Source: Bursaphelenchus xylophilus
Lineage: Eukaryota; Nematoda; Chromadorea; Rhabditida; Aphelenchoididae
Assembly: GCA_904066235.2 (NCBI GenBank)
Contig: CAJFCV020000002.1
Span: forward strand, 2,046,001-2,110,000
Reading direction: 5' to 3'
Length of the DNA stretch: 64,000 nt
Notes under the pieces: generated by a model
Told to the model about the DNA's origin: nothing
Databases searched by the model: none
The model's input: the letters and a program-made list of their open reading frames with translations, nothing else
Shown: positions 1 to 64,000 of the stretch, in pieces
Position numbering within the stretch: position 1 is the stretch's first letter
Layout: the number at the start of each line of letters is the position of its first letter
Program-made: the position numbers and the translations under genes

Positions 1-45
1 GGTCTAGTGCAATATAAAATTGATCAAAACCTTTACCTTTTCCAG

Positions 46-187
46 ACACCGAGGAATTCCGACTCTCCGTACGATACGACCATTCCTCGGACATTCGATA
101 TACATCGCAGCGGTAACTACGCTAACATTCGGAGGGCTTGGTGCAATGATAGGTTCGTACAACTGTCTCCGGGTGGTTCGTGATTAA
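46..187 (+). CDS. 3'-terminal exon of an unidentified gene (partial)
   Basis: A TTTTCCAG acceptor ends at 45 and is followed by a stretch ending in stop codons at 181-183 (frame from 46) or 185-187 (frame from 47), with AATAAA at 227-232 as a likely polyadenylation signal. The true frame cannot be fixed without the upstream exons. I prefer the frame from 47: it gives about 46 residues with a hydrophobic, glycine-rich segment and a basic end (GSYNCLRVVRD), as in the last membrane helix of a small membrane protein. The gene is tail-to-tail with the rsr-2-like gene, the two stops lying only about 120 bp apart. Product not recognised. Confidence 0.5.
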
Positions 188-226
188 GTTTGTCCTGTTC
201 ATTGTTATTGTTGTGTATTATAGGTG

Positions 227-232
227 AATAAA
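227..232 (+). terminator. Poly(A) signal AATAAA of the leftmost gene
   Basis: A canonical AATAAA lies 40 bp after the stop codon of the terminal exon. No exact AATAAA was seen on the minus strand after the convergent rsr-2-like stop at 308; variants such as GATAAA occur there. Confidence 0.55.
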
Positions 233-307
233 TCCTCCAAATCATTGTTACAACATTTATCTGGGATAAAAAATAGAGCGTGAATGGGAGATTTAGTGGA
301 ACGTGGG

Positions 308-1772
308 TTATCGTGAAGACTTCTTGGACTTTTTGGATTTCTTGTGCTTTCGCTTGCGTCGTTTCTGAAAGTAAATTGGGTTAGAAGGTAGAATACATCA
401 TATTAAACACAATTGGAATAAAAAATACAATTTCAACGAAAAAAATTATATTATCCATGACCAAAAAATCTAAAAACTAAACTAAAATCGCAGGAAAAAA
501 ATAAGGAAATAGTGTCAAATACACATATAAGAAAGGAAACTTCTATTTCACAGTATTTTCCATCCGGTATTACCTAAACTTCAACAAAAAACTAAAATCT
601 TACCCTCTCTTCCTCACTGTCCTCGGAATCGCTTGAATCTGAGCTGGAACTCGACGAAGATGAGGAAGAAGACGACGACGAATCTTCTGAACTTGACTCT
701 TGCTTTCTCCTCTTCTTATGTTTCTTCCTTTTATCGTCTTTTTCTTCCTTCTTCTTTCGTTGCTCTTTCTTCTGCTTTTTGGCCTCTTTTTCTGCTCGAA
801 TCTGCTCTAACAGCTTCTTTTTCAATGCCATTTCGGGATCTTCGTCTTCTTCCTCCTTCAGAGCAGCTTCTGCTTGGTCACCGGGCTTTTTCATACTGAA
901 AAATTAAGAGTAACCAGGGGAAATTGTATTATTCATCCTTAGTAACACAAACAGAACAAAAATTCGAAAAATATCTGTCGCTATGTGTTGCAGAATACGC
1001 CCAAACATTACACAAAGCTTCTACATGCTATCTAAAATCCAAACACAAAACATAAGACTTACTTTGCCATCGAAGTTCCTTCAACAAAGTCTGATCGTAT
1101 CCCGAACGCCTTCCGGAACCGATCCCTTTTATCCTTGGCAACTTTAGCTCGAGAATGGCTGTTCCGAATGTCCAATTCATGGTCAAGGTTCATTCTTCCA
1201 CTCTCGAATTCCTCGAACAACAATTTTCGGTATTCACCAACTTTTGTGTCAATTTCCTCTTGAGCTGACCCCTGAAACAGAGCAAGGTAATAATACTGCC
1301 AAAACAGAGTATAAACCAATTCAAAATCGTTCGGGAAGCCGAAAAAACGTCTTATCATTTGGAGGCTATCTAAAAATCAAGAAAACACTGAAAAAATAGA
1401 GACTTACCTCATTTTCCATCAGATCTTGAAGTTCCATACATTTGATCTCAATTCTTCTTTTATATTCGTGATCCAATAGCTCCAAATTTGGCTTCTTGTT
1501 GACCTCGGCTTCTGCTTTGGCGATATCGTCTTCTGTGTTGTAGGTCTTCCTTTGCTGAAAAAAAGAAAAGTTCAAAATTATCTTATCCATGGCATTTGAT
1601 GCCTAACAAATGGTTGAACGTTTCAGCAAAGATTTAGAATACTCTAAACATCGTAAAAAACCAAGAAAACAGTCAAACTTACTCTAGAGAAGTTCAGAGC
1701 CGATAAATTCGCTTGAACATAGCCGGATGTGCCTGTCCCTCTAGCTGTTTGAACTCCGATTCCGTTATACAT
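308..1772 (-). CDS. rsr-2: SRRM2/Cwc21-family spliceosomal protein (RSR-2-like)
   Basis: Five phase-consistent exons, read on the minus strand: 1772-1683, 1554-1408, 1271-1063, 895-604 and 364-308, giving 264 residues. All donors are GTAAG-type and all acceptors end in TTTCAG or TTCAG. The start [20 protein letters not shown] is the hallmark N-terminus of SRRM2/Cwc21 proteins, which bind U5/Prp8 at the catalytic spliceosome. A cwf21 domain follows at about residues 47-95 ([20 protein letters not shown]), then a conserved [13 protein letters not shown] stretch. Next come a charged Lys/Glu region, a long serine tract rich in S, D and E, and a basic [18 protein letters not shown] tail. The RS-like tail is short for the family, so a further alternative exon is possible. 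Expected in nuclear speckles and spliceosomes. Transcribed divergently from the receptor gene at 2277. The symbol rests on recalled similarity to C. elegans RSR-2. Confidence 0.88.
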
Positions 1773-2276
1773 TGCGGTAACTGGCTGGTGACAAAGTAAC
1801 AGCAAGAAAATTCCACCAGACCGCAAGAAATTTCTTCACAGACAAAAATTTTTCTTCTTTTTGCGAAACACGCAGGGAAAATCAATAGTGGCACTTCGTT
1901 GTTGCGGAGTGTCACAAATTATGAAAGGGCCGAAAATGACTGGAAAAAGCTGTAAGAAGATGGAAAGTGTAATTTAGAAGTGATAATGGATCATTACAAT
2001 CGAAAAATTTGAATAATGACGTCATTATGACATATTTTTTGGAATATATTTTACTATTTATTTTTTGATGACAAAGATGCCCTAAAAAAATTCGAGAACG
2101 ACCTTCGACTTGTCGTCAGTATTTTTACCTCACATTCTCATGTTTTTTTTCCTTCTTCAACATTTGTTTGAACATGTGTAGGCATCAAACATGCCTGGGA
2201 ATCTAATTTAATATTCAAATTTTCGAAAATTCGAAAAAATTGCGATGTTGACGCACTCAAAACCCCTCTCTCTTTC
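1773..2276. promoter_or_regulatory. Divergent promoter region between the rsr-2-like and receptor genes
   Basis: These 504 bp separate two opposed start codons and must hold both 5' UTRs and both promoters. A weak CAG lies a few bases upstream of the 1772 start on the minus strand and could be a trans-splice site. No SL or core promoter motif can be assigned with confidence. Confidence 0.4.
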
Positions 2277-5200
2277 ATGGAGAAGCCAGTGATAAAAGTG
2301 ATTTATCCAAATGAGTTTCCTTCGGTCAATCCGAACTGTTATTCGACCACGGGATTGGGGAGGACCGCGCAGTGCTTGTATCCCGGAATGATGGTGGAGG
2401 TAAGGCGACTGTGGTCCTTGATATTGCCACAACTTGGTAGAAGTTTTAAAATAGAGCTCGCCAAACAGTATGCCATAGTTTTCGATATTCTTTTTGCTGA
2501 AAACTTCAAAATTTTGATAAATTTTTGGATGGTAATTCAACTTTCAACTTTATTGCGCTAGACAAATTGCCTGTGCGCCATGATCGTCCGGTTCGGTGGT
2601 GAATCGGTCAGGATTCGTTAGAAACAGTACTGGCACGAAATTTAAATGTTTTTTGTCCTATTGGTTTTAAAAAAAACGAAATTTTTCTTGGTATGAAAAT
2701 TTCGGGCTCTAATAAATAGATGATGATCGATTTTTTCCGAGTGGAATTCGAGAAGTTACGGCTGACAAAAACTTTTTCGTCTCTCCTAATTTTATGTACT
2801 CTCTAGCGCCGTTTAATATCTCCGCTGCTGAAAAGTTACTTTTTAGAAAATTGTAATTTCAATGGACGAAAAGGGTACAAAAAAATTTCGTTACAGATCA
2901 TGACTTTATTGGCAAACACAATGAACGTTGACATTAGGAAAGTGCCTGCTGGCGTTCCAGAAAATATCACCGATTTGCAAGCCTACGAACTTCAAAGATA
3001 TGCTGTGGTATGTAGTGACTTTTTCTTCCAATTGAAAAATATTTTCTGGGTTTTTTACAGGAATTCAAAAGATTAAAAAATAAAAATTATACGCATTCAG
3101 TCTGTCGAGAAAGTAATGCGGATTTGTCACAGCAAAGTGTCACGCCTTGTCACAGTCGCGCACCAAATCACCAGCCGCGGCAAGCCGTCGGAAAGCGATG
3201 ATGGGTGATTGCAAGGCGTGACAATTCCACATTATTTTCCCAACGGACTGATAACACAATTTATCTATTTGCAAAATTAAAAAAAAAAGTACTTTGGGAG
3301 TCAAAGACCAGGAGTGGCCATTGGCCGTTTTTATAGCCGGGCTTGGACTTTTTAAAACTCCGATATTTTTGGAGCCTTGCCGGTGACTCGTTGTTTTCAA
3401 GCCCGTCCTCAAAAAGGTCTGATCCGTCCATTTTACCAGTCCGTTTTCGATGCCGCTGGAGTGAATTCGGTGACCTACACTTTACCAAAAAGTAAGGACG
3501 TTAACGACAGCCCAAAAAAATCTATTTCACTGAGCACAAAGCCGAAAATTTTACAGTACAAAGTTAACTTCTTTTTCTCACAGTGCATGTCGCCGAAATA
3601 ACTCCAGCGTTTTTCTAAACGGACTAGTAAAGACTTCCATCCCATGTGTCAGATAAGTATTGCTAATGCTTTGTCTCACTGTATTTTTCCAGCAAAACGA
3701 CACAATTGATGAGGAGATGATGAGATATGTGGAAGAGGGACGCGCCGACACTATTGCCTATCCATTTCAAAGAACCCGATCGAGAACAGAACGAGTTCTA
3801 TTCAGTCATAAGCTTTACACAGTATGTCTTATTTTTCTCGAAAAAATCATCATGCATCACGGAAATATTTTTTCGTATTTTAGGCCAAACTTTTTCTGTT
3901 CCATCGGCACTTCCACGAGAACGAAAGCAGACAATGGTCGTTTTTTCAAGTCTATGACGATCGACTGTGGATGCTGATTGGGCTGATTTTGCTGGCGCAG
4001 ATGTTCTTTTATGTGTTCCACAATGCGGTCGAACATGGTTTGGATCTGAGGAGCATTGGAGATGTAGGAGATTTTAAAGATGTGGAATAACTCATCGAAT
4101 TCTAAATACACTGTTTGCGGCGGTTTTTAAAGAAAGTTTTTTGCAAGAGAGTAGGCAAAATTATGAGACTGGAGAGAGTAATTGAAGAAATTCTCGAAGT
4201 TCGACGCTCAGATTTTGATGAAACTTGGCACAAGTCTACAGCTATATTTCCTATGAAATATGCAATACCCTCAGCTCGCGCGTTACTGAAGCTACCGAGA
4301 TTTTTAGCCCGAAAGTTGTCAGAAATACAACATTTTTTTTCGAATTTTAACATTAAAAGTTTCATGCCTATGTTTAACTGGCAGAAAGATGGCCAAAAAG
4401 CGTTATTCTCTCTGACCACTCACCGTGTTTCGCGTGCTCTCTCGGCGGCAAAGGACGTTGAGTATTTCGACCGCCGTTGCAAAGTGCGAGCTAAAACTGC
4501 CAGGGTTTGATATTTGGCCAATACATGAAGCGTGTGCAAAATTTAAAATAAAATTTTAGCGTTGCAGTTCTCTCTTTAAAAGACAATTTTTTTAAAGCAT
4601 ATACTTATATGCTTTCAAAAGCTAGCTTACGCATTGCAGAAACAACGGAGATTTTGAGGTCGAGAGTTTATCTCTGAAAGATATGTCTTTCTTTTGGCGC
4701 AGAAATGAAGCTTCTTCAAAAACTCATTCGTTTTCGAGCGAAATTTGTAGGATTTTGGCCAAAGGAAGGTTAAAAAAAGAATCTGTTTGCTCTCGACATT
4801 TTATGCGCTCTCTCGCTGACAGATATCGCTGAAAATCTGTAAAGCGCATACAAAGATTCCAAGGGATTTTCATAATTTGCAATATAGATTTCACCATGTG
4901 TCAAAACCTTCAGGCTTTCTGGTACTCGATCCAAATCCACCTTGGCCGACCAGTTCAAGGGCAACATACCACGACTGCTGTCCGATTCAACATGGTTTCC
5001 GTCTCTTTTATGCATGTAGCCATTGTACTGGGATTATACAGTTCGTGGATCGTCTCTCAAAGGTTTCATAAGCATGATGAGCTGCTGTCCGGTTGGGCAG
5101 ATGTATTCCAGGTAATTAACCATTTTGATGGCTCTGGAAATCTTGGATTTTCATGATTCTGATGGAATTAAGGACTGTGTTCTATCTTTTCAGCGGCTGG

Positions 5201-7518
5201 ATAAAGGAAACATGTACTTGGCTCTTCCGAAAGACGACTTCTTCTACGAAAGGCTGATGGAAGCAGAGGCTCATCCATTCACCTCGTTACATGAGCTGTA
5301 TCAGAGTAAGGAAAATTAAAATATGTACTAGTATTTTTATAAAGTGTGTAGACTTTTTTCCTCCTTTTATCGCAAATGCGCAATGAATTTTGCTTTTTTT
5401 TGCAAATTTTGGCATTAAAAGTTTTAATCCAATTTTTACCGTAGAGGTCAATTCTTCCCCAAAAAATCATTTTTTTCCGCTCAAAACTGGCAGAAATGCA
5501 ACCAAAAAGTTTATTTCTTTCTGACCGCTCTCTGTGTTTTCCATACTCTCTCCGCGGTAAAGGTCGTTGAATATCTCGGCTGTCCATGCAAGGCGCTAGC
5601 TGAAATTTTCAGGAATTATTATTCTTGACATGCGTACAAAGTTTTTCAAAAAAATCCCACTTGAAAGCCTTCCCTTGTTAGCCACAAAAAGTCTACGCAG
5701 TTTTGAGAAATCATGGTACAGCGGGGGACCTGATCCAATGGCTAAAAACATACCATTTTGTATCCGGGAAGTATAAAAAAATGTGGCAAAATACCTCCCT
5801 CTCCAAGTGAAAAAAACGCTCTTTTTGTGAGGGAAAGGGCGCGCCCTCCTCCAAAATGAAGTTTTTCACTTGTAGGGGGAATCATTTTCCCACATTTTTG
5901 ATGCTTCCGGGACGCAAAATCGTACGGTATTTGCTACTGGATCGGGTCTGTCACTGTAGCAAGCGATTTTCCAACATGGTCTTGCAGAAAAGCCCTCCAT
6001 AATCAAGTTCTGCCCTAATCAGCGGGAATGCCTGAGCTGGGCCAACTCTTCGAACGCACTCTTCCCACTTCTCGATGAAAGCACTCTTCATAGGGCTATG
6101 AAATTTTACTGCAAGATTGTCCCACCGAAACATCCAATGCTGGAGATGAATGCCCGTTTAATCTTCAAGAAAGGCGATGAACAGTTGATGGAGAAGTTTG
6201 ATGAGGCTATTCAGAAAAACGAGTTCATGCTGAAGATGATCCATAATCGATATGTCAGTCGGATTCAGGAGCCTCCTGAGCTGTGTCGAGAAAAGCCGTC
6301 AGGTAAAAGGGGGCTTTTTATTGGGTCATTTTATCAGTTTGTCGGGAAAATAATGAGCGCAATATCGCTTCGTGAAACGAAAAAATGGGACAGGGTGTCC
6401 ACTATTTTCTCGACAGGCTGATAACTTGACCTTTCTGAGTAGTACCTTTCTCAGAAAGGTCAAGTTATCAGTTGAGCTAGAGCTACATTTCCAAGAGACG
6501 CTCTAAAACCTCCCGTATGCGCTGTTCTAATCCCAAATCTTTTTTATCGCAAGCTCCATCGTGCAATGTCACAGGCTCTAAACAAAATGAATACGGCGAT
6601 TTTCGCTCCAAAATTTTCGCCATTTTATTCGAAATAGGGTTATCCGCATATCTGATTTGGGAGGCGAATTAAAAAGCGTCGGCGCATCTTTCGGACGCAT
6701 CGGACTGCCGTGGAGAGTCGGGAAATGTCAGCAAATTCTCGAGTTTTCCGTATATAGAAATTAGAAGATGTACTGGATAGATACAAGCCTGGGTTTCGTC
6801 TAGAGCGGCTGACTCGTCTTGAACTTTGAAGGAATGAATGAATCATGAGATAAAATGGAATTTGTAGGGTGGTAAAAGCAGTAAGGCTCGACTTGGAATT
6901 TTCCATACTCCTTTATCAGCCTGTCGGGAAAATAATGAAAAAAGTGTCGCTGCGCCGATTGCGTCGCTGAAGTGAAAAACAATTTGATTTTGCCGCGATA
7001 CAAGTCATGTCTTCGGCGGCGATGCAGTTTTTTAATGCGTCATATGCGCCTATTATCAGTCTGTCGGGAAAATAATGTGGATTTGTCGTGCCTTGGAGCC
7101 ACCCATCATCGCTTTGTGACGGTTAGGCGCGGGATGGACATTTAGTGACAAGGCATTTTATTGCGACAAATTCACATTATTTTCCCGACAAACTGATCAA
7201 AGACGACTTCTTACTTACTGAATTGACCGAGGAAATATCATAAGAAGAAGTCGAATTAGAGAAAAGTGTCCTGAACAATAGCAAGAAATCGGCGTAAAAT
7301 TTCGCTCTAGAAAAAGTTATAAAAGGGACTCAAAATGGTGTAAACCTTTGGTAAATCCTCTTAATTTTAATTTTTCAGTCGACCAACCCTATCAAGGGCT
7401 TTTTACGATCTACACCTGCTTGATGATCACCGCCAGTTTGGCCTGTTGCATCGAAATCCTTGTGGCTAAAAGGAAATGTACCCCAAATGCGGCGTTCAGG
7501 TCTAACTCTAATAAATGA
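2277..7518 (+). CDS. Ionotropic glutamate receptor-like channel without amino-terminal domain
   Basis: Eight exons join in phase: 2277-2399, 2897-3007, 3693-3821, 3884-4063, 4914-5111, 5194-5305, 5988-6302 and 7379-7518, giving 435 residues. The start matches the ligand-binding S1 lobe of worm IR-type receptors (VNPNCYSTTGLGRTAQCLYP). Arg109 in TRSR sits where the TxxR arginine contacts a ligand carboxylate. M1 is about 150-170, a short pore-loop segment (FWYSIQIHLGRP) 183-194, M3 about 206-229, the S2 lobe follows, and M4 is 398-419 before a short cytoplasmic tail. There is no amino-terminal (LIVBP-like) domain and no SYTANLAAF motif in M3, as in divergent nematode GLR-like and insect IR proteins. 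Expected at the plasma membrane as a ligand-gated cation channel subunit; ligand unknown. An in-frame ATG further upstream was not found, and no signal peptide is evident, so a missed 5' exon is possible. Introns 2, 4, 6 and 7 contain MITEs or dispersed repeats. Confidence 0.85.
3097..3251. mobile_element. TCAGTCTGTCGGG MITE, subtype 2, in receptor intron 2
   Basis: The ends are inverted (TCAGTCTGTCGAGAAAGTAA and its diverged complement ending CCCAACGGACTGA). The interior carries the subtype-2 signature GCGATGATGG near the right side and CCAGCCGCGG in the middle. Confidence 0.75.
4137..4525 (+). repeat. Dispersed repeat E (AAACTTGGCAC / CTGGCAGAAA), receptor intron 4
   Basis: This copy contains TTTTGATGAAACTTGGCACA, then GTTTCATGCCTA, ACTGGCAGAAAGATGGCCAA and a run near GTGCTCTCTCGGCGGCAAAG. 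The same blocks in the same order recur near 5330, 7515 and 9640 and, more diverged, near 2730, 29640 and 32700. It does not encode a protein I recognise; its ORFs are shadows. Confidence 0.6.
5316..5640 (+). repeat. Dispersed repeat E, receptor intron 6
   Basis: It carries the AAAAGTTTTAATCC, AAACTGGCAGAAATGCAACC and TCTCTCCGCGGTAAAGGTCG blocks shared with the copies near 4137 and 9640. Its left part starts with a TTTTTATAAAGTGTGTAGAC block resembling the end of the TATTTTCATAAAGTGC element. Confidence 0.55.
5719..5956. mobile_element. CAGTG-type foldback MITE, copy 1, in receptor intron 6
   Basis: A 238-bp element beginning CAGCGGGGGACCTGATCCAA, with its complement ending at GTCACTG, flanked on both sides by TA. 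The arms contain CATTTTGTATCCGGGAAGTA and CTCCCTCTCCAAGTG blocks. TA duplication and CAGTG/CACTG ends fit a non-autonomous Tc1/mariner element. Its right end lies 31 bp upstream of exon 7. Confidence 0.85.
6334..6421. mobile_element. Short TCAGTCTGTCGGG MITE in receptor intron 7
   Basis: An internally deleted 88-bp copy with ends TCAGTTTGTCGGGAAAATAA and CGACAGGCTGA, flanked by TA on both sides. Its right end overlaps the left arm of the 22-bp hairpin at 6418-6471. Confidence 0.65.
6418..6471. repeat. Perfect 22-bp inverted repeat (hairpin)
   Basis: Arms 6418-6439 and 6450-6471 are exact reverse complements (starting CTGATAACTTGACC) with a 10-nt loop. It sits in receptor intron 7 and abuts a MITE end. 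Confidence 0.85.
6916..7050. mobile_element. TCAGTCTGTCGGG MITE, right end truncated
   Basis: The left end TCAGCCTGTCGGGAAAATAA follows TA. The interior matches subtype 1 (GTGTCGCTGCGCCGATTG, TTTGATTTTGCCGCGA). The right terminus is lost where the next MITE begins at 7056. Confidence 0.65.
7056..7196. mobile_element. TCAGTCTGTCGGG MITE, subtype 2, in receptor intron 7
   Basis: Intact ends TCAGTCTGTCGGGAAAATAA and CCCGACAAACTGA. The interior has CATCATCGCTTTG as in other subtype-2 copies. It is the third member of this family within about 900 bp of the intron. Confidence 0.8.
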
Positions 7519-8359
7519 AACTTGGCATAAATTTAGAGTTATTTTTTGGACGCATGCGAGAATGCCAGCTCGTTTTTGCGGAAACGTCCGAGATTTTTAG
7601 GTCAAGGGTTATAAGAAATGTAAATACTTTTTGCCAATTTTAATAGGAAAAGTTTCATGCCTATATAAATTTACTATAGAAGGTAATATTTCCACAAAAA
7701 AAATTATTTTTCCGCACGAAACTGTCAAAAGCGAAGGCTAAAACTTTCAGAAATTTTTATGTGTCATAAGCCCGATGTGTGTGCGATGTTTAACGAAAAT
7801 CTGAACGTCTCGCTTGAGGTACCAATTCCATTATCAGATGAAAGGAAAACGGTTGAATTTTATTTTTTATTTACTTATCCAATAAACAATAAATTATTGG
7901 AAGTTTAATCTTTTTGGCAAACTTTTGGGGACAACGAATCCACATTACTTTCCCCACAGGTTGACGAAAACTGTATATTTTTTCGGCTGGTACGGCACCG
8001 CTACATAAATTTTGAGAAAATTACTTTTTTAGGGTGACCGAAAACATTGAGTTCAACCGTAGATAAATCAGCGCGAGCAGTGCGAAAAATGGAATTTAGC
8101 CGGGGACACCGACGATTTTTTGTAATTAAAAAATGGCGGCACTGTAGGCTTTGAACTTGAAAGTGGAATCCAAGAAGATTGATTTTATAATACGTAGTTC
8201 TCGATTTGGCCGATGGTTTTAATTCAAGATTGTTTGGCTTTGAAGGTTATATTTTATCCTATGTTCATCGTGGTCGAATTAGAAGGCTCACAGGGAAATT
8301 TTTATCGAACTGCGACGCTCAGATTTTGCCTAGCTATTGTGGTATTTTTATCATTTTTA
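7519..8359. other. 3' flank of the receptor gene; repeat E copy
   Basis: AATAAA overlaps the end of the coding region at 7510-7515, and another occurs at 7881-7886, either of which could serve the receptor mRNA. Between about 7515 and 7790 is a diverged copy of dispersed repeat E (ATAAATGAAACTTGGCATAA, GTTTCATGCCTA). Nothing protein-coding was recognised. Confidence 0.45.
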
Positions 8360-8513
8360 TCACTCTGTCGGGAAAATAATGAGCACTCTGTCGCATCAAA
8401 AATCGTATCACTGCCGAGAAAATGAATTGTGTCGTGGTAAAATCGAATTGCTTTTCACTCAGCGAGGCGATCTGCGCAGCAACATTATGCCCTTTTTTTT
8501 CCCGACAGACTGA
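8360..8513. mobile_element. TCAGTCTGTCGGG MITE, subtype 1
   Basis: 154 bp with ends TCACTCTGTCGGGAAAATAA and CCCGACAGACTGA, flanked by TA on both sides. The interior has CTCTGTCGCATCAAAAATCG and GCCGAGAAAATGAATTGTG, defining subtype 1. Confidence 0.85.
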
Positions 8514-8551
8514 TATTTTCAAGCTTTGGGATCGAGAGAGAGCAATATTGG

Positions 8552-8652
8552 TATTTTCATAAAGTGCATGGACATTTTTCAATTTCGCGCAGTGCATTTT
8601 GAACCTTTTCCCACGCTTGTCGCAAGCGCTCTGTGCATTTTTCGTCATCTTG
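8552..8652. mobile_element. TATTTTCATAAAGTGC element, left half
   Basis: It begins TATTTTCATAAAGTGCATGG, the terminus also seen at 10525 and 49052, and includes a GTGCATTTTGAAC stretch. It lies between two TCAGTCTGTCGGG MITEs. Confidence 0.5.
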
Positions 8653-8653
8653 A

Positions 8654-8808
8654 TCAGTCTGTCGGGAAAAAATGAGCTTAATGTCGCTGCGCCAGTTGTG
8701 TCGCTGAAGTGAAAGGCAATTTGATTTTGCCGCGATACAATCTATTTTTATATGCGGTGATACGATTTTTAATGCGACATTATGCCCATTATCTTCCCGA
8801 CAGACTGA
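8654..8808. mobile_element. TCAGTCTGTCGGG MITE, subtype 1
   Basis: 155 bp, ends TCAGTCTGTCGGGAAAAAAT and CCCGACAGACTGA, with the interior reversed relative to the 8360 copy. Only the MITE was recognised here. Confidence 0.8.
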
Positions 8809-10368
8809 CAACTTGACATTTCAGAAGATTAGTTGTGTTTTTTTTTCATTTTTACTATTGTCAAATGTCTGTTTTTTAGCGTACAAAGCTTGGTTGAGCA
8901 CTCACGTCACCGCTGTTTATCGCTTCCTTTTCCAACTACACTCCTCGTATCAGCGATCAGCCTTAATCCGTTCCTCAAATCATGAGGGTTTGTAGGCTTA
9001 GTTTGGCTGTTACAGAAGTGAGCAAAACCCCTTGTTGATCGTTCAGTTTTGGTATCAGCTTTTGGTGTTTTTGGGATGGGGAGTGATATGACCTTGCTTC
9101 TTATTCAAACCTCCTAAAATACATTGATTTTGTATTTTACGACGAGAGAAAACAGCGGGAAACTCGTGAAAATACAAGGTGGACCACTCAAAACTCCCAA
9201 CCTCTTTTCAGCTATTTCTCCGGCAATTATGCACCAATTTCTTTAAAATTTATACCAAATTGTAGCGGAGACACCCCATTACTCGCCCACTAAATGTAGC
9301 CCGTCTAAGTTCACGGAGGCAGCCGTACTGACCTTTGACATTTTCATTCCGAATTTTGGACCCCAAAACCGGTGAAACCTACAAGATTAGAAAAGATATT
9401 CTATTATATGATAGCGTCTGTTTTTTGTCTGTGAAAATGTAACGTCGTAGACAAAATCGAAGCGTTGCGCTTGAAGTTTTTCCCCGTTTATTCCATGCCC
9501 CAAACTTTAACTGTTTGCCATTCAAATCCGCGTGATCAGAACTGTTGCTCTCGAAAATGTTTTTGTCGCGTTGGGCTGGGATTTCCATTAATTTTCTCCG
9601 AATTTTATGCATAACCAGCTCAAACTAACAAGGAAAGTGCTCGAAATGAGATGCTCAGATTTTAATGAAACTTGGTACAAATTTAGAGCTATTTTTTCTA
9701 TGGAATTTGAGAGATTTCTCTCTCACGGTTTGTAGAAACGAGCAGGATTTTTTTGGTGGAAAATTGACAGAAGATTGACTCTTTTTTGGCGATCATTGGG
9801 CACAAACAATTCATGCCTATTTCTACTGTAGAGTATAATGTTTTCACAAAAAATCACTTTTTTCCTGACGAAACTGGCAGAGATATAGCCAAAAAATGTT
9901 TTTTCACTTACCGCTCTCCGCATATCGCGCACTCTCTGTAAATCCGAATATCCAAATCTGACGAATCCGGAGGAATTCACTTATTCATGACCCATTTAAT
10001 TTTCGAATTCCCTTTGGACCGTAAACTCCCTCACAATTCGCGGAAAAATTTTTAACCGGAAATTGCGGGTTGAATAGCAATTCATTATTTATCACCCATT
10101 TTCCGTTTTGAAACACCTTTTTTCGGTACATGAACTGGTAATTTAATTATTTTTTTTGATGATATGCATGTTGATTCACATGGTCTTTGGACGGGAATTT
10201 TTTAATAATCGATTTTTGACCTTTGAAGTTTTAAAGCGGTTTACTGTAGCATGCCTCTGTTAAAAGAGATAATTCGGGCGTAAAATACAACAAAAGTTTA
10301 GAAAAGAATTCGCTTCTTATCTTCTGTAGGCGATGATGACTTCTTGCGTCCATAAAATCAAAAATGAG
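8809..10368. other. Gene-free stretch with one repeat E copy
   Basis: No exon with convincing splice sites was found. A copy of dispersed repeat E occupies about 9640-9975 (TTTTAATGAAACTTGGTACA, TTCATGCCTATTTCTACTGT, GAAACTGGCAGAGATATAGC). The rest is unremarkable AT-rich sequence. Confidence 0.45.
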
Positions 10369-10516
10369 TCAGACCGTCGGGAAAATAATGAGCACTCTGT
10401 CGCATCGAAAATGGCATTGAAAGTGAGTTGTGTCGCGAGAAAATCAAATCGTTTTTTCACCAAACTGTTTTTTCAGCATAGCGACAGTATGCTCTCATTA
10501 TGTCCAGGCAAACTGA
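10369..10516. mobile_element. TCAGTCTGTCGGG MITE, subtype 1, decayed right end
   Basis: Starts TCAGACCGTCGGGAAAATAA. The right end is degraded to CTCATTATGTCCAGGCAAAC before TGA. Confidence 0.7.
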
Positions 10517-10524
10517 AATATGTT

Positions 10525-10790
10525 TTATTTTCATAAAGTGCATGGACAATTTAATTTTGGTCACTGTCCGCACCTTGCACAAAGAAAAACGTTTTCGGTT
10601 TTCGCACTGTGCATTTTGAAATTAGTTTTTTTCTCACTGTGCATTTGAAGTGTCGCTGCGACAAAAACAAGTTTTTTGGAGGTTTACATTGTGCAAAAAA
10701 ATGCGCTGTGCGTTGGCGAAAAGTTCGGTAGGAAAAGGTTCAAAAGCACTGTGCGAAAGGCAAAAAATGTCGATGAGCTTTATGAAAATT
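10525..10790. mobile_element. TATTTTCATAAAGTGC foldback element
   Basis: The left end TATTTTCATAAAGTGCATGG is answered by a diverged complement near 10765-10790 (AAAAAATGTCGATGAGCTTT). Several GTGCATTTTGAA and GCACTGTGC motifs lie inside, as in the copy at 49052. Confidence 0.65.
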
Positions 10791-10796
10791 CAAATT

Positions 10797-10956
10797 TACG
10801 TCTCTCGGGAAAGTAATGCGCACAATATCACTGCTCCGATTGCGTCGTTGAGCTAAATAAAAAAGCAATTTGATTTTGTCGCGACACAATTCATTGTCTC
10901 GGTGGCGATGCGATTTTTGATGCAACAGAGTGCTCATTATTTTCCCGGCAGACTGA
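10797..10956. mobile_element. TCAGTCTGTCGGG MITE, subtype 1, decayed left end
   Basis: The right end CCCGGCAGACTGA is followed by TA. The left end is diverged (GTCTCTCGGGAAAGTAATGC). Confidence 0.7.
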
Positions 10957-11189
10957 TAACATCAAATCGATGATGTCAACCAAAAAGCCGTGCATCTTTT
11001 TCATTTTATGCGCTTTGTCGTTTGTATCCGACTTTTCTCATTTTACGTGCAATTCCGCCGACTCTCGCGGAATTATGCCTCTAAACCCTCGATCAATCTT
11101 CCGCGCCGCTCTTCACGCGTCACCAATCATTTTTCGTATCTTGCTGTTGAAATGTTGTTCCGTCTACACTTACACTCGCATTGAAATGT

Positions 11190-14150
11190 TTCGTCGGGGT
11201 TGCTGTCGTTGAAAAAGGCTTCAACGGAACGTTCAAAGTTCCACAAGTCCATCAAAACGGCTGCTGACCGTTGTTGATGAATGAGCCCGCTAAGGTATCC
11301 CAAAAACGTGACTGTTTCCTGGGTGATTGAAAGCTTACAGCGTGCGCGTACGCAAGGTACGCCGACTCCATGTGGGGTGATTCCAAAAAAAGCTGCGAAT
11401 GAAATTGAATGTTGCTGAAATTGGGTAAACAGGCTGGCGAGATTACAGTGTGGATGATGGATGGGATACAAAATTTGGAAAACTTGCGAGAAAGATTGTG
11501 ATTTCCATATGCTGAGAAATTGCTGTACAAAGAACGAAGATACAATATAATAATTAATTTTGGTCTAAAATTGATTTCTGGCATTATTGAAATTGCTGGT
11601 TGTAGCTATACTCCCGGACATAAATTTCTGACCACCCATATCTCAAGTGAATATAACGCGATCACTTTGAAACTTGGCATGTGTACTAGTCATGACAGGC
11701 AGAATCTGCCACATAAAATTGTTTTTCGTGTCTCTGTCTTTAGGCGAGTTATGCCGATTTTCCAAAAATTGGTGGACAAAACTTTCTGATCACCTAAAAT
11801 AACTCAAGTTTTCTCAGTCTCCTTGAGTAAGCGACATGGTTCCGTTATCTGAGGACACTACTTAGGGACCTACAAGGACGGTGGGTATGCTTTTTACCAC
11901 TAAATTCGGTATAGGTTACGTTTTACGGGGGTCGTTGCAAAGATATTCCTAGCTGATGATCTACATATAGGGGAAATATAGCGGGCCCACACTTGCAGGA
12001 AACCACTTTGCGAGCGGCTAAAGAACTATGGATATTCTACGGGCATGTTTGCGAATCAGCCAACATTTGCTTGCAATAGAAAATTCAAACAATGGATTTG
12101 GCAGCTAGATGTTGCTAATAAAATTTCTAGATGTGCAAGTGGCTTGAATAGTCATCATAGGGTAAACCAGGCTTTTTTAACGGTACAGGAAGAATTTTTT
12201 GAAAACAAACTCCCATAACTTTGAAAGCGGTTTATGGATTCAATAGATTCGTGTACCTAAAAGTAACAATGAGTTGTCAATGCAAAATTTGTATCATACC
12301 ACGTAGATTACGGGAAAAAAGGGTAATTTTGATCAAAAAATGCAGGCTGCCCGAAAGTGTCGCGAAGCCGGATATACCGCCAAATTTTTTTGCAAACAGC
12401 TTGTTGCTCTTTGTAGCTATTCAAAAACAATAAAACATACTTAAAATTTCAAGTCGTGCGGTTGTAGAACATGCCATATAATTATTCCCAGCCTCGGCGG
12501 AGAGACCATTTTTCGGCGGAGAGATTGTCGCATCAAAAATAATATCACCGCCAAGAAAATGAGTTGTGTCGCGAAAAAATCATATTGTTTTTCACTTCAG
12601 CGACACGATCGGCGCAGTGACATTGTACTCATTATTTTTCCGACAGTCCGACTGATATTTTTCATCAATTTGAATTTCCTGCTCCCCAAATAATTCTGCG
12701 TTATCAACTTGCTCCCAAGTTCGTACTTTCACAGCGCTTTTTTTTGTTGTTTACAAAATGGCAATTTCGAGAACAAATCTCCCCTGCACCTCTCACCATA
12801 GTACACTCGTGTTGTAAACAACATGGCGATATTATTTTTATGTCATTGAGATATGTTCGTATTCGCCATGTGACCGGCAATCCATCGGACCAACACACAC
12901 CGTTTTGTTGGGGGTTCTTTGAGCGTTCGCCCCAACGAATCCAAAGCGCCGATCAACAATGTGATCGGCCGTAAATAGCGAGTCGTTTTGCAGGAAACAA
13001 CAGTGGCGACAGAAGCGCAGAAAAAGATGGTTTTTGAAGTTTTGTTTCGCGATCAAATCAGGGATCGTGGGGGTGCTGGAGGCTTCCGGAACAGCGATCA
13101 AACGATCCCCTTGAATTGTTTGGTTCCTTCAACAATGTTTTTGAGGTCATAGTGATCGCTACGTTTTTTGCAGTTTCTCTCCCGCGCTACCACCCGCGCC
13201 ACAGACAATCATCTTTCATATGATGCTGTTGAAAGTTCGCTCCGTCTGCATTCACATCCACATTCATCAAATTGAGCGTCGCGACACTTGCGGGCAACCA
13301 CTTGGCGGGCAGCCGACATTCGCCGATTAGAATTATGATTCTTTTCCCGTAATCTGAGTAGGATGATAGAAATTTTGCATTGATAACTCCTTGGTGCAGA
13401 AAAGTTCACGAATCTATTGAATTCATCCACTGCTTTGAAAGTTATGAGAGTTTGTTTTCAAAAAAATGCTTTCTGAAGCGTCAAAAATCCCTGGTCAACC
13501 TAATGATGACTATTCAAGCCACTGAACACTAGGCAACTTAATTTGCAACATCTAATTGTCAAATCAATCGTTTGAATTTCCTGTTGTAAGCAAATGTTGG
13601 CTGACTTGCAAGCATACCCACAGAAGTAAAAAATTTAAGAAGTAAATTTTGTTATCCGGTTATTTGCCTTTTTCGAAAAAAAGTGCATGGAAAGTGCATC
13701 AAATTATACGATTTTCGGGGTATGGTCTTAGATTGCCCCACAGTGTTTCTGTGCCCAATTTCTAGGCTCTAGGCCAAGCAATTCCCGAGATGCAGGTGGA
13801 AAAAAGATTTTTTTCGACCAGTATGGCATTAATTAGGACCTCAGGGTCACACTTTGCACACAGCTAAGACTGAGGATGTCCAAGCCGACCCAAAAAGGTC
13901 TGAGTGGACGCTTAGTTCTTCTAGCCGCCCGCAAGTCTGGGAGCGCCATATTTCCCCTCCACATCCCTTTACAACGAATCTCTTTACAACCTGAAAACCC
14001 CCGTGAAACGAAATTTGGCTATAACCAAGAATTTCAATAATGGCAGTTATCCATTGTGGGCTAGTTGTGAAATTGTTGCTGTCGTTGAAAGGCTTCAAAG
14101 TCACGTTCTATATGTAAGAATTTCGCAGGTCCATCAAAAACCCCTCAGGC
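11190..14150. mobile_element. Degenerate 3-kb foldback element
   Basis: The segment about 12030-12380 is inverted relative to 13275-13630. Shared blocks include TCCCGTAATCT, AATTTTGCATTGA, TATTGAATTCAT-like, TGATGACTATTCAAGCCACT and GCAAATGTTGGCTGA. Weaker inverted similarity extends outwards to about 11570 and 14060 (TCAATAATGGC; GCCATATTTCCCCT). TTGCTGTCGTTGAAA and GGTCCATCAAAA blocks near 11200 and 14075 are in direct orientation, so the structure is composite. The loop contains a broken TCAGTCTGTCGGG MITE (12520-12655) and an exon-like stretch at about 12990-13150. No transposase recognised. Confidence 0.6.
12520..12655. mobile_element. TCAGTCTGTCGGG MITE, left end lost
   Basis: Subtype-1 interior (TTGTCGCATCAAAAATAATA, GAAAATGAGTTGTGTCGCG) with a recognisable right end CATTATTTTTCCGACAG before CCGACTGA and TA. 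Confidence 0.65.
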
Positions 14151-14635
14151 TTTGACGAAACTTCGCACAAATTGAGAATGATTATACCTGATGTTTCGCC
14201 TTGAACTCCCTTCAAACTGCTGCGAACTTATTGAACTGTTCAACTCTTTGTATCGTCGAACTCGACGATCTATCGAATTGAAGGTCATTGCGAAATTTTA
14301 AGCGCTTTTATTCCCCTTTTGCGCTCAAAGGACGTGGAATTACTTCCCTATTCGGAGATCCGCGAAAACGCCCAAGAGCTGAATTTGTCTTTTGTTCGAC
14401 TTGTTTTTGAGCAAATTCTCCCATCAAAAGGTGAGAGGACAAGGTGCAGATGTAAACAACGACAAGTTCAAGGCAAAAGTATTGCAATTTTGGAGCGAAA
14501 GATGTTCATAGGAGATAATTAATGAAAGGAGTTTCGGATTGTAGCCAAAATAGTATTGTAATGTATTTTTGAGCGTCGAAACATAGGGCAATTTACATAC
14601 AAGGTATATACATATATATATATGCTGGCCTCCTA

Positions 14636-14904
14636 CAGTCAAGGACCTGATCCAGTGGCGAAAACTGTATAATTTTGGATTCGGGAAGTATCAAAAAATG
14701 TTGCAAAATACCTCCCTCTCCAACCAAAAAAACTCCGTTTTGAAGGGCGCGCCGTTTTGCTCAAAAAAGAGCGGGCGCGCTTTTGAAATCGGAGTTTTTT
14801 CACTTGGAGAGGGAGGCATTTTGCTACATTTTATGATACTTCCCAGATGCAAAATGATACGTTTTTTGCCACCGGATCAGGTCCCCATTTTATATAGATC
14901 ACTG
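14636..14904. mobile_element. CAGTG-type foldback MITE, copy 2
   Basis: 269 bp, beginning CAGTCAAGGACCTGATCCAG and ending CACTG, with TA on both sides. The arms carry the CTCCCTCTCCAA / CTTGGAGAGGGAGG pair seen in the other four copies; the loop is GC-rich (GGCGCGCC). Confidence 0.85.
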
Positions 14905-17637
14905 TAGCTTATGATCAATATAAAAGGCAAAGATTTTAGGCCGAAATTTGAAAAAATATATATCTCTACAGTAGCCTTAATGAAATCAAAAATTATAGCA
15001 TTCTTCATGCTGATGTAGTTTCACTACTTGTAATATTTTCGAATTTTTAAGCCCTATTTTACAACAGGGCTTAAAAAACTTTTTCGACATTTCATTTTCG
15101 AAGCCCTTTTTTACGGCTCGCCGTAATAACCGGATTCGAAATTGGCCCCATTGACCCTCATAGAAAGGCTTCTTTTTAATCTCCAATATCTCATTGCAAT
15201 GCCATTTTTAACGAATGCAGGTCTTCTTATGAATAAAGATGAAGGTTTGGCCCGTCACCTGTAACAAGACTGAGCACGTTTCGTTTCTTTGGTCTCTTCG
15301 CGAGACTTTTGTATGTCTCTCGTCTCCGCTCTCATTTAAATTCTGAATAATCGAGCGCTTTCTTCGCGGTCACAAGTCCGATTCTCCCCTTCTCGCCCCC
15401 CATTCAAGAGCCGTATTAATGCAAAAATTCTTGGTTTTGTTGCACTTGCTATCACGAAACATTCACCGGCCCTAAAAGCGGCTTCAAGGCAAACAAACGC
15501 GCCCCGAATGAATCCTACAAAAACGTTTGTTTGTTCGTGGTGCGGTCTGTTTTGTGCTGTTCCATCTCTGGCTTGTAGCCCGATCAAAAGTTATGATAAT
15601 TCGCGGACGAGGAACGAGAGAACAGATCCCCAAAACATCAGTTTAAGTAGACTTTTGGTGGCTTTAATGCAGATTTATCTAACCCACTCTGGCAGTGGGT
15701 TAGATAGCTGTCGCATTGACGTGACAAGAAAGATTAGAGAGATACAGCATAATCGATTGATTAAAAATGGTCTAGACAGTGTGTCACAAAGATTTTGCGG
15801 GAAAATGAAGCTTTTTTGATGTCTTATATAGCAAAAAGGTTTTTCAAAATTATCGCTAAATATTCACAGAGCTGTAGAAAAAAATTTAAAAGTTATGCCT
15901 TAGGGCATATATTCATTTTTTAAATTGAAAAAAAATTTGTCATTTTCGACCACCAAGCCAATTTTTTCGATTTTCTCTAAATTTTCAAATTGAAACTGTC
16001 CTAAATTGGAAAGAAAAATAATCCCGACATCATCTTATATCTCTACAGTCCATTTTCATCACAGTGAATAACATACGAATATGAAAAATTGATAAAAATT
16101 TATTTTCTTTGCTTAGACAAACCCTTTCTCCGAAAAAGGTCGTTTTGAACCTTTCAAATCTCTAATTAATGAAAGACTCGTGTTATACAGGCTTCACATT
16201 CAATACAGATTACGGTAGTCTGCTTTTTGCGTCATTTCCTCATACAAAATTTCGAGATTTTTAAGTTTTTTCTCAATAATTTCAAGTTTTCCCTACTTCT
16301 CTTGATTTTTTAATAATTCCAAGTTTTGTAGGTCCTATATTTCTCGTCATTGTTTTGGCCAAAACACCCTCATCCGACGCCAGTCCAAGTTATGAACCCT
16401 ACATACACGGGAACACCTCAGCTCCGCGGCTAATGTCAACACTAAAGCCGCATAGAGTTTGTTGGGAAAGTGCGAACCGATTCGTTTCGTTTAGCCGATC
16501 AAAAATCACGTTTTTAAACACATAATATGCCCTTGCGTCTCTCAGTCAAAGCAAAGAGCGAAAAAATGGTTGTGTGATCGGGGCGAAAGAGCGTGCGAAG
16601 CGCGGAGATGGGCCAGAGAATGGGAGAAGACAAATCGGCGATCGGGGCGAGAGAGAGAGGAAGGACATCAAGTCGAGCAGATTTAGAGTTCAAAGAGTTC
16701 AAATTCCCCAATTTTCCGTCGAATGATCGCCGTTTTGTTTCCAGAGATTTGCCGATTGGAGGGGATTTGGGTGGAGATTTCGATATTAGTTCGTAATGTC
16801 ATCATAATGGCAATTTTTAACTTTTTAGCATTTTTAGGTGTAATAGGTCAGAAATTTGTTTTGATTTTTTAAATCGGGAAAATTGCGAAGTAAAACAAAA
16901 TTTTTGATGACGTTAGATTTGAATGGGATTTTTTGAGATTTTTTTTTGATTTTTAGGGTAAAATACGATGGGCTCCTCTATTGAAAAACCTTTGTCAAAT
17001 TACCAAATTTGGCATAAAAAAGCATACATGAAATAAAAAAAATCGAAAAAACATGAAAATTTTATTTTTTGGTCAAAAAATTCTATCATATTTTTACAGT
17101 AGCCGTAAAATCCCGCTTTCTTGCGAACTTTTTCTATATATATATATGTACGTAGATATACATGTATATCATGTGTCACGCACATCACATAAATGTGGCT
17201 TGAAATTACATAATACAAGTGTGTCCTGGAGATTTCAAGAGGCTGTTTCAAAGTTTGGACAGCAATTCAAATTGGATAAAAAAGCCTATATTTGGCAGTG
17301 CCGTATTTTTTGTAATTTTTGCGGGAAAAAAGGAAAATTTAAGTTTTTGTTTTTCAAAAAAAAAGAATGTTTTATTTTGCTGTCTGGCCATTCCGAAAAT
17401 CGAAAACATTTATGGCCAATGGGAATCCGCGGCTGCAAAAAAAAAAATTTGAGAAAAAAAAATTTTTTTTTGCAAAAATATTATTGTCGTCTGTTAGCCT
17501 GCTGCTTTTAATGTAACTTTAAAACTATGCTTTTTATTGTAGAATATTTTAAAATAAGTTTAAAAAAGAAAGTTTGGTCGAATTAAAAAAAAAATTTCAT
17601 TTTTTTCGATTTTTTCAAATTTATTTTGGAATTTTAT
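14905..17637. other. Gene-free stretch; GC-rich patches
   Basis: No gene recognised. A perfect hairpin lies at 15676-15706. A moderately GC-rich patch at about 16560-16800 encodes a 67-codon ATG-started ORF on the + strand (16593-16796) rich in Arg, Asp and Ser; it has no recognisable domain and could be chance. A short AT repeat occurs near 17140. Confidence 0.35.
15676..15706. repeat. Perfect 13-bp hairpin
   Basis: TATCTAACCCACT (15676-15688) is exactly complementary to AGTGGGTTAGATA (15694-15706), with a 5-nt loop. No U-tract follows, and it is not linked to a gene. Confidence 0.75.
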
Positions 17638-17979
17638 AATATAAGAGTGAAGACAGAAGATTTCGGAGGAAAATTTTGAAAATTTTTCGAATTCACTTTT
17701 TTTTCGATTTTGGAGTAAAAATTTTTTTTACTCCCAAAAATGCCAAAAAAAAAGTAAACACGAAGTTTACTCCAAAATTTGAAAAAAATTTTGATTTTCG
17801 GGAGTAAACTGGGAGTTTACTCGCCGAGGCCGAAAAATCGAATGGCGGCGAGTAAATCTGGATTTTGCTCGCTTCCAATGCCGAATCCTGACTGGGAGCC
17901 TCCCAGTCAGGAGGAATCCCGCGATTCCTGCAGTCAGGAATGTTTTTGACTGGGCGGCCTCCAAATCGACATCCCAGTC

Positions 17980-18790
17980 TAGACTTGGCTCTCGGGCCGG
18001 CCCGGGCCGAAAATCGCGGCCCGGCCCGCGGGCCGGAAGAGGTCGGCCCGGCCCGGCCCGTTTCAATTTTTCTTCGGCCCGGCCCGGCCCAGCCCGCGGC
18101 CCGGCCCGGGCCGGCCCGAATATTGAGAAGAAGTAAAAAACCTTAATTCGCTATTAGATATGACATATTTTTCTTTACTGTAACAACTAACAGTACATTT
18201 TTAAAGCAAAAAATTACTTACCAACGCATTGCCTTTTTAAAATTAATCAAAAAATTCCCGAGATCCGTTTTCAGACTATTAAAAATTGCCCCAAGACCGA
18301 TTTTACAGATTCAGCAAGGGTGGAACCACGTTTAACAAGGTTTTCAACTTCAAGATGATAGTGTTGCTTCACACGACTTCTTAATTGTGTTTTTAAGGAT
18401 GTCGGTTACATTTATTTTGAGTTTTTGTTCAAAAAATTACTACAAACACTAATATTCATTAGTACTTAATAGATTTTACTAGTAAAATTACTTATTAGTA
18501 GCCATTTTTCAGTACTTCCGTGCTTTATTTTTATAAAATTATGCTTACTGTGAGAAAAATATAAACCCCCTTCTTGGCTTTGCGTTTTAATTTTATTGGC
18601 AACCCAACTTTTCGCTTTGAAATTCAGAATTTTAATTTTGCCGGGCCGGCCCGGGCCGAAAGTTGCGGCCCGGCCCGCGGGCCGGAACAGGTCGGCCCGG
18701 CCCGGCCCGTTTCAATTTTGCTTTGGCCCGGCCCGGCCCGGCCCGAACACCGGCCCGGGCCGGGCCGGCCCAGCCCGGCAGCCAAGTCTA
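17980..18790. mobile_element. GGCCCG-rich element with 8-bp target duplication, copy 1
   Basis: Ends TAGACTTGGCT and AGCCAAGTCTA are exact inverted repeats, directly flanked by TCCCAGTC at 17972-17979 and 18791-18798. The subterminal 140-bp blocks are almost pure G/C runs of GGCCCG, inverted relative to each other, around an AT-rich core (about 18130-18640). An 8-bp duplication is typical of hAT elements. Inserted inside the TATAAGAG foldback. ORFs here are shadows of the Gly/Pro/Arg-type repeat. Confidence 0.85.
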
Positions 18791-18805
18791 TCCCAGTCAC
18801 CTGAG

Positions 18806-19060
18806 ACGAAGAAACGGGGAGAAAAAACGAAGAGAGCGAGAGAAACGCGCGCTATTTCGTGCTCTCTCTGCCTCTCTGCGCCCTCTCCTCGTTTCCCGCT
18901 CTTTCGCTCTCTCTCTCCTTTTTTTGCGCTCTCTCGCTCTTTCTTTCGAAAAAGAGAGAGAGAGCGCGAAACGGAAAGAGGGCGCTGAGAGGCAGAGACA
19001 GCACGAAATAGCGCGCGTTTCTCTCGTTCTCTTCGTTTTTTCTCCCTATTTCTTCGTCCT
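18806..19060. repeat. GA/CT-rich palindrome
   Basis: About 110 bp rich in GAGAG and CTCTC (GAAACGCGCGCTATTTCGTG, CTCTCTGCCTCTC) recur as the inverted complement after about 18950. This forms part of the interior of the 17640-19515 foldback. Confidence 0.8.
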
Positions 19061-19515
19061 AGTCAACAGTTATTGACCCCTCACCCAGTCAAGAATCGCG
19101 GGATTCCTGAATGGACCACAGTCAGGAAGTTTTGACTGTACGAAGAGTCAGGAACCCCGCGAATCCTGACTGGAGCCTCCCAGTCAGGATTCGGCAAAAT
19201 TTTTCGAAAGTTTGGCGCGAATTACTAACGCAGATAAAAAATTTTTTTGCGCCCAGGGGTCAACTGTTCCCCGGGAGTAAACTCTGGATTTACTCGCCGG
19301 CACCTTCGGCGAGTAAATTCTGAGTTTACTCCAAAAAAAGGCGAAAAAAAAGTAAACTCGGAATTCACTCCAAAAATGGAAATTTTGAAAGCTATTTCGA
19401 TTCCTACTCGCCGACCCATAAAATTTCTCGATTTTTACTCTCTTTTTCAAAAAAAAGTGAATTCGAAAAATTTTCAAAATTTTCCTCCGAAATCTTCTGT
19501 CTTCACTCTTATATA

Positions 19516-20524
19516 AATTGCCCATAAATCGCCATCGCATGCTTAAATTTAATTTCTTACCAATTTCGGAGAGATCGGTGTAGCTTCGTCCGAATTGCAA
19601 TTTGTGATCAGTGGTTTGTGATTTCCCCGGTAAAAGCTAGCTAATTTGTTTGCTACAGAACCATACAAGTTGGAGTTTAAATTTGATTACAATTCTATTT
19701 TTTAAAACCTAGTTCTCCGAAAAAAATGCGGGGAAAAAATTTGCACAGTGCAATTTTATAATTTTTTGCACGGTGCGGACGCAAAAATAGGCTTAAAAAT
19801 AGGATGCACAGTGCAGAAATAAAATTTGTCGCACGGTGCAAAAAATTTTTTTTTGGCAAAAAATTTTTTGTTATTTTTTGCACAGTGCAAAAGTTCATTT
19901 TTTGCACAGTGCGGGGGCAAAAATAAGCTTAGAAATGCATTGCACAGTGCAGATTTTTTTCACTAAAATTTTGTTACGTCATTTGCACTCTACTTTCAAT
20001 GTTTTTCACATAATCTACTTGCTTTTTCCAAACTCTTTTGTGTTGCTCAACATGTCTCGGAGCAAGTATAACGATTTCCCGCCGCCTTCTTAGTCATTAT
20101 AAAACAAACATTCTCATACTAGAGACTACATGTCGGACAGGGCCAGCCACTTTAAGTTCGAGTGACAGACTATCGTTGCCCCTGATTTTGAATATAGTTT
20201 TTGGCTCTAGGTTGTAAATTAATCAATTTTTGTGTAGGGAAATTTTGGAAGATTTTCTTCTCCAAGGGTGTGGCAGCAAAAAGTTTTGATGATTTATAGC
20301 GTGATTCATAATGATTCCGACAAATAGACAGTTTGCGTCAACACTTTATTTGCCATTCCGAAACTAAAAAGCTTTTATTGCACCGTACGATGGTTTTACC
20401 GACTCTTGCGCCGTGAAAAAAAGAAATCTTGGACCAAAATAGACAGAAATTCAAAAAACAACCTCATTTTTAACAATCGGAAAGCCGAGGGCCGTCAGGT
20501 TGAAGGTATTTTACAATTTCTTCC
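19516..20524. repeat. Gene-free stretch with GCAC-N-GTGC palindrome cluster (about 19740-19955)
   Basis: About seven copies of TTGCACAGTGCAA-like motifs, with GCACGGTGC variants, occur in some 215 bp of T/A-rich sequence. The rest of the stretch shows nothing recognisable. Confidence 0.6.
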
Positions 20525-20720
20525 AGGTGGGGTCGAACTCGCGATAATCAATATTGTTGCTTAACTTGCCAGATCGGACGGGATAACGCACTACCAATTG
20601 GGCAACTTTTCTCTCTTTCGGAAATGGCGCCAAAAAGAGCGCGCCAAAGTTAGTGTGTTGCAGTGCGTTTTCCTGTCCGATCTGGCAAGTTAAGCAACGA
20701 TGGTTCGAGTCCGCATGGAG
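20525..20720. mobile_element. Head-to-head tRNA-like element, copy 1
   Basis: Two inverted arms share TTGCTTAACTTGCCAGATCG and its complement. The left arm read on the minus strand has a box-A-like TTGCCCAATTGG and box B GTTCGACCC. The right arm on the + strand has GGTTCGAGTCC. I could not fold either arm into a standard cloverleaf, so these are tRNA-derived or tRNA-like repeats rather than working tRNA genes. Confidence 0.65.
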
Positions 20721-21559
20721 CGAAATGGTAAAATACGGCGTCTCAGACGGTTATTTTTGAAACGAAGGAATATTTGACAGCAGAGATGGCTTTTTAACGG
20801 TGAAATGAAAATTTTAGTTGCAGAGATCAAGTTTCTCAGAGCAATGATCACTCATTTTTGAAATTTGTTTATAGTAAGTCATCAATCTGCAGCTCCACGT
20901 GTTTGTTGGTATCGATAATGTTGACATTTGCACCAATCTCGACAAACATGTTGTTTTGCCGACCTTATCGCCAGCCGCCGCAGTTCATATACGTATTTCG
21001 AAAAGGTGGGATGCGTGGCGTTGTAACTTTTATTTCTCGCTTCTTTCAATTAGTCAATCAACTTTACAACGATCCCCCTTTTCACCGTTGAATGTTATCG
21101 GAGCAAAGGGGCGAGATGCAAAACAAAACTTGTGCTCCTTAACATTGTGGAGATTACGAAGCAAACGTTGAGGATGGTCACGTTTTTGTATGGTTCGATT
21201 AGAAATTTGGGCTGTTAATTCATCAGAAAATACATTCCATTACAACTCGGGGAGCAATTAGAAGTGAATTTTAGACTTAACTTTGGGAAGTTTTAGAGTT
21301 TCGACTAGAATTCAGAGAAACAATGACTACAAACCAGAACGAAAAATGATTAGTGACTAACTCAGAGCAATTTTCCAATTGGAAAAGGTGGAAAGTCAGT
21401 GCGCGTTTGATAAATTAGCAACGGCGTGGGCGATTGAACCGTTCGACGTGAAAACTGAACGCTTGTGGCTTCGAAAGCCCACGCAGGCATGAGTTGAAGT
21501 TCAATTAACCGTGTGCGATCATGATACGTCTTTTGTAGCATGTTACATCGATTTTCCTC

Positions 21560-21756
21560 TGGGTGGATTCGAACTCAGGCCAATTATTTGTTGTTGCTTA
21601 ACTTGCCAGATCGGACGGGATAACGCGCTACCACTTTGGCAACTTTTTCCTTCTTCGAAAATGGCGCCAGAAGGAGTGCGCCAAAGTTAGTGTATTGCAG
21701 TGCGTTTTCCCGTCCGATCTGGCAAGTTGAGCAACCGAGTTCGAGTCCGGCCAGGG
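21560..21756. mobile_element. Head-to-head tRNA-like element, copy 2
   Basis: On the minus strand, box A TTGCCAAAGTG (complement of 21632-21642) is about 58 bp from box B GTTCGAATC (complement of 21566-21574). The right arm ends in GAGTTCGAGTCCGG. The arms are joined by an A/T- and GCGCC-containing spacer. Confidence 0.7.
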
Positions 21757-22599
21757 GTAAATGTAAAATATGGCTTCGGAATCCTTTGAGTTTGATTCTA
21801 CATGGAGGGAAACGTTGAAATACGATATTTTTAATAGTTTTTTTTTGCTGGAAAGTAAATCTTGCTTGATTTTTTGTGGAAAAAAGCAGAGTGAATGGTA
21901 AAATACGCGATAGCTCAATTTCGCACAAAAACACTTCCCTAGACACGTGTTCGCCGCACACAGTAACAATTGAGTTTGAGTTTTCAATGCTCAATGTGTT
22001 GAATGATTAAAAAAAGTTGTTGATATTGAGAGTAAATAGCCACCAAAAAGATTGTAAACATAAAGTTGCCTTCTTCTCACGTTATTTGGTGGGCAAAAGC
22101 ATTTGATAAATCATAACAAATTGCAAACAAATCGTTGGAAATACAGCGAAAACACGCTTTCCTGTGCGAACTGTGACCAATTTTGTGTTTTGAACTTCGT
22201 ATTCGACTTCAGCGCAGCAATAAAATCATGCTGAGATATCGGGGTGGTCGGACAAATGTAACGCAACGTTTCGCCGCGAGGCGTGGGCCTTGTAGGCTTA
22301 TCAGTACGGCTTGCTCCCAACATTTCGCTGCTCGGACAAAACGTTTTAATGACTAAAAATTAAGCGCTGAGCAAACAATTGGCGGCGCAGGGCCTTTCTT
22401 TCTTCGTTTCCTCGGGTTTATCAGTACGTTTGGGGGAACAAAACGAAATGTTTTTGAGCTCGTTGAACCTTGGCACTTTTTTGCAATGTTTTGCCGGAAG
22501 ATTCGTTGATTTTTAATCAACTATCACCTTGGTTTTAACTTTACTACACTTTCGCATTGTGCTATGCGACAAATAATGTTAATTCCCTCTCTGCACAGT
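21757..22599. other. Gene-free stretch
   Basis: Nothing was recognised. GTAGGCTTATCAGTACGGCT near 22290 recurs in part near 22405 (TTTATCAGTACG). Confidence 0.3.
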
Positions 22600-23400
22600 G
22601 CGATTTTTTATTTATGCGGTTTTTTACATTATAAAGAAGCAAATATTTATTTTGAAGACAAGTTTTTACAATGCGATATATTACATGACACAATACCGAG
22701 TTTGTTTTTTTGCACCGCGCGGAAGCTAAAATGGAGCAAAATTTCGACTGCACCGTGCGATATTTGAATTTCGAATATCTAGGAATTGGTAGGCGAAATT
22801 ATTTTTTCCACTGCATAGGATTAATGACAGCATCGCTAGTTACCCCCTGAACACAAAAATTTAATTTACAGCACGGTGCAGAGTCTAAAATTTAGGGAAA
22901 AATCGACTGCACAGTGCAGAATTTGATTTTCAATCAACCGCACTGTGACGGGGGCAAAAAATTATTGCGTTGCATGGAAATTACCGCCATTGAAGGTTTT
23001 TACACTCTCAAAAAGTTTTTAGCACCCTGCGGCGGCCAGAAAAGATGCCTAGTTTCGACTGCACAGTGCAGAATTTGATTTTCAGTCAACCGCACTGTGC
23101 AGAGCGCAAAATTTTTTTCGTTGTATAGAAATAACCAACCTTGAAGACTTCCACACTCCTCATGTTTCACTCTGCGCACCCTGCGGCGATCAGAAAAAAC
23201 ACCAAGTTTTGTCTGTACAGTGCAGAATTCGACTTTCCGTCAACCGCACTATGCAGAGCGCAAAAATTCTTTGCGTTGCATAGAAATAATCAACATTAAA
23301 GGTTTCTACACTCCACATGATATACTTTTACTCTACGCACTCTGTAGAAACCAGAAAAAGTGCGAATTTTTGACTGCACAGTGCAAAAGGCAATTTTTCG
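22600..23400. repeat. GCAC-N-GTGC cluster with a 153-161-bp tandem repeat
   Basis: GACTGCACAGTGCAGAAT-like starts at about 22905, 23058, 23211 and 23372 mark three tandem units of 153-161 bp. Each contains an inverted pair of palindromes (GCACAGTGC and CCGCACTGTGC), TTGCATAGAAAT and a TACACTC block. Additional palindromes lie between 22600 and 22890. Confidence 0.75.
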
Positions 23401-23700
23401 AATTCGTTGAAAATGCGGCTACAAATGGTCACGTTGACCTGAAATTCATCTGCAACTCCATTACTTAACGCACTATCTTAACATTACTAATACGAACTTT
23501 CCGAATTGTCTTTGATTAAACGGATAATAGGAGTGATAATAGAAGTGTATACGTTGTGTCTTGAAACTCCCCCATCTTATGTCTTCGTTTTGCGTTTGAA
23601 CCGTCGACTTGTAAAGGAATCGCGAAATTGATGAAAATTCAGGGAATTCGTTGCGTAACAGAATCTAAATTGATATAAAAAAATGGTTCGTCTCGGCATA

Positions 23701-23853
23701 TCCGTCTGTCGGGAAAATAATGAGGGCTCTACCGCATCGAAAATCGCATCGCCGCCGAGAAAATGAATTGTGTCGCGGTAAAATCAAACTACTTTTGGCT
23801 TCAGCGACAAGATCGACGGCGACAGTGTACTCATTATTTTCCCGACAGACTGA
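23701..23853. mobile_element. TCAGTCTGTCGGG MITE, subtype 1
   Basis: 153 bp from TCCGTCTGTCGGGAAAATAA to CCCGACAGACTGA, preceded by TA. The interior carries TCGCCGCCGAGAAAATGAAT. Confidence 0.8.
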
Positions 23854-23912
23854 AACGAGGGTCATTTGGAAAATGAGAGCCGAAAAGGCACCCTATGTGA
23901 AATAGTCATTTA

Positions 23913-23950
23913 TCAGTCTGTCGGGAAAATAATGAGGACAATTTCGATGA
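23913..23950. mobile_element. TCAGTCTGTCGGG MITE, left terminus only
   Basis: TCAGTCTGTCGGGAAAATAA follows TA, but no matching right end occurs before the palindrome cluster at 24035. Confidence 0.55.
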
Positions 23951-24034
23951 GTTTTTATAGAAAGATTGGCATCTCCGGTAGAAATCGGTCGAAATTTTTT
24001 AGTTAGAAAGTGGCAAAATAATTTTGATTTCTGC

Positions 24035-24400
24035 ACTGCGCAAGTGAAACAAACAGAAAAATTTTAGACTACAGTGCACACAAAGTATTTTCAATTTTTG
24101 CACGGTGCAGTTTCGACTTTTTTTTGGATTTTAAAATGTGCGATTTTTTGCACGGTGCAGCTCAAAAAATGGGAAAATTTCGGACTGCACTGTGCAAAAA
24201 ATTTTTTTTTTTTTTTTGCACAGTGCAGTTTCGAACTTCTTTTTTGGATTTTAAAATGTGCGATTTTTTGCGCGGTGCAGCTCAAATAAATGGTTAAATT
24301 TCGAACTGCACTGTGCAAAAAAAAAATTTCGATTTTTGCACTGTGCAGTCCAAAAATTTTAAAAATTTTAGCACAGTGCAAAAAATTAGTGCTTTTTGAT
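24035..24400. repeat. GCAC-N-GTGC cluster with two 119-bp direct repeats
   Basis: Units starting near 24101 and 24220 share TTGCACGGTGCAGTTTCGA-like, TTTTGGATTTTAAAATGTGC and GGTGCAGCTCAAA blocks. About ten palindromes are present, alternating GCACGGTGC and GCACTGTGC. Confidence 0.75.
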
Positions 24401-25114
24401 TTTTTCATTAAAAAAATCGGAAATTAAATAAATAAATCCGTTTTTCCCTTTTTTCTAATCACCGATTACTGTACTTTTTACTCAAAAATCGCTGTTTTGC
24501 ACCGTGCATTTTGTATTTTTTTATCTTTGTTCAGAGATCCGGTGGTCGGACTCACGCATTACTGTATTATGCACTCATTTATTTATTTATTTTTTTTTTA
24601 TTTTTATCTCCCATTTTTCACACTGCACTAACAATATTTTGATTTCCCGAATTTCCACACTCCATCGCACCGTGCGGATCACGCCGGAAAGTGCGAAATC
24701 AGCGCTGTGGAGTACGGTGATGTTTTTGTTTTTGTACTTGTTGCAGGAATACGTTTTTGCGATCGGAGCGGGCCGGACTTGTTGTTTTCCAAGCTCGGCC
24801 CCGAATTTTCCGCTCCCCATTCTTTTGCGCTTTTTTTTCGAAAACATAGAAAAAGTGCAAATTGCTGAATAAAAAATAGTAAACACTGGCGTACATGCGG
24901 GCCTTCGCGGGCACTGGGCACGACACACACACAAAAATGTTTTCGTTTTATGCAAAATGCCCTGTTTTTTGGGGATTTTTGACCTTTGCCGAAAATTTCG
25001 GATGAAGAAATGCAATGGAAGGGTCCGAACTACGGTAGTTTTGTGTTCTGGGTGGAGATACGGGTTATACGAACATTGCGAACGGAGTTTAATCCAAATG
25101 GAAAGAAATTTCTT

Positions 25115-25314
25115 CTACCGGGAATCGAACTCGCATTAATCCACTGCACGGTTGCTTAACTTGCCTGATCGGACGGGATAACGCACTACTGGGTCGACAA
25201 CTTTTGGCATTGCCGAAATCGCCGGCCAAAGAGAGCGCGCAAAAGTTAGTGTGTTACAGTGCGTTTTCTGTCCGATCTGGCGAGTTAAGCAACCGAGTTC
25301 GAATCCGGCTGGGA
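25115..25314. mobile_element. Head-to-head tRNA-like element, copy 3
   Basis: The left arm has GGGAATCGAACTCG (box B complement) and TTGCTTAACTTGCCTGATCG. The right arm ends GAGTTCGAATCCGG. Confidence 0.65.
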
Positions 25315-25850
25315 AAAAATGTGAAATACTACTGCGGAAGTAGTTAGCGGTTGATCTACGGCTTACCACTGATTGTACGAAAATCTTTTTGATCATTCAG
25401 CTCTTTCGATTTTTGAATTATGACCTTTTGAGAGCACTGAAGAAAAATCGTGTTATTCCGGGCAGCGAAAATCGCCCAGTTTTGTTGACCTTTTCCTCCC
25501 CGGATTACGGTGATTTGACGGTTGTTTTTTAAACACCAGCGAAAAGGAAACGTGTTTACAGTGCAATCCAATATTATAATTGTTTTTATGGAAGTGCATT
25601 TTTCGATCTAAATATACTGTTGTTTGTCTTGTAGGGTGTTATAGTCGTATTACTGTAAATTACATCATTTTGTACCATAGTCGTTGGTTTTTCAATGATT
25701 CAGCCATTTTTGGGTATTTTTTGGTCCTTCGAAATTTTGGGATTTTTTGAATTTCTTGTGGTAAATTGGTTATTAAGGGCCTGTAATGTGTATTTAATGA
25801 GTCTATAAGCAAGTTTCAGCGATTAAAACTGATACATTTTACATTTTTCG
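25315..25850. other. Gene-free stretch
   Basis: Between two tRNA-like elements; nothing recognised. Confidence 0.3.
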
Positions 25851-26060
25851 GTAGGTCGATTCGAACCCGGATGAGTTACCGTCGCTTAACTTGCCAGATC
25901 GGACAGAAAACGCACTGCAACACACTAACTTTGGCACACTCTTTTTGGCGCCCCTTTTTCAAAAGAGGAAAAAGTTGCCAAAGTGGTAGTGCGTTATCCC
26001 GTCCGATCTGGCAAGTTAAGCAACCCCATCGTAATTAGTCCAAGTTCGATTCCCGGTATA
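25851..26060. mobile_element. Head-to-head tRNA-like element, copy 4 (opposite orientation)
   Basis: The right arm has the best promoter-like boxes of the family: box A TTGCCAAAGTG at 25975-25985 and box B GTTCGATTC at 26044-26052, 58 bp apart. The left arm begins with GATTCGAACCCGG. The TATCCCGTC and TTTTCTGTCC arm types are swapped relative to copies 1 to 3. Confidence 0.7.
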
Positions 26061-26819
26061 ATAAATCTTCTACATTTTATAACATCTTAGTTTTTTACTC
26101 TAATTTATGGTCCGATTGGCTTCTTCCTTCTACGAAAAGGTCAAAATCAGCAAGAAATTTTATATCGTACTCAAATTTCCCTTACACAACGTGCTTCCGG
26201 CTTAGGGCCTATTAAAAATTGTTTTTCCGTCTTTATATTGCGTACTTTCCGGCATTTCCGGTAATCTCTCGAGAGGGTTTGCTTTTTTATTAATGCGCAA
26301 CGTTCGTATAAAGTTATGTTGCGTCATCGGACGACATTTTTGTCATCGTTTTTTGATGATTATTGTAATTTTTGGTATTTGAAATTATTTGTTTATTACT
26401 TGGAATTCTTTCGTATTTCTTCGATATTCGATATCGGTCTGGCGTTTCGAACACGCGGAAATCGGTTGTAAACAACGAATGCCCCGGATTCGACGCCACT
26501 TTTATTCGGCGACTTTTTGCGCCCCCTTGATCGCGGACTTGTTTCAGCCCGAATCCCAGGCGCACGGTCGGTCTTTGCGACCGCCGAAGAGATCATCGGG
26601 TCCGAAATGGCGACTTACAAAAGCGAGCAATTCGGTCCCGCACCTTTTTTTTGTTTCATTTCGATGATCGCGGCGACCAATCACGGAATAATCGTGCAGT
26701 TAAAGTGCAAAAATGCGAGGCATCCGGGAATACGGTCGGTCACGGGGTTGAAACCAAAATATTGTTTCTTTTCAACATATTTTTACGGCTGCTTTTATGG
26801 CTGTTGTAACAATTATTCG
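26061..26819. other. Gene-free stretch with a GC-richer island
   Basis: An island at about 26440-26740 is richer in CG than its surroundings and open on both strands for 60-110 codons. No domain and no clear splice sites were seen. It may be regulatory or a decayed exon. Confidence 0.3.
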
Positions 26820-27030
26820 ACCGGGAATCGAACTCAGGTTTATCAACCGCACGTTGCTTAACTTGCCAGATCGGACGGGATAACGCACTACCACGTCGAC
26901 AACTTTTGCCTCTTTCGGAATCGAGCGCCTAAAAGAGAGTGCCAAAGTTAGTGTGTTGCAGTGCGTTATCCTGTCCGATCTGGCAAGTTAAGCAACAGTG
27001 CGGCTGATCCGAGTTCGACTCCGGGTGGAG
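26820..27030. mobile_element. Head-to-head tRNA-like element, copy 5
   Basis: The left arm contains GGGAATCGAACTC and TTGCTTAACTTGCCAGATCG. The right arm ends CGAGTTCGACTCCGG. Confidence 0.65.
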
Positions 27031-27609
27031 AAAAGCTCTGAAACACGGTAATAGCCGTTCTCCAAACCGAATTTCTTGCAAAATTATAATCACTTGGTCT
27101 TCAATAAATTGCACAAAGACAATTTTTAGGAAATTCAACATGTTTTTGTACAAATTCATGCTTTCCATGGCGATGTTTTAAAATTTTAAGGTCTCTCTTC
27201 CTCACAAATCAGAAAACCACATCTCCAGTGGTTGCACAGCGCCACTTCAGAAAGGCCGATCTGTCGGTTGGTCCAAACAAACCGACCAAAATCGTCCGTG
27301 ACGACCAAATATTGGGCCTTCATCCTTTCGAATGCACTTTTACGATGATGACGGGGGGTAACAACTCTGTTCAGGACAACGTTTCTAAGCGCATTTTTTT
27401 CGCACGGGCCATCTCCTCATTGTTTATTCAACCGCCGAGTATTGCGGATTCGCTTTTTGTTGGGAACGAAAGACGATACTCGTTTTGGCGGGTGATCGTT
27501 GATCTTCGAATGACATTAGGCCTGGTTTGAGACAGATTTTGGAGGTCATAAAGGGATTAGTGTTAGTTTAAAATTGCTTTTATTCGAAAAAAACGTGAAA
27601 AATTTGAAA

Positions 27610-27970
27610 TTTTCTGCACAGTGCAAATTTGAATCTTGGATGCGGAAAAAGTGCACAGTGCAGAGGACCAGAGTAAAAAATGATGTCAAAAATTGATAGA
27701 GCACAAATATAAGCCATTATTTTTTTATTGCACAGTGCGGTGAATTGCCAATCCGCCGCACCGTGCGAGAAAATAAAATTTCTTTCGCACAGTGCGATGA
27801 TTTTACTTCTTTATTTAAAACTGCAGGGTGCAAATGGAAATTTATAGCAAAATGGAGTCAGAAATTTTAAGGCGGACCTAATCAACATATTCGGTTACTG
27901 TAAAGGCCATTTTTTCGAATAAGAAATGCGCATTACGAATTTTAAATTTTTTGCTGCACTGTGCGGAAAT
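27610..27970. repeat. GCAC-N-GTGC palindrome cluster
   Basis: About eight motifs (GCACAGTGC, GCACCGTGC, GCACTGTGC), sometimes in close inverted pairs as at 27731-27800. Confidence 0.65.
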
Positions 27971-28868
27971 CCCCCAGAAACGTTTTTAAAGAGCGGAAAA
28001 AAGTTGTGATACAGTATACAAGGGCTTCAAGGCTTTGTAAAACATTTTTTACAACTAGGAATCCAGCTTAATTTGCGAGGAATACGGTATTTTTAAAACA
28101 TTTTTGTTTCGCTTCTTTCTGATTCAAAATTCTGCCCGTTATGGCTTAATTAATAGCATGTTCTTTTGCTTTTCTAATCGTAGAACTTGGTGATTATCGT
28201 CTCTCACAAACATCTTTGAACTTTTTTCGAGACCAAAAATTGGGCCAATCCCGGAGAATTTCACTTTTTGTAGTCTCAAAATTGCTCTCTCTGCTTTCAA
28301 ACTATTTATAGAGACCACTCGGAGCAACTTTTCCGAGACCACATCATTTTTTCCGAACTTATTGAAACAGCGGGACATACGACCAAATTTTTCGATGCAT
28401 TTCGTAAAGCGGCGATAAGATACGACGAAAACTTTATAAAATTTCCATCCCCAGCTGCCAATTGGACATTGTTTTGTAGGTTGTATTGGGCTCAACTCGT
28501 TCACACTACAAGAGTTGTCGTTTTGTGAACTTTGTAAGACACAAAGTCAAAGGCGTTTGCCGCGTTTGGACTTTGAGCGGTGGAAAATGATCTTACGCGC
28601 TCGCGAGCACTCAATACTACAAACACGAACAAGAACGGATCCATTGTTCGTTCATGTCGCGGGGCTGCGGTCCCATCATGGCGCCAGGGGAGATGAATGG
28701 CGTGAAAATTGGTGTTGTTTATGTAGTCAAGAGAAGTTTAGGGGAAAAATGAATGCAAAAACAGAGATTATAAAGCTACAATGGACTTTAGGGGTTGTAC
28801 TCTGCACACAAGAACTTTTTTCTATCGAAAATCTGAAATACCGCTACGATTTCTACAATTTTTCCCTA

Positions 28869-29071
28869 TGGGGATCGAACTCGGACCGCAATGTTGCTTA
28901 ACTTACCAGATCGGACGGGATAACGCATTACCACTTCGACAACTTTTACTCTTTAGGAATGACCGATCAAAAAGAGTGCGCGAAAGTTGTCGACTCTCTT
29001 GTGCGTCATCCCGTCCGATCAGACAAGTTAAGCAACGGTCCGCCGATTAATGCGAGTTCGATTCCCACTGG
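28869..29071. mobile_element. Head-to-head tRNA-like element, copy 6
   Basis: The left arm has GGGATCGAACTCGG and TTGCTTAACTTACCAGATCG. The right arm has GACAAGTTAAGCAAC and ends GCGAGTTCGATTCCC. Confidence 0.65.
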
Positions 29072-30385
29072 CGGAAAATGGTCGTATGCGGTAGAACTTG
29101 ACCGGCTCCCCGTAGTATGAAGTCAGATATGATCCCTTCCTACAAAAAACATAGGACGCGGCTAATTCCGCTCGCAAAACTCGACACTTTTTGACGTCCT
29201 ACGGTGGAAAACAAATAATGACTTCAAAAGCGTGACAATCTTGTAGTTGGAAGCATCCATCGTAGGGAGCAATTATCGACAAATTTCCCTCTCACTTGAA
29301 TCCTTCAAACTCCGAAGATCAAAGCCCACACTTTGATTGGAAATTACCCTTACAATTGGGTCGAGCTGTAATTTACTGTGGAAGGTGTGGATGTGTCGCA
29401 GATGGAAGATTAGCTGTGGAAAAAACGAAATGAAACACTTTTTAGGAGATTTCAAGGCCAATAGTGACAGAATTTTGCTGTTGTTTCTTCCCGTATAAGA
29501 TTTTTTTTTATTAGGTACCTCAAATAAAAATATGAACTACAGCCTGAGATACCTCCTTACTACGTACCTCAAGTCCAGTAAATACACTATAAATAGGCTG
29601 TATGTTAATCCTTAAAAATTTTTGCTCACTATTAGACAGCAGAATTGAGATATTTACAGTCATTTTGCGAGAGAGCACGTAAAGTGAGGAGAGTCGGGCA
29701 GACAAAAACGTTTTTTGCCTATAACTTTTTTATTTCTCCATATAAAAAGACGATTTTTTGTGGAAACGCTGTTCACTATACTTGTAATCGAACCCCAAAT
29801 TTTTAGGTTGAAAATCAAAAAAAAATTTTTTTTGATTATTTTTGATTTTTTTGCCAATTGCAAGATAGATCAGATAAAATCCTTGCAAAACTCGATTCGA
29901 AATTTCTGCCAAATTCTCATCAAGATTAACACTTCCTTTTTTGCGTTTTTTATTAAACTTTCCGCGGATTTGTCATCAAAAAAGAAGAAAAAAATCCTCT
30001 TTTTTTGCAAGCTCTTTGCTCTTTTTACTGTACCCTGTTCGAGACTCGGGCCTGGAAACCCGACACAACGATGGCTGAAGTTTTTGTCCGCACTTCTTCC
30101 TGACCATTTGTATCCTACACTCTCGCTTTGTAAACATAATCGAGGATGGCCTCGGGGCCCCCGAGTGTCTCCAGTCATCCCATTCTCTATACGAACGCGA
30201 AAAGGAAGGAAGCGAAAAAACGGGGGGATGAAAGGGGATTTTTTTGAAGGGCATTTCAAAGAGTCCAACTTTTATGCACCAAAGATTGGTCGGGAATTTG
30301 GAGACATTAATCGAAACAATTTGGAAAAAAAGAAGATTTCTTGAAGAGACAGCCAAAATTGAAAGCAAAAATAACTTAAGGAAGT
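29072..30385. other. Gene-free stretch; diverged repeat E on the minus strand
   Basis: From about 29640 to 29830, the blocks GCACGTAAAGTGAGGAGAG and ACGCTGTTCACTATA are inverted relative to about 32780-32940. The ORFs through here, up to 209 codons, are AT-driven and have no recognised domain. Confidence 0.4.
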
Positions 30386-30514
30386 GTCTGTCTGTCTTGA
30401 AAATAATGAGCAAAATGTCGCTGTGTCGCTGAAGTGAAAAAAAATTGTTTTTTTGCGACAAATTCATCCAATTTTCGATGCGACAGAGTGCTCATTATTT
30501 TCCCGACAGACTGA
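30386..30514. mobile_element. TCAGTCTGTCGGG MITE, shortened
   Basis: Left end diverged (CTGTCTGTCTTGAAAATAAT); right end CCCGACAGACTGA intact. An isolated right terminus of the same family follows at about 30611-30651 and a remnant at 30786-30823. Confidence 0.7.
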
Positions 30515-30828
30515 TCTTTGAATTTTTCGCCTTTCTGGACCTTGCTCTGCTTCTTCACTGATCTCTTTTTGACACTTTAGAAAATTACAAAAATTGTAAA
30601 AAACCCAGAAATTGATGCGACACAGTGCTCATTATTTTCCCGACAGACTGAAAAAAACCAACCATTTTTTGTATAAATCTAGATTTTGCTACTCAAAATC
30701 AACTATATTTACAGCAATTTTGACACTGTAATTTTCATGAAACTTGGCACAAATTAAAAATAAATTTCATAATAAATTTATATTATGTGTCAGCAAAATG
30801 ATGGGCTTTCCCGACAGACTGATACTCC

Positions 30829-31559
30829 TGGACATGGCTCCCGGGCCGGGCCGAAATTTCGGCCTGTCGGCCCGCAATATCTAAAGTCCAGAATCTCGAT
30901 GCGAAAATTGGGTTTGATAATGAAAATAAACGAAATGTCAAGACACCATTGGTTTTTTTAAACGGCATTTTTGTTTTTAGATAGCTATTGAACACAGTAT
31001 TTATCCATTTACATGATGATAGAAAATATTTGCTCATAAGCAGAGATTGCCACGGTCAAAATTTCGGCTCCGGCTCACGGCTCCCATAAAAAATTTAAAA
31101 AGGTCTCCGGCTCCGAATCCCGGCTCCCGTGCAAAAAAATTTTGAAAAATATTTTGCCAAAAATAAAAGTTATTAGTGCCAGAGATCATAAATCCAACAT
31201 TTTTGCAGCCAAGTCGTATGCTACACATCCTTCCCAATATTTTTCGTTATTTTTTTTCAAGCAACTTGGTTTAACAAGATCATGAAATTTTTACTTTTCT
31301 GAACGCTGAGATGCCTGGCTCCGACTTTGGGCTCAGGAGCCGGAGCCGCACCCAAAAATTCCGGCCCCGGCTCTGGCTCCCGGCGCGGAGCCGGAGCCGC
31401 TCAGAGCCGGAGCCAAGAGCCGGCTCCGGAGCCGTGGCAATCTCTGGTCATAAGTGCCGGGCCGAAGCAAATTTAAAACGGGCCGGGCCGGCCGGAACCC
31501 TCCAGGCCGACGGGCCTGGCCGAGATTTTCGGCCCGGGCCGGCCGACAAGCCATGTCTA
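30829..31559. mobile_element. GGCCCG-rich element with 8-bp target duplication, copy 2
   Basis: Left end TGGACATGGCT and right end AGCCATGTCTA match copy 1. They are flanked by GATACTCC (30821-30828) and GACACTCC (31560-31567), identical at 7 of 8 positions. The subterminal blocks are GGGCCGGGCC-rich. The nested GGCTCC element occupies 31041-31446. Confidence 0.82.
31041..31446. mobile_element. GGCTCC-rich MITE with 8-bp duplication, nested
   Basis: 406 bp with exact inverted ends CAGAGATTGCCACGG and CCGTGGCAATCTCTG, flanked by CTCATAAG (31033-31040) and GTCATAAG (31447-31454), 7 of 8 identical. The subterminal DNA is GGCTCCGGCTC repeats. CAGAG ends plus an 8-bp duplication fit a hAT-type non-autonomous element. 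Confidence 0.85.
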
Positions 31560-31669
31560 GACACTCCTTTTATATGTGATTTTTGCTTTCAATTTTGGCC
31601 GTCTCTTCAAAAAATTTGACGAAGATCTGTGTGTCGCACTTGAGGCACTCCCTTTTGTACAGTGAGGGA

Positions 31670-31905
31670 CCCGATCCAATGGCAAAAAACGTCTCATTTT
31701 GCATCCCGGAAGGGACCAAAATGTCTCCAAACCCTTCCCTTCTCTAAGCTAAAAAACTCCGCTTTGAAAAGCGCGCCATTTCCTTCAAGGCGGGCCCTTC
31801 AAAATAAGGTTTTTAGCTTAGAGAAGGGAGGTATTTGGAGACATTTTGGTCCCTTCCGGGATGCAAAATGGGACGTTTTTTGCCATTGGATCCGGTCCCT
31901 CACTG
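31670..31905. mobile_element. CAGTG-type foldback MITE, copy 3
   Basis: 236 bp from CAGTGAGGGACCCGATCCAA to CACTG, flanked by TA. Arms carry CCCTTCCCTTCTCTAAGC and its complement, a diverged arm sequence compared with copies 1, 2, 4 and 5. Confidence 0.85.
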
Positions 31906-32192
31906 TAAATCTGCTAAAAATTTTTGCGAGTTGAAAGCGGATGAATACATCATTTTATAGAGGCTTACGGGACAAAAGCGGATGTTCACAACGAGAAAAA
32001 AACATACACATACAACATAATATAGATAGGTCTGTGTACAACGATTTGAAGCAATGAAAAAAGCCAAATTTATCATTGAAGGGATCCAAAAAAGAAGGTT
32101 CAGTTTGGCTAAAAAAATTGACTTGAGGGACTTTATGAAATTCATGAAATTACCCGTTCTAGACAGGGTATCTTGTACGGGGATTTGATGTA

Positions 32193-32347
32193 TCAGTCTG
32201 TCGGGAAAATAACGGCGGATCGTCGCGTCAAAATGTCTCGCCTCGCCGCTATCGCGCACCAAATTCCCAGCCGCGGTTTGAAGTCGCAAAGCGATGATGG
32301 GCGATTCCGAGGCGCGACGATCCGCCGTTATTTTCCCGACAGACTGA
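32193..32347. mobile_element. TCAGTCTGTCGGG MITE, subtype 2
   Basis: 155 bp with near-perfect ends and TA on both sides. Inverted inner arms GGCGGATCGTCGCG and CGCGACGATCCGCC enclose CCAGCCGCGG and GCGATGATGGGCG. The best-preserved subtype-2 copy. Confidence 0.9.
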
Positions 32348-32402
32348 TACAGAGATTTCAGTCCAGCTAGAATATTAAGCTCGCAAAATGGGGCAGAAAT
32401 AT

Positions 32403-32495
32403 TGGTTTGTCGGGAAAATAATGGGGCATAATGTCGCTGCGCCGATCGTGTCGCTAAAGTGAAAAGAAACTTGATTTTGCCGAGAGAATTTTGAG
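32403..32495. mobile_element. TCAGTCTGTCGGG MITE, left half
   Basis: TGGTTTGTCGGGAAAATAAT followed by the subtype-1 interior GTCGCTGCGCCGATCGTGTC; no right end. Confidence 0.6.
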
Positions 32496-35445
32496 GTATA
32501 AAAGAGTTTTTTGTTAGTTGGAAATCATCAAAAATTTGACGTCAGAAGCCCATAAGAATTTTAGAATTTTTCGATTTTAAAATTTTTCGATTTTAAAATT
32601 TTTTGTCACAAATTTTCATTTGTTGTTAGAATTAGATGGCACACTGGGTCAGTAAAAAAATCAGTTTTTTCTTTACAGAATTTTCGAGTTATTGTCAAAA
32701 AAGTTTTTTTCTTTACGACTCTTCATTCAATTGGCAAAAAAATAAAAAAAAAAAAAAAATTTTTTTGATTTTCAATTTCAAAATTTGGGGTTTGATTACA
32801 AGCACAGTGAACAGCGTTTCCACAAAAAATCACATTTTTATGTAAAGAACTGAAAAAGATATAGCCAAAAAAAGTTTTCGTCTGCCCGACCCTCCTCATT
32901 TTACGTGCTCTCTCGCTAAAAGACTGTAAATATCTCCATTCCGCTTGCAACAATTGAGCTGAAATTTTTTTATATTTATTTGTGGCCTTTTTAAAGTGTA
33001 ATACATCAAATTTACAGAAGATTCTAACTGTGTTCTTCGTACATCTCCATTTTTTTCATAAATCAAAATTTATTTTTTAATTTTTGATTTTTTCGAAATT
33101 TCAAAAAAATTTTTTTTGCGTTGTCTCCGTGATTCCTTGCACTTTAACGATCACCTTTCCACTTTTAAATCTCTTTCAAGTTTTTTTTCCACCGTTCTTG
33201 ACAGTAATGTTGTTCGTTTTCAGATCAGATAACTTGATTTCCACCATGTTGTAATCGATTTTTTCCGAGTGGCCAATTCCCAGATTTTGTTGCGGCCCCA
33301 AACAAAGTTCGCTGAGGGTTTTAAAGTGCCGACCGCAACTTTTCTTTTTTTCTTTTTTTTTCATTTTTTTTTTGTAATTTTTGATTTTTTCGCATTTTTT
33401 TCATTTTTTTTATTTTTAATATGAAAAAAAATACATTTATCGCCTGAAAATGACTTCCATATTCCCCATGGATAAAAATAAAATAAAATTTTATTGATTT
33501 TTTTCGCAAAAAATCAAAAAAAAAATTTTTTCCTCTGCACAGTGCGGTAATCAAAAAAAAATTTTTTTGGAATTGCTGTAGTAAAGCAAGGTCCAAAACG
33601 ATCTGTACGATTTGTCGTCCGCAAAAACAGAATTTGTAGTGGGATCAGCTGGCTTTCAGCTAACAAATCCTACAAAAACCGAAAGGTTTTTAATAAAAAA
33701 AATTTTTTGAACAGGGGGGACCAAGGGCAAACATTTTTGGAAAAGAAATTTTTTTTTAAGAACAACAAGATACAAGTTTTATATGCAGAATGTTCAACAG
33801 TCATTGTTGCAAGTCGATTTTCTCTCGGAATTTTTCGAAAAATTTAGGAAAAAAATAAAAAAATAAAATTTTTGGGGGTTCAGGCAAAAAATCTTGTTTT
33901 TTTGGGCTGAAAAATCGTTGAAGAAAGGAGATAAAGTTGGCAGAAATGTTACATATGCCTTGTAGATTATATTCATTCTTTTTTCTTTTAAAAAAATTTG
34001 ATTTTTTAAAAGAAATTTATTGATTTTTCTAATTTTTTCTATTTTTTGTGTATTTTTTTTTGATTTTTCTCATTTTTAAATAAATTTTAATACAACTTGG
34101 AGTCCACCTATTCCTCCACTTGACCCCAATGGTCCCAAAAATATTCCGAAAGGCAGAATTCCCATTTTATTCAGCCACTTTTCCCTCCTTTTCGCCTCAC
34201 AACATCTTCAAATCCAGTTTCGTGTTGGGCCGTTTTTCGGCCGAACAGAGCGGAGAGACGACGAAGAAATCCTCGGTTTTAAGTGGGTTCAGAGTTCAAC
34301 GCGACCAACTCCCGCGAACAAACACAAAAGGGAGAGGGCGCTTTTTTCGGTTGATCATGGAGCATGTATCGGAGAAAAAATGGGGGACTCAAAAGACGAG
34401 AGGACGAACAATGTAATCTCTGTTCGGCTGAAGGGAGCAGCGCACTCGATGATCCGTCCTTTGTGACTGTACTAATGAACTGTGAAAACTTTTTCGAGAG
34501 AGAGGAATTTACAGTAAAATTGTCAGCAAATTTGGGAGAAGGACAAATTTTTTGCAAATTTCGGCCGTTTGGCGACCGATAGTTTTGTAAAAATACTAGC
34601 ATGTTTTATTACAATGTCAGAAAAGGTATTTTCCTTCACTGGCCAAAATATTTTTAACCTAAAAATAGCAAAACACATAAAAATTCCAAAAATTGTGCGA
34701 TTTTCGGCTGAAAATTGGGCGATATGGCGAAATTAGACATTTTTAATGCTCTCTTAGACCATTACATGGGCAATAAATATGGCATAAGTCATTCATTTTT
34801 CTTTTTTCATATTGTTTTCAATATTTTTCAACAGAAAAAAATTTCCAATAATTTTTGTGACATTTCGTCCAATTATCTAAAACTACTTTCAATGACCTCA
34901 TAACCCATACTACGACTATCTGTGAGTTCAAAACACGGCTGTGACAAGCTACTTGGTAATTTATGATGAATTTTTGATGCCTCTTTACAACTTTTTGTTG
35001 TGTTGTTTGTACTAGCCTACAAACCCTACCTTCAAACTTTTACACCAACAACAAAAGACCCTCAAAAATAGCTTGCTTTATTCCCAATGACGCATAATGC
35101 TTCTACAATTTTGTTTCGTCTCAACGTTTCCATTACACTTAATTGCCCCAAGGGAATACTGTAATTGGACCCATTAAACCCACGTCTCTCTAAAACTGCT
35201 TACAACTCTATCAATTAGTACAGAGTGATCGATTAAAGTTTGGTTCCGTTGATAAGAATCCATTAGTTGTTAATTGCGAAGCATTTGATAACATTGCCCA
35301 AGGGGGTTGTTTCGAAATTTGTGGGGGATTTTTTGGAAAAAAAAAAGAATTTTTGGGATTTTTACAATTTTTGCAATTTTTAAAGTATAGAAAAATGGTC
35401 AGTGAAGAAGCAGAGCAAAGTCCAGAGAGCAAAAAAAATTAAACG
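32496..35445. other. Gene-free, T/A-rich stretch
   Basis: Homopolymer-like A/T runs dominate 33050-34100. A diverged repeat E copy lies at about 32690-32960. An island of higher GC at about 34110-34420 is open in both directions but shows no domain or splice structure. A lone GCACAGTGC occurs near 33538. Confidence 0.4.
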
Positions 35446-35545
35446 TCAGTCTGTCGGGAAAATAATGGGCACTCTGTCGCAACGAAAATCGCATCGTTGC
35501 CGAGAAAATGAATTGTGTTGCGGCAAAATCAAATTTTCAAGGTGC
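35446..35545. mobile_element. TCAGTCTGTCGGG MITE, left half
   Basis: TCAGTCTGTCGGGAAAATAA and subtype-1 interior through GCGGCAAAATCAAATTTTC; the right part is missing. Confidence 0.6.
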
Positions 35546-35690
35546 GTTTTCTTCTATTTGCTAGGCTTTTTCATCAGGACCAAGTTGGTTGAATTTCGAT
35601 GGCTTCTTCATGGCAGATTTTTTTATTTCCACCGAGCAATTTAGAAATCCTACATGGTCCTTTTTCTTCTCGAAACAATTTAAAATTGGG

Positions 35691-36416
35691 GTCCCTCTGT
35701 TTGACACTCAAAACTGATATGTAAATCAATCGGTATGGGAATGAAAATCGAAAGCCTAGGGGAGAAAAGCACGGAGAATTTAATGGGATAGAAGTCATTT
35801 TGCTACGCCTAAATCTTTTCGCGCTAGGACCCAAAAAAAGTTGCATTTTTTGCCGCCCTGTAAAATCGGAGTCCCTCTGTTTGATTGTCAAAAAGAATAT
35901 GTAAATTAATCGATATGGGGATAAAAATCGAAATGCTAGGACCCAAAAATACACAAAATTTAATGGTAAAAAATTCATTTTGCTACACTTAAATATTTTC
36001 GCGCTAGGACCCAAAAAAGTTGTATTTTTTATTTGTCACCCTTTAAAATACGGGTCCCTCTGTTTGACACTCAAAACAGATATGTAAATCAATCGATATG
36101 GGGAGGAAAATCGAAAGACTAAGATCCAAAAATACAGAGAATTTAATGGTAAAAAATTCATTTCGCTACACCTAAATATTTTCGCGCTAGGGCCCAAAAA
36201 AGTTTGCATTTTTATGTGTCACCCTGTAAAATCGGGCTCCCTCTGTTTGACAGTCGAAAAGAATATGTAAATCAATTGATATGATGATGAAAATCGCAAG
36301 ACTTGGAGAGAAGAACACGGAGAATTTAATGGTGGAAAATTAATCTAGCTACAGCTAAATGTTTTCGCGCTAGGACCCAAAAAATGTTGCATTTTTTATT
36401 TCTCATTCTGCATTAA
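35691..36416 (+). repeat. 180-bp satellite, four tandem units
   Basis: GTCCCTCTGTTTGA or close variants start units at 35691, 35871, 36054 and 36236, spacing 180-183 bp. Shared internal blocks are ATATGTAAATCAATCGATAT, GAGAATTTAATGG and TTTTCGCGCTAGGACCCAAA. The fourth unit ends near 36416. Confidence 0.88.
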
Positions 36417-39400
36417 ATTCGTACCAAGTTTCATCAAGATCTGTTTGTACTTTTTTGCAAGGAAATCGCTCTAGATGACCTCACCAAAGTGCAATCCAAT
36501 TTCATCTCGATGATAACATGTTTATCCGCCCCACGAATTCATTTGGCCAAAAAATTGGCCCTCAAGGCGTGCTGCACTCTTAAGCGGCGCGCAAGTCGCC
36601 TTCCCAGAGGGGGAATTTGGGGCTCCAAAGCTCACGTCACAACCACAATTACCGTAGTCTTTGGGGGGATTTGGACCCGTTGAAACACTTCCGGATCCGA
36701 ACGAATCCGCCGAAAAAAGCGTTTCGAATCCAATTTGTGTGACCGAATGCATATGCATTTGACATCAATGCCTGAGGGCGATATGTGGAAATTTTTAAGG
36801 CAAGGGAAATGGAGAAATGATGACTTAAAAAAGGTCAACTTTTTCGTTGATTTTATGATTTAAAAAAATTTTTTTTGAACTTTTTTGATGTAAAATGACG
36901 TCATAAGTAAAGCTGGGTGCATTACAGTATATACGATTTATTTCCTTATCGGTTTTTTGCCTCTTTTTCTCCCCGAAAACGAGACTTTTCTGAGCCGTAC
37001 GAGACCTTTTGTAACCGACAAAATGTACGTATGCGGTGGTCCCGACAATGTAAATTGGAAAGTGAATACTAAGCGGACATAATGGACGTAATGCCCTTAG
37101 GTCGACGGGGCTGGTTTCCTCGGAATAATTAAGAATTTGTGGCGTTTTTAAGACTTTTCGACGAGAAATGTCAAAAATAGCCAAGAAATGGTGGAAAACA
37201 CTTGAAGTCAATTGATATTTTGTTGTCAACGTAAACTTTAGGCTATCTAGGCATAGCCGAAGGCAAATAAAACATATTTCGAACCGATTTTTGGTCAGAA
37301 AAATCGAGGAAAATGTCGAGAACGCGAAAACTTTGCCAAAAATCACGTTTTCTCCCCGAACTCCCTACAAAAATTGTATTGCGAAACCCGAAACAGGTGC
37401 TAATTGTCGGTAGAGAGCGTTATAAACACTCGAAAATCGTATATTCAACATTTACTAAACGGTTTACATGCAAATTTTCGGAATGTTTCACCTGAACCCA
37501 TCAAAACTTTGATTCGCTCCCCGAATCTTGAATATTTGAACTATTTTGGTCCCGAATTAGCGGTTAATCGAATGACTAATGTATTCCACAGTCATTCAAA
37601 TACTGTAGCGTACCTTTTCCCACCACTACTTACGGAATTTGTCGCTGATTTGCGTTGAAATCACAAAAATTCGGGGGTTTTTTGATGAAAATCGAAAAGT
37701 TCAGCAATTTGCAGTTGATGTTTGTTGCATAATGGAGTTTACAACCGTATTCTGGACTGTGTTTTGTCGAGTAGTGATAGTTTTTTGCGAGTAAAAATAG
37801 ATTCACACGGTAAAATCATCATTTTCCGCAAAGACTCCAAAATTTTTCGAGTTTTGGCCAAAAAACCCCCGATATTTGAATTCTGTGCCTTTGTACGAAG
37901 TGTAAATTACACTACAACTCGTCTACATTGTAGTCTGCATATTGCTTTTGTTTGTTACACTACGAAAAGCTTGTGTTTTGCTTTGTTTTCACCGAAAAAA
38001 TGTAATTCATCGGCGATTTCATGGTATTTTGAGCAAAAAAACAAATTTACCATGAAAATTTCTTTGAATTTTATGGCTTCATAGATGAGGAAGGGACTAC
38101 TGCTTGTTTTACGTAGTAGTGGAATGTCGTTTGACTTTGTTACACTCGAAAATCCGACGATTTCAACGCGTTTCCCGCCGATAATTGGGGATTTCGAAGT
38201 TTTTGTAGTTTAAACCGGGCGAGTTTTCACTCTCGACGCGGTGCGTTTCTATTCGAATACGTTTTTTGTGGACTTGCAATGACGATGGTGTTATTTTAAG
38301 ACCGTTGTTTGAGGAGGGAATTGGAAAATTTCAAAAAATTGATGATTTTTCATAGTTTTTACCGAAATTTGGCCAAATAAGTGATTTTATTCTATTGTAA
38401 AATACGAATCCATGGGTTTACATAAAATATCTGGCCCCTACATAGATCCTTACCAAGTAAAAAATCTAAAATTCAAACCATTTCCCCACGATTCTGCAGT
38501 TTTTTTCCCAAAAATCGCTCAATTTCCGATTTTTTGCCATAAATTGATGACTAACCGAAAATAGAGCACTTTCTTTAACTGCAGATTATAGTATGCTAAT
38601 CCTCAGTCATACTGCATGCAGTTATTTATCCGCTTACATTCATTTAAGAAGTTTTTTTGCAACTTTTTCAAGGAGTTTCATAAAAATGCCTTTTTTTTTG
38701 ATGATAAACGGGGGAATTTGAAAATTGCCGGAAGGTATGTAGCTTGAGGTATCGTATATCGCATCTATGTTGGAGAAAGAGCTATATTCTTCCTTGGCGT
38801 TCAATAATTTACTTGGTTTTTGAGCCTTTTTAATGGCATTTTTCAATTTTTCGGCGACGAGTCGGGGTTTTCGCTGTTTCGGCCTAACTCAATTTTTAAC
38901 CCTTTTTCCCCTCTTAATGCATACCACGTTGTCTTTGCATTATAGTGCAAGATGTGTCCCACTTTGTGACACACAAAGCCATTCAATTTCCGCACGTCTT
39001 CGCCGCTTATTCTCGAGGGTGCGGGCACACGTTCGGGCCGGGCTCTTGGTCGCCGAAAACAACATCAACGGGCTCAAAACGCCTCTCGGGGGGCGCCCAT
39101 TGAACCGCGAACTGTAGTCTACGCGCCGCTACAAAGGGAATATCGAATTCGTGGCGAGGCGTTGGACTCCGTTTCGGGGATCGGGCGTTTTGTCGCGCGA
39201 CGCTCAGGAGATCAACCCGTACAATGTTGCGAAGGACTTTGAGGGGAGCGGTGAGAGATCAAGTGAGCAGAATTTGGGCTTTCAGAGTTGCTGAGGAGTT
39301 GAACAATGAAAAAATGGGGGCAAAATACGAAAATGAAATTTAAAAAAAATAAAAAAATATTGTTATAGGGGAAAAGTGGGTATAAATAGATTCCAAATTA

Positions 39401-40632
39401 CAGTCAAAATTCCAGTTCAAGTATAATCTCTTTGGAGCTTGGGATTTTGATGAAAAATAATTTTTTCTGTAAAATCATTCCTTTCAAAGAATAAAAGACT
39501 TTTTGCACAGTGCATATACGTATGAATGTTGAAGTGGACTGTGTTTAGTCGAGTAATTCTACTGAGCAAGAGAGAGTGTGAAGAGGATTTAGAGGTTTAA
39601 TGCGGCCAGCCGGAGCGAGATCTTTGAACAAGTGCACTTTTAAGGGCAAGAATTTTATTATTTTTTCGAAATTTATAGGGCTTTCTTGGAAAAAGTTGCG
39701 TAATTAATGGATGGCAATGTTTGGAAATGATGAAGAGGGAATTTGGAGGTTTTTTGGACAAAACTAAACGTATTTTCTGAGAGATTTTTTTTGAAATTTG
39801 ACAAAAAAAGTTTTTTTTTGATTTTTGAAATTTCGCAAAAATGCTTTTCATCGGTTGAAAATGTTTTTCTAAAAATTCTAGCTCATGATTTGCTTTAATT
39901 CACCTAAAATATTAGACCGAAAACAAAAAAAAATTGATGGATACGAGGTGTGAGGCGGGTGGAAACTCACAAAAAGGTTGTAAGAGGTGCCCCCAAGGCC
40001 CGGTAAAGGTTTTCAACGTCTTTGAACGTTGCGCGGACGCTCTCCAAGGCTTGCCGGATGCTTGGAAAACCCTTATAAGACGTCCACTTTTTCTAACTTT
40101 AATTGTCCTAACTTTCATTTTCTTGACCCTGAGCTATCGCTGGTATTTTCTTTGTGATTTTTTCAACTAAAAATGATTTTTTTGTATAAATTTTTTACTC
40201 GACTGCACTTACCGGAATATCAATTTCGTCCCAATAATTTTATTGTCCCAACTTTTTGCTCGTTCCATTTCATTTCCATGCCGCTCCCATCCATAATTAT
40301 TCGCCCTTTAGTCGAGTTTTTGTACGCTGGTCATGCTTTATTACTTCCTTTTGTTGGGGATTTGTAGTCTAGGTCATTACTCAATTTTGTGCAAAACAAA
40401 ATTTCCGAATAGCGGATGAAATATGCAAAATTAGTGTATAACGCAAAGTCATGACAAACAGTTGACGAAATAGCTCTTTGCAGCCATTTTTCCGCGCTAT
40501 CGCTCGCCTTTCAAAAGCCATCTTTCGTACTTTGCTGCCGGGAACATTTTATTGAAGGTTTTGTAGGCCGCGCAAGGGAGTCTCCGGTCCAAGTGATGCG
40601 GCAAATCCGCTTATAAAAGCACATTCTCGCTA
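36417..40632. other. Gene-free stretch with GC-richer islands
   Basis: No supported exon. GC-richer islands occur at about 36510-36740 and 38870-39270. Between them, 37000-38300 has little obvious repeat content. A lone GCACAGTGC occurs near 39506. Some islands could be conserved regulatory DNA; a comparison with sister species would decide. Confidence 0.35.
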
Positions 40633-40889
40633 CAATGGGGGACCCTGATCCAGTGGCAAAAAAACGTACCATTTTGCATCCGGGAAGTGTTAAAAATGTG
40701 GCAAAATGCTTCCCTCTCCAAGTGAAAAAACTCCGATTTCAAAAACGAGCCCGCTCTTTTTGTGAGGGAAAGGGCGCAACTTTGAAAACGAGGTTTTTTC
40801 TCTTGGAGAGGGAAGCATTTTGCCACATTTTTGATGCTTCCCGGATGCAAAATGAGACGTTTTTTGCCACTGGATCGGTTCCGTCACTG
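40633..40889. mobile_element. CAGTG-type foldback MITE, copy 4
   Basis: 257 bp from CAATGGGGGACCCTGATCCA to CACTG, flanked by TA. The arms have GCTTCCCTCTCCAAGTG and CTTGGAGAGGGAAGC. Confidence 0.85.
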
Positions 40890-40920
40890 TAGAAGGAATC
40901 GCAAATTATCGACAAGTATA

Positions 40921-41074
40921 TCAATCTGTCGGGAAAATAATGAGAAAATGTCGCTGTGCCGATCGCGTCGCTGAAGTGAAAAGTAATTTGATTTTTCAGC
41001 AGCACAATTTATTTTCTTATCCGCGAAGAGATTTCGGATGCAAAAAGATCCTCATTATTTTCCCGACAGACTGG
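40921..41074. mobile_element. TCAGTCTGTCGGG MITE, subtype 1
   Basis: 154 bp, starting TCAATCTGTCGGGAAAATAA after TA, ending CCCGACAGACTGG. The interior is GTCGCTGTGCCGATCGCGTC and CAATTTATTTTCTTATCC. Confidence 0.8.
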
Positions 41075-41507
41075 TAGTAAAGTCGCGCCAAGTTCCGTGG
41101 AAATATGTGCGTCGCAATTTTTGCATTCACTCTGTAAACGTTGTATGCTCTGACCAAGTCACAAAGTCGGCTGCACTTTGCCTTCACAACGTCCAGTAGA
41201 TTCGTAAAACCTATTCGAATACGGCCGTTATTCAGATACTAATAATATTTGAGGGGCCAAGTGGCTCTGGTCGAGTACTTTGCACCCCAACGTATGAAAT
41301 GTGCGAATTAACGGGCGCTAAAAAAGTGCCGATTACGCCGGGGTGCGAATAAAGTACAAGCTTTCTTTGTAAAGTGCTCTCGGTACATTACTTTCCCAGT
41401 AATGTCGTCGTAAGTGTTGTAAGTCTGTTTTTTGAATAGGGCGAAATGTGAGCTTTGAAAAGTTGGACCAATGGGAGCACTTTAATGAGGAAATGGATTA
41501 TCTGAGC

Positions 41508-41645
41508 CAGTAATCGGCGCTCTGTCGCGTCGAAAATCGTATCACCGCCGAGAAAATGAATTGTGTCGCGGCAAAATCAAATTGCTTCTCGCTTCTGCGA
41601 CACGATCTGCGCAGCGACATTGTGATCATTATGATATTCTCCCGG
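41508..41645. mobile_element. TCAGTCTGTCGGG MITE, both ends decayed
   Basis: The subtype-1 interior is clear (TCTGTCGCGTCGAAAATCGT, GCCGAGAAAATGAATTGTG). The ends are reduced to GAGCCAGTAATCGG and ATTATGATATTCTCCC. Confidence 0.6.
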
Positions 41646-41724
41646 GAAGATAAGTCTCCGCCGAGTCTCCGCCGAGCGTCGGCCGACCATCCAACGGCTT
41701 GGCCAACCTTCGTAGGCATTCCTA

Positions 41725-41879
41725 TCAGTCTGTCGGGAAAATAACGGCGGAACGTCGCAGCAAAACGTCTCGCTTTGTCGAAAAAGGAGTGCAGAATCTC
41801 CAGCTTCGGCAGCCGTAGCAAAGCGAGGATGCGCGAATCCGAGGCGCCACGACCCGCCGCTTCTTTCCCGACAGACTGA
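41725..41879. mobile_element. TCAGTCTGTCGGG MITE, subtype 2
   Basis: 155 bp, TA on both sides, ends intact. The interior matches the 32193 copy (GGCGGAACGTCGCAGCAAAA, GCAAAGCGAGGATG). Confidence 0.85.
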
Positions 41880-42977
41880 TATAACCATTTTTTGGATATC
41901 CCCCTGCCTTACGCCCCGTATGGATCGATTTAGTGTTGACCCAAGTTGTCTTTGCACTAACGCCGATATAACCCCGGAATCCTTGTTTCGGTCGATAAGC
42001 ATGGACCCAGATTGCATGGACAACACGGCCATAAAACAGAAGGCATGCCCTTTCCTTCGTTTTTATCCATGCCATTTACCGTAGCCGCAATTAGGCATTC
42101 CGGTCAAACAAAGTGCAAAGCTTTTGATTAATTGATGAGGGATCTTTAGCTGGGAGTTTTAACACCGCATCCCAACGTAGGAAACACTGCACTTACGTTT
42201 CCGTATGCCCTCATAAACACGGCCTTAAATGGCATGATTGAGCAGGGTGCAGGGTCCACGCAAACCGTACTTTCATCACGGTTTATTAGGGCGTTTTTCT
42301 TGATTTGGCATTCGTCGGTGTTGTGAAGATGTATGCGGGTAAAGGAGGGGGTGAAGAAGTGGGTACGGTGGGATAATGGGAGTCTAATGGGATGAGATTG
42401 CGGACGTGTTCAAGGGCAACATTTTTGGCACTCGATTTAGAGCGAACGTGATACAGATATAGAATGGACTTGGGACTCTTTTTATGACATATGCGATATT
42501 TTTTTGGCGTATGTCAGCGCTACAGGTTTTGCAGTTTCTCTCCCACGCCTCCCATGCCATGTTTTGTACATTGCAGTTGGACATATACTATGGTATATAG
42601 TATATTCGTTTCTATTGTATGTATAAAATAGAATGTTCTTTACTGAAGATTTGTAGCCCGCACATAACATTTTGTGTGGACAAAACTTGCTCTCTAAGAA
42701 GGGTTTTTTTCGGAGTGACATTTTACATGTTTAGCTTCGGGTAACTGCAACTTCAGCAGAGTAAGTAAAAGAGGAATAGCGTGGTAGGGTAATACAGCCG
42801 TCATCCTTTTCTGGGACCATGTAAATTTTGTTTCCTTACGTCTTCTAGTAACGTGGCCGTGTAAGGGAATCTTATATTGTTAGGTCCAGGTGGTAGGGCA
42901 AATCCTCCTATAACGAACACAGCGAGTCCTCGCTGCAACGAGGATTCGCAATCGCAAATCATCAACAAGTATGTAGA
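41880..42977. other. Gene-free stretch
   Basis: Nothing recognised in this AT-rich intergenic DNA. Confidence 0.3.
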
Positions 42978-43324
42978 ATCATTGTGCTGGGAAAATAATG
43001 AGTCCATACTGTCGAGAGGCCCGGGGGACAACCACACGATAAGACGAGAAGCTCGAGTTCAAGTGATTTATTCAGTGAAAAGCGGCCCTTATATAGGGAA
43101 GTCCCATGTAGGAAAGGACAATCAAATTTGAATAATAAATGATGATTTCCGTGGGAATTCGGGCTGGAAGTTCGGTCGTTTCGCCGTCTCACACATGCGA
43201 TGTGCGCTGATCGTGTCGCTGAAGTAAAAAGCAATTTGATTTTGTCGCGACACGACTCGTTTCTTCGGCGGCAATGCAATTGTCAATGCGACAGAGAGGG
43301 CTCATTATTTTCCAGACAGAATGA
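42978..43324. mobile_element. TCAGTCTGTCGGG MITE interrupted by an insertion
   Basis: A left end (GTGCTGGGAAAATAATGAGT) and a subtype-1 right half (about 43205-43324, ending AGACAGAATGA before TA) are separated by about 180 bp of unrelated sequence beginning near 43015. Confidence 0.6.
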
Positions 43325-43987
43325 TATGTGTTTGGATTACTAATTACCCCATTATCTTGGCTACAATTCGAAACAGCTTTGCTTAATTACCCTCTACGAA
43401 CACGGAAACAACGCAGAGAAGGGGACAAAACGTTTCTACTTTGTTCCGTTTAATGTAGTTTATCATATAAAAGCTGCATAAAATTTTATGTAAATGATTT
43501 TGAGTGTGCCCTGAGGGCATTTTGCGTTGAAACAAGACTTTTTTATAGCAAGCAAGTTTTGGAAAATGGATTTTTACATAACCTTTTTTGCGCTTTCTGC
43601 CCAATAAACCTGCTAAAATACGACGACAGAACCAAGATCACATTTGGGCGGCCCTGAGACTCTAGCCAGTTTTGTTATAAACTCCGATTGTTATGGTAGT
43701 CGACCGAGTAACCTAGCAGCCGAAACGCCGGCTCCATGAATTATTAAAAGCGGCCAAATTTCGGCCGGCATTTAATTGGAAACCCCTCCGAATACGGTGG
43801 CCATGTCCCATTCCCGCTCAAACACCACAATTTTATGGCCGGTGGCGAGTGGGAAAGGGGCAGGTGAATGATTACGGAAATTCGTAATTCCCCTCAGGCT
43901 ATCGGATGATACTGCGCCGTAGGCTATGGAACAAATATTTTTTTGGAGGATTTGGCTATTGTTTAGTGTAATATAATGGATGATTTC
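43325..43987. other. Gene-free stretch
   Basis: No gene, MITE or tandem repeat recognised. Confidence 0.3.
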
Positions 43988-43990
43988 TTT

Positions 43991-44579
43991 GCACAGTGCA
44001 GATTTTTTTTTCTTTTTTGCACAGTGCAAAAATGTTTAATTTTTTTGTGTTGCACAGTGCAAAAAATGACAAAAAATTTTCTGCACAGTGCAGTGAGAAA
44101 TAATTCTTTTTGCACTGTGCGGAAATAATTTCTCCGCACTGTGCAGGAAAGCGACAAAAAATATTTTCAGCACAGTGCAGGGGAAGAAACAATTTTTATT
44201 CCGCACTGTGCGAAAAACGGAAACAATAAAAAATGCACTGTGCAAAAAAAACTCTTTGCGCTTGCACGGTGCAACCATAAAAAACAGGAAAAATCTGCAC
44301 TGTGCAGCACTGCGACGAAAAATTTCGATGCATTTCCTTGCACGGTGCAGTGAAAAACTTCAAAAAATTTTGCACTGTGCGAAAAAAGACTTTGCGTTTG
44401 CACTGTGCGGTGACAAAAAAATGAAAAAATCCGCACTGTGCAGCACCGCGACGAAAAATTTCGGTGCATTTCCTTGCACAGGGCAGTAAAAAAACGGAAA
44501 AATTATTTTGCACTGTGCAAAAAACCCACTTAGCGCCTGCACAGTGCAGTGATAAAAAAATTTTTTTTTGCACTGTGCA
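43991..44579. repeat. GCAC-N-GTGC palindrome cluster, about 19 motifs
   Basis: Motif starts at 43991, 44019, 44052, 44083, 44112, 44136, 44170, 44203, 44235, 44264, 44297, 44340, 44372, 44400, 44433, 44476 (imperfect), 44510, 44539 and 44570. Most spacings are 28-34 bp. The spacer sequences are mostly unrelated A-rich DNA, so this is not a simple tandem repeat, though part of 44280-44480 is a direct duplication (GACGAAAAATTTCG blocks). Confidence 0.88.
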
Positions 44580-45149
44580 AAAATTTTTGTTTTTATAAAT
44601 TGGCAAAAAAAAATATAATTTATTGTCCCAGTGATGTTTCCATTGGCCGGAAAGGAGACTGTTTTATTGGTTTTATATAAATATTTTATTGGACCCTATT
44701 CGACTTGCCCTTTTGTGGGATCGAATTGCATTTTTGTATTTATGGGCCGTGGTTTGTGAACCCTGCGTCTAAATGTGGGCTTGAGAAATGGGTGGATGAA
44801 TGTATCGTACTACGCGTATGTACATTTTACACCAAAATAGCAGTAGCCACTTCTATTATGTATACGAAAATTGTAGTTTATGTCGTATACCTTGTGTCAC
44901 CGCGGAAAATGCCTCAAATTTCGTCTAAAAACGGTTTTTAATTCCCAGACATTGCATGCATTGAGTGAGGAAGTTAACACATAGCGTTATCGTATTAGAT
45001 TAGTGGGTGCAAACAGCAGAGTACAGCTCAAGATTCGTACTATGATGTCTCTTATCCGAGACCGTAGTTAATCTCATTCTATAAATTGTAATGTCAACAG
45101 TTTTTTGTCGGGTTTTAATACGAAAAATGGAGGAATAAACCTCTTTTTT
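44580..45149. other. Gene-free stretch
   Basis: Nothing recognised between two palindrome clusters. Confidence 0.3.
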
Positions 45150-45362
45150 TTGCACAGTGCAGTCGATTTTTTGATTTTTTTTTGACTGCACAGTGCAATC
45201 GCGCAAAAATTGCAGCCGCACTGTGCGATAAAAAAAATGAATTTCAACCGCACCGTGCAACCAGATTTGTCTTCTGACCGCACTGTGCAATCAAAAAATT
45301 TTAAATTTTTATTGCACTGTGCAGTCATGATACTGTTTTAAATCGCAGAGTCGGCACAGTGC
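45150..45362. repeat. GCAC-N-GTGC palindrome cluster
   Basis: Seven motifs (GCACAGTGC, GCACTGTGC and GCACCGTGC), typically about 30-40 bp apart, immediately upstream of the tandem array at 45388. Confidence 0.75.
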
Positions 45363-45387
45363 GGAAAATGTTTTTTTTTTTGTGAAT

Positions 45388-45963
45388 GCACAGTGCGGTG
45401 CTTCAAAAGTTCGATCGCACCGTGCGGAGCTCAAAAAGTTCGATTGCACAGTGCAGGGCTCCCATAAAGTTCGATTGCACAGTGCGGTGCTTCAAAAGTT
45501 CGATCGCACCGTGCGGAGCTCAAAAAGTTCGATTGCACAGTGCGGAACTCCAAAAGTTCGATTGCACTGTGCGGTATCTCCAAAAGTTTGATTGCATAGT
45601 GCAGGGCTCCAAAAAAGTTCGATTGCACAGTGCAGGGCTCCCAAAAAATTCGATTGCACAGTGCGGTACTTCAAAAGTTCGATCGCACAGTGCAGGAGTC
45701 CCAAATTTCGATTGCACAGTGCAGGGCTCCCAAAAAATTCGATTGCACAGTGCGGAGCTCCCAAGGCTCGACTGCACTGTGCAAAAAACTCCACAAATTG
45801 GTTTGCACAGTGCGGTACTTCAAAGGTTCGATTGCACGGTGCGGAATTCCCAAAGTTTGATTGCACAGTGCGGAAAGCTCCAATAGTTCGATTGCACAGT
45901 GCGGAAAATTCCAAAAGTTCGATTGCACGGTGCGGAACCCCCAAAGTTTGATCGCACAGTGCA
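45388..45963 (+). repeat. Tandem array of 29-32-bp units around GCAC-N-GTGC
   Basis: About 19 units each contain GCAC(A/C/T/G)GTGCGG or AGGGCTCC-type spacers followed by CAAAAGTTCGATT. Central base variants (GCACAGTGC, GCACCGTGC, GCACTGTGC) are mixed, and one unit has GCATAGTGC. Repeating ORFs in all frames are by-products. Confidence 0.92.
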
Positions 45964-46855
45964 ATTGGACCTTTGCTGTCAAAAACACAACCGCGTTTTC
46001 TGAGTGGGATTTCCGTCCAAAAAACCGAACCCAAAAGGGATGGAATCACAGTTGCATGCATAATAACGCCATGCTTCAAGGGGTCCGGAATGCCAGGAGG
46101 GATCAAAAACGAACATGTACGTACGCAAACAAACGAACTTGACGTTTATTGTTCTTTTTGTGTCCTTCTTTCTTTCTTTGCGACCTCTGATCTTGGGCTA
46201 AATTTAGTCGCGCGTTCAAGAGGTTCGAAAATGTTTCGACGTCGTTCATAGCAGGCCAATTTGTGTAAACATAAAAAGTGGAAAAAATTGATCGAGTCAA
46301 GTCTTCCCCTCGCCATTTTGGTCAACTTTTTCTCTCCGCCGAAACACCGTTAGAAATGGGCGGAAAAAACAGCATCAAGGCAGAATAGTCCTTTCGCAAA
46401 GTCGACTCATTTTGTAACGTTTGCACTGTGCGAAAAAAGTCAGGGCGACGGCCGAAAAAGCCTATTGCACGGTGCAAAAATGGAGAAATTGCACAGTGCA
46501 AGAAAAAATCTTGTTTTCGCACAGTGCTTGTCGCCGATTTCGGACATTTTTTTTATGCTTTTTATTTTCGTTTTTTCGAGTTTTTTCGCGTTATTTTTTA
46601 ATGTAAGATTCGTATTTTACATTTCTAAAAAAGATTTTTTTTCAGGTTATGCCGCAACTCCTTTTTAATGGTTTTTATGGTATTTTTTTATACATCAAGT
46701 CCAATAACTATGAAAAGTAAAAAAAGTTTTTTTGGGGTTTCATTGCAGCAGTCGCTGCTCCAAGAAAGATGACTAAATTTTCTTGTGAACTATGCAAAAA
46801 AATTGATAGCAAAGGGTCTATTGCGGTCACCGGACCATTTGGTTTGACGTGTTTA
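45964..46855. other. Gene-free stretch with a small palindrome cluster
   Basis: Three or four motifs (GCACTGTGC, GCACGGTGC, GCACAGTGC) lie at 46420-46530. A GC-richer patch at about 45980-46330 has no recognisable coding features. Confidence 0.4.
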
Positions 46856-47110
46856 CAGTGGACCTGATACAGTGGCAAAAAACGTACCATTTTGTATCCG
46901 GGAAGTATCAAAAAATATGGCAAAATACCTCCCTCTCCAAGTGGAAAAGCTCAGATTTGAAAAACGCGCCAGCCTGTTTCGTGAGGAAAAAGGGCGCACC
47001 CTTCAAAACAATGTTTTTTCACTTGGAGAGGGAAGCATTTTGCCACATTTTTTATACTTCCCGGATGCGAAATGGTACGTTTTTTGCCGCTGGATCAGGC
47101 CCCCCCACTG
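46856..47110. mobile_element. CAGTG-type foldback MITE, copy 5
   Basis: 255 bp from CAGTGGACCTGATACAGTGG to CACTG, flanked by TA. The arms contain CTCCCTCTCCAAGTGGAAAA and its complement. Confidence 0.85.
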
Positions 47111-47157
47111 TAGCTGTTTCAGTACGTCTTCTATTTATTTACCCTTCAATTTACATG

Positions 47158-47308
47158 TCAGTTTGTCGGGAAAATAATGAGCACAATGTCGCTGGGCCAT
47201 TCTTGTCGCTGAAGCGAAATTTTTTCTTTTATTTTGTCGCGAAGACATTCATTTTTTCGATTATTTATCGCTTCAAAATTGCGACTCATTATTTTCCCGA
47301 CACACTGA
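47158..47308. mobile_element. TCAGTCTGTCGGG MITE, subtype 1
   Basis: 151 bp with ends TCAGTTTGTCGGGAAAATAA and CCCGACACACTGA, 47 bp after the CAGTG-type MITE. Confidence 0.8.
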
Positions 47309-48065
47309 CAATACCGCCTCTCTTTGTACCCTGAGCCCTGTGTCACATCCCCAACCTCTACTTTACATTCGCCTCTGTTTGTTGCTTGTGTCAAACGAGG
47401 TGGGAGTTCAAATTCCCACGAATTGTATAGTTTGAGGATCTTTTGTCGGCCTCCCCCCATTTCGCTCCCTTTTCGGGCCAAGGCTTTTCGTTTCTGATGT
47501 TCGTAATGTAGTGCTGAAGGGGGGCGTGGTTGTGGTGCGGCGAATTTTCGAAAGACGAATTTGTTCTGCACAAACATTCAGCGCTTTGGAAGTACGTACA
47601 TGAATGGAGAAATGAGATCTCTCACTTTTTTGGGAGGAAATACAAAAAGTGGGGAGATACGAGAAGACAGATAAGACTAGTGGGAGTTATTGGGAGGCAA
47701 GGACAATTCGTTTTGGGTTGAATTGATTGGAGAAAAATTCGGGAGAAAATTGGGAAAATATACTCGAAAATTTTTCAGTTTTTAGGCAAAAGTACTGTAA
47801 ATTATGATTTAGACAAAATAAATCACAGCGTGATAAGTCTACTCTACAGTTTAACACAATTTCCAAAAATTTCAACGGCCAAAAAACAAAGAGTTTGGCG
47901 AAAAAAAGCAAAAATCAAGCCGGAAACTGACTAAAAATGGAAGCGCTTTAAAAAAAGTCGTTCGATTATCTGTAAACTTTTACGATTTCTAAATGGCCCG
48001 CATATGAATCAGTCAAAACGATAACTCGCCATTGGCAAGCGGAGATTCAGCAATTGAAAATAACG
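47309..48065. other. Gene-free stretch
   Basis: Nothing recognised. Confidence 0.3.
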
Positions 48066-48148
48066 AATCTACAGCCGCGGCTAGCCGTCGCAAAGCGATG
48101 ATGGGCGATTCTTAGGCGTGAATCCACATTATTTTCCCGACAGACAGA
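48066..48148. mobile_element. TCAGTCTGTCGGG MITE, subtype 2, right half
   Basis: Contains GCAAAGCGATGATGGGCGAT and ends CATTATTTTCCCGACAGACA; the left half is absent. Confidence 0.6.
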
Positions 48149-48439
48149 TGAAGAGTCATGTTTAGGGTATTTCTCTAGAAATTTTTTGTACAAATCGCGC
48201 CATGAAGTCTGAGAAATTTCTTCAAAATTTCGCGGCAACGTTTTTAGTAGAAAAGTTTATGTCGCTAGTGCAAAAAGTGGATGTCGCAGCGACGCGGACA
48301 AGAAAAAACACACTATGCGCCGCGAAAAAAGTCTGCGCGCTTTCTGGAATGACTACGCTTTTTCAGAAAGTGCGTAGACTTTTCGTCCCGGCGTACAGAC
48401 TTTCGTCCCGGCGTACATAGACTTTTCGTCCCGGCGTAC

Positions 48440-49690
48440 AGTGCATTTTGACCTTTTTTCACCGTGCAATCCCGTTTGCACAGTGCTTTTTTGCTGGTCC
48501 GTTCGCAAAGTCGCTGAAATGATTTCGGCGACATGCACTGTGCCAAAAAAAGTCAGGGTGCGAGCGACACCCGAAAAAAGCTTATTGCACGGTGCAAAAA
48601 GCGAGAAATTGCGCAGTGCAAAGTGGACTTTGGTTTTTGCACAGTGCATGTCGCAAAAGTTACTATATCGCCGCGACACAGCTCAAAATGGCTTTTTGTC
48701 GCGCGATATTTCTGTTGCACAGTGCAAAATGTCAAATGCACGGTGCGAAAAAGCGGAGTTCTTTTGGGCAAAAAATTCCACGCACTTTTGAAAAAACCGA
48801 AGTAATTCCAACTTCTTATCCCCAAAATCTCCATTGACATTAATTTTTAATCTGTTTGAGACGCTAAGGACCCAACGAATTCATGTGTGTGTTGTGGTCA
48901 AACAACATTTGATCCGTTGAATTGTTTGGCCGTGCAATTGACCTTTCACCGAGGTAAAAGGCGAGTGTTTTACGGTCTGTTTTAGTGTTTGAACAAGTTC
49001 TTTAATCCCAAAAAACTCTGTTTTAAAGATGACTAACAAACTACTGTCTGGTATTTTCATAAAGTGCGTGGACATTTGCGCGCACTGTGCGAAAAAAGTT
49101 TTCGTTTTTTGCACCGTGCATTCGCCTTTTTTTGGATTGCTTTTCGCACTGTGCGTTTGAAATATCGCCGCGACATAAGCGGGTTTCAATTATGCCGCTG
49201 CGACAATGCGATTTGCACAGTGCAAATGGTCTTTTTGACTTTTGCACTGTGCGAAAAGAGAAGAATGCACTGTGCGAAAGTGAAAAAATGTCCATGCACT
49301 TTGTGAAAATAATGCGACTTCGGCGCGTTTTAAAAATCGCGAAAAACGTGTTTTGCACAGTGCATCTTTGATTTTTTTGCGACATGCACCGTGCAGACAA
49401 AGTCAGGGCGACAGCTCAAAAAAGCCTCTTGCACGGTGCAAAAAGCTGTAAATTGCACAGTGCAAAGTGAACCTTGACATTTTGCACTGTGCAACGGGAA
49501 TATCGCGCGACAAAAGACATTTTGAGCTGTGTCGCGGCGACATAACTTTTGCGACATGCACTGTGCAAAAACCAAAGTCCACTTTGCACTGTGCAATTTC
49601 TCGCTTTTTGCACCGTGCAATAAGCTTTTTTGGGCTGTCGCTCGCACCCTGACTTGTTTTGCACAGTGCATGTCGCCAAATCACTTCAGC
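48440..49690. repeat. GCAC-N-GTGC cluster arranged as a 1.15-kb foldback
   Basis: About 48535-48735 is inverted relative to 49480-49680. Shared blocks include GAAATTGC(G/A)CAGTGCAAAG, GTGGACTTTGGTTTTTGCAC and the ATATCGCGCGACAAAA motif. The loop contains the TATTTTCATAAAGTGC element at 49052-49311. Roughly 25 palindromes lie in the whole segment. Confidence 0.8.
49052..49311. mobile_element. TATTTTCATAAAGTGC foldback element
   Basis: 260 bp with inverted ends TATTTTCATAAAGTGCGTGG and CCATGCACTTTGTGAAAATA. The interior has about seven GCAC-N-GTGC motifs and AATATCGCCGCGACATAAGC. It suggests that a transposable element carried the palindromes around. Confidence 0.75.
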
Positions 49691-50184
49691 GACTTTGCAA
49701 AGGACCAGTGTTATGTTTTAACATTTAAAAATTGCCACTAAAACCTTTTTGCAGCACAGGTTTCACGTGATTTCACTCACTGCCTAAGGGCAGGAAGCTG
49801 CTTCAAATCTTCCAATTTTTCCCCCCTCTGATCTTTAATCCACTCGCCGAACTCGGCTCAACCGAAACGCCGCTGCCGACGTGGTTTTTCGTGAGCCTTC
49901 AATTAGAAACATTTCTGCGGCCGTTCCGAGGGATCACAGAGTTCCTTTGGGCCGCTCTTTTGGGCCGCTTCAATTGATGTAATTTGATTATATGGAGAGA
50001 GGCCGGAACTGGCAAGGATAGGAAAGGCACGGCACATAAATTTAAAAAAGAAAATAATTGGAGAGACGAGCTCAAAACTTGCTGCATTACAAATCAAAGG
50101 CATTCAAAATGATTTTTAAAAATTGCTTGAAATTTCCGCATGAAATAATTTTTTTGAAAATTTATGAATATTATTACATACTAT

Positions 50185-50395
50185 CAGTACGTCGGGAAAA
50201 TAATGAGCACTCTGTCGCATCGAAAATCGCACCGCCGGGAAAATGAATTGTGTCGCGACAAAATCAAATTGCTTTCCAATTCAGCGACAGGATCGGCGAC
50301 GCGATATTGTGCCCCCTATGAGTCGGTCGTGAAAATAATGTGGACTCGTCGGGTCTTGGAATTGTCTACCATCGCTTTGCGATAGACCGCTTTTT
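50185..50395. mobile_element. Two fused TCAGTCTGTCGGG MITE fragments
   Basis: A subtype-1 copy starts at 50185 (TCAGTACGTCGGGAAAATAA after TA) and runs to about 50317. A subtype-2 left end follows (GTCGGTCGTGAAAATAATGT) with CATCGCTTTGCGATAG. Confidence 0.65.
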
Positions 50396-51015
50396 GCACC
50401 GTGCAAGCAACCCATTTTGCACGGTGCATTTGCCATTCCGCACTGTGCAAACGATTTTTTAGCTGCGATGAAATCTGCGTCGCCACGAACTTTGCGAGCG
50501 CGACAGACAATTGCACAGTGCAAACAGTGGTTTGAAATGGCCCGCGCACCGTGCACGGAGGCAAAATGTCGCTGCGAAAATCGCGAAAAAGTTTCTTTGC
50601 ACAGTGCAGTTGACCCAAACGCACCGAACGGTGCAAAAACACCATTTTGCACAGTGCATTTGTCATTCTGCACTGTGCAACCGGAACATCGCAACGCTGC
50701 ATCGCTGCGAACTTTGCGAGCGCGACAGACAATTGCACAGTGCATTGGACATTCCGCACAGTGCATTTGTCCCAAAACCATCATTTTGCACAGTGCATTT
50801 GACATTTTGCACTGCGATATCGCCGCGACGACAGCTGCGTCGCCGCGAACTTTGCGAGCGCGACAAATTGCACAGTGCAAAAAAATGGTTAAAAATTTTC
50901 GAGAATTGCCCCGCGCACCGTGCAAAGAGAGGCGAAGAATCGCGAAAAAAGTGGTTTGCACAGTGCAGTTGACCAAACGCACCGTTTTGCACTGTGCGTT
51001 TTGAATTTCGTGCAC
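50390..51015. repeat. GCAC-N-GTGC palindrome cluster with GAACTTTGCGAGCGCGACA repeats
   Basis: About 22 palindromes. The block CGAACTTTGCGAGCGCGACA recurs near 50486, 50707 and 50847, each followed by a GCACAGTGC motif. Long ORFs on both strands result from the palindromes. Confidence 0.8.
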
Positions 51016-51067
51016 TGCCGTCGCGCGCGATGCCAATTCTTCAAGAGCGATCGTTTGGTGCGACCGA

Positions 51068-51355
51068 ATGTTAGTGCGCGACAAACTAGCCGGACTTTTT
51101 GTCTGCGCGGGTACCGCCGGTCGATGGAAATGTCGTCGTTTTTCCGCATCAAACACCATCAATTTCCGATTTTTGCACTTAACCGACGACTGCGCTCCAT
51201 TCCGTTGCCTTCCATTCTTTAAAAATTGGAACAATGAAGTGGTTGAGAAGCGGAGAAACGTTGCGAGAATCCCAGACTTTGAAGAGAAAGGGATCGAAAA
51301 GATGATCGAGATTGAGTACAAACTGAAATGTGTTCGCGGAAAGCTCAACCGCTAA
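51068..51355 (+). CDS. Unassigned 95-codon ORF (candidate)
   Basis: ATG at 51068, stop at 51353-51355. The second half (NWNNEVVEKRRNVARIPDFE, then a Lys/Glu-rich stretch) has the composition and codon use of real coding sequence, unlike the surrounding palindromes. No domain recognised, no obvious acceptor or donor. It may be an exon fragment, a decayed gene or chance. Confidence 0.22.
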   Translation: MLVRDKLAGLFVCAGTAGRWKCRRFSASNTINFRFLHLTDDCAPFRCLPFFKNWNNEVVEKRRNVARIPDFEEKGIEKMIEIEYKLKCVRGKLNR

Positions 51356-54320
51356 AGATGGAAGTCAATCAGCGGTCGGTTGAATGACGCTTGCGGATCT
51401 AGTTTTTGTCGCAGTGTCTGCGAGTGTTGGTTTGTTTTGTTACAGTAGAAATTAATTGATGATTTAGTTAGAAAATTGTTGTTTAAAGCGAGTTTACGGT
51501 GAATTACGAGGGTTTTATTGTTGCAAAACATTTCTAGGGCTTGACAAACATTCTAAAACCATTTTCGAGCCAAATATGCAAATTTTGAAAATTTGCATAA
51601 ATTTTCGAAAATTTGAATATTTTCAGAATATAACATCTAATCCCTCTAGAAGATCATTTTATACTATTTTAGTCTTAAATTTGCCGCATACCAGTCGTTA
51701 TCCTCGATTTTTTACATTATCCATGATATCAGATCCTCTTGCCAAAGATCTCGCCAAATCTCGCCGAGATCTCCGATATTCGTATACATTTCCAATCTGC
51801 ACAACAGATCACACTTCAATTTTTATGAACCCGCGATTTGAACCCATTGTGCCCTCGGGTTCCCCATGATTCCGTGATTCATGGGCCGGGCGTACGGTAC
51901 TCCCAGTCCGTTATTTCTAGCGCCCCTGAGCACCCTCCATTCCTTGCCCACTCCCTTCTAACATCTCAACGACCAAGTGGGGCGGAGCCGCGAGCGCATC
52001 AGCGGCGCAAACGTTTCGGCGGGAGCGAGAAAAAGCATTCCACGTTGACCACGCTGCTGTACTATTTGTGTTACCCACCCCTTTTTCGTGTGGCGAGGGC
52101 CCCGTCCGACTCTCGGCGCGATGGACCGCAACAAAGTGGGAGAGCCCACGAAAAGGGTGGAGAGTAGAAGCCGGAGTTCATTCGGATCAGCTTTTCGGGG
52201 CGAGGGTTTCATTTATAGGGGCGGCTGGAGAAAAAGACGGCCGCTCTCTGCTCGCCGCATGTTTCTGTCGTTTCGGGACGACCGGTCGCGCCGGTGCAGC
52301 CGGAGCATCAAAGTCGAGCCGTCGGTGCAATCAATGATGACTTTTGAGGAGCCGATGACAATGGGTTACGGTAGTGTCGAGCCCACTTTGAGCTCGGTCC
52401 GTGACGGAGAAGAGGGGGGTTTTTCGCGGGTAATCCGATTTAATGCTTGAATTACTGTATAAATTATGATGTGTTGTTGTTTTTTATGGTTTACATTGTT
52501 ATCTACTTCCTATATCAACGTGTTTTATTTGTAGAAAATGCGATTTTTATCATTTGTGGACAATTTTAAGGCTCAAAATGACATTTTTTCAAAATTTTAA
52601 CTTTATAACCTAGCTTACTGTAATTTAACCGAAATGAGTTTGTAGTTCACATCATTTCACTTGACCTACAATGATTTCTTTAAATTATTTCAACTTCATT
52701 TCCACTTTTCCTCGATTTTTCGCAAAAAACCGACGCATCTCCCCGATTTTTCGACTTTTCGCCAGATTACGGTAGTTTTTTCGCTGTAAAAAGGCGGGCG
52801 ATTACTTTTACGACAACAGCAAAGCCTCTTCCATGATTTGCGCTATATATTCCATCGCAATTTGCTGTTGTATAGAGCAAAATGTCGCCTTTTTTATGTT
52901 ATCCTTGGTCTTTCGAGTAGTTTCAATTTTCAACTCCCCATACAAAAACTGTAGTCTCACGAGGCTCGAAATTTGCTTCCGCCACTAAATGGCAGTCTCC
53001 GGTTTCACAAACCACGGCGTCTATAATCGGCGGGGTTCGCAGTAATGTCATGAATGTAGTGTATAATCCCTGACCGTTCTTTGCTCCACTCTTCGCTTTT
53101 TTCTCTCGTTTTTTGAAGTCGGAACATTGCTCGCTTGCTTGCTTGTGATCATAGAGTCACGGGGTTCCTCCAATGAAGCAACAGTGTCGCAACGTCGCCG
53201 ATGGATTAGGGGGGAAAAAGTTCGGGGGGCTAGAAAGGACCGAGTAGGAGTGGGAAGGCGGGGGTTTTATTGATGATTTTGCGAAAATTTGGGGCGCTTT
53301 CAGCCAATTGTTTTGTTACAGTAGGATGCGTAGGGGCTTTCTATACCCTTATTTCGAAAAAGAATTTTTTGAATGTTTTGTTCTGGGTTACTGTAAGAAA
53401 AATTCAAAAATTTCGTTTTTTGAAAAATTGGGGCATTTTCGACTAATTTCATTGTTACACTTGGTTTTATAGAGGCTTACTGTACTCTCAGTTCGAAAAA
53501 AAAATTTTATTTTTTTTGTTTTGGGTTACTGTAACAAAAAATTCAAAAATTCCATTTTTCGCCTCCAAACACATTTTGTCGTATAAAATGTCCCCTCGCG
53601 TTAGCTCAAACTTAAGATTCTGTCCCCATGGGGAGAAAAAAACAGACTCCGCCCCTTTTTTCAAACAAAAAAAAACTTTCCGCCCCAATTGAACCTTCTC
53701 GTCGCTATTCGCTCTTCTGCTTCGAAGTGGATTCAATCGACTTGATTTTGGTCACGAACTTGTTGCTCGAACAAACTCCAAACCAAGTACGTTGATCTTT
53801 GAAGTCACAATTAGCCGCTGTTCAAGTCACAAACTCTCCCGCTGCATCGTGACTTGATCATCGACGTTTGTTCTTTCGGTCATAAAACCGTCTGGATTGC
53901 TCCTATCTCTCTGCCTTTGACTTTAACCCAACCTAACTTATTTTCACTCACTGCCAAGTCAGTTTCAAATCGTATTGATCTGAGTCATCAAGCGACATTT
54001 TGATGGCAAACTTATCTTCCCAGTCTTTTTTCGTCCTTATCTATTGCTCTTTGCGCCTACAAACATTGTCGTTGGATCGTGCTGCTCGTACGCATTGCTG
54101 CGAATGTTCTGTTGAGCCGTTGGGCAAACGAGTTTCGCGAGTTTAAATCATTAAGATAATATCTGTTCGATTTTTTTGCTCTTTTACCTTCAAGTCGGCA
54201 CGTATCGATCTATCGTTCGAGTCTTTACCATCTATCGATTGTGGGATGTAATTGTAGGCCTTGATTTGCCCGGTACTAGTTTTTGAGAGGTCTGGGTACA
54301 ATAGCGAATCATTTTCTTGA
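51356..54320. promoter_or_regulatory. Gene-poor, GC-richer region, possible regulatory DNA upstream of the nuclear receptor
   Basis: Repeat content drops here. Islands with higher GC occur at 51830-52440 and 53080-53260, and 53690-54130 is a compositionally balanced block with several AAGTCA/TGACTT half-sites. An octamer palindrome lies at 51576-51598. I infer regulatory or first-exon DNA from position and composition only. Confidence 0.3.
52121..52429 (+). CDS. Candidate upstream coding exon of the nuclear receptor (speculative)
   Basis: ATG at 52121 opens 103 codons ending in CGG just before GTAATC, a possible donor. Its phase 0 would join in frame to ATGATGATG at 59569. The peptide ends with a stretch containing SIKVEPSVQSMMTFEEPMTM, including an IKVE sumoylation-like site, plausible for an N-terminal transcription-factor region. 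The intron would be 7.1 kb. No family similarity seen; it could equally be a 5' UTR or non-coding. Confidence 0.22.
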
Positions 54321-56335
54321 TATAAGAGCGAAGGAATAAGAATTTTTTCTCGAGCTCGAGAATGGTTGCTGGATTCGCTACCAATTTCAAAAAGTAGCGA
54401 AATGATCGATTTGCGACATGGTCTCGGTAGCGAATCCTTCTTTTCGCGACCTCCGAAAAAAGTCGGTCGCGAATCGGCGTTTTCGCTACCTCCGCGAGAG
54501 AGGAGGTAGCAAAACGGCGTTTCTGCGACGGCGCGGAATTGGGAGGTAGCAAATCCGCGGATTTGCGACGTCCCAAATACATATAAACTCCGCCCCCTGA
54601 GTTTCGCAGCCAACCACCGCGTTTTGGCCTTTTTTGACAAAAAAATACCATTTATGGTGAAAAATTTTGCTTGTAAATCGTACATTTACGAAATTATGAA
54701 AGAAAAAGTCTTCTTCGTTAAAATATTTATTAATAAAAGACGTACATTTTCGTATAAAATATGCGTTTTTTACAACATTGTCCAAGCATTGCCGGAGAGT
54801 CGATGGATGGAACTGAAGAACATGTTTTGCCAGATATGGCCGAAGTCGAGGGATGGATCATGGCCGCCAAATTACCTTCCTGGAAATCAAAAGCAATGTA
54901 AAATTTCCTTATCATTTTCAGAAAAAACACCTTCATTTACCTCATATTGCATGTGTCTAATCCGAGCATCGAAATGGGCACAGCTTTGAGCAAAAATATG
55001 CCCGACGGGAGTGTAATCGGAATTCCAGGTAATAATTTGTTACCTAAAAACAGAATAAGAATACTTAAATCCAATCTTACCTCCTTTAGCAACTACCACT
55101 TGGCCATTCCCTTGTTCGATTTCATTATTTCTGCCGCCTGTGTACGATTTATAAGGCTCTTGCCTAGAAAAAAATTGGAAATCTCGTCTAAAATCAAAAA
55201 ATAATAAAAAAAACAACTTACCATGGAGTCAAAAAGCCTTTTTTGCCCGCCAATTTCGTCCCCGATGTTTATGGCGATCACCTTGAGCCGGTTTGTCTTC
55301 TAATTCAGCTTCTCTGCATCTATTTGGCCAATTTCAACAAAAGGAAACATAAGAAAAAGGAAAAAAAGAATTTATGAAGTTGCGAATGTTTTCGCGGCCC
55401 GTGAAAACGAAATGCCACGCAGTCCGAGAACGGATTTTAGGTCCAATAACAAGGATGTCCTCGGCGTTATCAATCAAATCAACCGTTTTTTAGCCATGGT
55501 AAGCTGTTTTGTTATTATTTTTTGACTTTAGACGAGATTTCCAATTTTTTTTTTAATATTATTCATGGCAAGAGTCTTACAAACCGTTTTCAGGAGGCAG
55601 AAACAACGAAATCGGACAAGGGAAAGCCGTGTGGTAGTTGTTAAAGGAGGTAAGATTTGATTTAAGTATTATTATTCTGTTTTTAGGTAATAAATTGTTG
55701 CCTGGAACTCGGTTTCACTCCAGTCGGCCGCATTTTTGCTCAACATTATGTCCGTTTCGATGCTTGGATTAGACACATGAACTATGAGGTAACAGAAGGC
55801 TTTTTTTCTAATCAGAAGGAAATTTATATTGATTTCGATTTCCAGGAAGATCTGTAAGCGGCCATGTTCTTCAACCCCATCCATCGACTATCCGGCCGTA
55901 TTTAGACAATATTGTGGAAAACCCGCATATTTTACACGAAAACGTACGTCTTTTATTAATAAATAATATAACGATGAAGAGGGACGTTTTTATTATTCAT
56001 AATTTCGTAAATGTACGATTTATCAGCTAAGTTTTTCACCCTAAACGGTGTTTTTCCGTCAAAAAAGCCAAAACGTGATGGCTGAAAAATTGAGGGGGGC
56101 GGGGCTTGTTTTGGGACGTCGCAAATCCATGGATTTGCTACCTGCCAATTTTGCGCCGTCGCAAAAGGGCCGATTTGCTACCTCCCAATTTTGCGCCGTC
56201 GCAAAATGGCCGATTTGCTTCCGACGTCTTTTTTGGAGGTTGCAAATTGAGGTTTCCGCTACTTTTTGAAATTGGTAGCGAATCCAGCAAACATTATCGA
56301 GCTCGAGAAAAAATTCTTATTCCTTCGCTCTTATA
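54321..56335. mobile_element. TATAAGAGCGAAG foldback element, about 2.0 kb
   Basis: Left arm 54321-55224 and right arm 55493-56335 are diverged reverse complements over about 850-900 bp, around a 268-bp unique spacer. Ends TATAAGAGCGAAGGAATAAG and CTTATTCCTTCGCTCTTATA are exact complements. Both arms hold CTCGAGCTCGA-like and GGATTCGCTACCAATTT blocks and splice-like signals. The spacer and right arm encode a split exon-like ORF. Its terminus matches the 17640-19515 element, so they form one superfamily. No transposase identified. Confidence 0.82.
55379..55642 (+). pseudogene. Exon-like ORF inside the foldback spacer and right arm
   Basis: An open stretch containing KRIYEVANVFAARENEMPRS runs to ATG before GTAAGC near 55499. 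A TTTTCAG acceptor near 55593 leads to a short terminal exon ending KPCGSC and a stop at about 55642. The left arm holds an inverted, diverged copy of that last exon. Frame and start are uncertain. The KRIYEVANV piece loosely recalls the E2F winged-helix motif, but too little is present for a call. Confidence 0.25.
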
Positions 56336-56343
56336 TACTAATA

Positions 56344-56491
56344 TCAGTCTGTCGGGAAAATAATGAGCATAATATCTCTGGACCTATCATGTCGTTGAAC
56401 TGAAAAGAAATTTGATTTTGTCGCGATACAATTCATTTTTCGATCTGATTTTTGATACGACAGAATCTTCATTATTTTCCCGACAAACTGA
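56344..56491. mobile_element. TCAGTCTGTCGGG MITE, subtype 1
   Basis: 148 bp with TA on both sides, ends TCAGTCTGTCGGGAAAATAA and CCCGACAAACTGA. It starts 8 bp beyond the foldback terminus. Confidence 0.85.
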
Positions 56492-59400
56492 TAGTCCTTT
56501 ACGCCCCATATACATTGCATATATATCCTCATATCCCCCACTTCTTTTCCCTCTCACAGTCCAAACATTTCGCATTTTGTGATCTCTTCGCCTCGAGGTT
56601 GAACTTGTCGTGCTCCTCTCCGATTGCCCGCATTGCTTGAACCCCGCGATCGCTTCGAGAACGAAGCCGCTTAGCCGTCGCCCGAACGAGTCACAACCCC
56701 GGCAGTCACACACACACGACACAGCAGAGAGGAAGAGAGCGAGGGGAAGAGTCAGAGAGCGCGTACTCGTTCTGTTTGCTCGGCGCGTCGCCGGAGGGGC
56801 GGTGTCGGCGTGTGTGTATGATGTTTGTTTCCTACACATTCTGTTTCTCAGTTTGTTTCCTTCCACTCGATTTTCGGTGTGTGTGATTCCTCGCTTGGAT
56901 CCGCTCGGTCTCTTCGCTTCTCTCCACTCCGCAATCCGCACTTTAAAGGTTGACGATCGTAATCGCGAAGGCGATGATTCTCTCCCCGTCCTTCCTTCAC
57001 CGCGCCCAGTTACGGTCGCTGATGATCTTCGATCCGCTACGATGGTGGACTCGTTGGTTCGCGGGCCAATTAGCCTGAATACAGTTGCGTTTACAATGCT
57101 TTAAAGCGAGTTGGGAGTCAGCGAGGACATCAACCCATTGTTGTGGATGGGAATTTTGTTTTTGATGGGGTTACGGTTGTTTTCCCTTAATTTTGTTTGG
57201 CTATTTACAACTTTAAGATTATCTGTAAGCTGCTAAGTCAACAACAATTAATTCTAATGAGTTGGAGGTCCATATTTTCCATTTTCGCCTTGTTTTATGG
57301 TCAAAGATCCCTAATTTTTCAATTTTTTGGAGTTTTCCTACAATTTTCGTGATATTTCACTTGTTTCTTTTGATGTACATGTTCTAGAGTCGAAGTATAC
57401 GAGTAGCTTGTGTTTTAAGACGTTGAATTTTTGTTGTAGATCGCTAAGTCACCTATATAATAATGACTCATTTTTGCACTGTGCAAGCGGCCAAAATTTT
57501 GAATTTTCTCGGTGATGTTAAGACATAAAAAATTTTTTCGATAATACACTTGTTTTCTAGATCATATTCTCTTTGTATATATCAATTTCAACTTGATTTT
57601 TTTGCCAACTACCATTAAAATCTCGGTTTAAAATTTTTCGCACCGTGCAATCACGTTTTCTCTTATTTTTCTAAAAATTCTTGCGCAATACGGTTTAAAA
57701 ACCCTCCTCTTGCCACTGTTTTTCATCGCAAATATTTTCCAACTCCCATAGGGCCAATTCACCCCGCGACAATTGCGTAGATATCAACTTTGTTACACAA
57801 AATTTTGTCGCCACCAATTAACGGCGTATTGATGTTACCTTTGTCGCCCAAATTCCCCGAATTACACCCGACACCCCTTCGAACACAGTGCTCGTTCTTT
57901 GCGCCCCAGTACTTGGTTTTTTTCCGTTTGTCTACACCTTGGAAACTCCCGCGAACTGCCTAATCTCATGTAACATTGCATGTGCTAGCCGTGTACTTTA
58001 TGGGAAAGGAATTATCGGAAATTTTGATGGTCGTGTATTGGTGGTATTTTTAATGAAAGCACGATTTTTTAGCGGGTTATTGCATAGATTTACGATTTTG
58101 CCCTATTTGCACTGTGCAAAAGAGATTTGTCGCGTTTGCACGGTGCAAATTTTATTTTGCACAGTGCAAAAGAGTTTTGTCGCATTTGCACGGTGCAATT
58201 TTTAACTTGCACTGTGCAAAAAATTTTTCTCTTCGCGCACAGTGCGAAATTTTTTGTTTGGATTTTTCGCACTGTGCGGATGAAATTCGATTTAAAAGCA
58301 TGGTAAAATGGATTACCTCGAGCATGATTTTTAATTTAAATGACACGTGACATACAATTGATTTATTTTAGAACTTTGTAGTTCAATTTTTGCACTGTGC
58401 GGTGCAGTTTTTTCATTTTAGTTTTTTGCACCGTGCAGACAAAAATTTCGGTTTTAAAGCTTTGTAGAGTAAAATTCAAGAGGTCAGAAAAATTTTCAAC
58501 GTCACAAACTGCTCATAGACATTACACGTTACTGAATTTCAAAATTTTTTTGGACTTTTTTGCACTGTGCGCTCCAAACTCGAGCTCTCTATTCTCTGCA
58601 CCGTGCGAAAATTTGGGGCTTTCAAAAACCTCTCTCTACGCTTTTTGCAGCTAAAATCTCGAACCTTTTCGGCACCTGAACTCTTTCACAACCTGTTACA
58701 TACACTCCACACACTACATTCGGCTCAAACTCAATTCCATTTTTACGCTTTTCAGGAATTACAAACGACAACGTTTGGCTTATGCCCTGTGGTATTCCGA
58801 AAAACGCCTGCGGGTTTTGGGGCCGGGGATTATTTGTTTTCGCAGAATGGAGGCACGCGTACGGGCGTTTTGTGAGCTTTTTTTGATAAAAAACTTATTT
58901 TTATATTATCCATGAGCAAATATTTTTGCAATTCTCGAATTTTCTTGAACTTTCGAGCTTGCTTGTCGCTAAAATTGGGTTGACAAAGAATTTGAGGCAT
59001 CAAAAAATATGTTTTTGAACTTTTAGTGCATAACAAAATGGGTTAGATTACTGTCCGCATCCAACTATTTTTTGTCGGAGATCAGCCGTCGAGATCAGGG
59101 AAAAGCGGCAGGGGAAGGAGGAGAAGAGGCTAACTGCTGGTTTTTTCTGCATAGACGCGACTTTTTAGCTGCTGTTTTTTTTTTTGAGATTTCGAGTTTT
59201 CTGATTTTTATTTTTTCGATTTTTTAAAATTTTGCCTCGGGCATTTTTTAAAAAATTTGATAAAAAATTGTAAATGATAAGATTTTAAAGATTTTTTGCA
59301 GTATTTTTTCGATTTTTACGATTTTTTGCAGTATTATTTTCGATTTTTTTTAATTAAAAAATTTAAAGTAAATTTTTTTTTTCAGTTTTTTATTTTTTTT

Positions 59401-59568
59401 TACATTTTTCGCGATTTTTCCGATTTTTTTTTGGCATTTTACCAAAAAATCGAAAAAAAATATTTTTTTTGTATTTTTCCCAATTTTTCGCGATTTTTTC
59501 AATTTTCCCTCCGGCATTTTCCCGAAAAAATTTAAAAAAAAAAAAATTTCTAAAAATCAGTTTTCCAG
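56492..59568. promoter_or_regulatory. Upstream region of the nuclear receptor gene
   Basis: About 56540-57110 is CG-richer with GAGAG tracts, as at some worm promoters, and is open on the + strand (56610-57104) without clear splice sites. GCAC-N-GTGC motifs occur at 57475, 57640 and in a cluster at about 58105-58615. From 59160 to 59560 the sequence is low-complexity T/A-rich DNA leading into the TTTTCCAG acceptor. Confidence 0.35.
58105..58615. repeat. GCAC-N-GTGC palindrome cluster
   Basis: About a dozen motifs. Those at 58110-58270 alternate GCACTGTGC, GCACGGTGC and GCACAGTGC at about 30-bp intervals or less. Confidence 0.75.
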
Positions 59569-62500
59569 ATGATGATGTCCAACCGACCCCTGAAACGTCG
59601 TGCCTTGAACCTGCTCGAGCCTGATCACCTCCTCCTCGACTCGATGACACCTTCAACAAGTTCGGTGGAGAGCGTCGGTTCGACGACCGTCTCGTCGCCA
59701 GGCGCCAACTCGGACGGCTTCCAGAGCGCCTGCCCGATCTGCGGCGACGGCGCGTGGAACAAGCACTTTGGCGTGCTGTGCTGCAACGCGTGCGCCGCCT
59801 TCTTCCGGCGTACGGTGGCGTTGCGGAAGACGTACTTGTGCGTGCGGGGGAAGCGATGCGATGTGGTGTCGGGCGAGCCGCGACACATGTGCAAGTTCTG
59901 CAGATTTCAGCGATGCATTTGGAATGGAATGTGCATTAATTGTGAGTTGACTTTTTTGGTGGAAAAAATTAAATTTTTTGGTAAAAAAACTTGAAATTTC
60001 AAAAATTTTTTTTTCTTGAAAAATTCAATTTTCAAAAAAAATTTGCTTCAAAAATCGCTTTAAAAGATTTTTTAACCGTCTCTCCTCATTCTACACACTA
60101 TTTCTCTCATTTTTACTTTTTTTCCGGCCAAAATCTCACTTTTCCTCAAAATCATCACATTTCTCCCCGATTCCTCAAAACTACCGTAATCCTTCGGTCC
60201 ATCCGGCCCCTACAGCATCATAGCTCCTTTCACAGAGTTTCACACCGCTCTGTAGGGCTTCCTCAATGTCACATGTCCCCACATCTCCTTAGAAGTTCTT
60301 GGAAAAAGCCATAGAATCGCGAGGGCTCGGCTTAGCACAACACCGAGCTCAACGACCAGGATTAGTAAAAGAAACCCGCAATGTTTACCGTAGAATGTAG
60401 GAAGCACACTTCCAGGTGAAACACGTTAATTTTGAAGGGATTTTTTGCATGAATTAGAGATTTTTGGACCTTTGGCGTGAGTTGAAAGAAACGGTACTTT
60501 GGCCTGAGGGTATAAAAGTTGTAGTAAGTTTATTTAAGAGTAGGGACCCCTATGCTTGCGATAAATTCAATTTTTTGTTACTGGGACTACTGATTTTGCC
60601 TTAAAAAGTAATTAAAAATTCTTTCCGAAGTTTGGGAGGACTTGAAATTTTTTGAACTTTTTTGTATTTTAGCCTCGGGCAAAAATCTTGTTTTTGTGTT
60701 TATGGTATCCTAGATACTCTGGTTGTTATTTTAAATTCTATTTTTGTCATTTTGAAAGCTGGCAGTGACAAAAAATGTAGTCAAAATCGCTTTCAAATTT
60801 GTAAAATTTTCGTATTTTAAAAAACGAAAAAAAAAATTTTTTTTGATCTAAAAGCAACTACATGTCATGCTTATAAATTTATACTATCAACTTTGTCATC
60901 ATTATTTTTACTTTTTCTGAAAACCACAGTTCAACTTGCACTACATTTCTCAACTCTTGCAAGGCATTTTTTCCCCACTTTTTTCCCATAATTTCCAAGC
61001 CAACGCTCTCAGCTGCGTAACGAATAGTTCATGGTCGATAAACAACGCCGTGACCTAAATTTCCCCTCCCAAACTATAAACCGCGGACGCAAATTCGTTC
61101 TAGTTTGGGCCATAAGACTATCGTTTCGCTTCGAAAAAGAAATGCAAACATTCTTGAGAGTTTTTCGCCCGCTTTTTAGACTACATCTCGAGCATTAAGT
61201 TTTACATGGCTTTATTAGTGTATAAAAGATAAAGAAAAAATAAAAAATTAAAAAAAAATTGACTTTTTTTAAAAATTATGATGACAAAACATTGTAAAAT
61301 TATTGTAAATGCATTGGTTATTTATTTCACAAGGCTTTAAAGGAAAAATTGATGAACTTAATGAACTTTCAATTATAAAAAATGGTTCAATTTTTTTGAA
61401 AAAGAAAGTTTATAAATATTTGAACAGGATTTGAAGCTAAAATCTGAAAGAATAGGTCGATTTCGGAGTTTGAACAGGTTTTTGAGTCCACAAGGCTAAA
61501 ATAATGTACAAAAAAAAATGAAAAAAATAAAAAAAAAATTTTGGGATTTTTTGATTTTTTTTTGATTTTTTTAAAATTTTGCTTAAAGATTTTTTAATTT
61601 TAAAAATGAAAAAATATTTTTTTGAGATTTTTAAAAAAATTAAAAAAATATTTTAAAAATTTATTTCTCAAAAAATTGTATTTTTAGCGAATTTCCGAAC
61701 AAAAAAATTTTAAATTTTTTAAAATTTTTTTTTGGGATTTTTAGATTTTTTTTTTATTTTTTTAAAAATTTTACTTAAAGATTTTTTAATTTTAAAAATA
61801 AAAAAAAAAATTTTAGCCAAAAAAAAACACTTTTTGAAATTTTTAAAACTTTTTAAAAATTTTAAAAAAAATATTTCAAAAATTTATTTCTCAAAAAAAA
61901 AAATATATTTATCACATTTCCAAACAAAAAAAATTTGAACAATACCTTATATTGCACTTGACATTCCTCCCAAATTCCTCAAACTTTTTTTGTTCCGCAG
62001 CAAAGAACACTCTAGTTTTTGCACAAAAACTCTCTCGATAGCCAAATTTTTGCTCGAAAAAACTTTGTTCAGCGGTTGTTTGCAAGCGGAAAAAAGGAGT
62101 TTTTGTGACCGGAAGTTCAGTGCAAACGAGCAAAGGGGTCTCTGTTGTTCCGAAGTGTCCCCGCGTTTTTTGCATACTTACAGTAGGTATTGACGAATTC
62201 AGGAAGTGAAAATGGAAGATTGCTCACAAATTTGGAAAACATTTTGGACTGTAAATAGCATGGTAAACAGTGGGAATAATAAGTTCAAAAAATTGAAAAA
62301 ATTTCAAAATAAAAATTTTTTTTTTTTTGAATTTTATCATATAATAATGATGAAAGAAGTGCTTCAAGTTAATAGTGCATGCTCAGCTCCTCATCAACAA
62401 CGGGATTAGCGCGGAAATCCGCGATTAATTTGGGGGGATTTTGAAGGAATCAATTTTTCCAACGGTTTGGCGGGATTCTCCGGCTGAAACCCCCGGAAAG

Positions 62501-64000
62501 TCGTAAAAATCATCGAAAATTCGAGTGAACTTGTAATGTCAGCGACGCAGCATGCTTTGATTTATATTTTTAAAACGGACATTAGCCTTATTTCAGCTTA
62601 TTTTTGCCAAAAATCATCAAAATTTGCAGTTTAGCCTACTGTAATATAAAATACTTCAAAAAATCTTAAAAATCATGTTATAAGCCAATCGATTTGTAGA
62701 TTAGATAGATCCTCATGGATAATGCCGTATTTTAAAAACAGTTTCATGGGCCGTCTCACCTTTTTTTCAACACAAAAATCAAAGATTTGCCTACTACAAT
62801 ATAACTGATGTCCAAAATCTCAAAATTCTCGCTAAAAATCAAAACTACTATACCTAAAATATATCTTAATCAACGTCAAATACTCTACTCCATCTAATCC
62901 TCCCAAATTTTCAGCCGTTTTCTCGCGTCCCTCCAATCAAGATGACGTGGAAGAGATTCGCGAGCGCAACCTGCTCCAGACCCTGATCCACTGCCGGAAC
63001 GCCACTTTTGTGGAGCGATTCAGCGCCAACATCAAGACCAACGACGGACGACAGAACGACATTGCGTTCGGGACCCGCTTCTACGACGCCGAACACACCG
63101 TGAAAGCGTCGCAGTCGGAGTTCATGGTGGTGTTGAACTACCTGAAGATGGCCGGATTCCGCCGCTTTGGACTGGATAACCTGGCTTTGGTGGGTTTTTA
63201 ATGAATCCTAAGGGTTTTTGCTTCGTATTTTACAAAAAAAAGTTGTTGAAAAGTGGCTGAAGCGTCGTATTTTAGGCCTTTTCGTCAAGATATCGCTAAT
63301 TTCTCATGAAAATGATGATAAATGAAAAAATAAGCCCAAAGATGGTCGTATTTGAGGTTTTTTCTCTACATATATTGTCTATTAGCATTTTTTCTATTGT
63401 AAAGAAGGCTTTACAATACTTGATGTGTAGTTCTAAGTCTTGAAAATTTAATTTTTATGTATAAAACGACAAGAATCTAAATATATGGCGATTTTTTGGG
63501 AAAAAAGTTAATTTCAACCTCTAAAATTGCGTGTATCTTCAAGATTGAGGTAAAATACGAACTCATTGTATAAATTATGAATTTTTGGATCCTTTGAGAA
63601 TAAGAACTTTGAAGATTTAACAAAAAATCGTCAAAAATCAGCAAAAATTTGATGATTTTTGGTGAAAACAGTGTTTTTATCACAGTAAAAGAGCCTCTAG
63701 ATCACTGTAGATGTTAAAATACGCTTTTCGTACCTCTTCTTTATTAAATCCATCCATTCCAGACCCGCCTCGCCGTCTCACTCTTCTACCAATGGGTGTG
63801 CTTCACCTCCATTACCGTAACCCTCCGCAACGGCGGCCACAACATCAACGAGGTCTACTTTGTCGACGAAAGCCACCATCCCGTCAATGAAGCGACCGTT
63901 CACGCCTATGTGAAGTCGTTTGCGTCAGTAATTGGGATCCCCGCCGACTCGGTTGATTGGACGAAACCCGCCGAGTACTGTATGGAATATTACCACTATA
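59569..64000 (+). CDS. Nuclear hormone receptor, nematode-type (partial, right edge)
   Basis: Exons 59569-59941, 62915-63189 and 63763 to the edge join in phase (295 codons seen). The C4 zinc-finger DNA-binding domain is at residues 55-120 of this model: finger 1 cysteines 55, 58, 72 and 75, finger 2 cysteines 91, 97, 108 and 111. The P-box is CNACAAFFRR, as in the expanded nematode receptor set rather than classical receptors. Finger 2 has ten residues, not nine, between its second and third cysteines. The ligand-binding domain starts near residue 140 and shows family blocks SLFYQWVCFTSITVTLRNGG and VYFVDES. ATG 59569 directly follows a TTTTCCAG acceptor, so it may be internal or trans-spliced; upstream exons are possible. 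A nuclear, DNA-binding regulator; ligand unknown. The exact nhr orthologue cannot be named. Confidence 0.88.
59942..62914. other. Receptor intron of 3 kb
   Basis: It separates the two halves of the receptor, with donor GTGAGT and acceptor TTTTCAG. It is mostly AT-rich, with extreme low-complexity A/T runs at 61200-61930. A GC-richer patch near 60180-60360 and another near 61930-62170 show no exon that would fit the frame. Confidence 0.6.

Follow-up and report, generated by a model that had tools for sequence, protein, structure and literature searches.

The genome of Bursaphelenchus xylophilus contains tens of thousands of intact copies of a short dyad-symmetric word, YGCACNGTGCR, which are gathered in arrays, lie predominantly in the chromosome arms, keep a minimum distance from each other and share one core amid strongly diverged spacers; the eight fixed bases of this core resist substitution, while the base at its centre varies. 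We consider it probable that the arrays are binding sites for one sequence-specific protein, which reads YGCAC-N-GTGCR and for which selection acts at the site itself. From the pattern in the DNA we infer this protein, dimeric binding, selection for binding and any chromosome function. So many intact words within drifting repeats represent a strong footprint of DNA-binding activity, and the word can be used at once as a probe for the putative binding protein.

Abundance and form of the word

In the window, i.e. the whole 64-kb stretch of DNA analysed, we found 130 exact copies of GCACNGTGC, compared to a mean of 0.36 and a maximum of 2 in 100 dinucleotide shuffles. Two copies (10604 and 10746) are located outside and 128 inside the region 19740-58615, for which the original prediction had claimed more than 100 copies. 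Copies with a single mismatch amount to 33, all 24 possible variants pooled. Intact cores therefore outnumber mutated ones, which also applies to the window together with 12 chosen loci; the lack of such an excess had been named beforehand as evidence against the prediction. The phenomenon is larger than initially noted: the clustering is not special to the window and is found genome-wide, with 39,685 occurrences of YGCACNGTGCR, 44 of the reversed pattern and 20,282 of TGCACNGTGCA.

Among 538 sites examined, the positions ±5 are occupied by a pyrimidine and a purine, respectively (T 70%, C 26%; A 74%, G 24%), the positions ±6 by T in 62% and by A in 60% of the cases, and the centre base is free. 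The form first described, TTGCAC...GTGCAA, consequently holds with respect to the core and the free centre, whereas its outer flanks are less fixed than proposed. By reasoning, formation of an RNA hairpin can be dismissed, since a one-base loop is not feasible. No earlier description of YGCACNGTGCR arrays was found among the open-licence papers listed, and the main text of the genome paper from 2011 (PMC3164644) contains none of the terms "motif", "palindrom" and "satellite".

Organization of the arrays in the window

When sites were grouped with a new cluster starting at each gap of more than 300 bp, and groups of at least three sites were counted, we obtained 11 clusters, in line with the "at least ten" expected from inspection of the sequence. 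Seven sites are located at 19743..19950, another seven at 22593..23384, overlapping a 154-bp tandem repeat (22903-23319), nine at 24100..24675, overlapping a 120-bp tandem repeat, and six at 27616..27964. Single sites at 33537..33545 and 39505..39513 are followed by 18 sites with a spacing of about 30 bp (43991..44578) and by 26 sites at 45152..45962, where the segment 45387-45962 is a 29-bp minisatellite of 19.3 copies (77% matches); nearly all of its units carry the core, with all four centre bases represented. Four sites (46423..46527) fall within a TA-flanked MITE that is present here as a diverged copy (46386-46541). The next two clusters, with six sites at 48478..48746 and 15 sites at 49082..49669, are associated with the two arms of an inverted pair (48494-48735 and 49474-49708), which are 93% identical. 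Further downstream we found 15 sites at 50396..50997, two sites 164 bp apart (57476..57648) and 11 sites at 58109..58606. Outside the range originally given, the window harbors two isolated sites (10604..10754) and, on the forward strand at 3432..3632, an isolated diverged copy of the TA-flanked MITE without an intact core.

Several arrays are minisatellites whose head-to-tail units measure 23-35 bp and include the core. Neighbouring sites in arrays are mostly 20-45 bp apart, and no gap below 20 bp was present among 523 neighbour gaps; 407 of these measure up to 60 bp, of which a memoryless model expects 37% to be shorter than 20 bp. A search for helical phasing of the sites revealed no clear period.

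Dyad-symmetric words are typical of dimeric factors, and the cluster at 58109..58606 precedes a nuclear-receptor exon (open frame 59554-59991) by about 1 kb, as might be anticipated if the words were ordinary transcription-factor sites or enhancers. However, roughly 40,000 sites exceed the 18,074 genes predicted in B. xylophilus according to the genome paper (PMC3164644), and most clusters of the window are located at about 19-51 kb, where none of six reading frames had a Pfam match. Overall, two of the 20 frames tested matched Pfam families (cwf21 and the nuclear-receptor zinc finger), gene finding being partial in both counts. We therefore regard regulation of individual genes as very unlikely. 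A role at chromosome scale, i.e. in arm chromatin, nuclear-envelope attachment or meiosis, is most likely for the putative protein, which probably binds as a dimer that leaves the centre base free.

Resistance of the core to substitution

The original prediction had proposed a conserved core with varying flanks. This could be validated using alignments that were made with the cores hidden from the aligner: among best partners, 97 of 116 cores were unchanged compared to 52 expected from flank identity. The conservation tests leave out short alignments and pairs of more than 95% identity (more than 97% in the divergence-bin test), and the locus L008, which overlaps L007, was excluded from all conservation, motif and cluster analyses. 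The core-masked tests comprise 116-119 cores, 98 of 116 compared within one locus, and pairs within an array are not independent of each other.

In the core-masked alignments, 51 of 952 fixed core positions had changed (5.4%), the left and the right half contributing alike (25 and 26 changes), compared to 31 of 119 centre bases (26%; p = 2e-11). The eight bases thus resist substitution and their own centre does not, which supports the earlier proposal of selection on the core itself. Where the flanks were 80-90% identical, 37 of 43 cores remained unchanged, compared to 391 of 944 control 9-mers from the same arrays. Between loci, the unmasked test gave 176 of 208 unchanged cores against 26 expected, or 194 of 233 against 30 with a laxer length limit. 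The centre had also changed more often than the flanks in these alignments (10.5%). The preference of alignment for similar flanks is the probable reason for this excess, and a fast-mutating centre base a less likely one.

These data bear on the possibility that the word is common only through young or homogenised copies, i.e. through passive minisatellite amplification or gene conversion. The minisatellite structure of the arrays, the internal likeness of some of them (80-90%) and a weak likeness of spacers between clusters above chance are consistent with such a process. Conversion tracts, however, cannot yield a centre that varies freely amid eight conserved bases, and core retention remained steady, with 79-85% of the cores unchanged across all bins from 60% to 90% identity. 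Since the centre alone varies, we conclude that conversion or recent copying is refuted in the main, and we consider it a most improbable explanation. Upkeep of the word is not universal: two isolated diverged MITE copies, the one at 3432-3632 of the window and one at 7203 of L023, lack an intact core, from which we conclude that the word is not maintained everywhere.

A second motif, TTTGTCGC/GCGACAAA, is 28.7 times denser near the sites. Of the 33 clusters, 23 contain TGTCGC. In comparisons between loci, 16 of 41 copies of the co-motif were unchanged compared to 10 expected, and among all pairs 84 of 105 compared to 45 expected, with some control hexamers performing nearly as well. Because it is missing from 10 of the 33 clusters and only weakly kept, the co-motif represents no more than a possible partner of the word.

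Relationship of the spacers between clusters

For the comparison of spacers we used 33 clusters with 506 sites, leaving out L001-L006 and L008. With a sensitive comparison and a score of 15, the clusters fell into 22 groups, i.e. one of 10, one of three and 20 clusters alone, and these 20, with 295 of the 506 sites, could not be linked confidently to any other cluster by their spacers. Lower scores merged the 33 clusters into 17 groups (score 12) and nine groups (score 10); an earlier core-masked search had given 27 groups and missed plain relatives. At score 10, 46 links between clusters were detected, compared to 2-8 in controls shuffled in 8-base blocks, in which score 15 was reached by 0-1 pairs. 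With 5-base blocks, the respective numbers were 6-14 and 1-3 pairs, and plain shuffles and reversed spacers reached score 10 in 0-2 pairs; the latter two erase the T-rich/A-rich trend around the core, which the 8-base block shuffle keeps. The weak likeness between clusters exceeds the block-shuffled controls at every score, and for this reason several arrays may descend from common repeats, as far as can be judged from spacer likeness. We therefore do not regard the arrays as unrelated. The "unrelated spacers" of the original prediction are only partly correct, as repeats are common to some clusters and others resemble each other weakly but above chance.

One source of shared repeats is a TA-flanked MITE, approximately 195 bp long, with CTAGTCC...GGACTAG ends and up to four sites per copy, which are internal to the element. 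Terminal inverted repeats and target duplications were found for this one family, to which at most 10 of the 33 clusters are linked. The word could accordingly be a subterminal repeat of DNA transposons or foldback elements that is bound by transposase, which would have stayed intact since only bound copies moved, the arrays being remnants of such elements. Besides the MITE family, this is favored by the inverted pair at 48494-49708 with its 20 sites and by the group of 10 clusters, which includes those of the MITE and of the inverted pair at a score reached only 0-1 times in the controls. However, the majority of clusters have no confident link, some links reflect a single copy of the MITE within an otherwise different and larger array (L029, L030), the sites of the MITE are not at its ends, and local minisatellites keep the sites without any transposase. 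We thus consider this explanation unlikely. That one or two transposon families account for all sites, which had been named at the outset as a refuting condition, is not what we observed, although greater divergence could hide kinship.

Under the preferred reading of protein-binding sites, tandem duplication, and partly a MITE, would multiply the sites into arrays. Spacers and centre base would then drift, often past recognition, and copies that lose the eight contact bases would vanish or fail to propagate.

Chromosomal location

Sampled sites, collapsed to 97 places, were distributed over the left arm, middle and right arm as follows: 9/1/13 on C1, 6/1/9 on C2, 5/0/6 on C3, 9/1/5 on C4, 9/0/0 on C5 and 8/0/15 on C6. 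Central places are rare (3 of 97), which contradicts a uniform genome-wide density. Both arms are occupied on five of the six chromosomes, and C5 is occupied on its left arm only. Another dispersed repeat is bound to the arms to the same degree, with none of its 52 collapsed places in the centre, from which we conclude that the arm bias needs no special cause; enrichment in the arms was therefore rejected as evidence proving a function. Of the TA-flanked MITE, by contrast, 8 of 36 scored copies were central.

The original prediction had raised meiotic pairing centres as in C. elegans, bound by HIM-8/ZIM zinc-finger proteins, with a peak near one end of each chromosome. The arrangement of a single short word in arrays on chromosome arms agrees with this idea, and PMC8455136 reports that Dmc1, Mnd1 and Hop2, i.e. 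the canonical pairing route, are missing from Clade IV nematodes; our search for Mnd1 in the B. xylophilus genome likewise gave no match. The X motif named in the original prediction agrees with the word at 8 of 10 comparable positions, but it was chosen post hoc, and 327 of 200,000 random and 487 of 200,000 shuffled 11-mers reach the same agreement, so that the likeness to the HIM-8 motif is suggestive at most. Moreover, the sampled sites occupy both arms of five chromosomes instead of one end, the same core, the only one sought, is present on all six, and PMC8455136, in the parts considered here, lists homologues of HIM-8/ZIM for many genomes of Clade V and mentions none of Clade IV. Pairing centres in the form proposed are therefore not supported, and we judge them highly improbable. 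In a more general way, the arrays may still serve meiosis, heterochromatin or the kinetochore.

With low confidence, we suggest that the arrays could be the DNA half of a Clade IV chromosome-organising system without Dmc1 and of an origin independent of HIM-8/ZIM, in which a putative protein on the arrays of both arms would attach or align homologues in meiosis, and better-bound arrays would be better transmitted and hence spread. If the protein acts in meiosis, this would bear on how chromosomes pair in nematodes that lack both Dmc1 and known pairing-centre proteins.

Comparison with known systems

In Oscheius, a palindromic motif marks the break points of DNA elimination, at which telomeres are added (PMC9071541). 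The B. xylophilus word is also a short palindrome in a nematode genome, but it forms about 40,000 arrayed sites, and the initial 10 kb of the six large contigs contain none of them. In C. elegans, each chromosome has its pairing-centre motifs, which are 12 bases long, at one of its ends, and four proteins recognize them (PMC9071541). Their arrays (HIM-8, ZIM-1/2/3) resemble those described here as short nematode words arrayed toward chromosome ends, which would work through a bound protein; they differ from the single dyad-symmetric word with its roughly 40,000 copies, which in the samples lie on both arms of five chromosomes.

En/Spm-type DNA transposons carry clustered, short, conserved subterminal words that are bound by transposase. 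One B. xylophilus MITE family bears the word in a comparable manner, whereas its sites are not at the ends, and 20 of the 33 clusters have no confident link.

The CENP-B box of alpha satellite is a short protein-binding word that persists amid divergence of the remaining monomer. The B. xylophilus word differs from it, its spacers do not form one satellite, and nucleosome-length spacing was dropped as a general rule, because there is no clear genome-wide excess (459 triples at 170-176 bp vs 445 at 200-206 bp). Nevertheless, six sites of L026 (4115-4987) follow each other at distances of 172-174 bp, their spacers showing hardly any likeness, and the arrays share with the CENP-B box a core that is conserved within a diverging repeat, with 5.4% of core bases changed compared to 26% at the centre in core-masked alignments.

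Abundance and spacing of the symmetric sites

The window contains 130 intact copies of the core GCACNGTGC, compared with 0.36 expected, which bears out the original prediction of well over 100 copies. Across the genome (78,253,340 bp in eight contigs, the window corresponding to C2:2046001-2110000), TGCACNGTGCA occurs 20,282 times and its reversed pattern 17 times, YGCACNGTGCR is found 39,685 times and its reversed pattern 44 times, and if up to one mismatch to GCACNGTGC is allowed, 60,270 sites are obtained versus 8,238 for the reversed control. Taking about 30 bp per unit, we estimate a total of about 1.2 Mb of site-bearing DNA. Sites were present in six of 20 genome stretches picked blind to them (60, 53, 36, 4, 3 and 2 sites), the richest being the unplaced contig C8 (14.6 kb). 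The DNA examined in detail amounts to about 325 kb, part of which was selected for having sites; intact copies outnumber those with a single mismatch by 529 to 108 in the window and 12 further loci.

The consensus of 538 sites in the examined DNA is YGCACNGTGCR, in which T/A is less strongly preferred at ±6 and the centre base is near background in composition; this table was built by searching intact cores and by itself proves nothing on the eight fixed bases. Among 523 gaps between neighbouring sites none is shorter than 20 bp; for the 407 gaps of 60 bp or less, memoryless spacing with the same mean would put 37% below 20 bp. All-pair distances at nine loci reveal a period near 30 bp. At L026 4115-4987, a locus on C2 at about 10.0 Mb, six sites follow each other at intervals of 172, 172, 174, 172 and 174 bp despite spacers that are 30-39% identical, which is odd for a decayed satellite; this interval was not general when checked genome-wide.

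The core is retained amid diverged flanks

In unmasked self-alignments, 79-85% of pairs kept the core unchanged whichever identity bin between 60% and 90% was taken, compared with 8% to 51% for control 9-mers and 42% to 72% for the centre base. Because BLAST seeding favours intact cores, the test was redone with all intact cores set to N before aligning. In these core-masked alignments the eight bases were the same in the best partner for 97 of 116 cores, where the identity of the flanks predicts 52. With flanks 80-90% identical, this applied to 37/43 cores versus 391/944 control 9-mers of the same arrays, and with flanks 70-80% identical, to 8/9 versus 96/309. A slightly laxer masked set showed changes in 51 of 952 core letters, spread evenly across both halves, versus 31 of 119 centres (Fisher p = 2e-11). 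That a single free base sits among eight kept ones argues against conversion or youth of the copies as the cause of this sameness, and fits base-specific recognition.

Kinship of the arrays

A core-masked search assigned 33 clusters of at least three sites (506 sites) to 27 groups but overlooked obvious relatives, for example a pair of inverted neighbours in locus L031. A more sensitive comparison, in which spacer columns alone were scored against 8-base block shuffles, yielded 22 groups (10 clusters in the largest, 3 in another, and 20 clusters standing alone, the latter with 295 sites) at a threshold reached by the shuffles in 0-1 pairs. Since weaker spacer links outnumber every control (46 pairs vs 2-8 at score 10), some of the 20 lone clusters are probably distant relatives. 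The predicted "unrelated spacers" are indeed strongly diverged, often beyond recognition, but these weak links speak against a strict lack of relationship. A distant shared origin would leave the case for selection intact, because the core would then outlive its surroundings.

A MITE of about 195 bp belongs to the group of ten; its ends (CTAGTCC...GGACTAG) adjoin TA, consistent with a putative TA target; some links in this group depend on one MITE copy within a different array. No core survives in two diverged MITE copies that lie outside arrays (window 3432; L023 7203), while four remain in a comparably diverged copy within the cluster at 46423; three copies are too few for deciding whether retention depends on clustering.

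Chromosomal location and neighbouring features

Location was sampled with three rare flank variants (69, 40 and 37 places, collapsed at 20 kb to 97), of which 3/97 fall into the middle chromosome thirds. Arm location is not peculiar to these sites, since another dispersed repeat has 0/52 central places. For the MITE, scoring covered 40 of 2,072 candidate places; 8/36 are central, with the caveat that the scored copies are those that match best and that a single one of the 36 aligns with the inner query part alone. On C5, sampled sites number 9 in the left third and 0 in the right, versus 2 and 7 for the other repeat (p = 0.002, a comparison picked post hoc).

A second motif, TTTGTCGC/GCGACAAA, is 28.7-fold enriched near sites; it was noted in clusters at window 48478-50997 and in L016, L026, L029 and L030, and as TGTCGC it occurs in 23/33 clusters. 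The window also holds a 183-bp tandem repeat in four copies (35681-36405), with related copies on the same chromosome about 8 Mb off (L026 9114-9300), an inverted pair of about 0.9 kb with 75% identical arms (54320-56336) and a relative in L006 on C1, and a nuclear hormone receptor exon (59554-59991; zf-C4, E 2.5e-17). Inverted copies of a 37-42-bp sequence (GTTGCTTAACTTGCC...) are numerous at 20553-27008, some of them near stretches resembling tRNA B boxes by eye; ARAGORN found no tRNA.

A putative protein footprint

A protein footprint would most simply account for a symmetric word that keeps eight of its nine positions, recurs no closer than 20 bp and sits amid strongly diverged surroundings; whatever goes beyond this footprint, we infer. 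A six-frame genome search gave no match to the Mnd1 domain, but the control genomes were likewise without a match above the cut-off, leaving this negative result without a positive control. Since every Clade IV nematode sequenced is reported to have lost Dmc1, Mnd1 and Hop2 (PMC8455136), and B. xylophilus is placed in Clade IV (PMC9071541), a meiotic reading merits testing, although it is not thereby made likely. HIM-8/ZIM homologues are reported from many Clade V genomes (PMC8455136).
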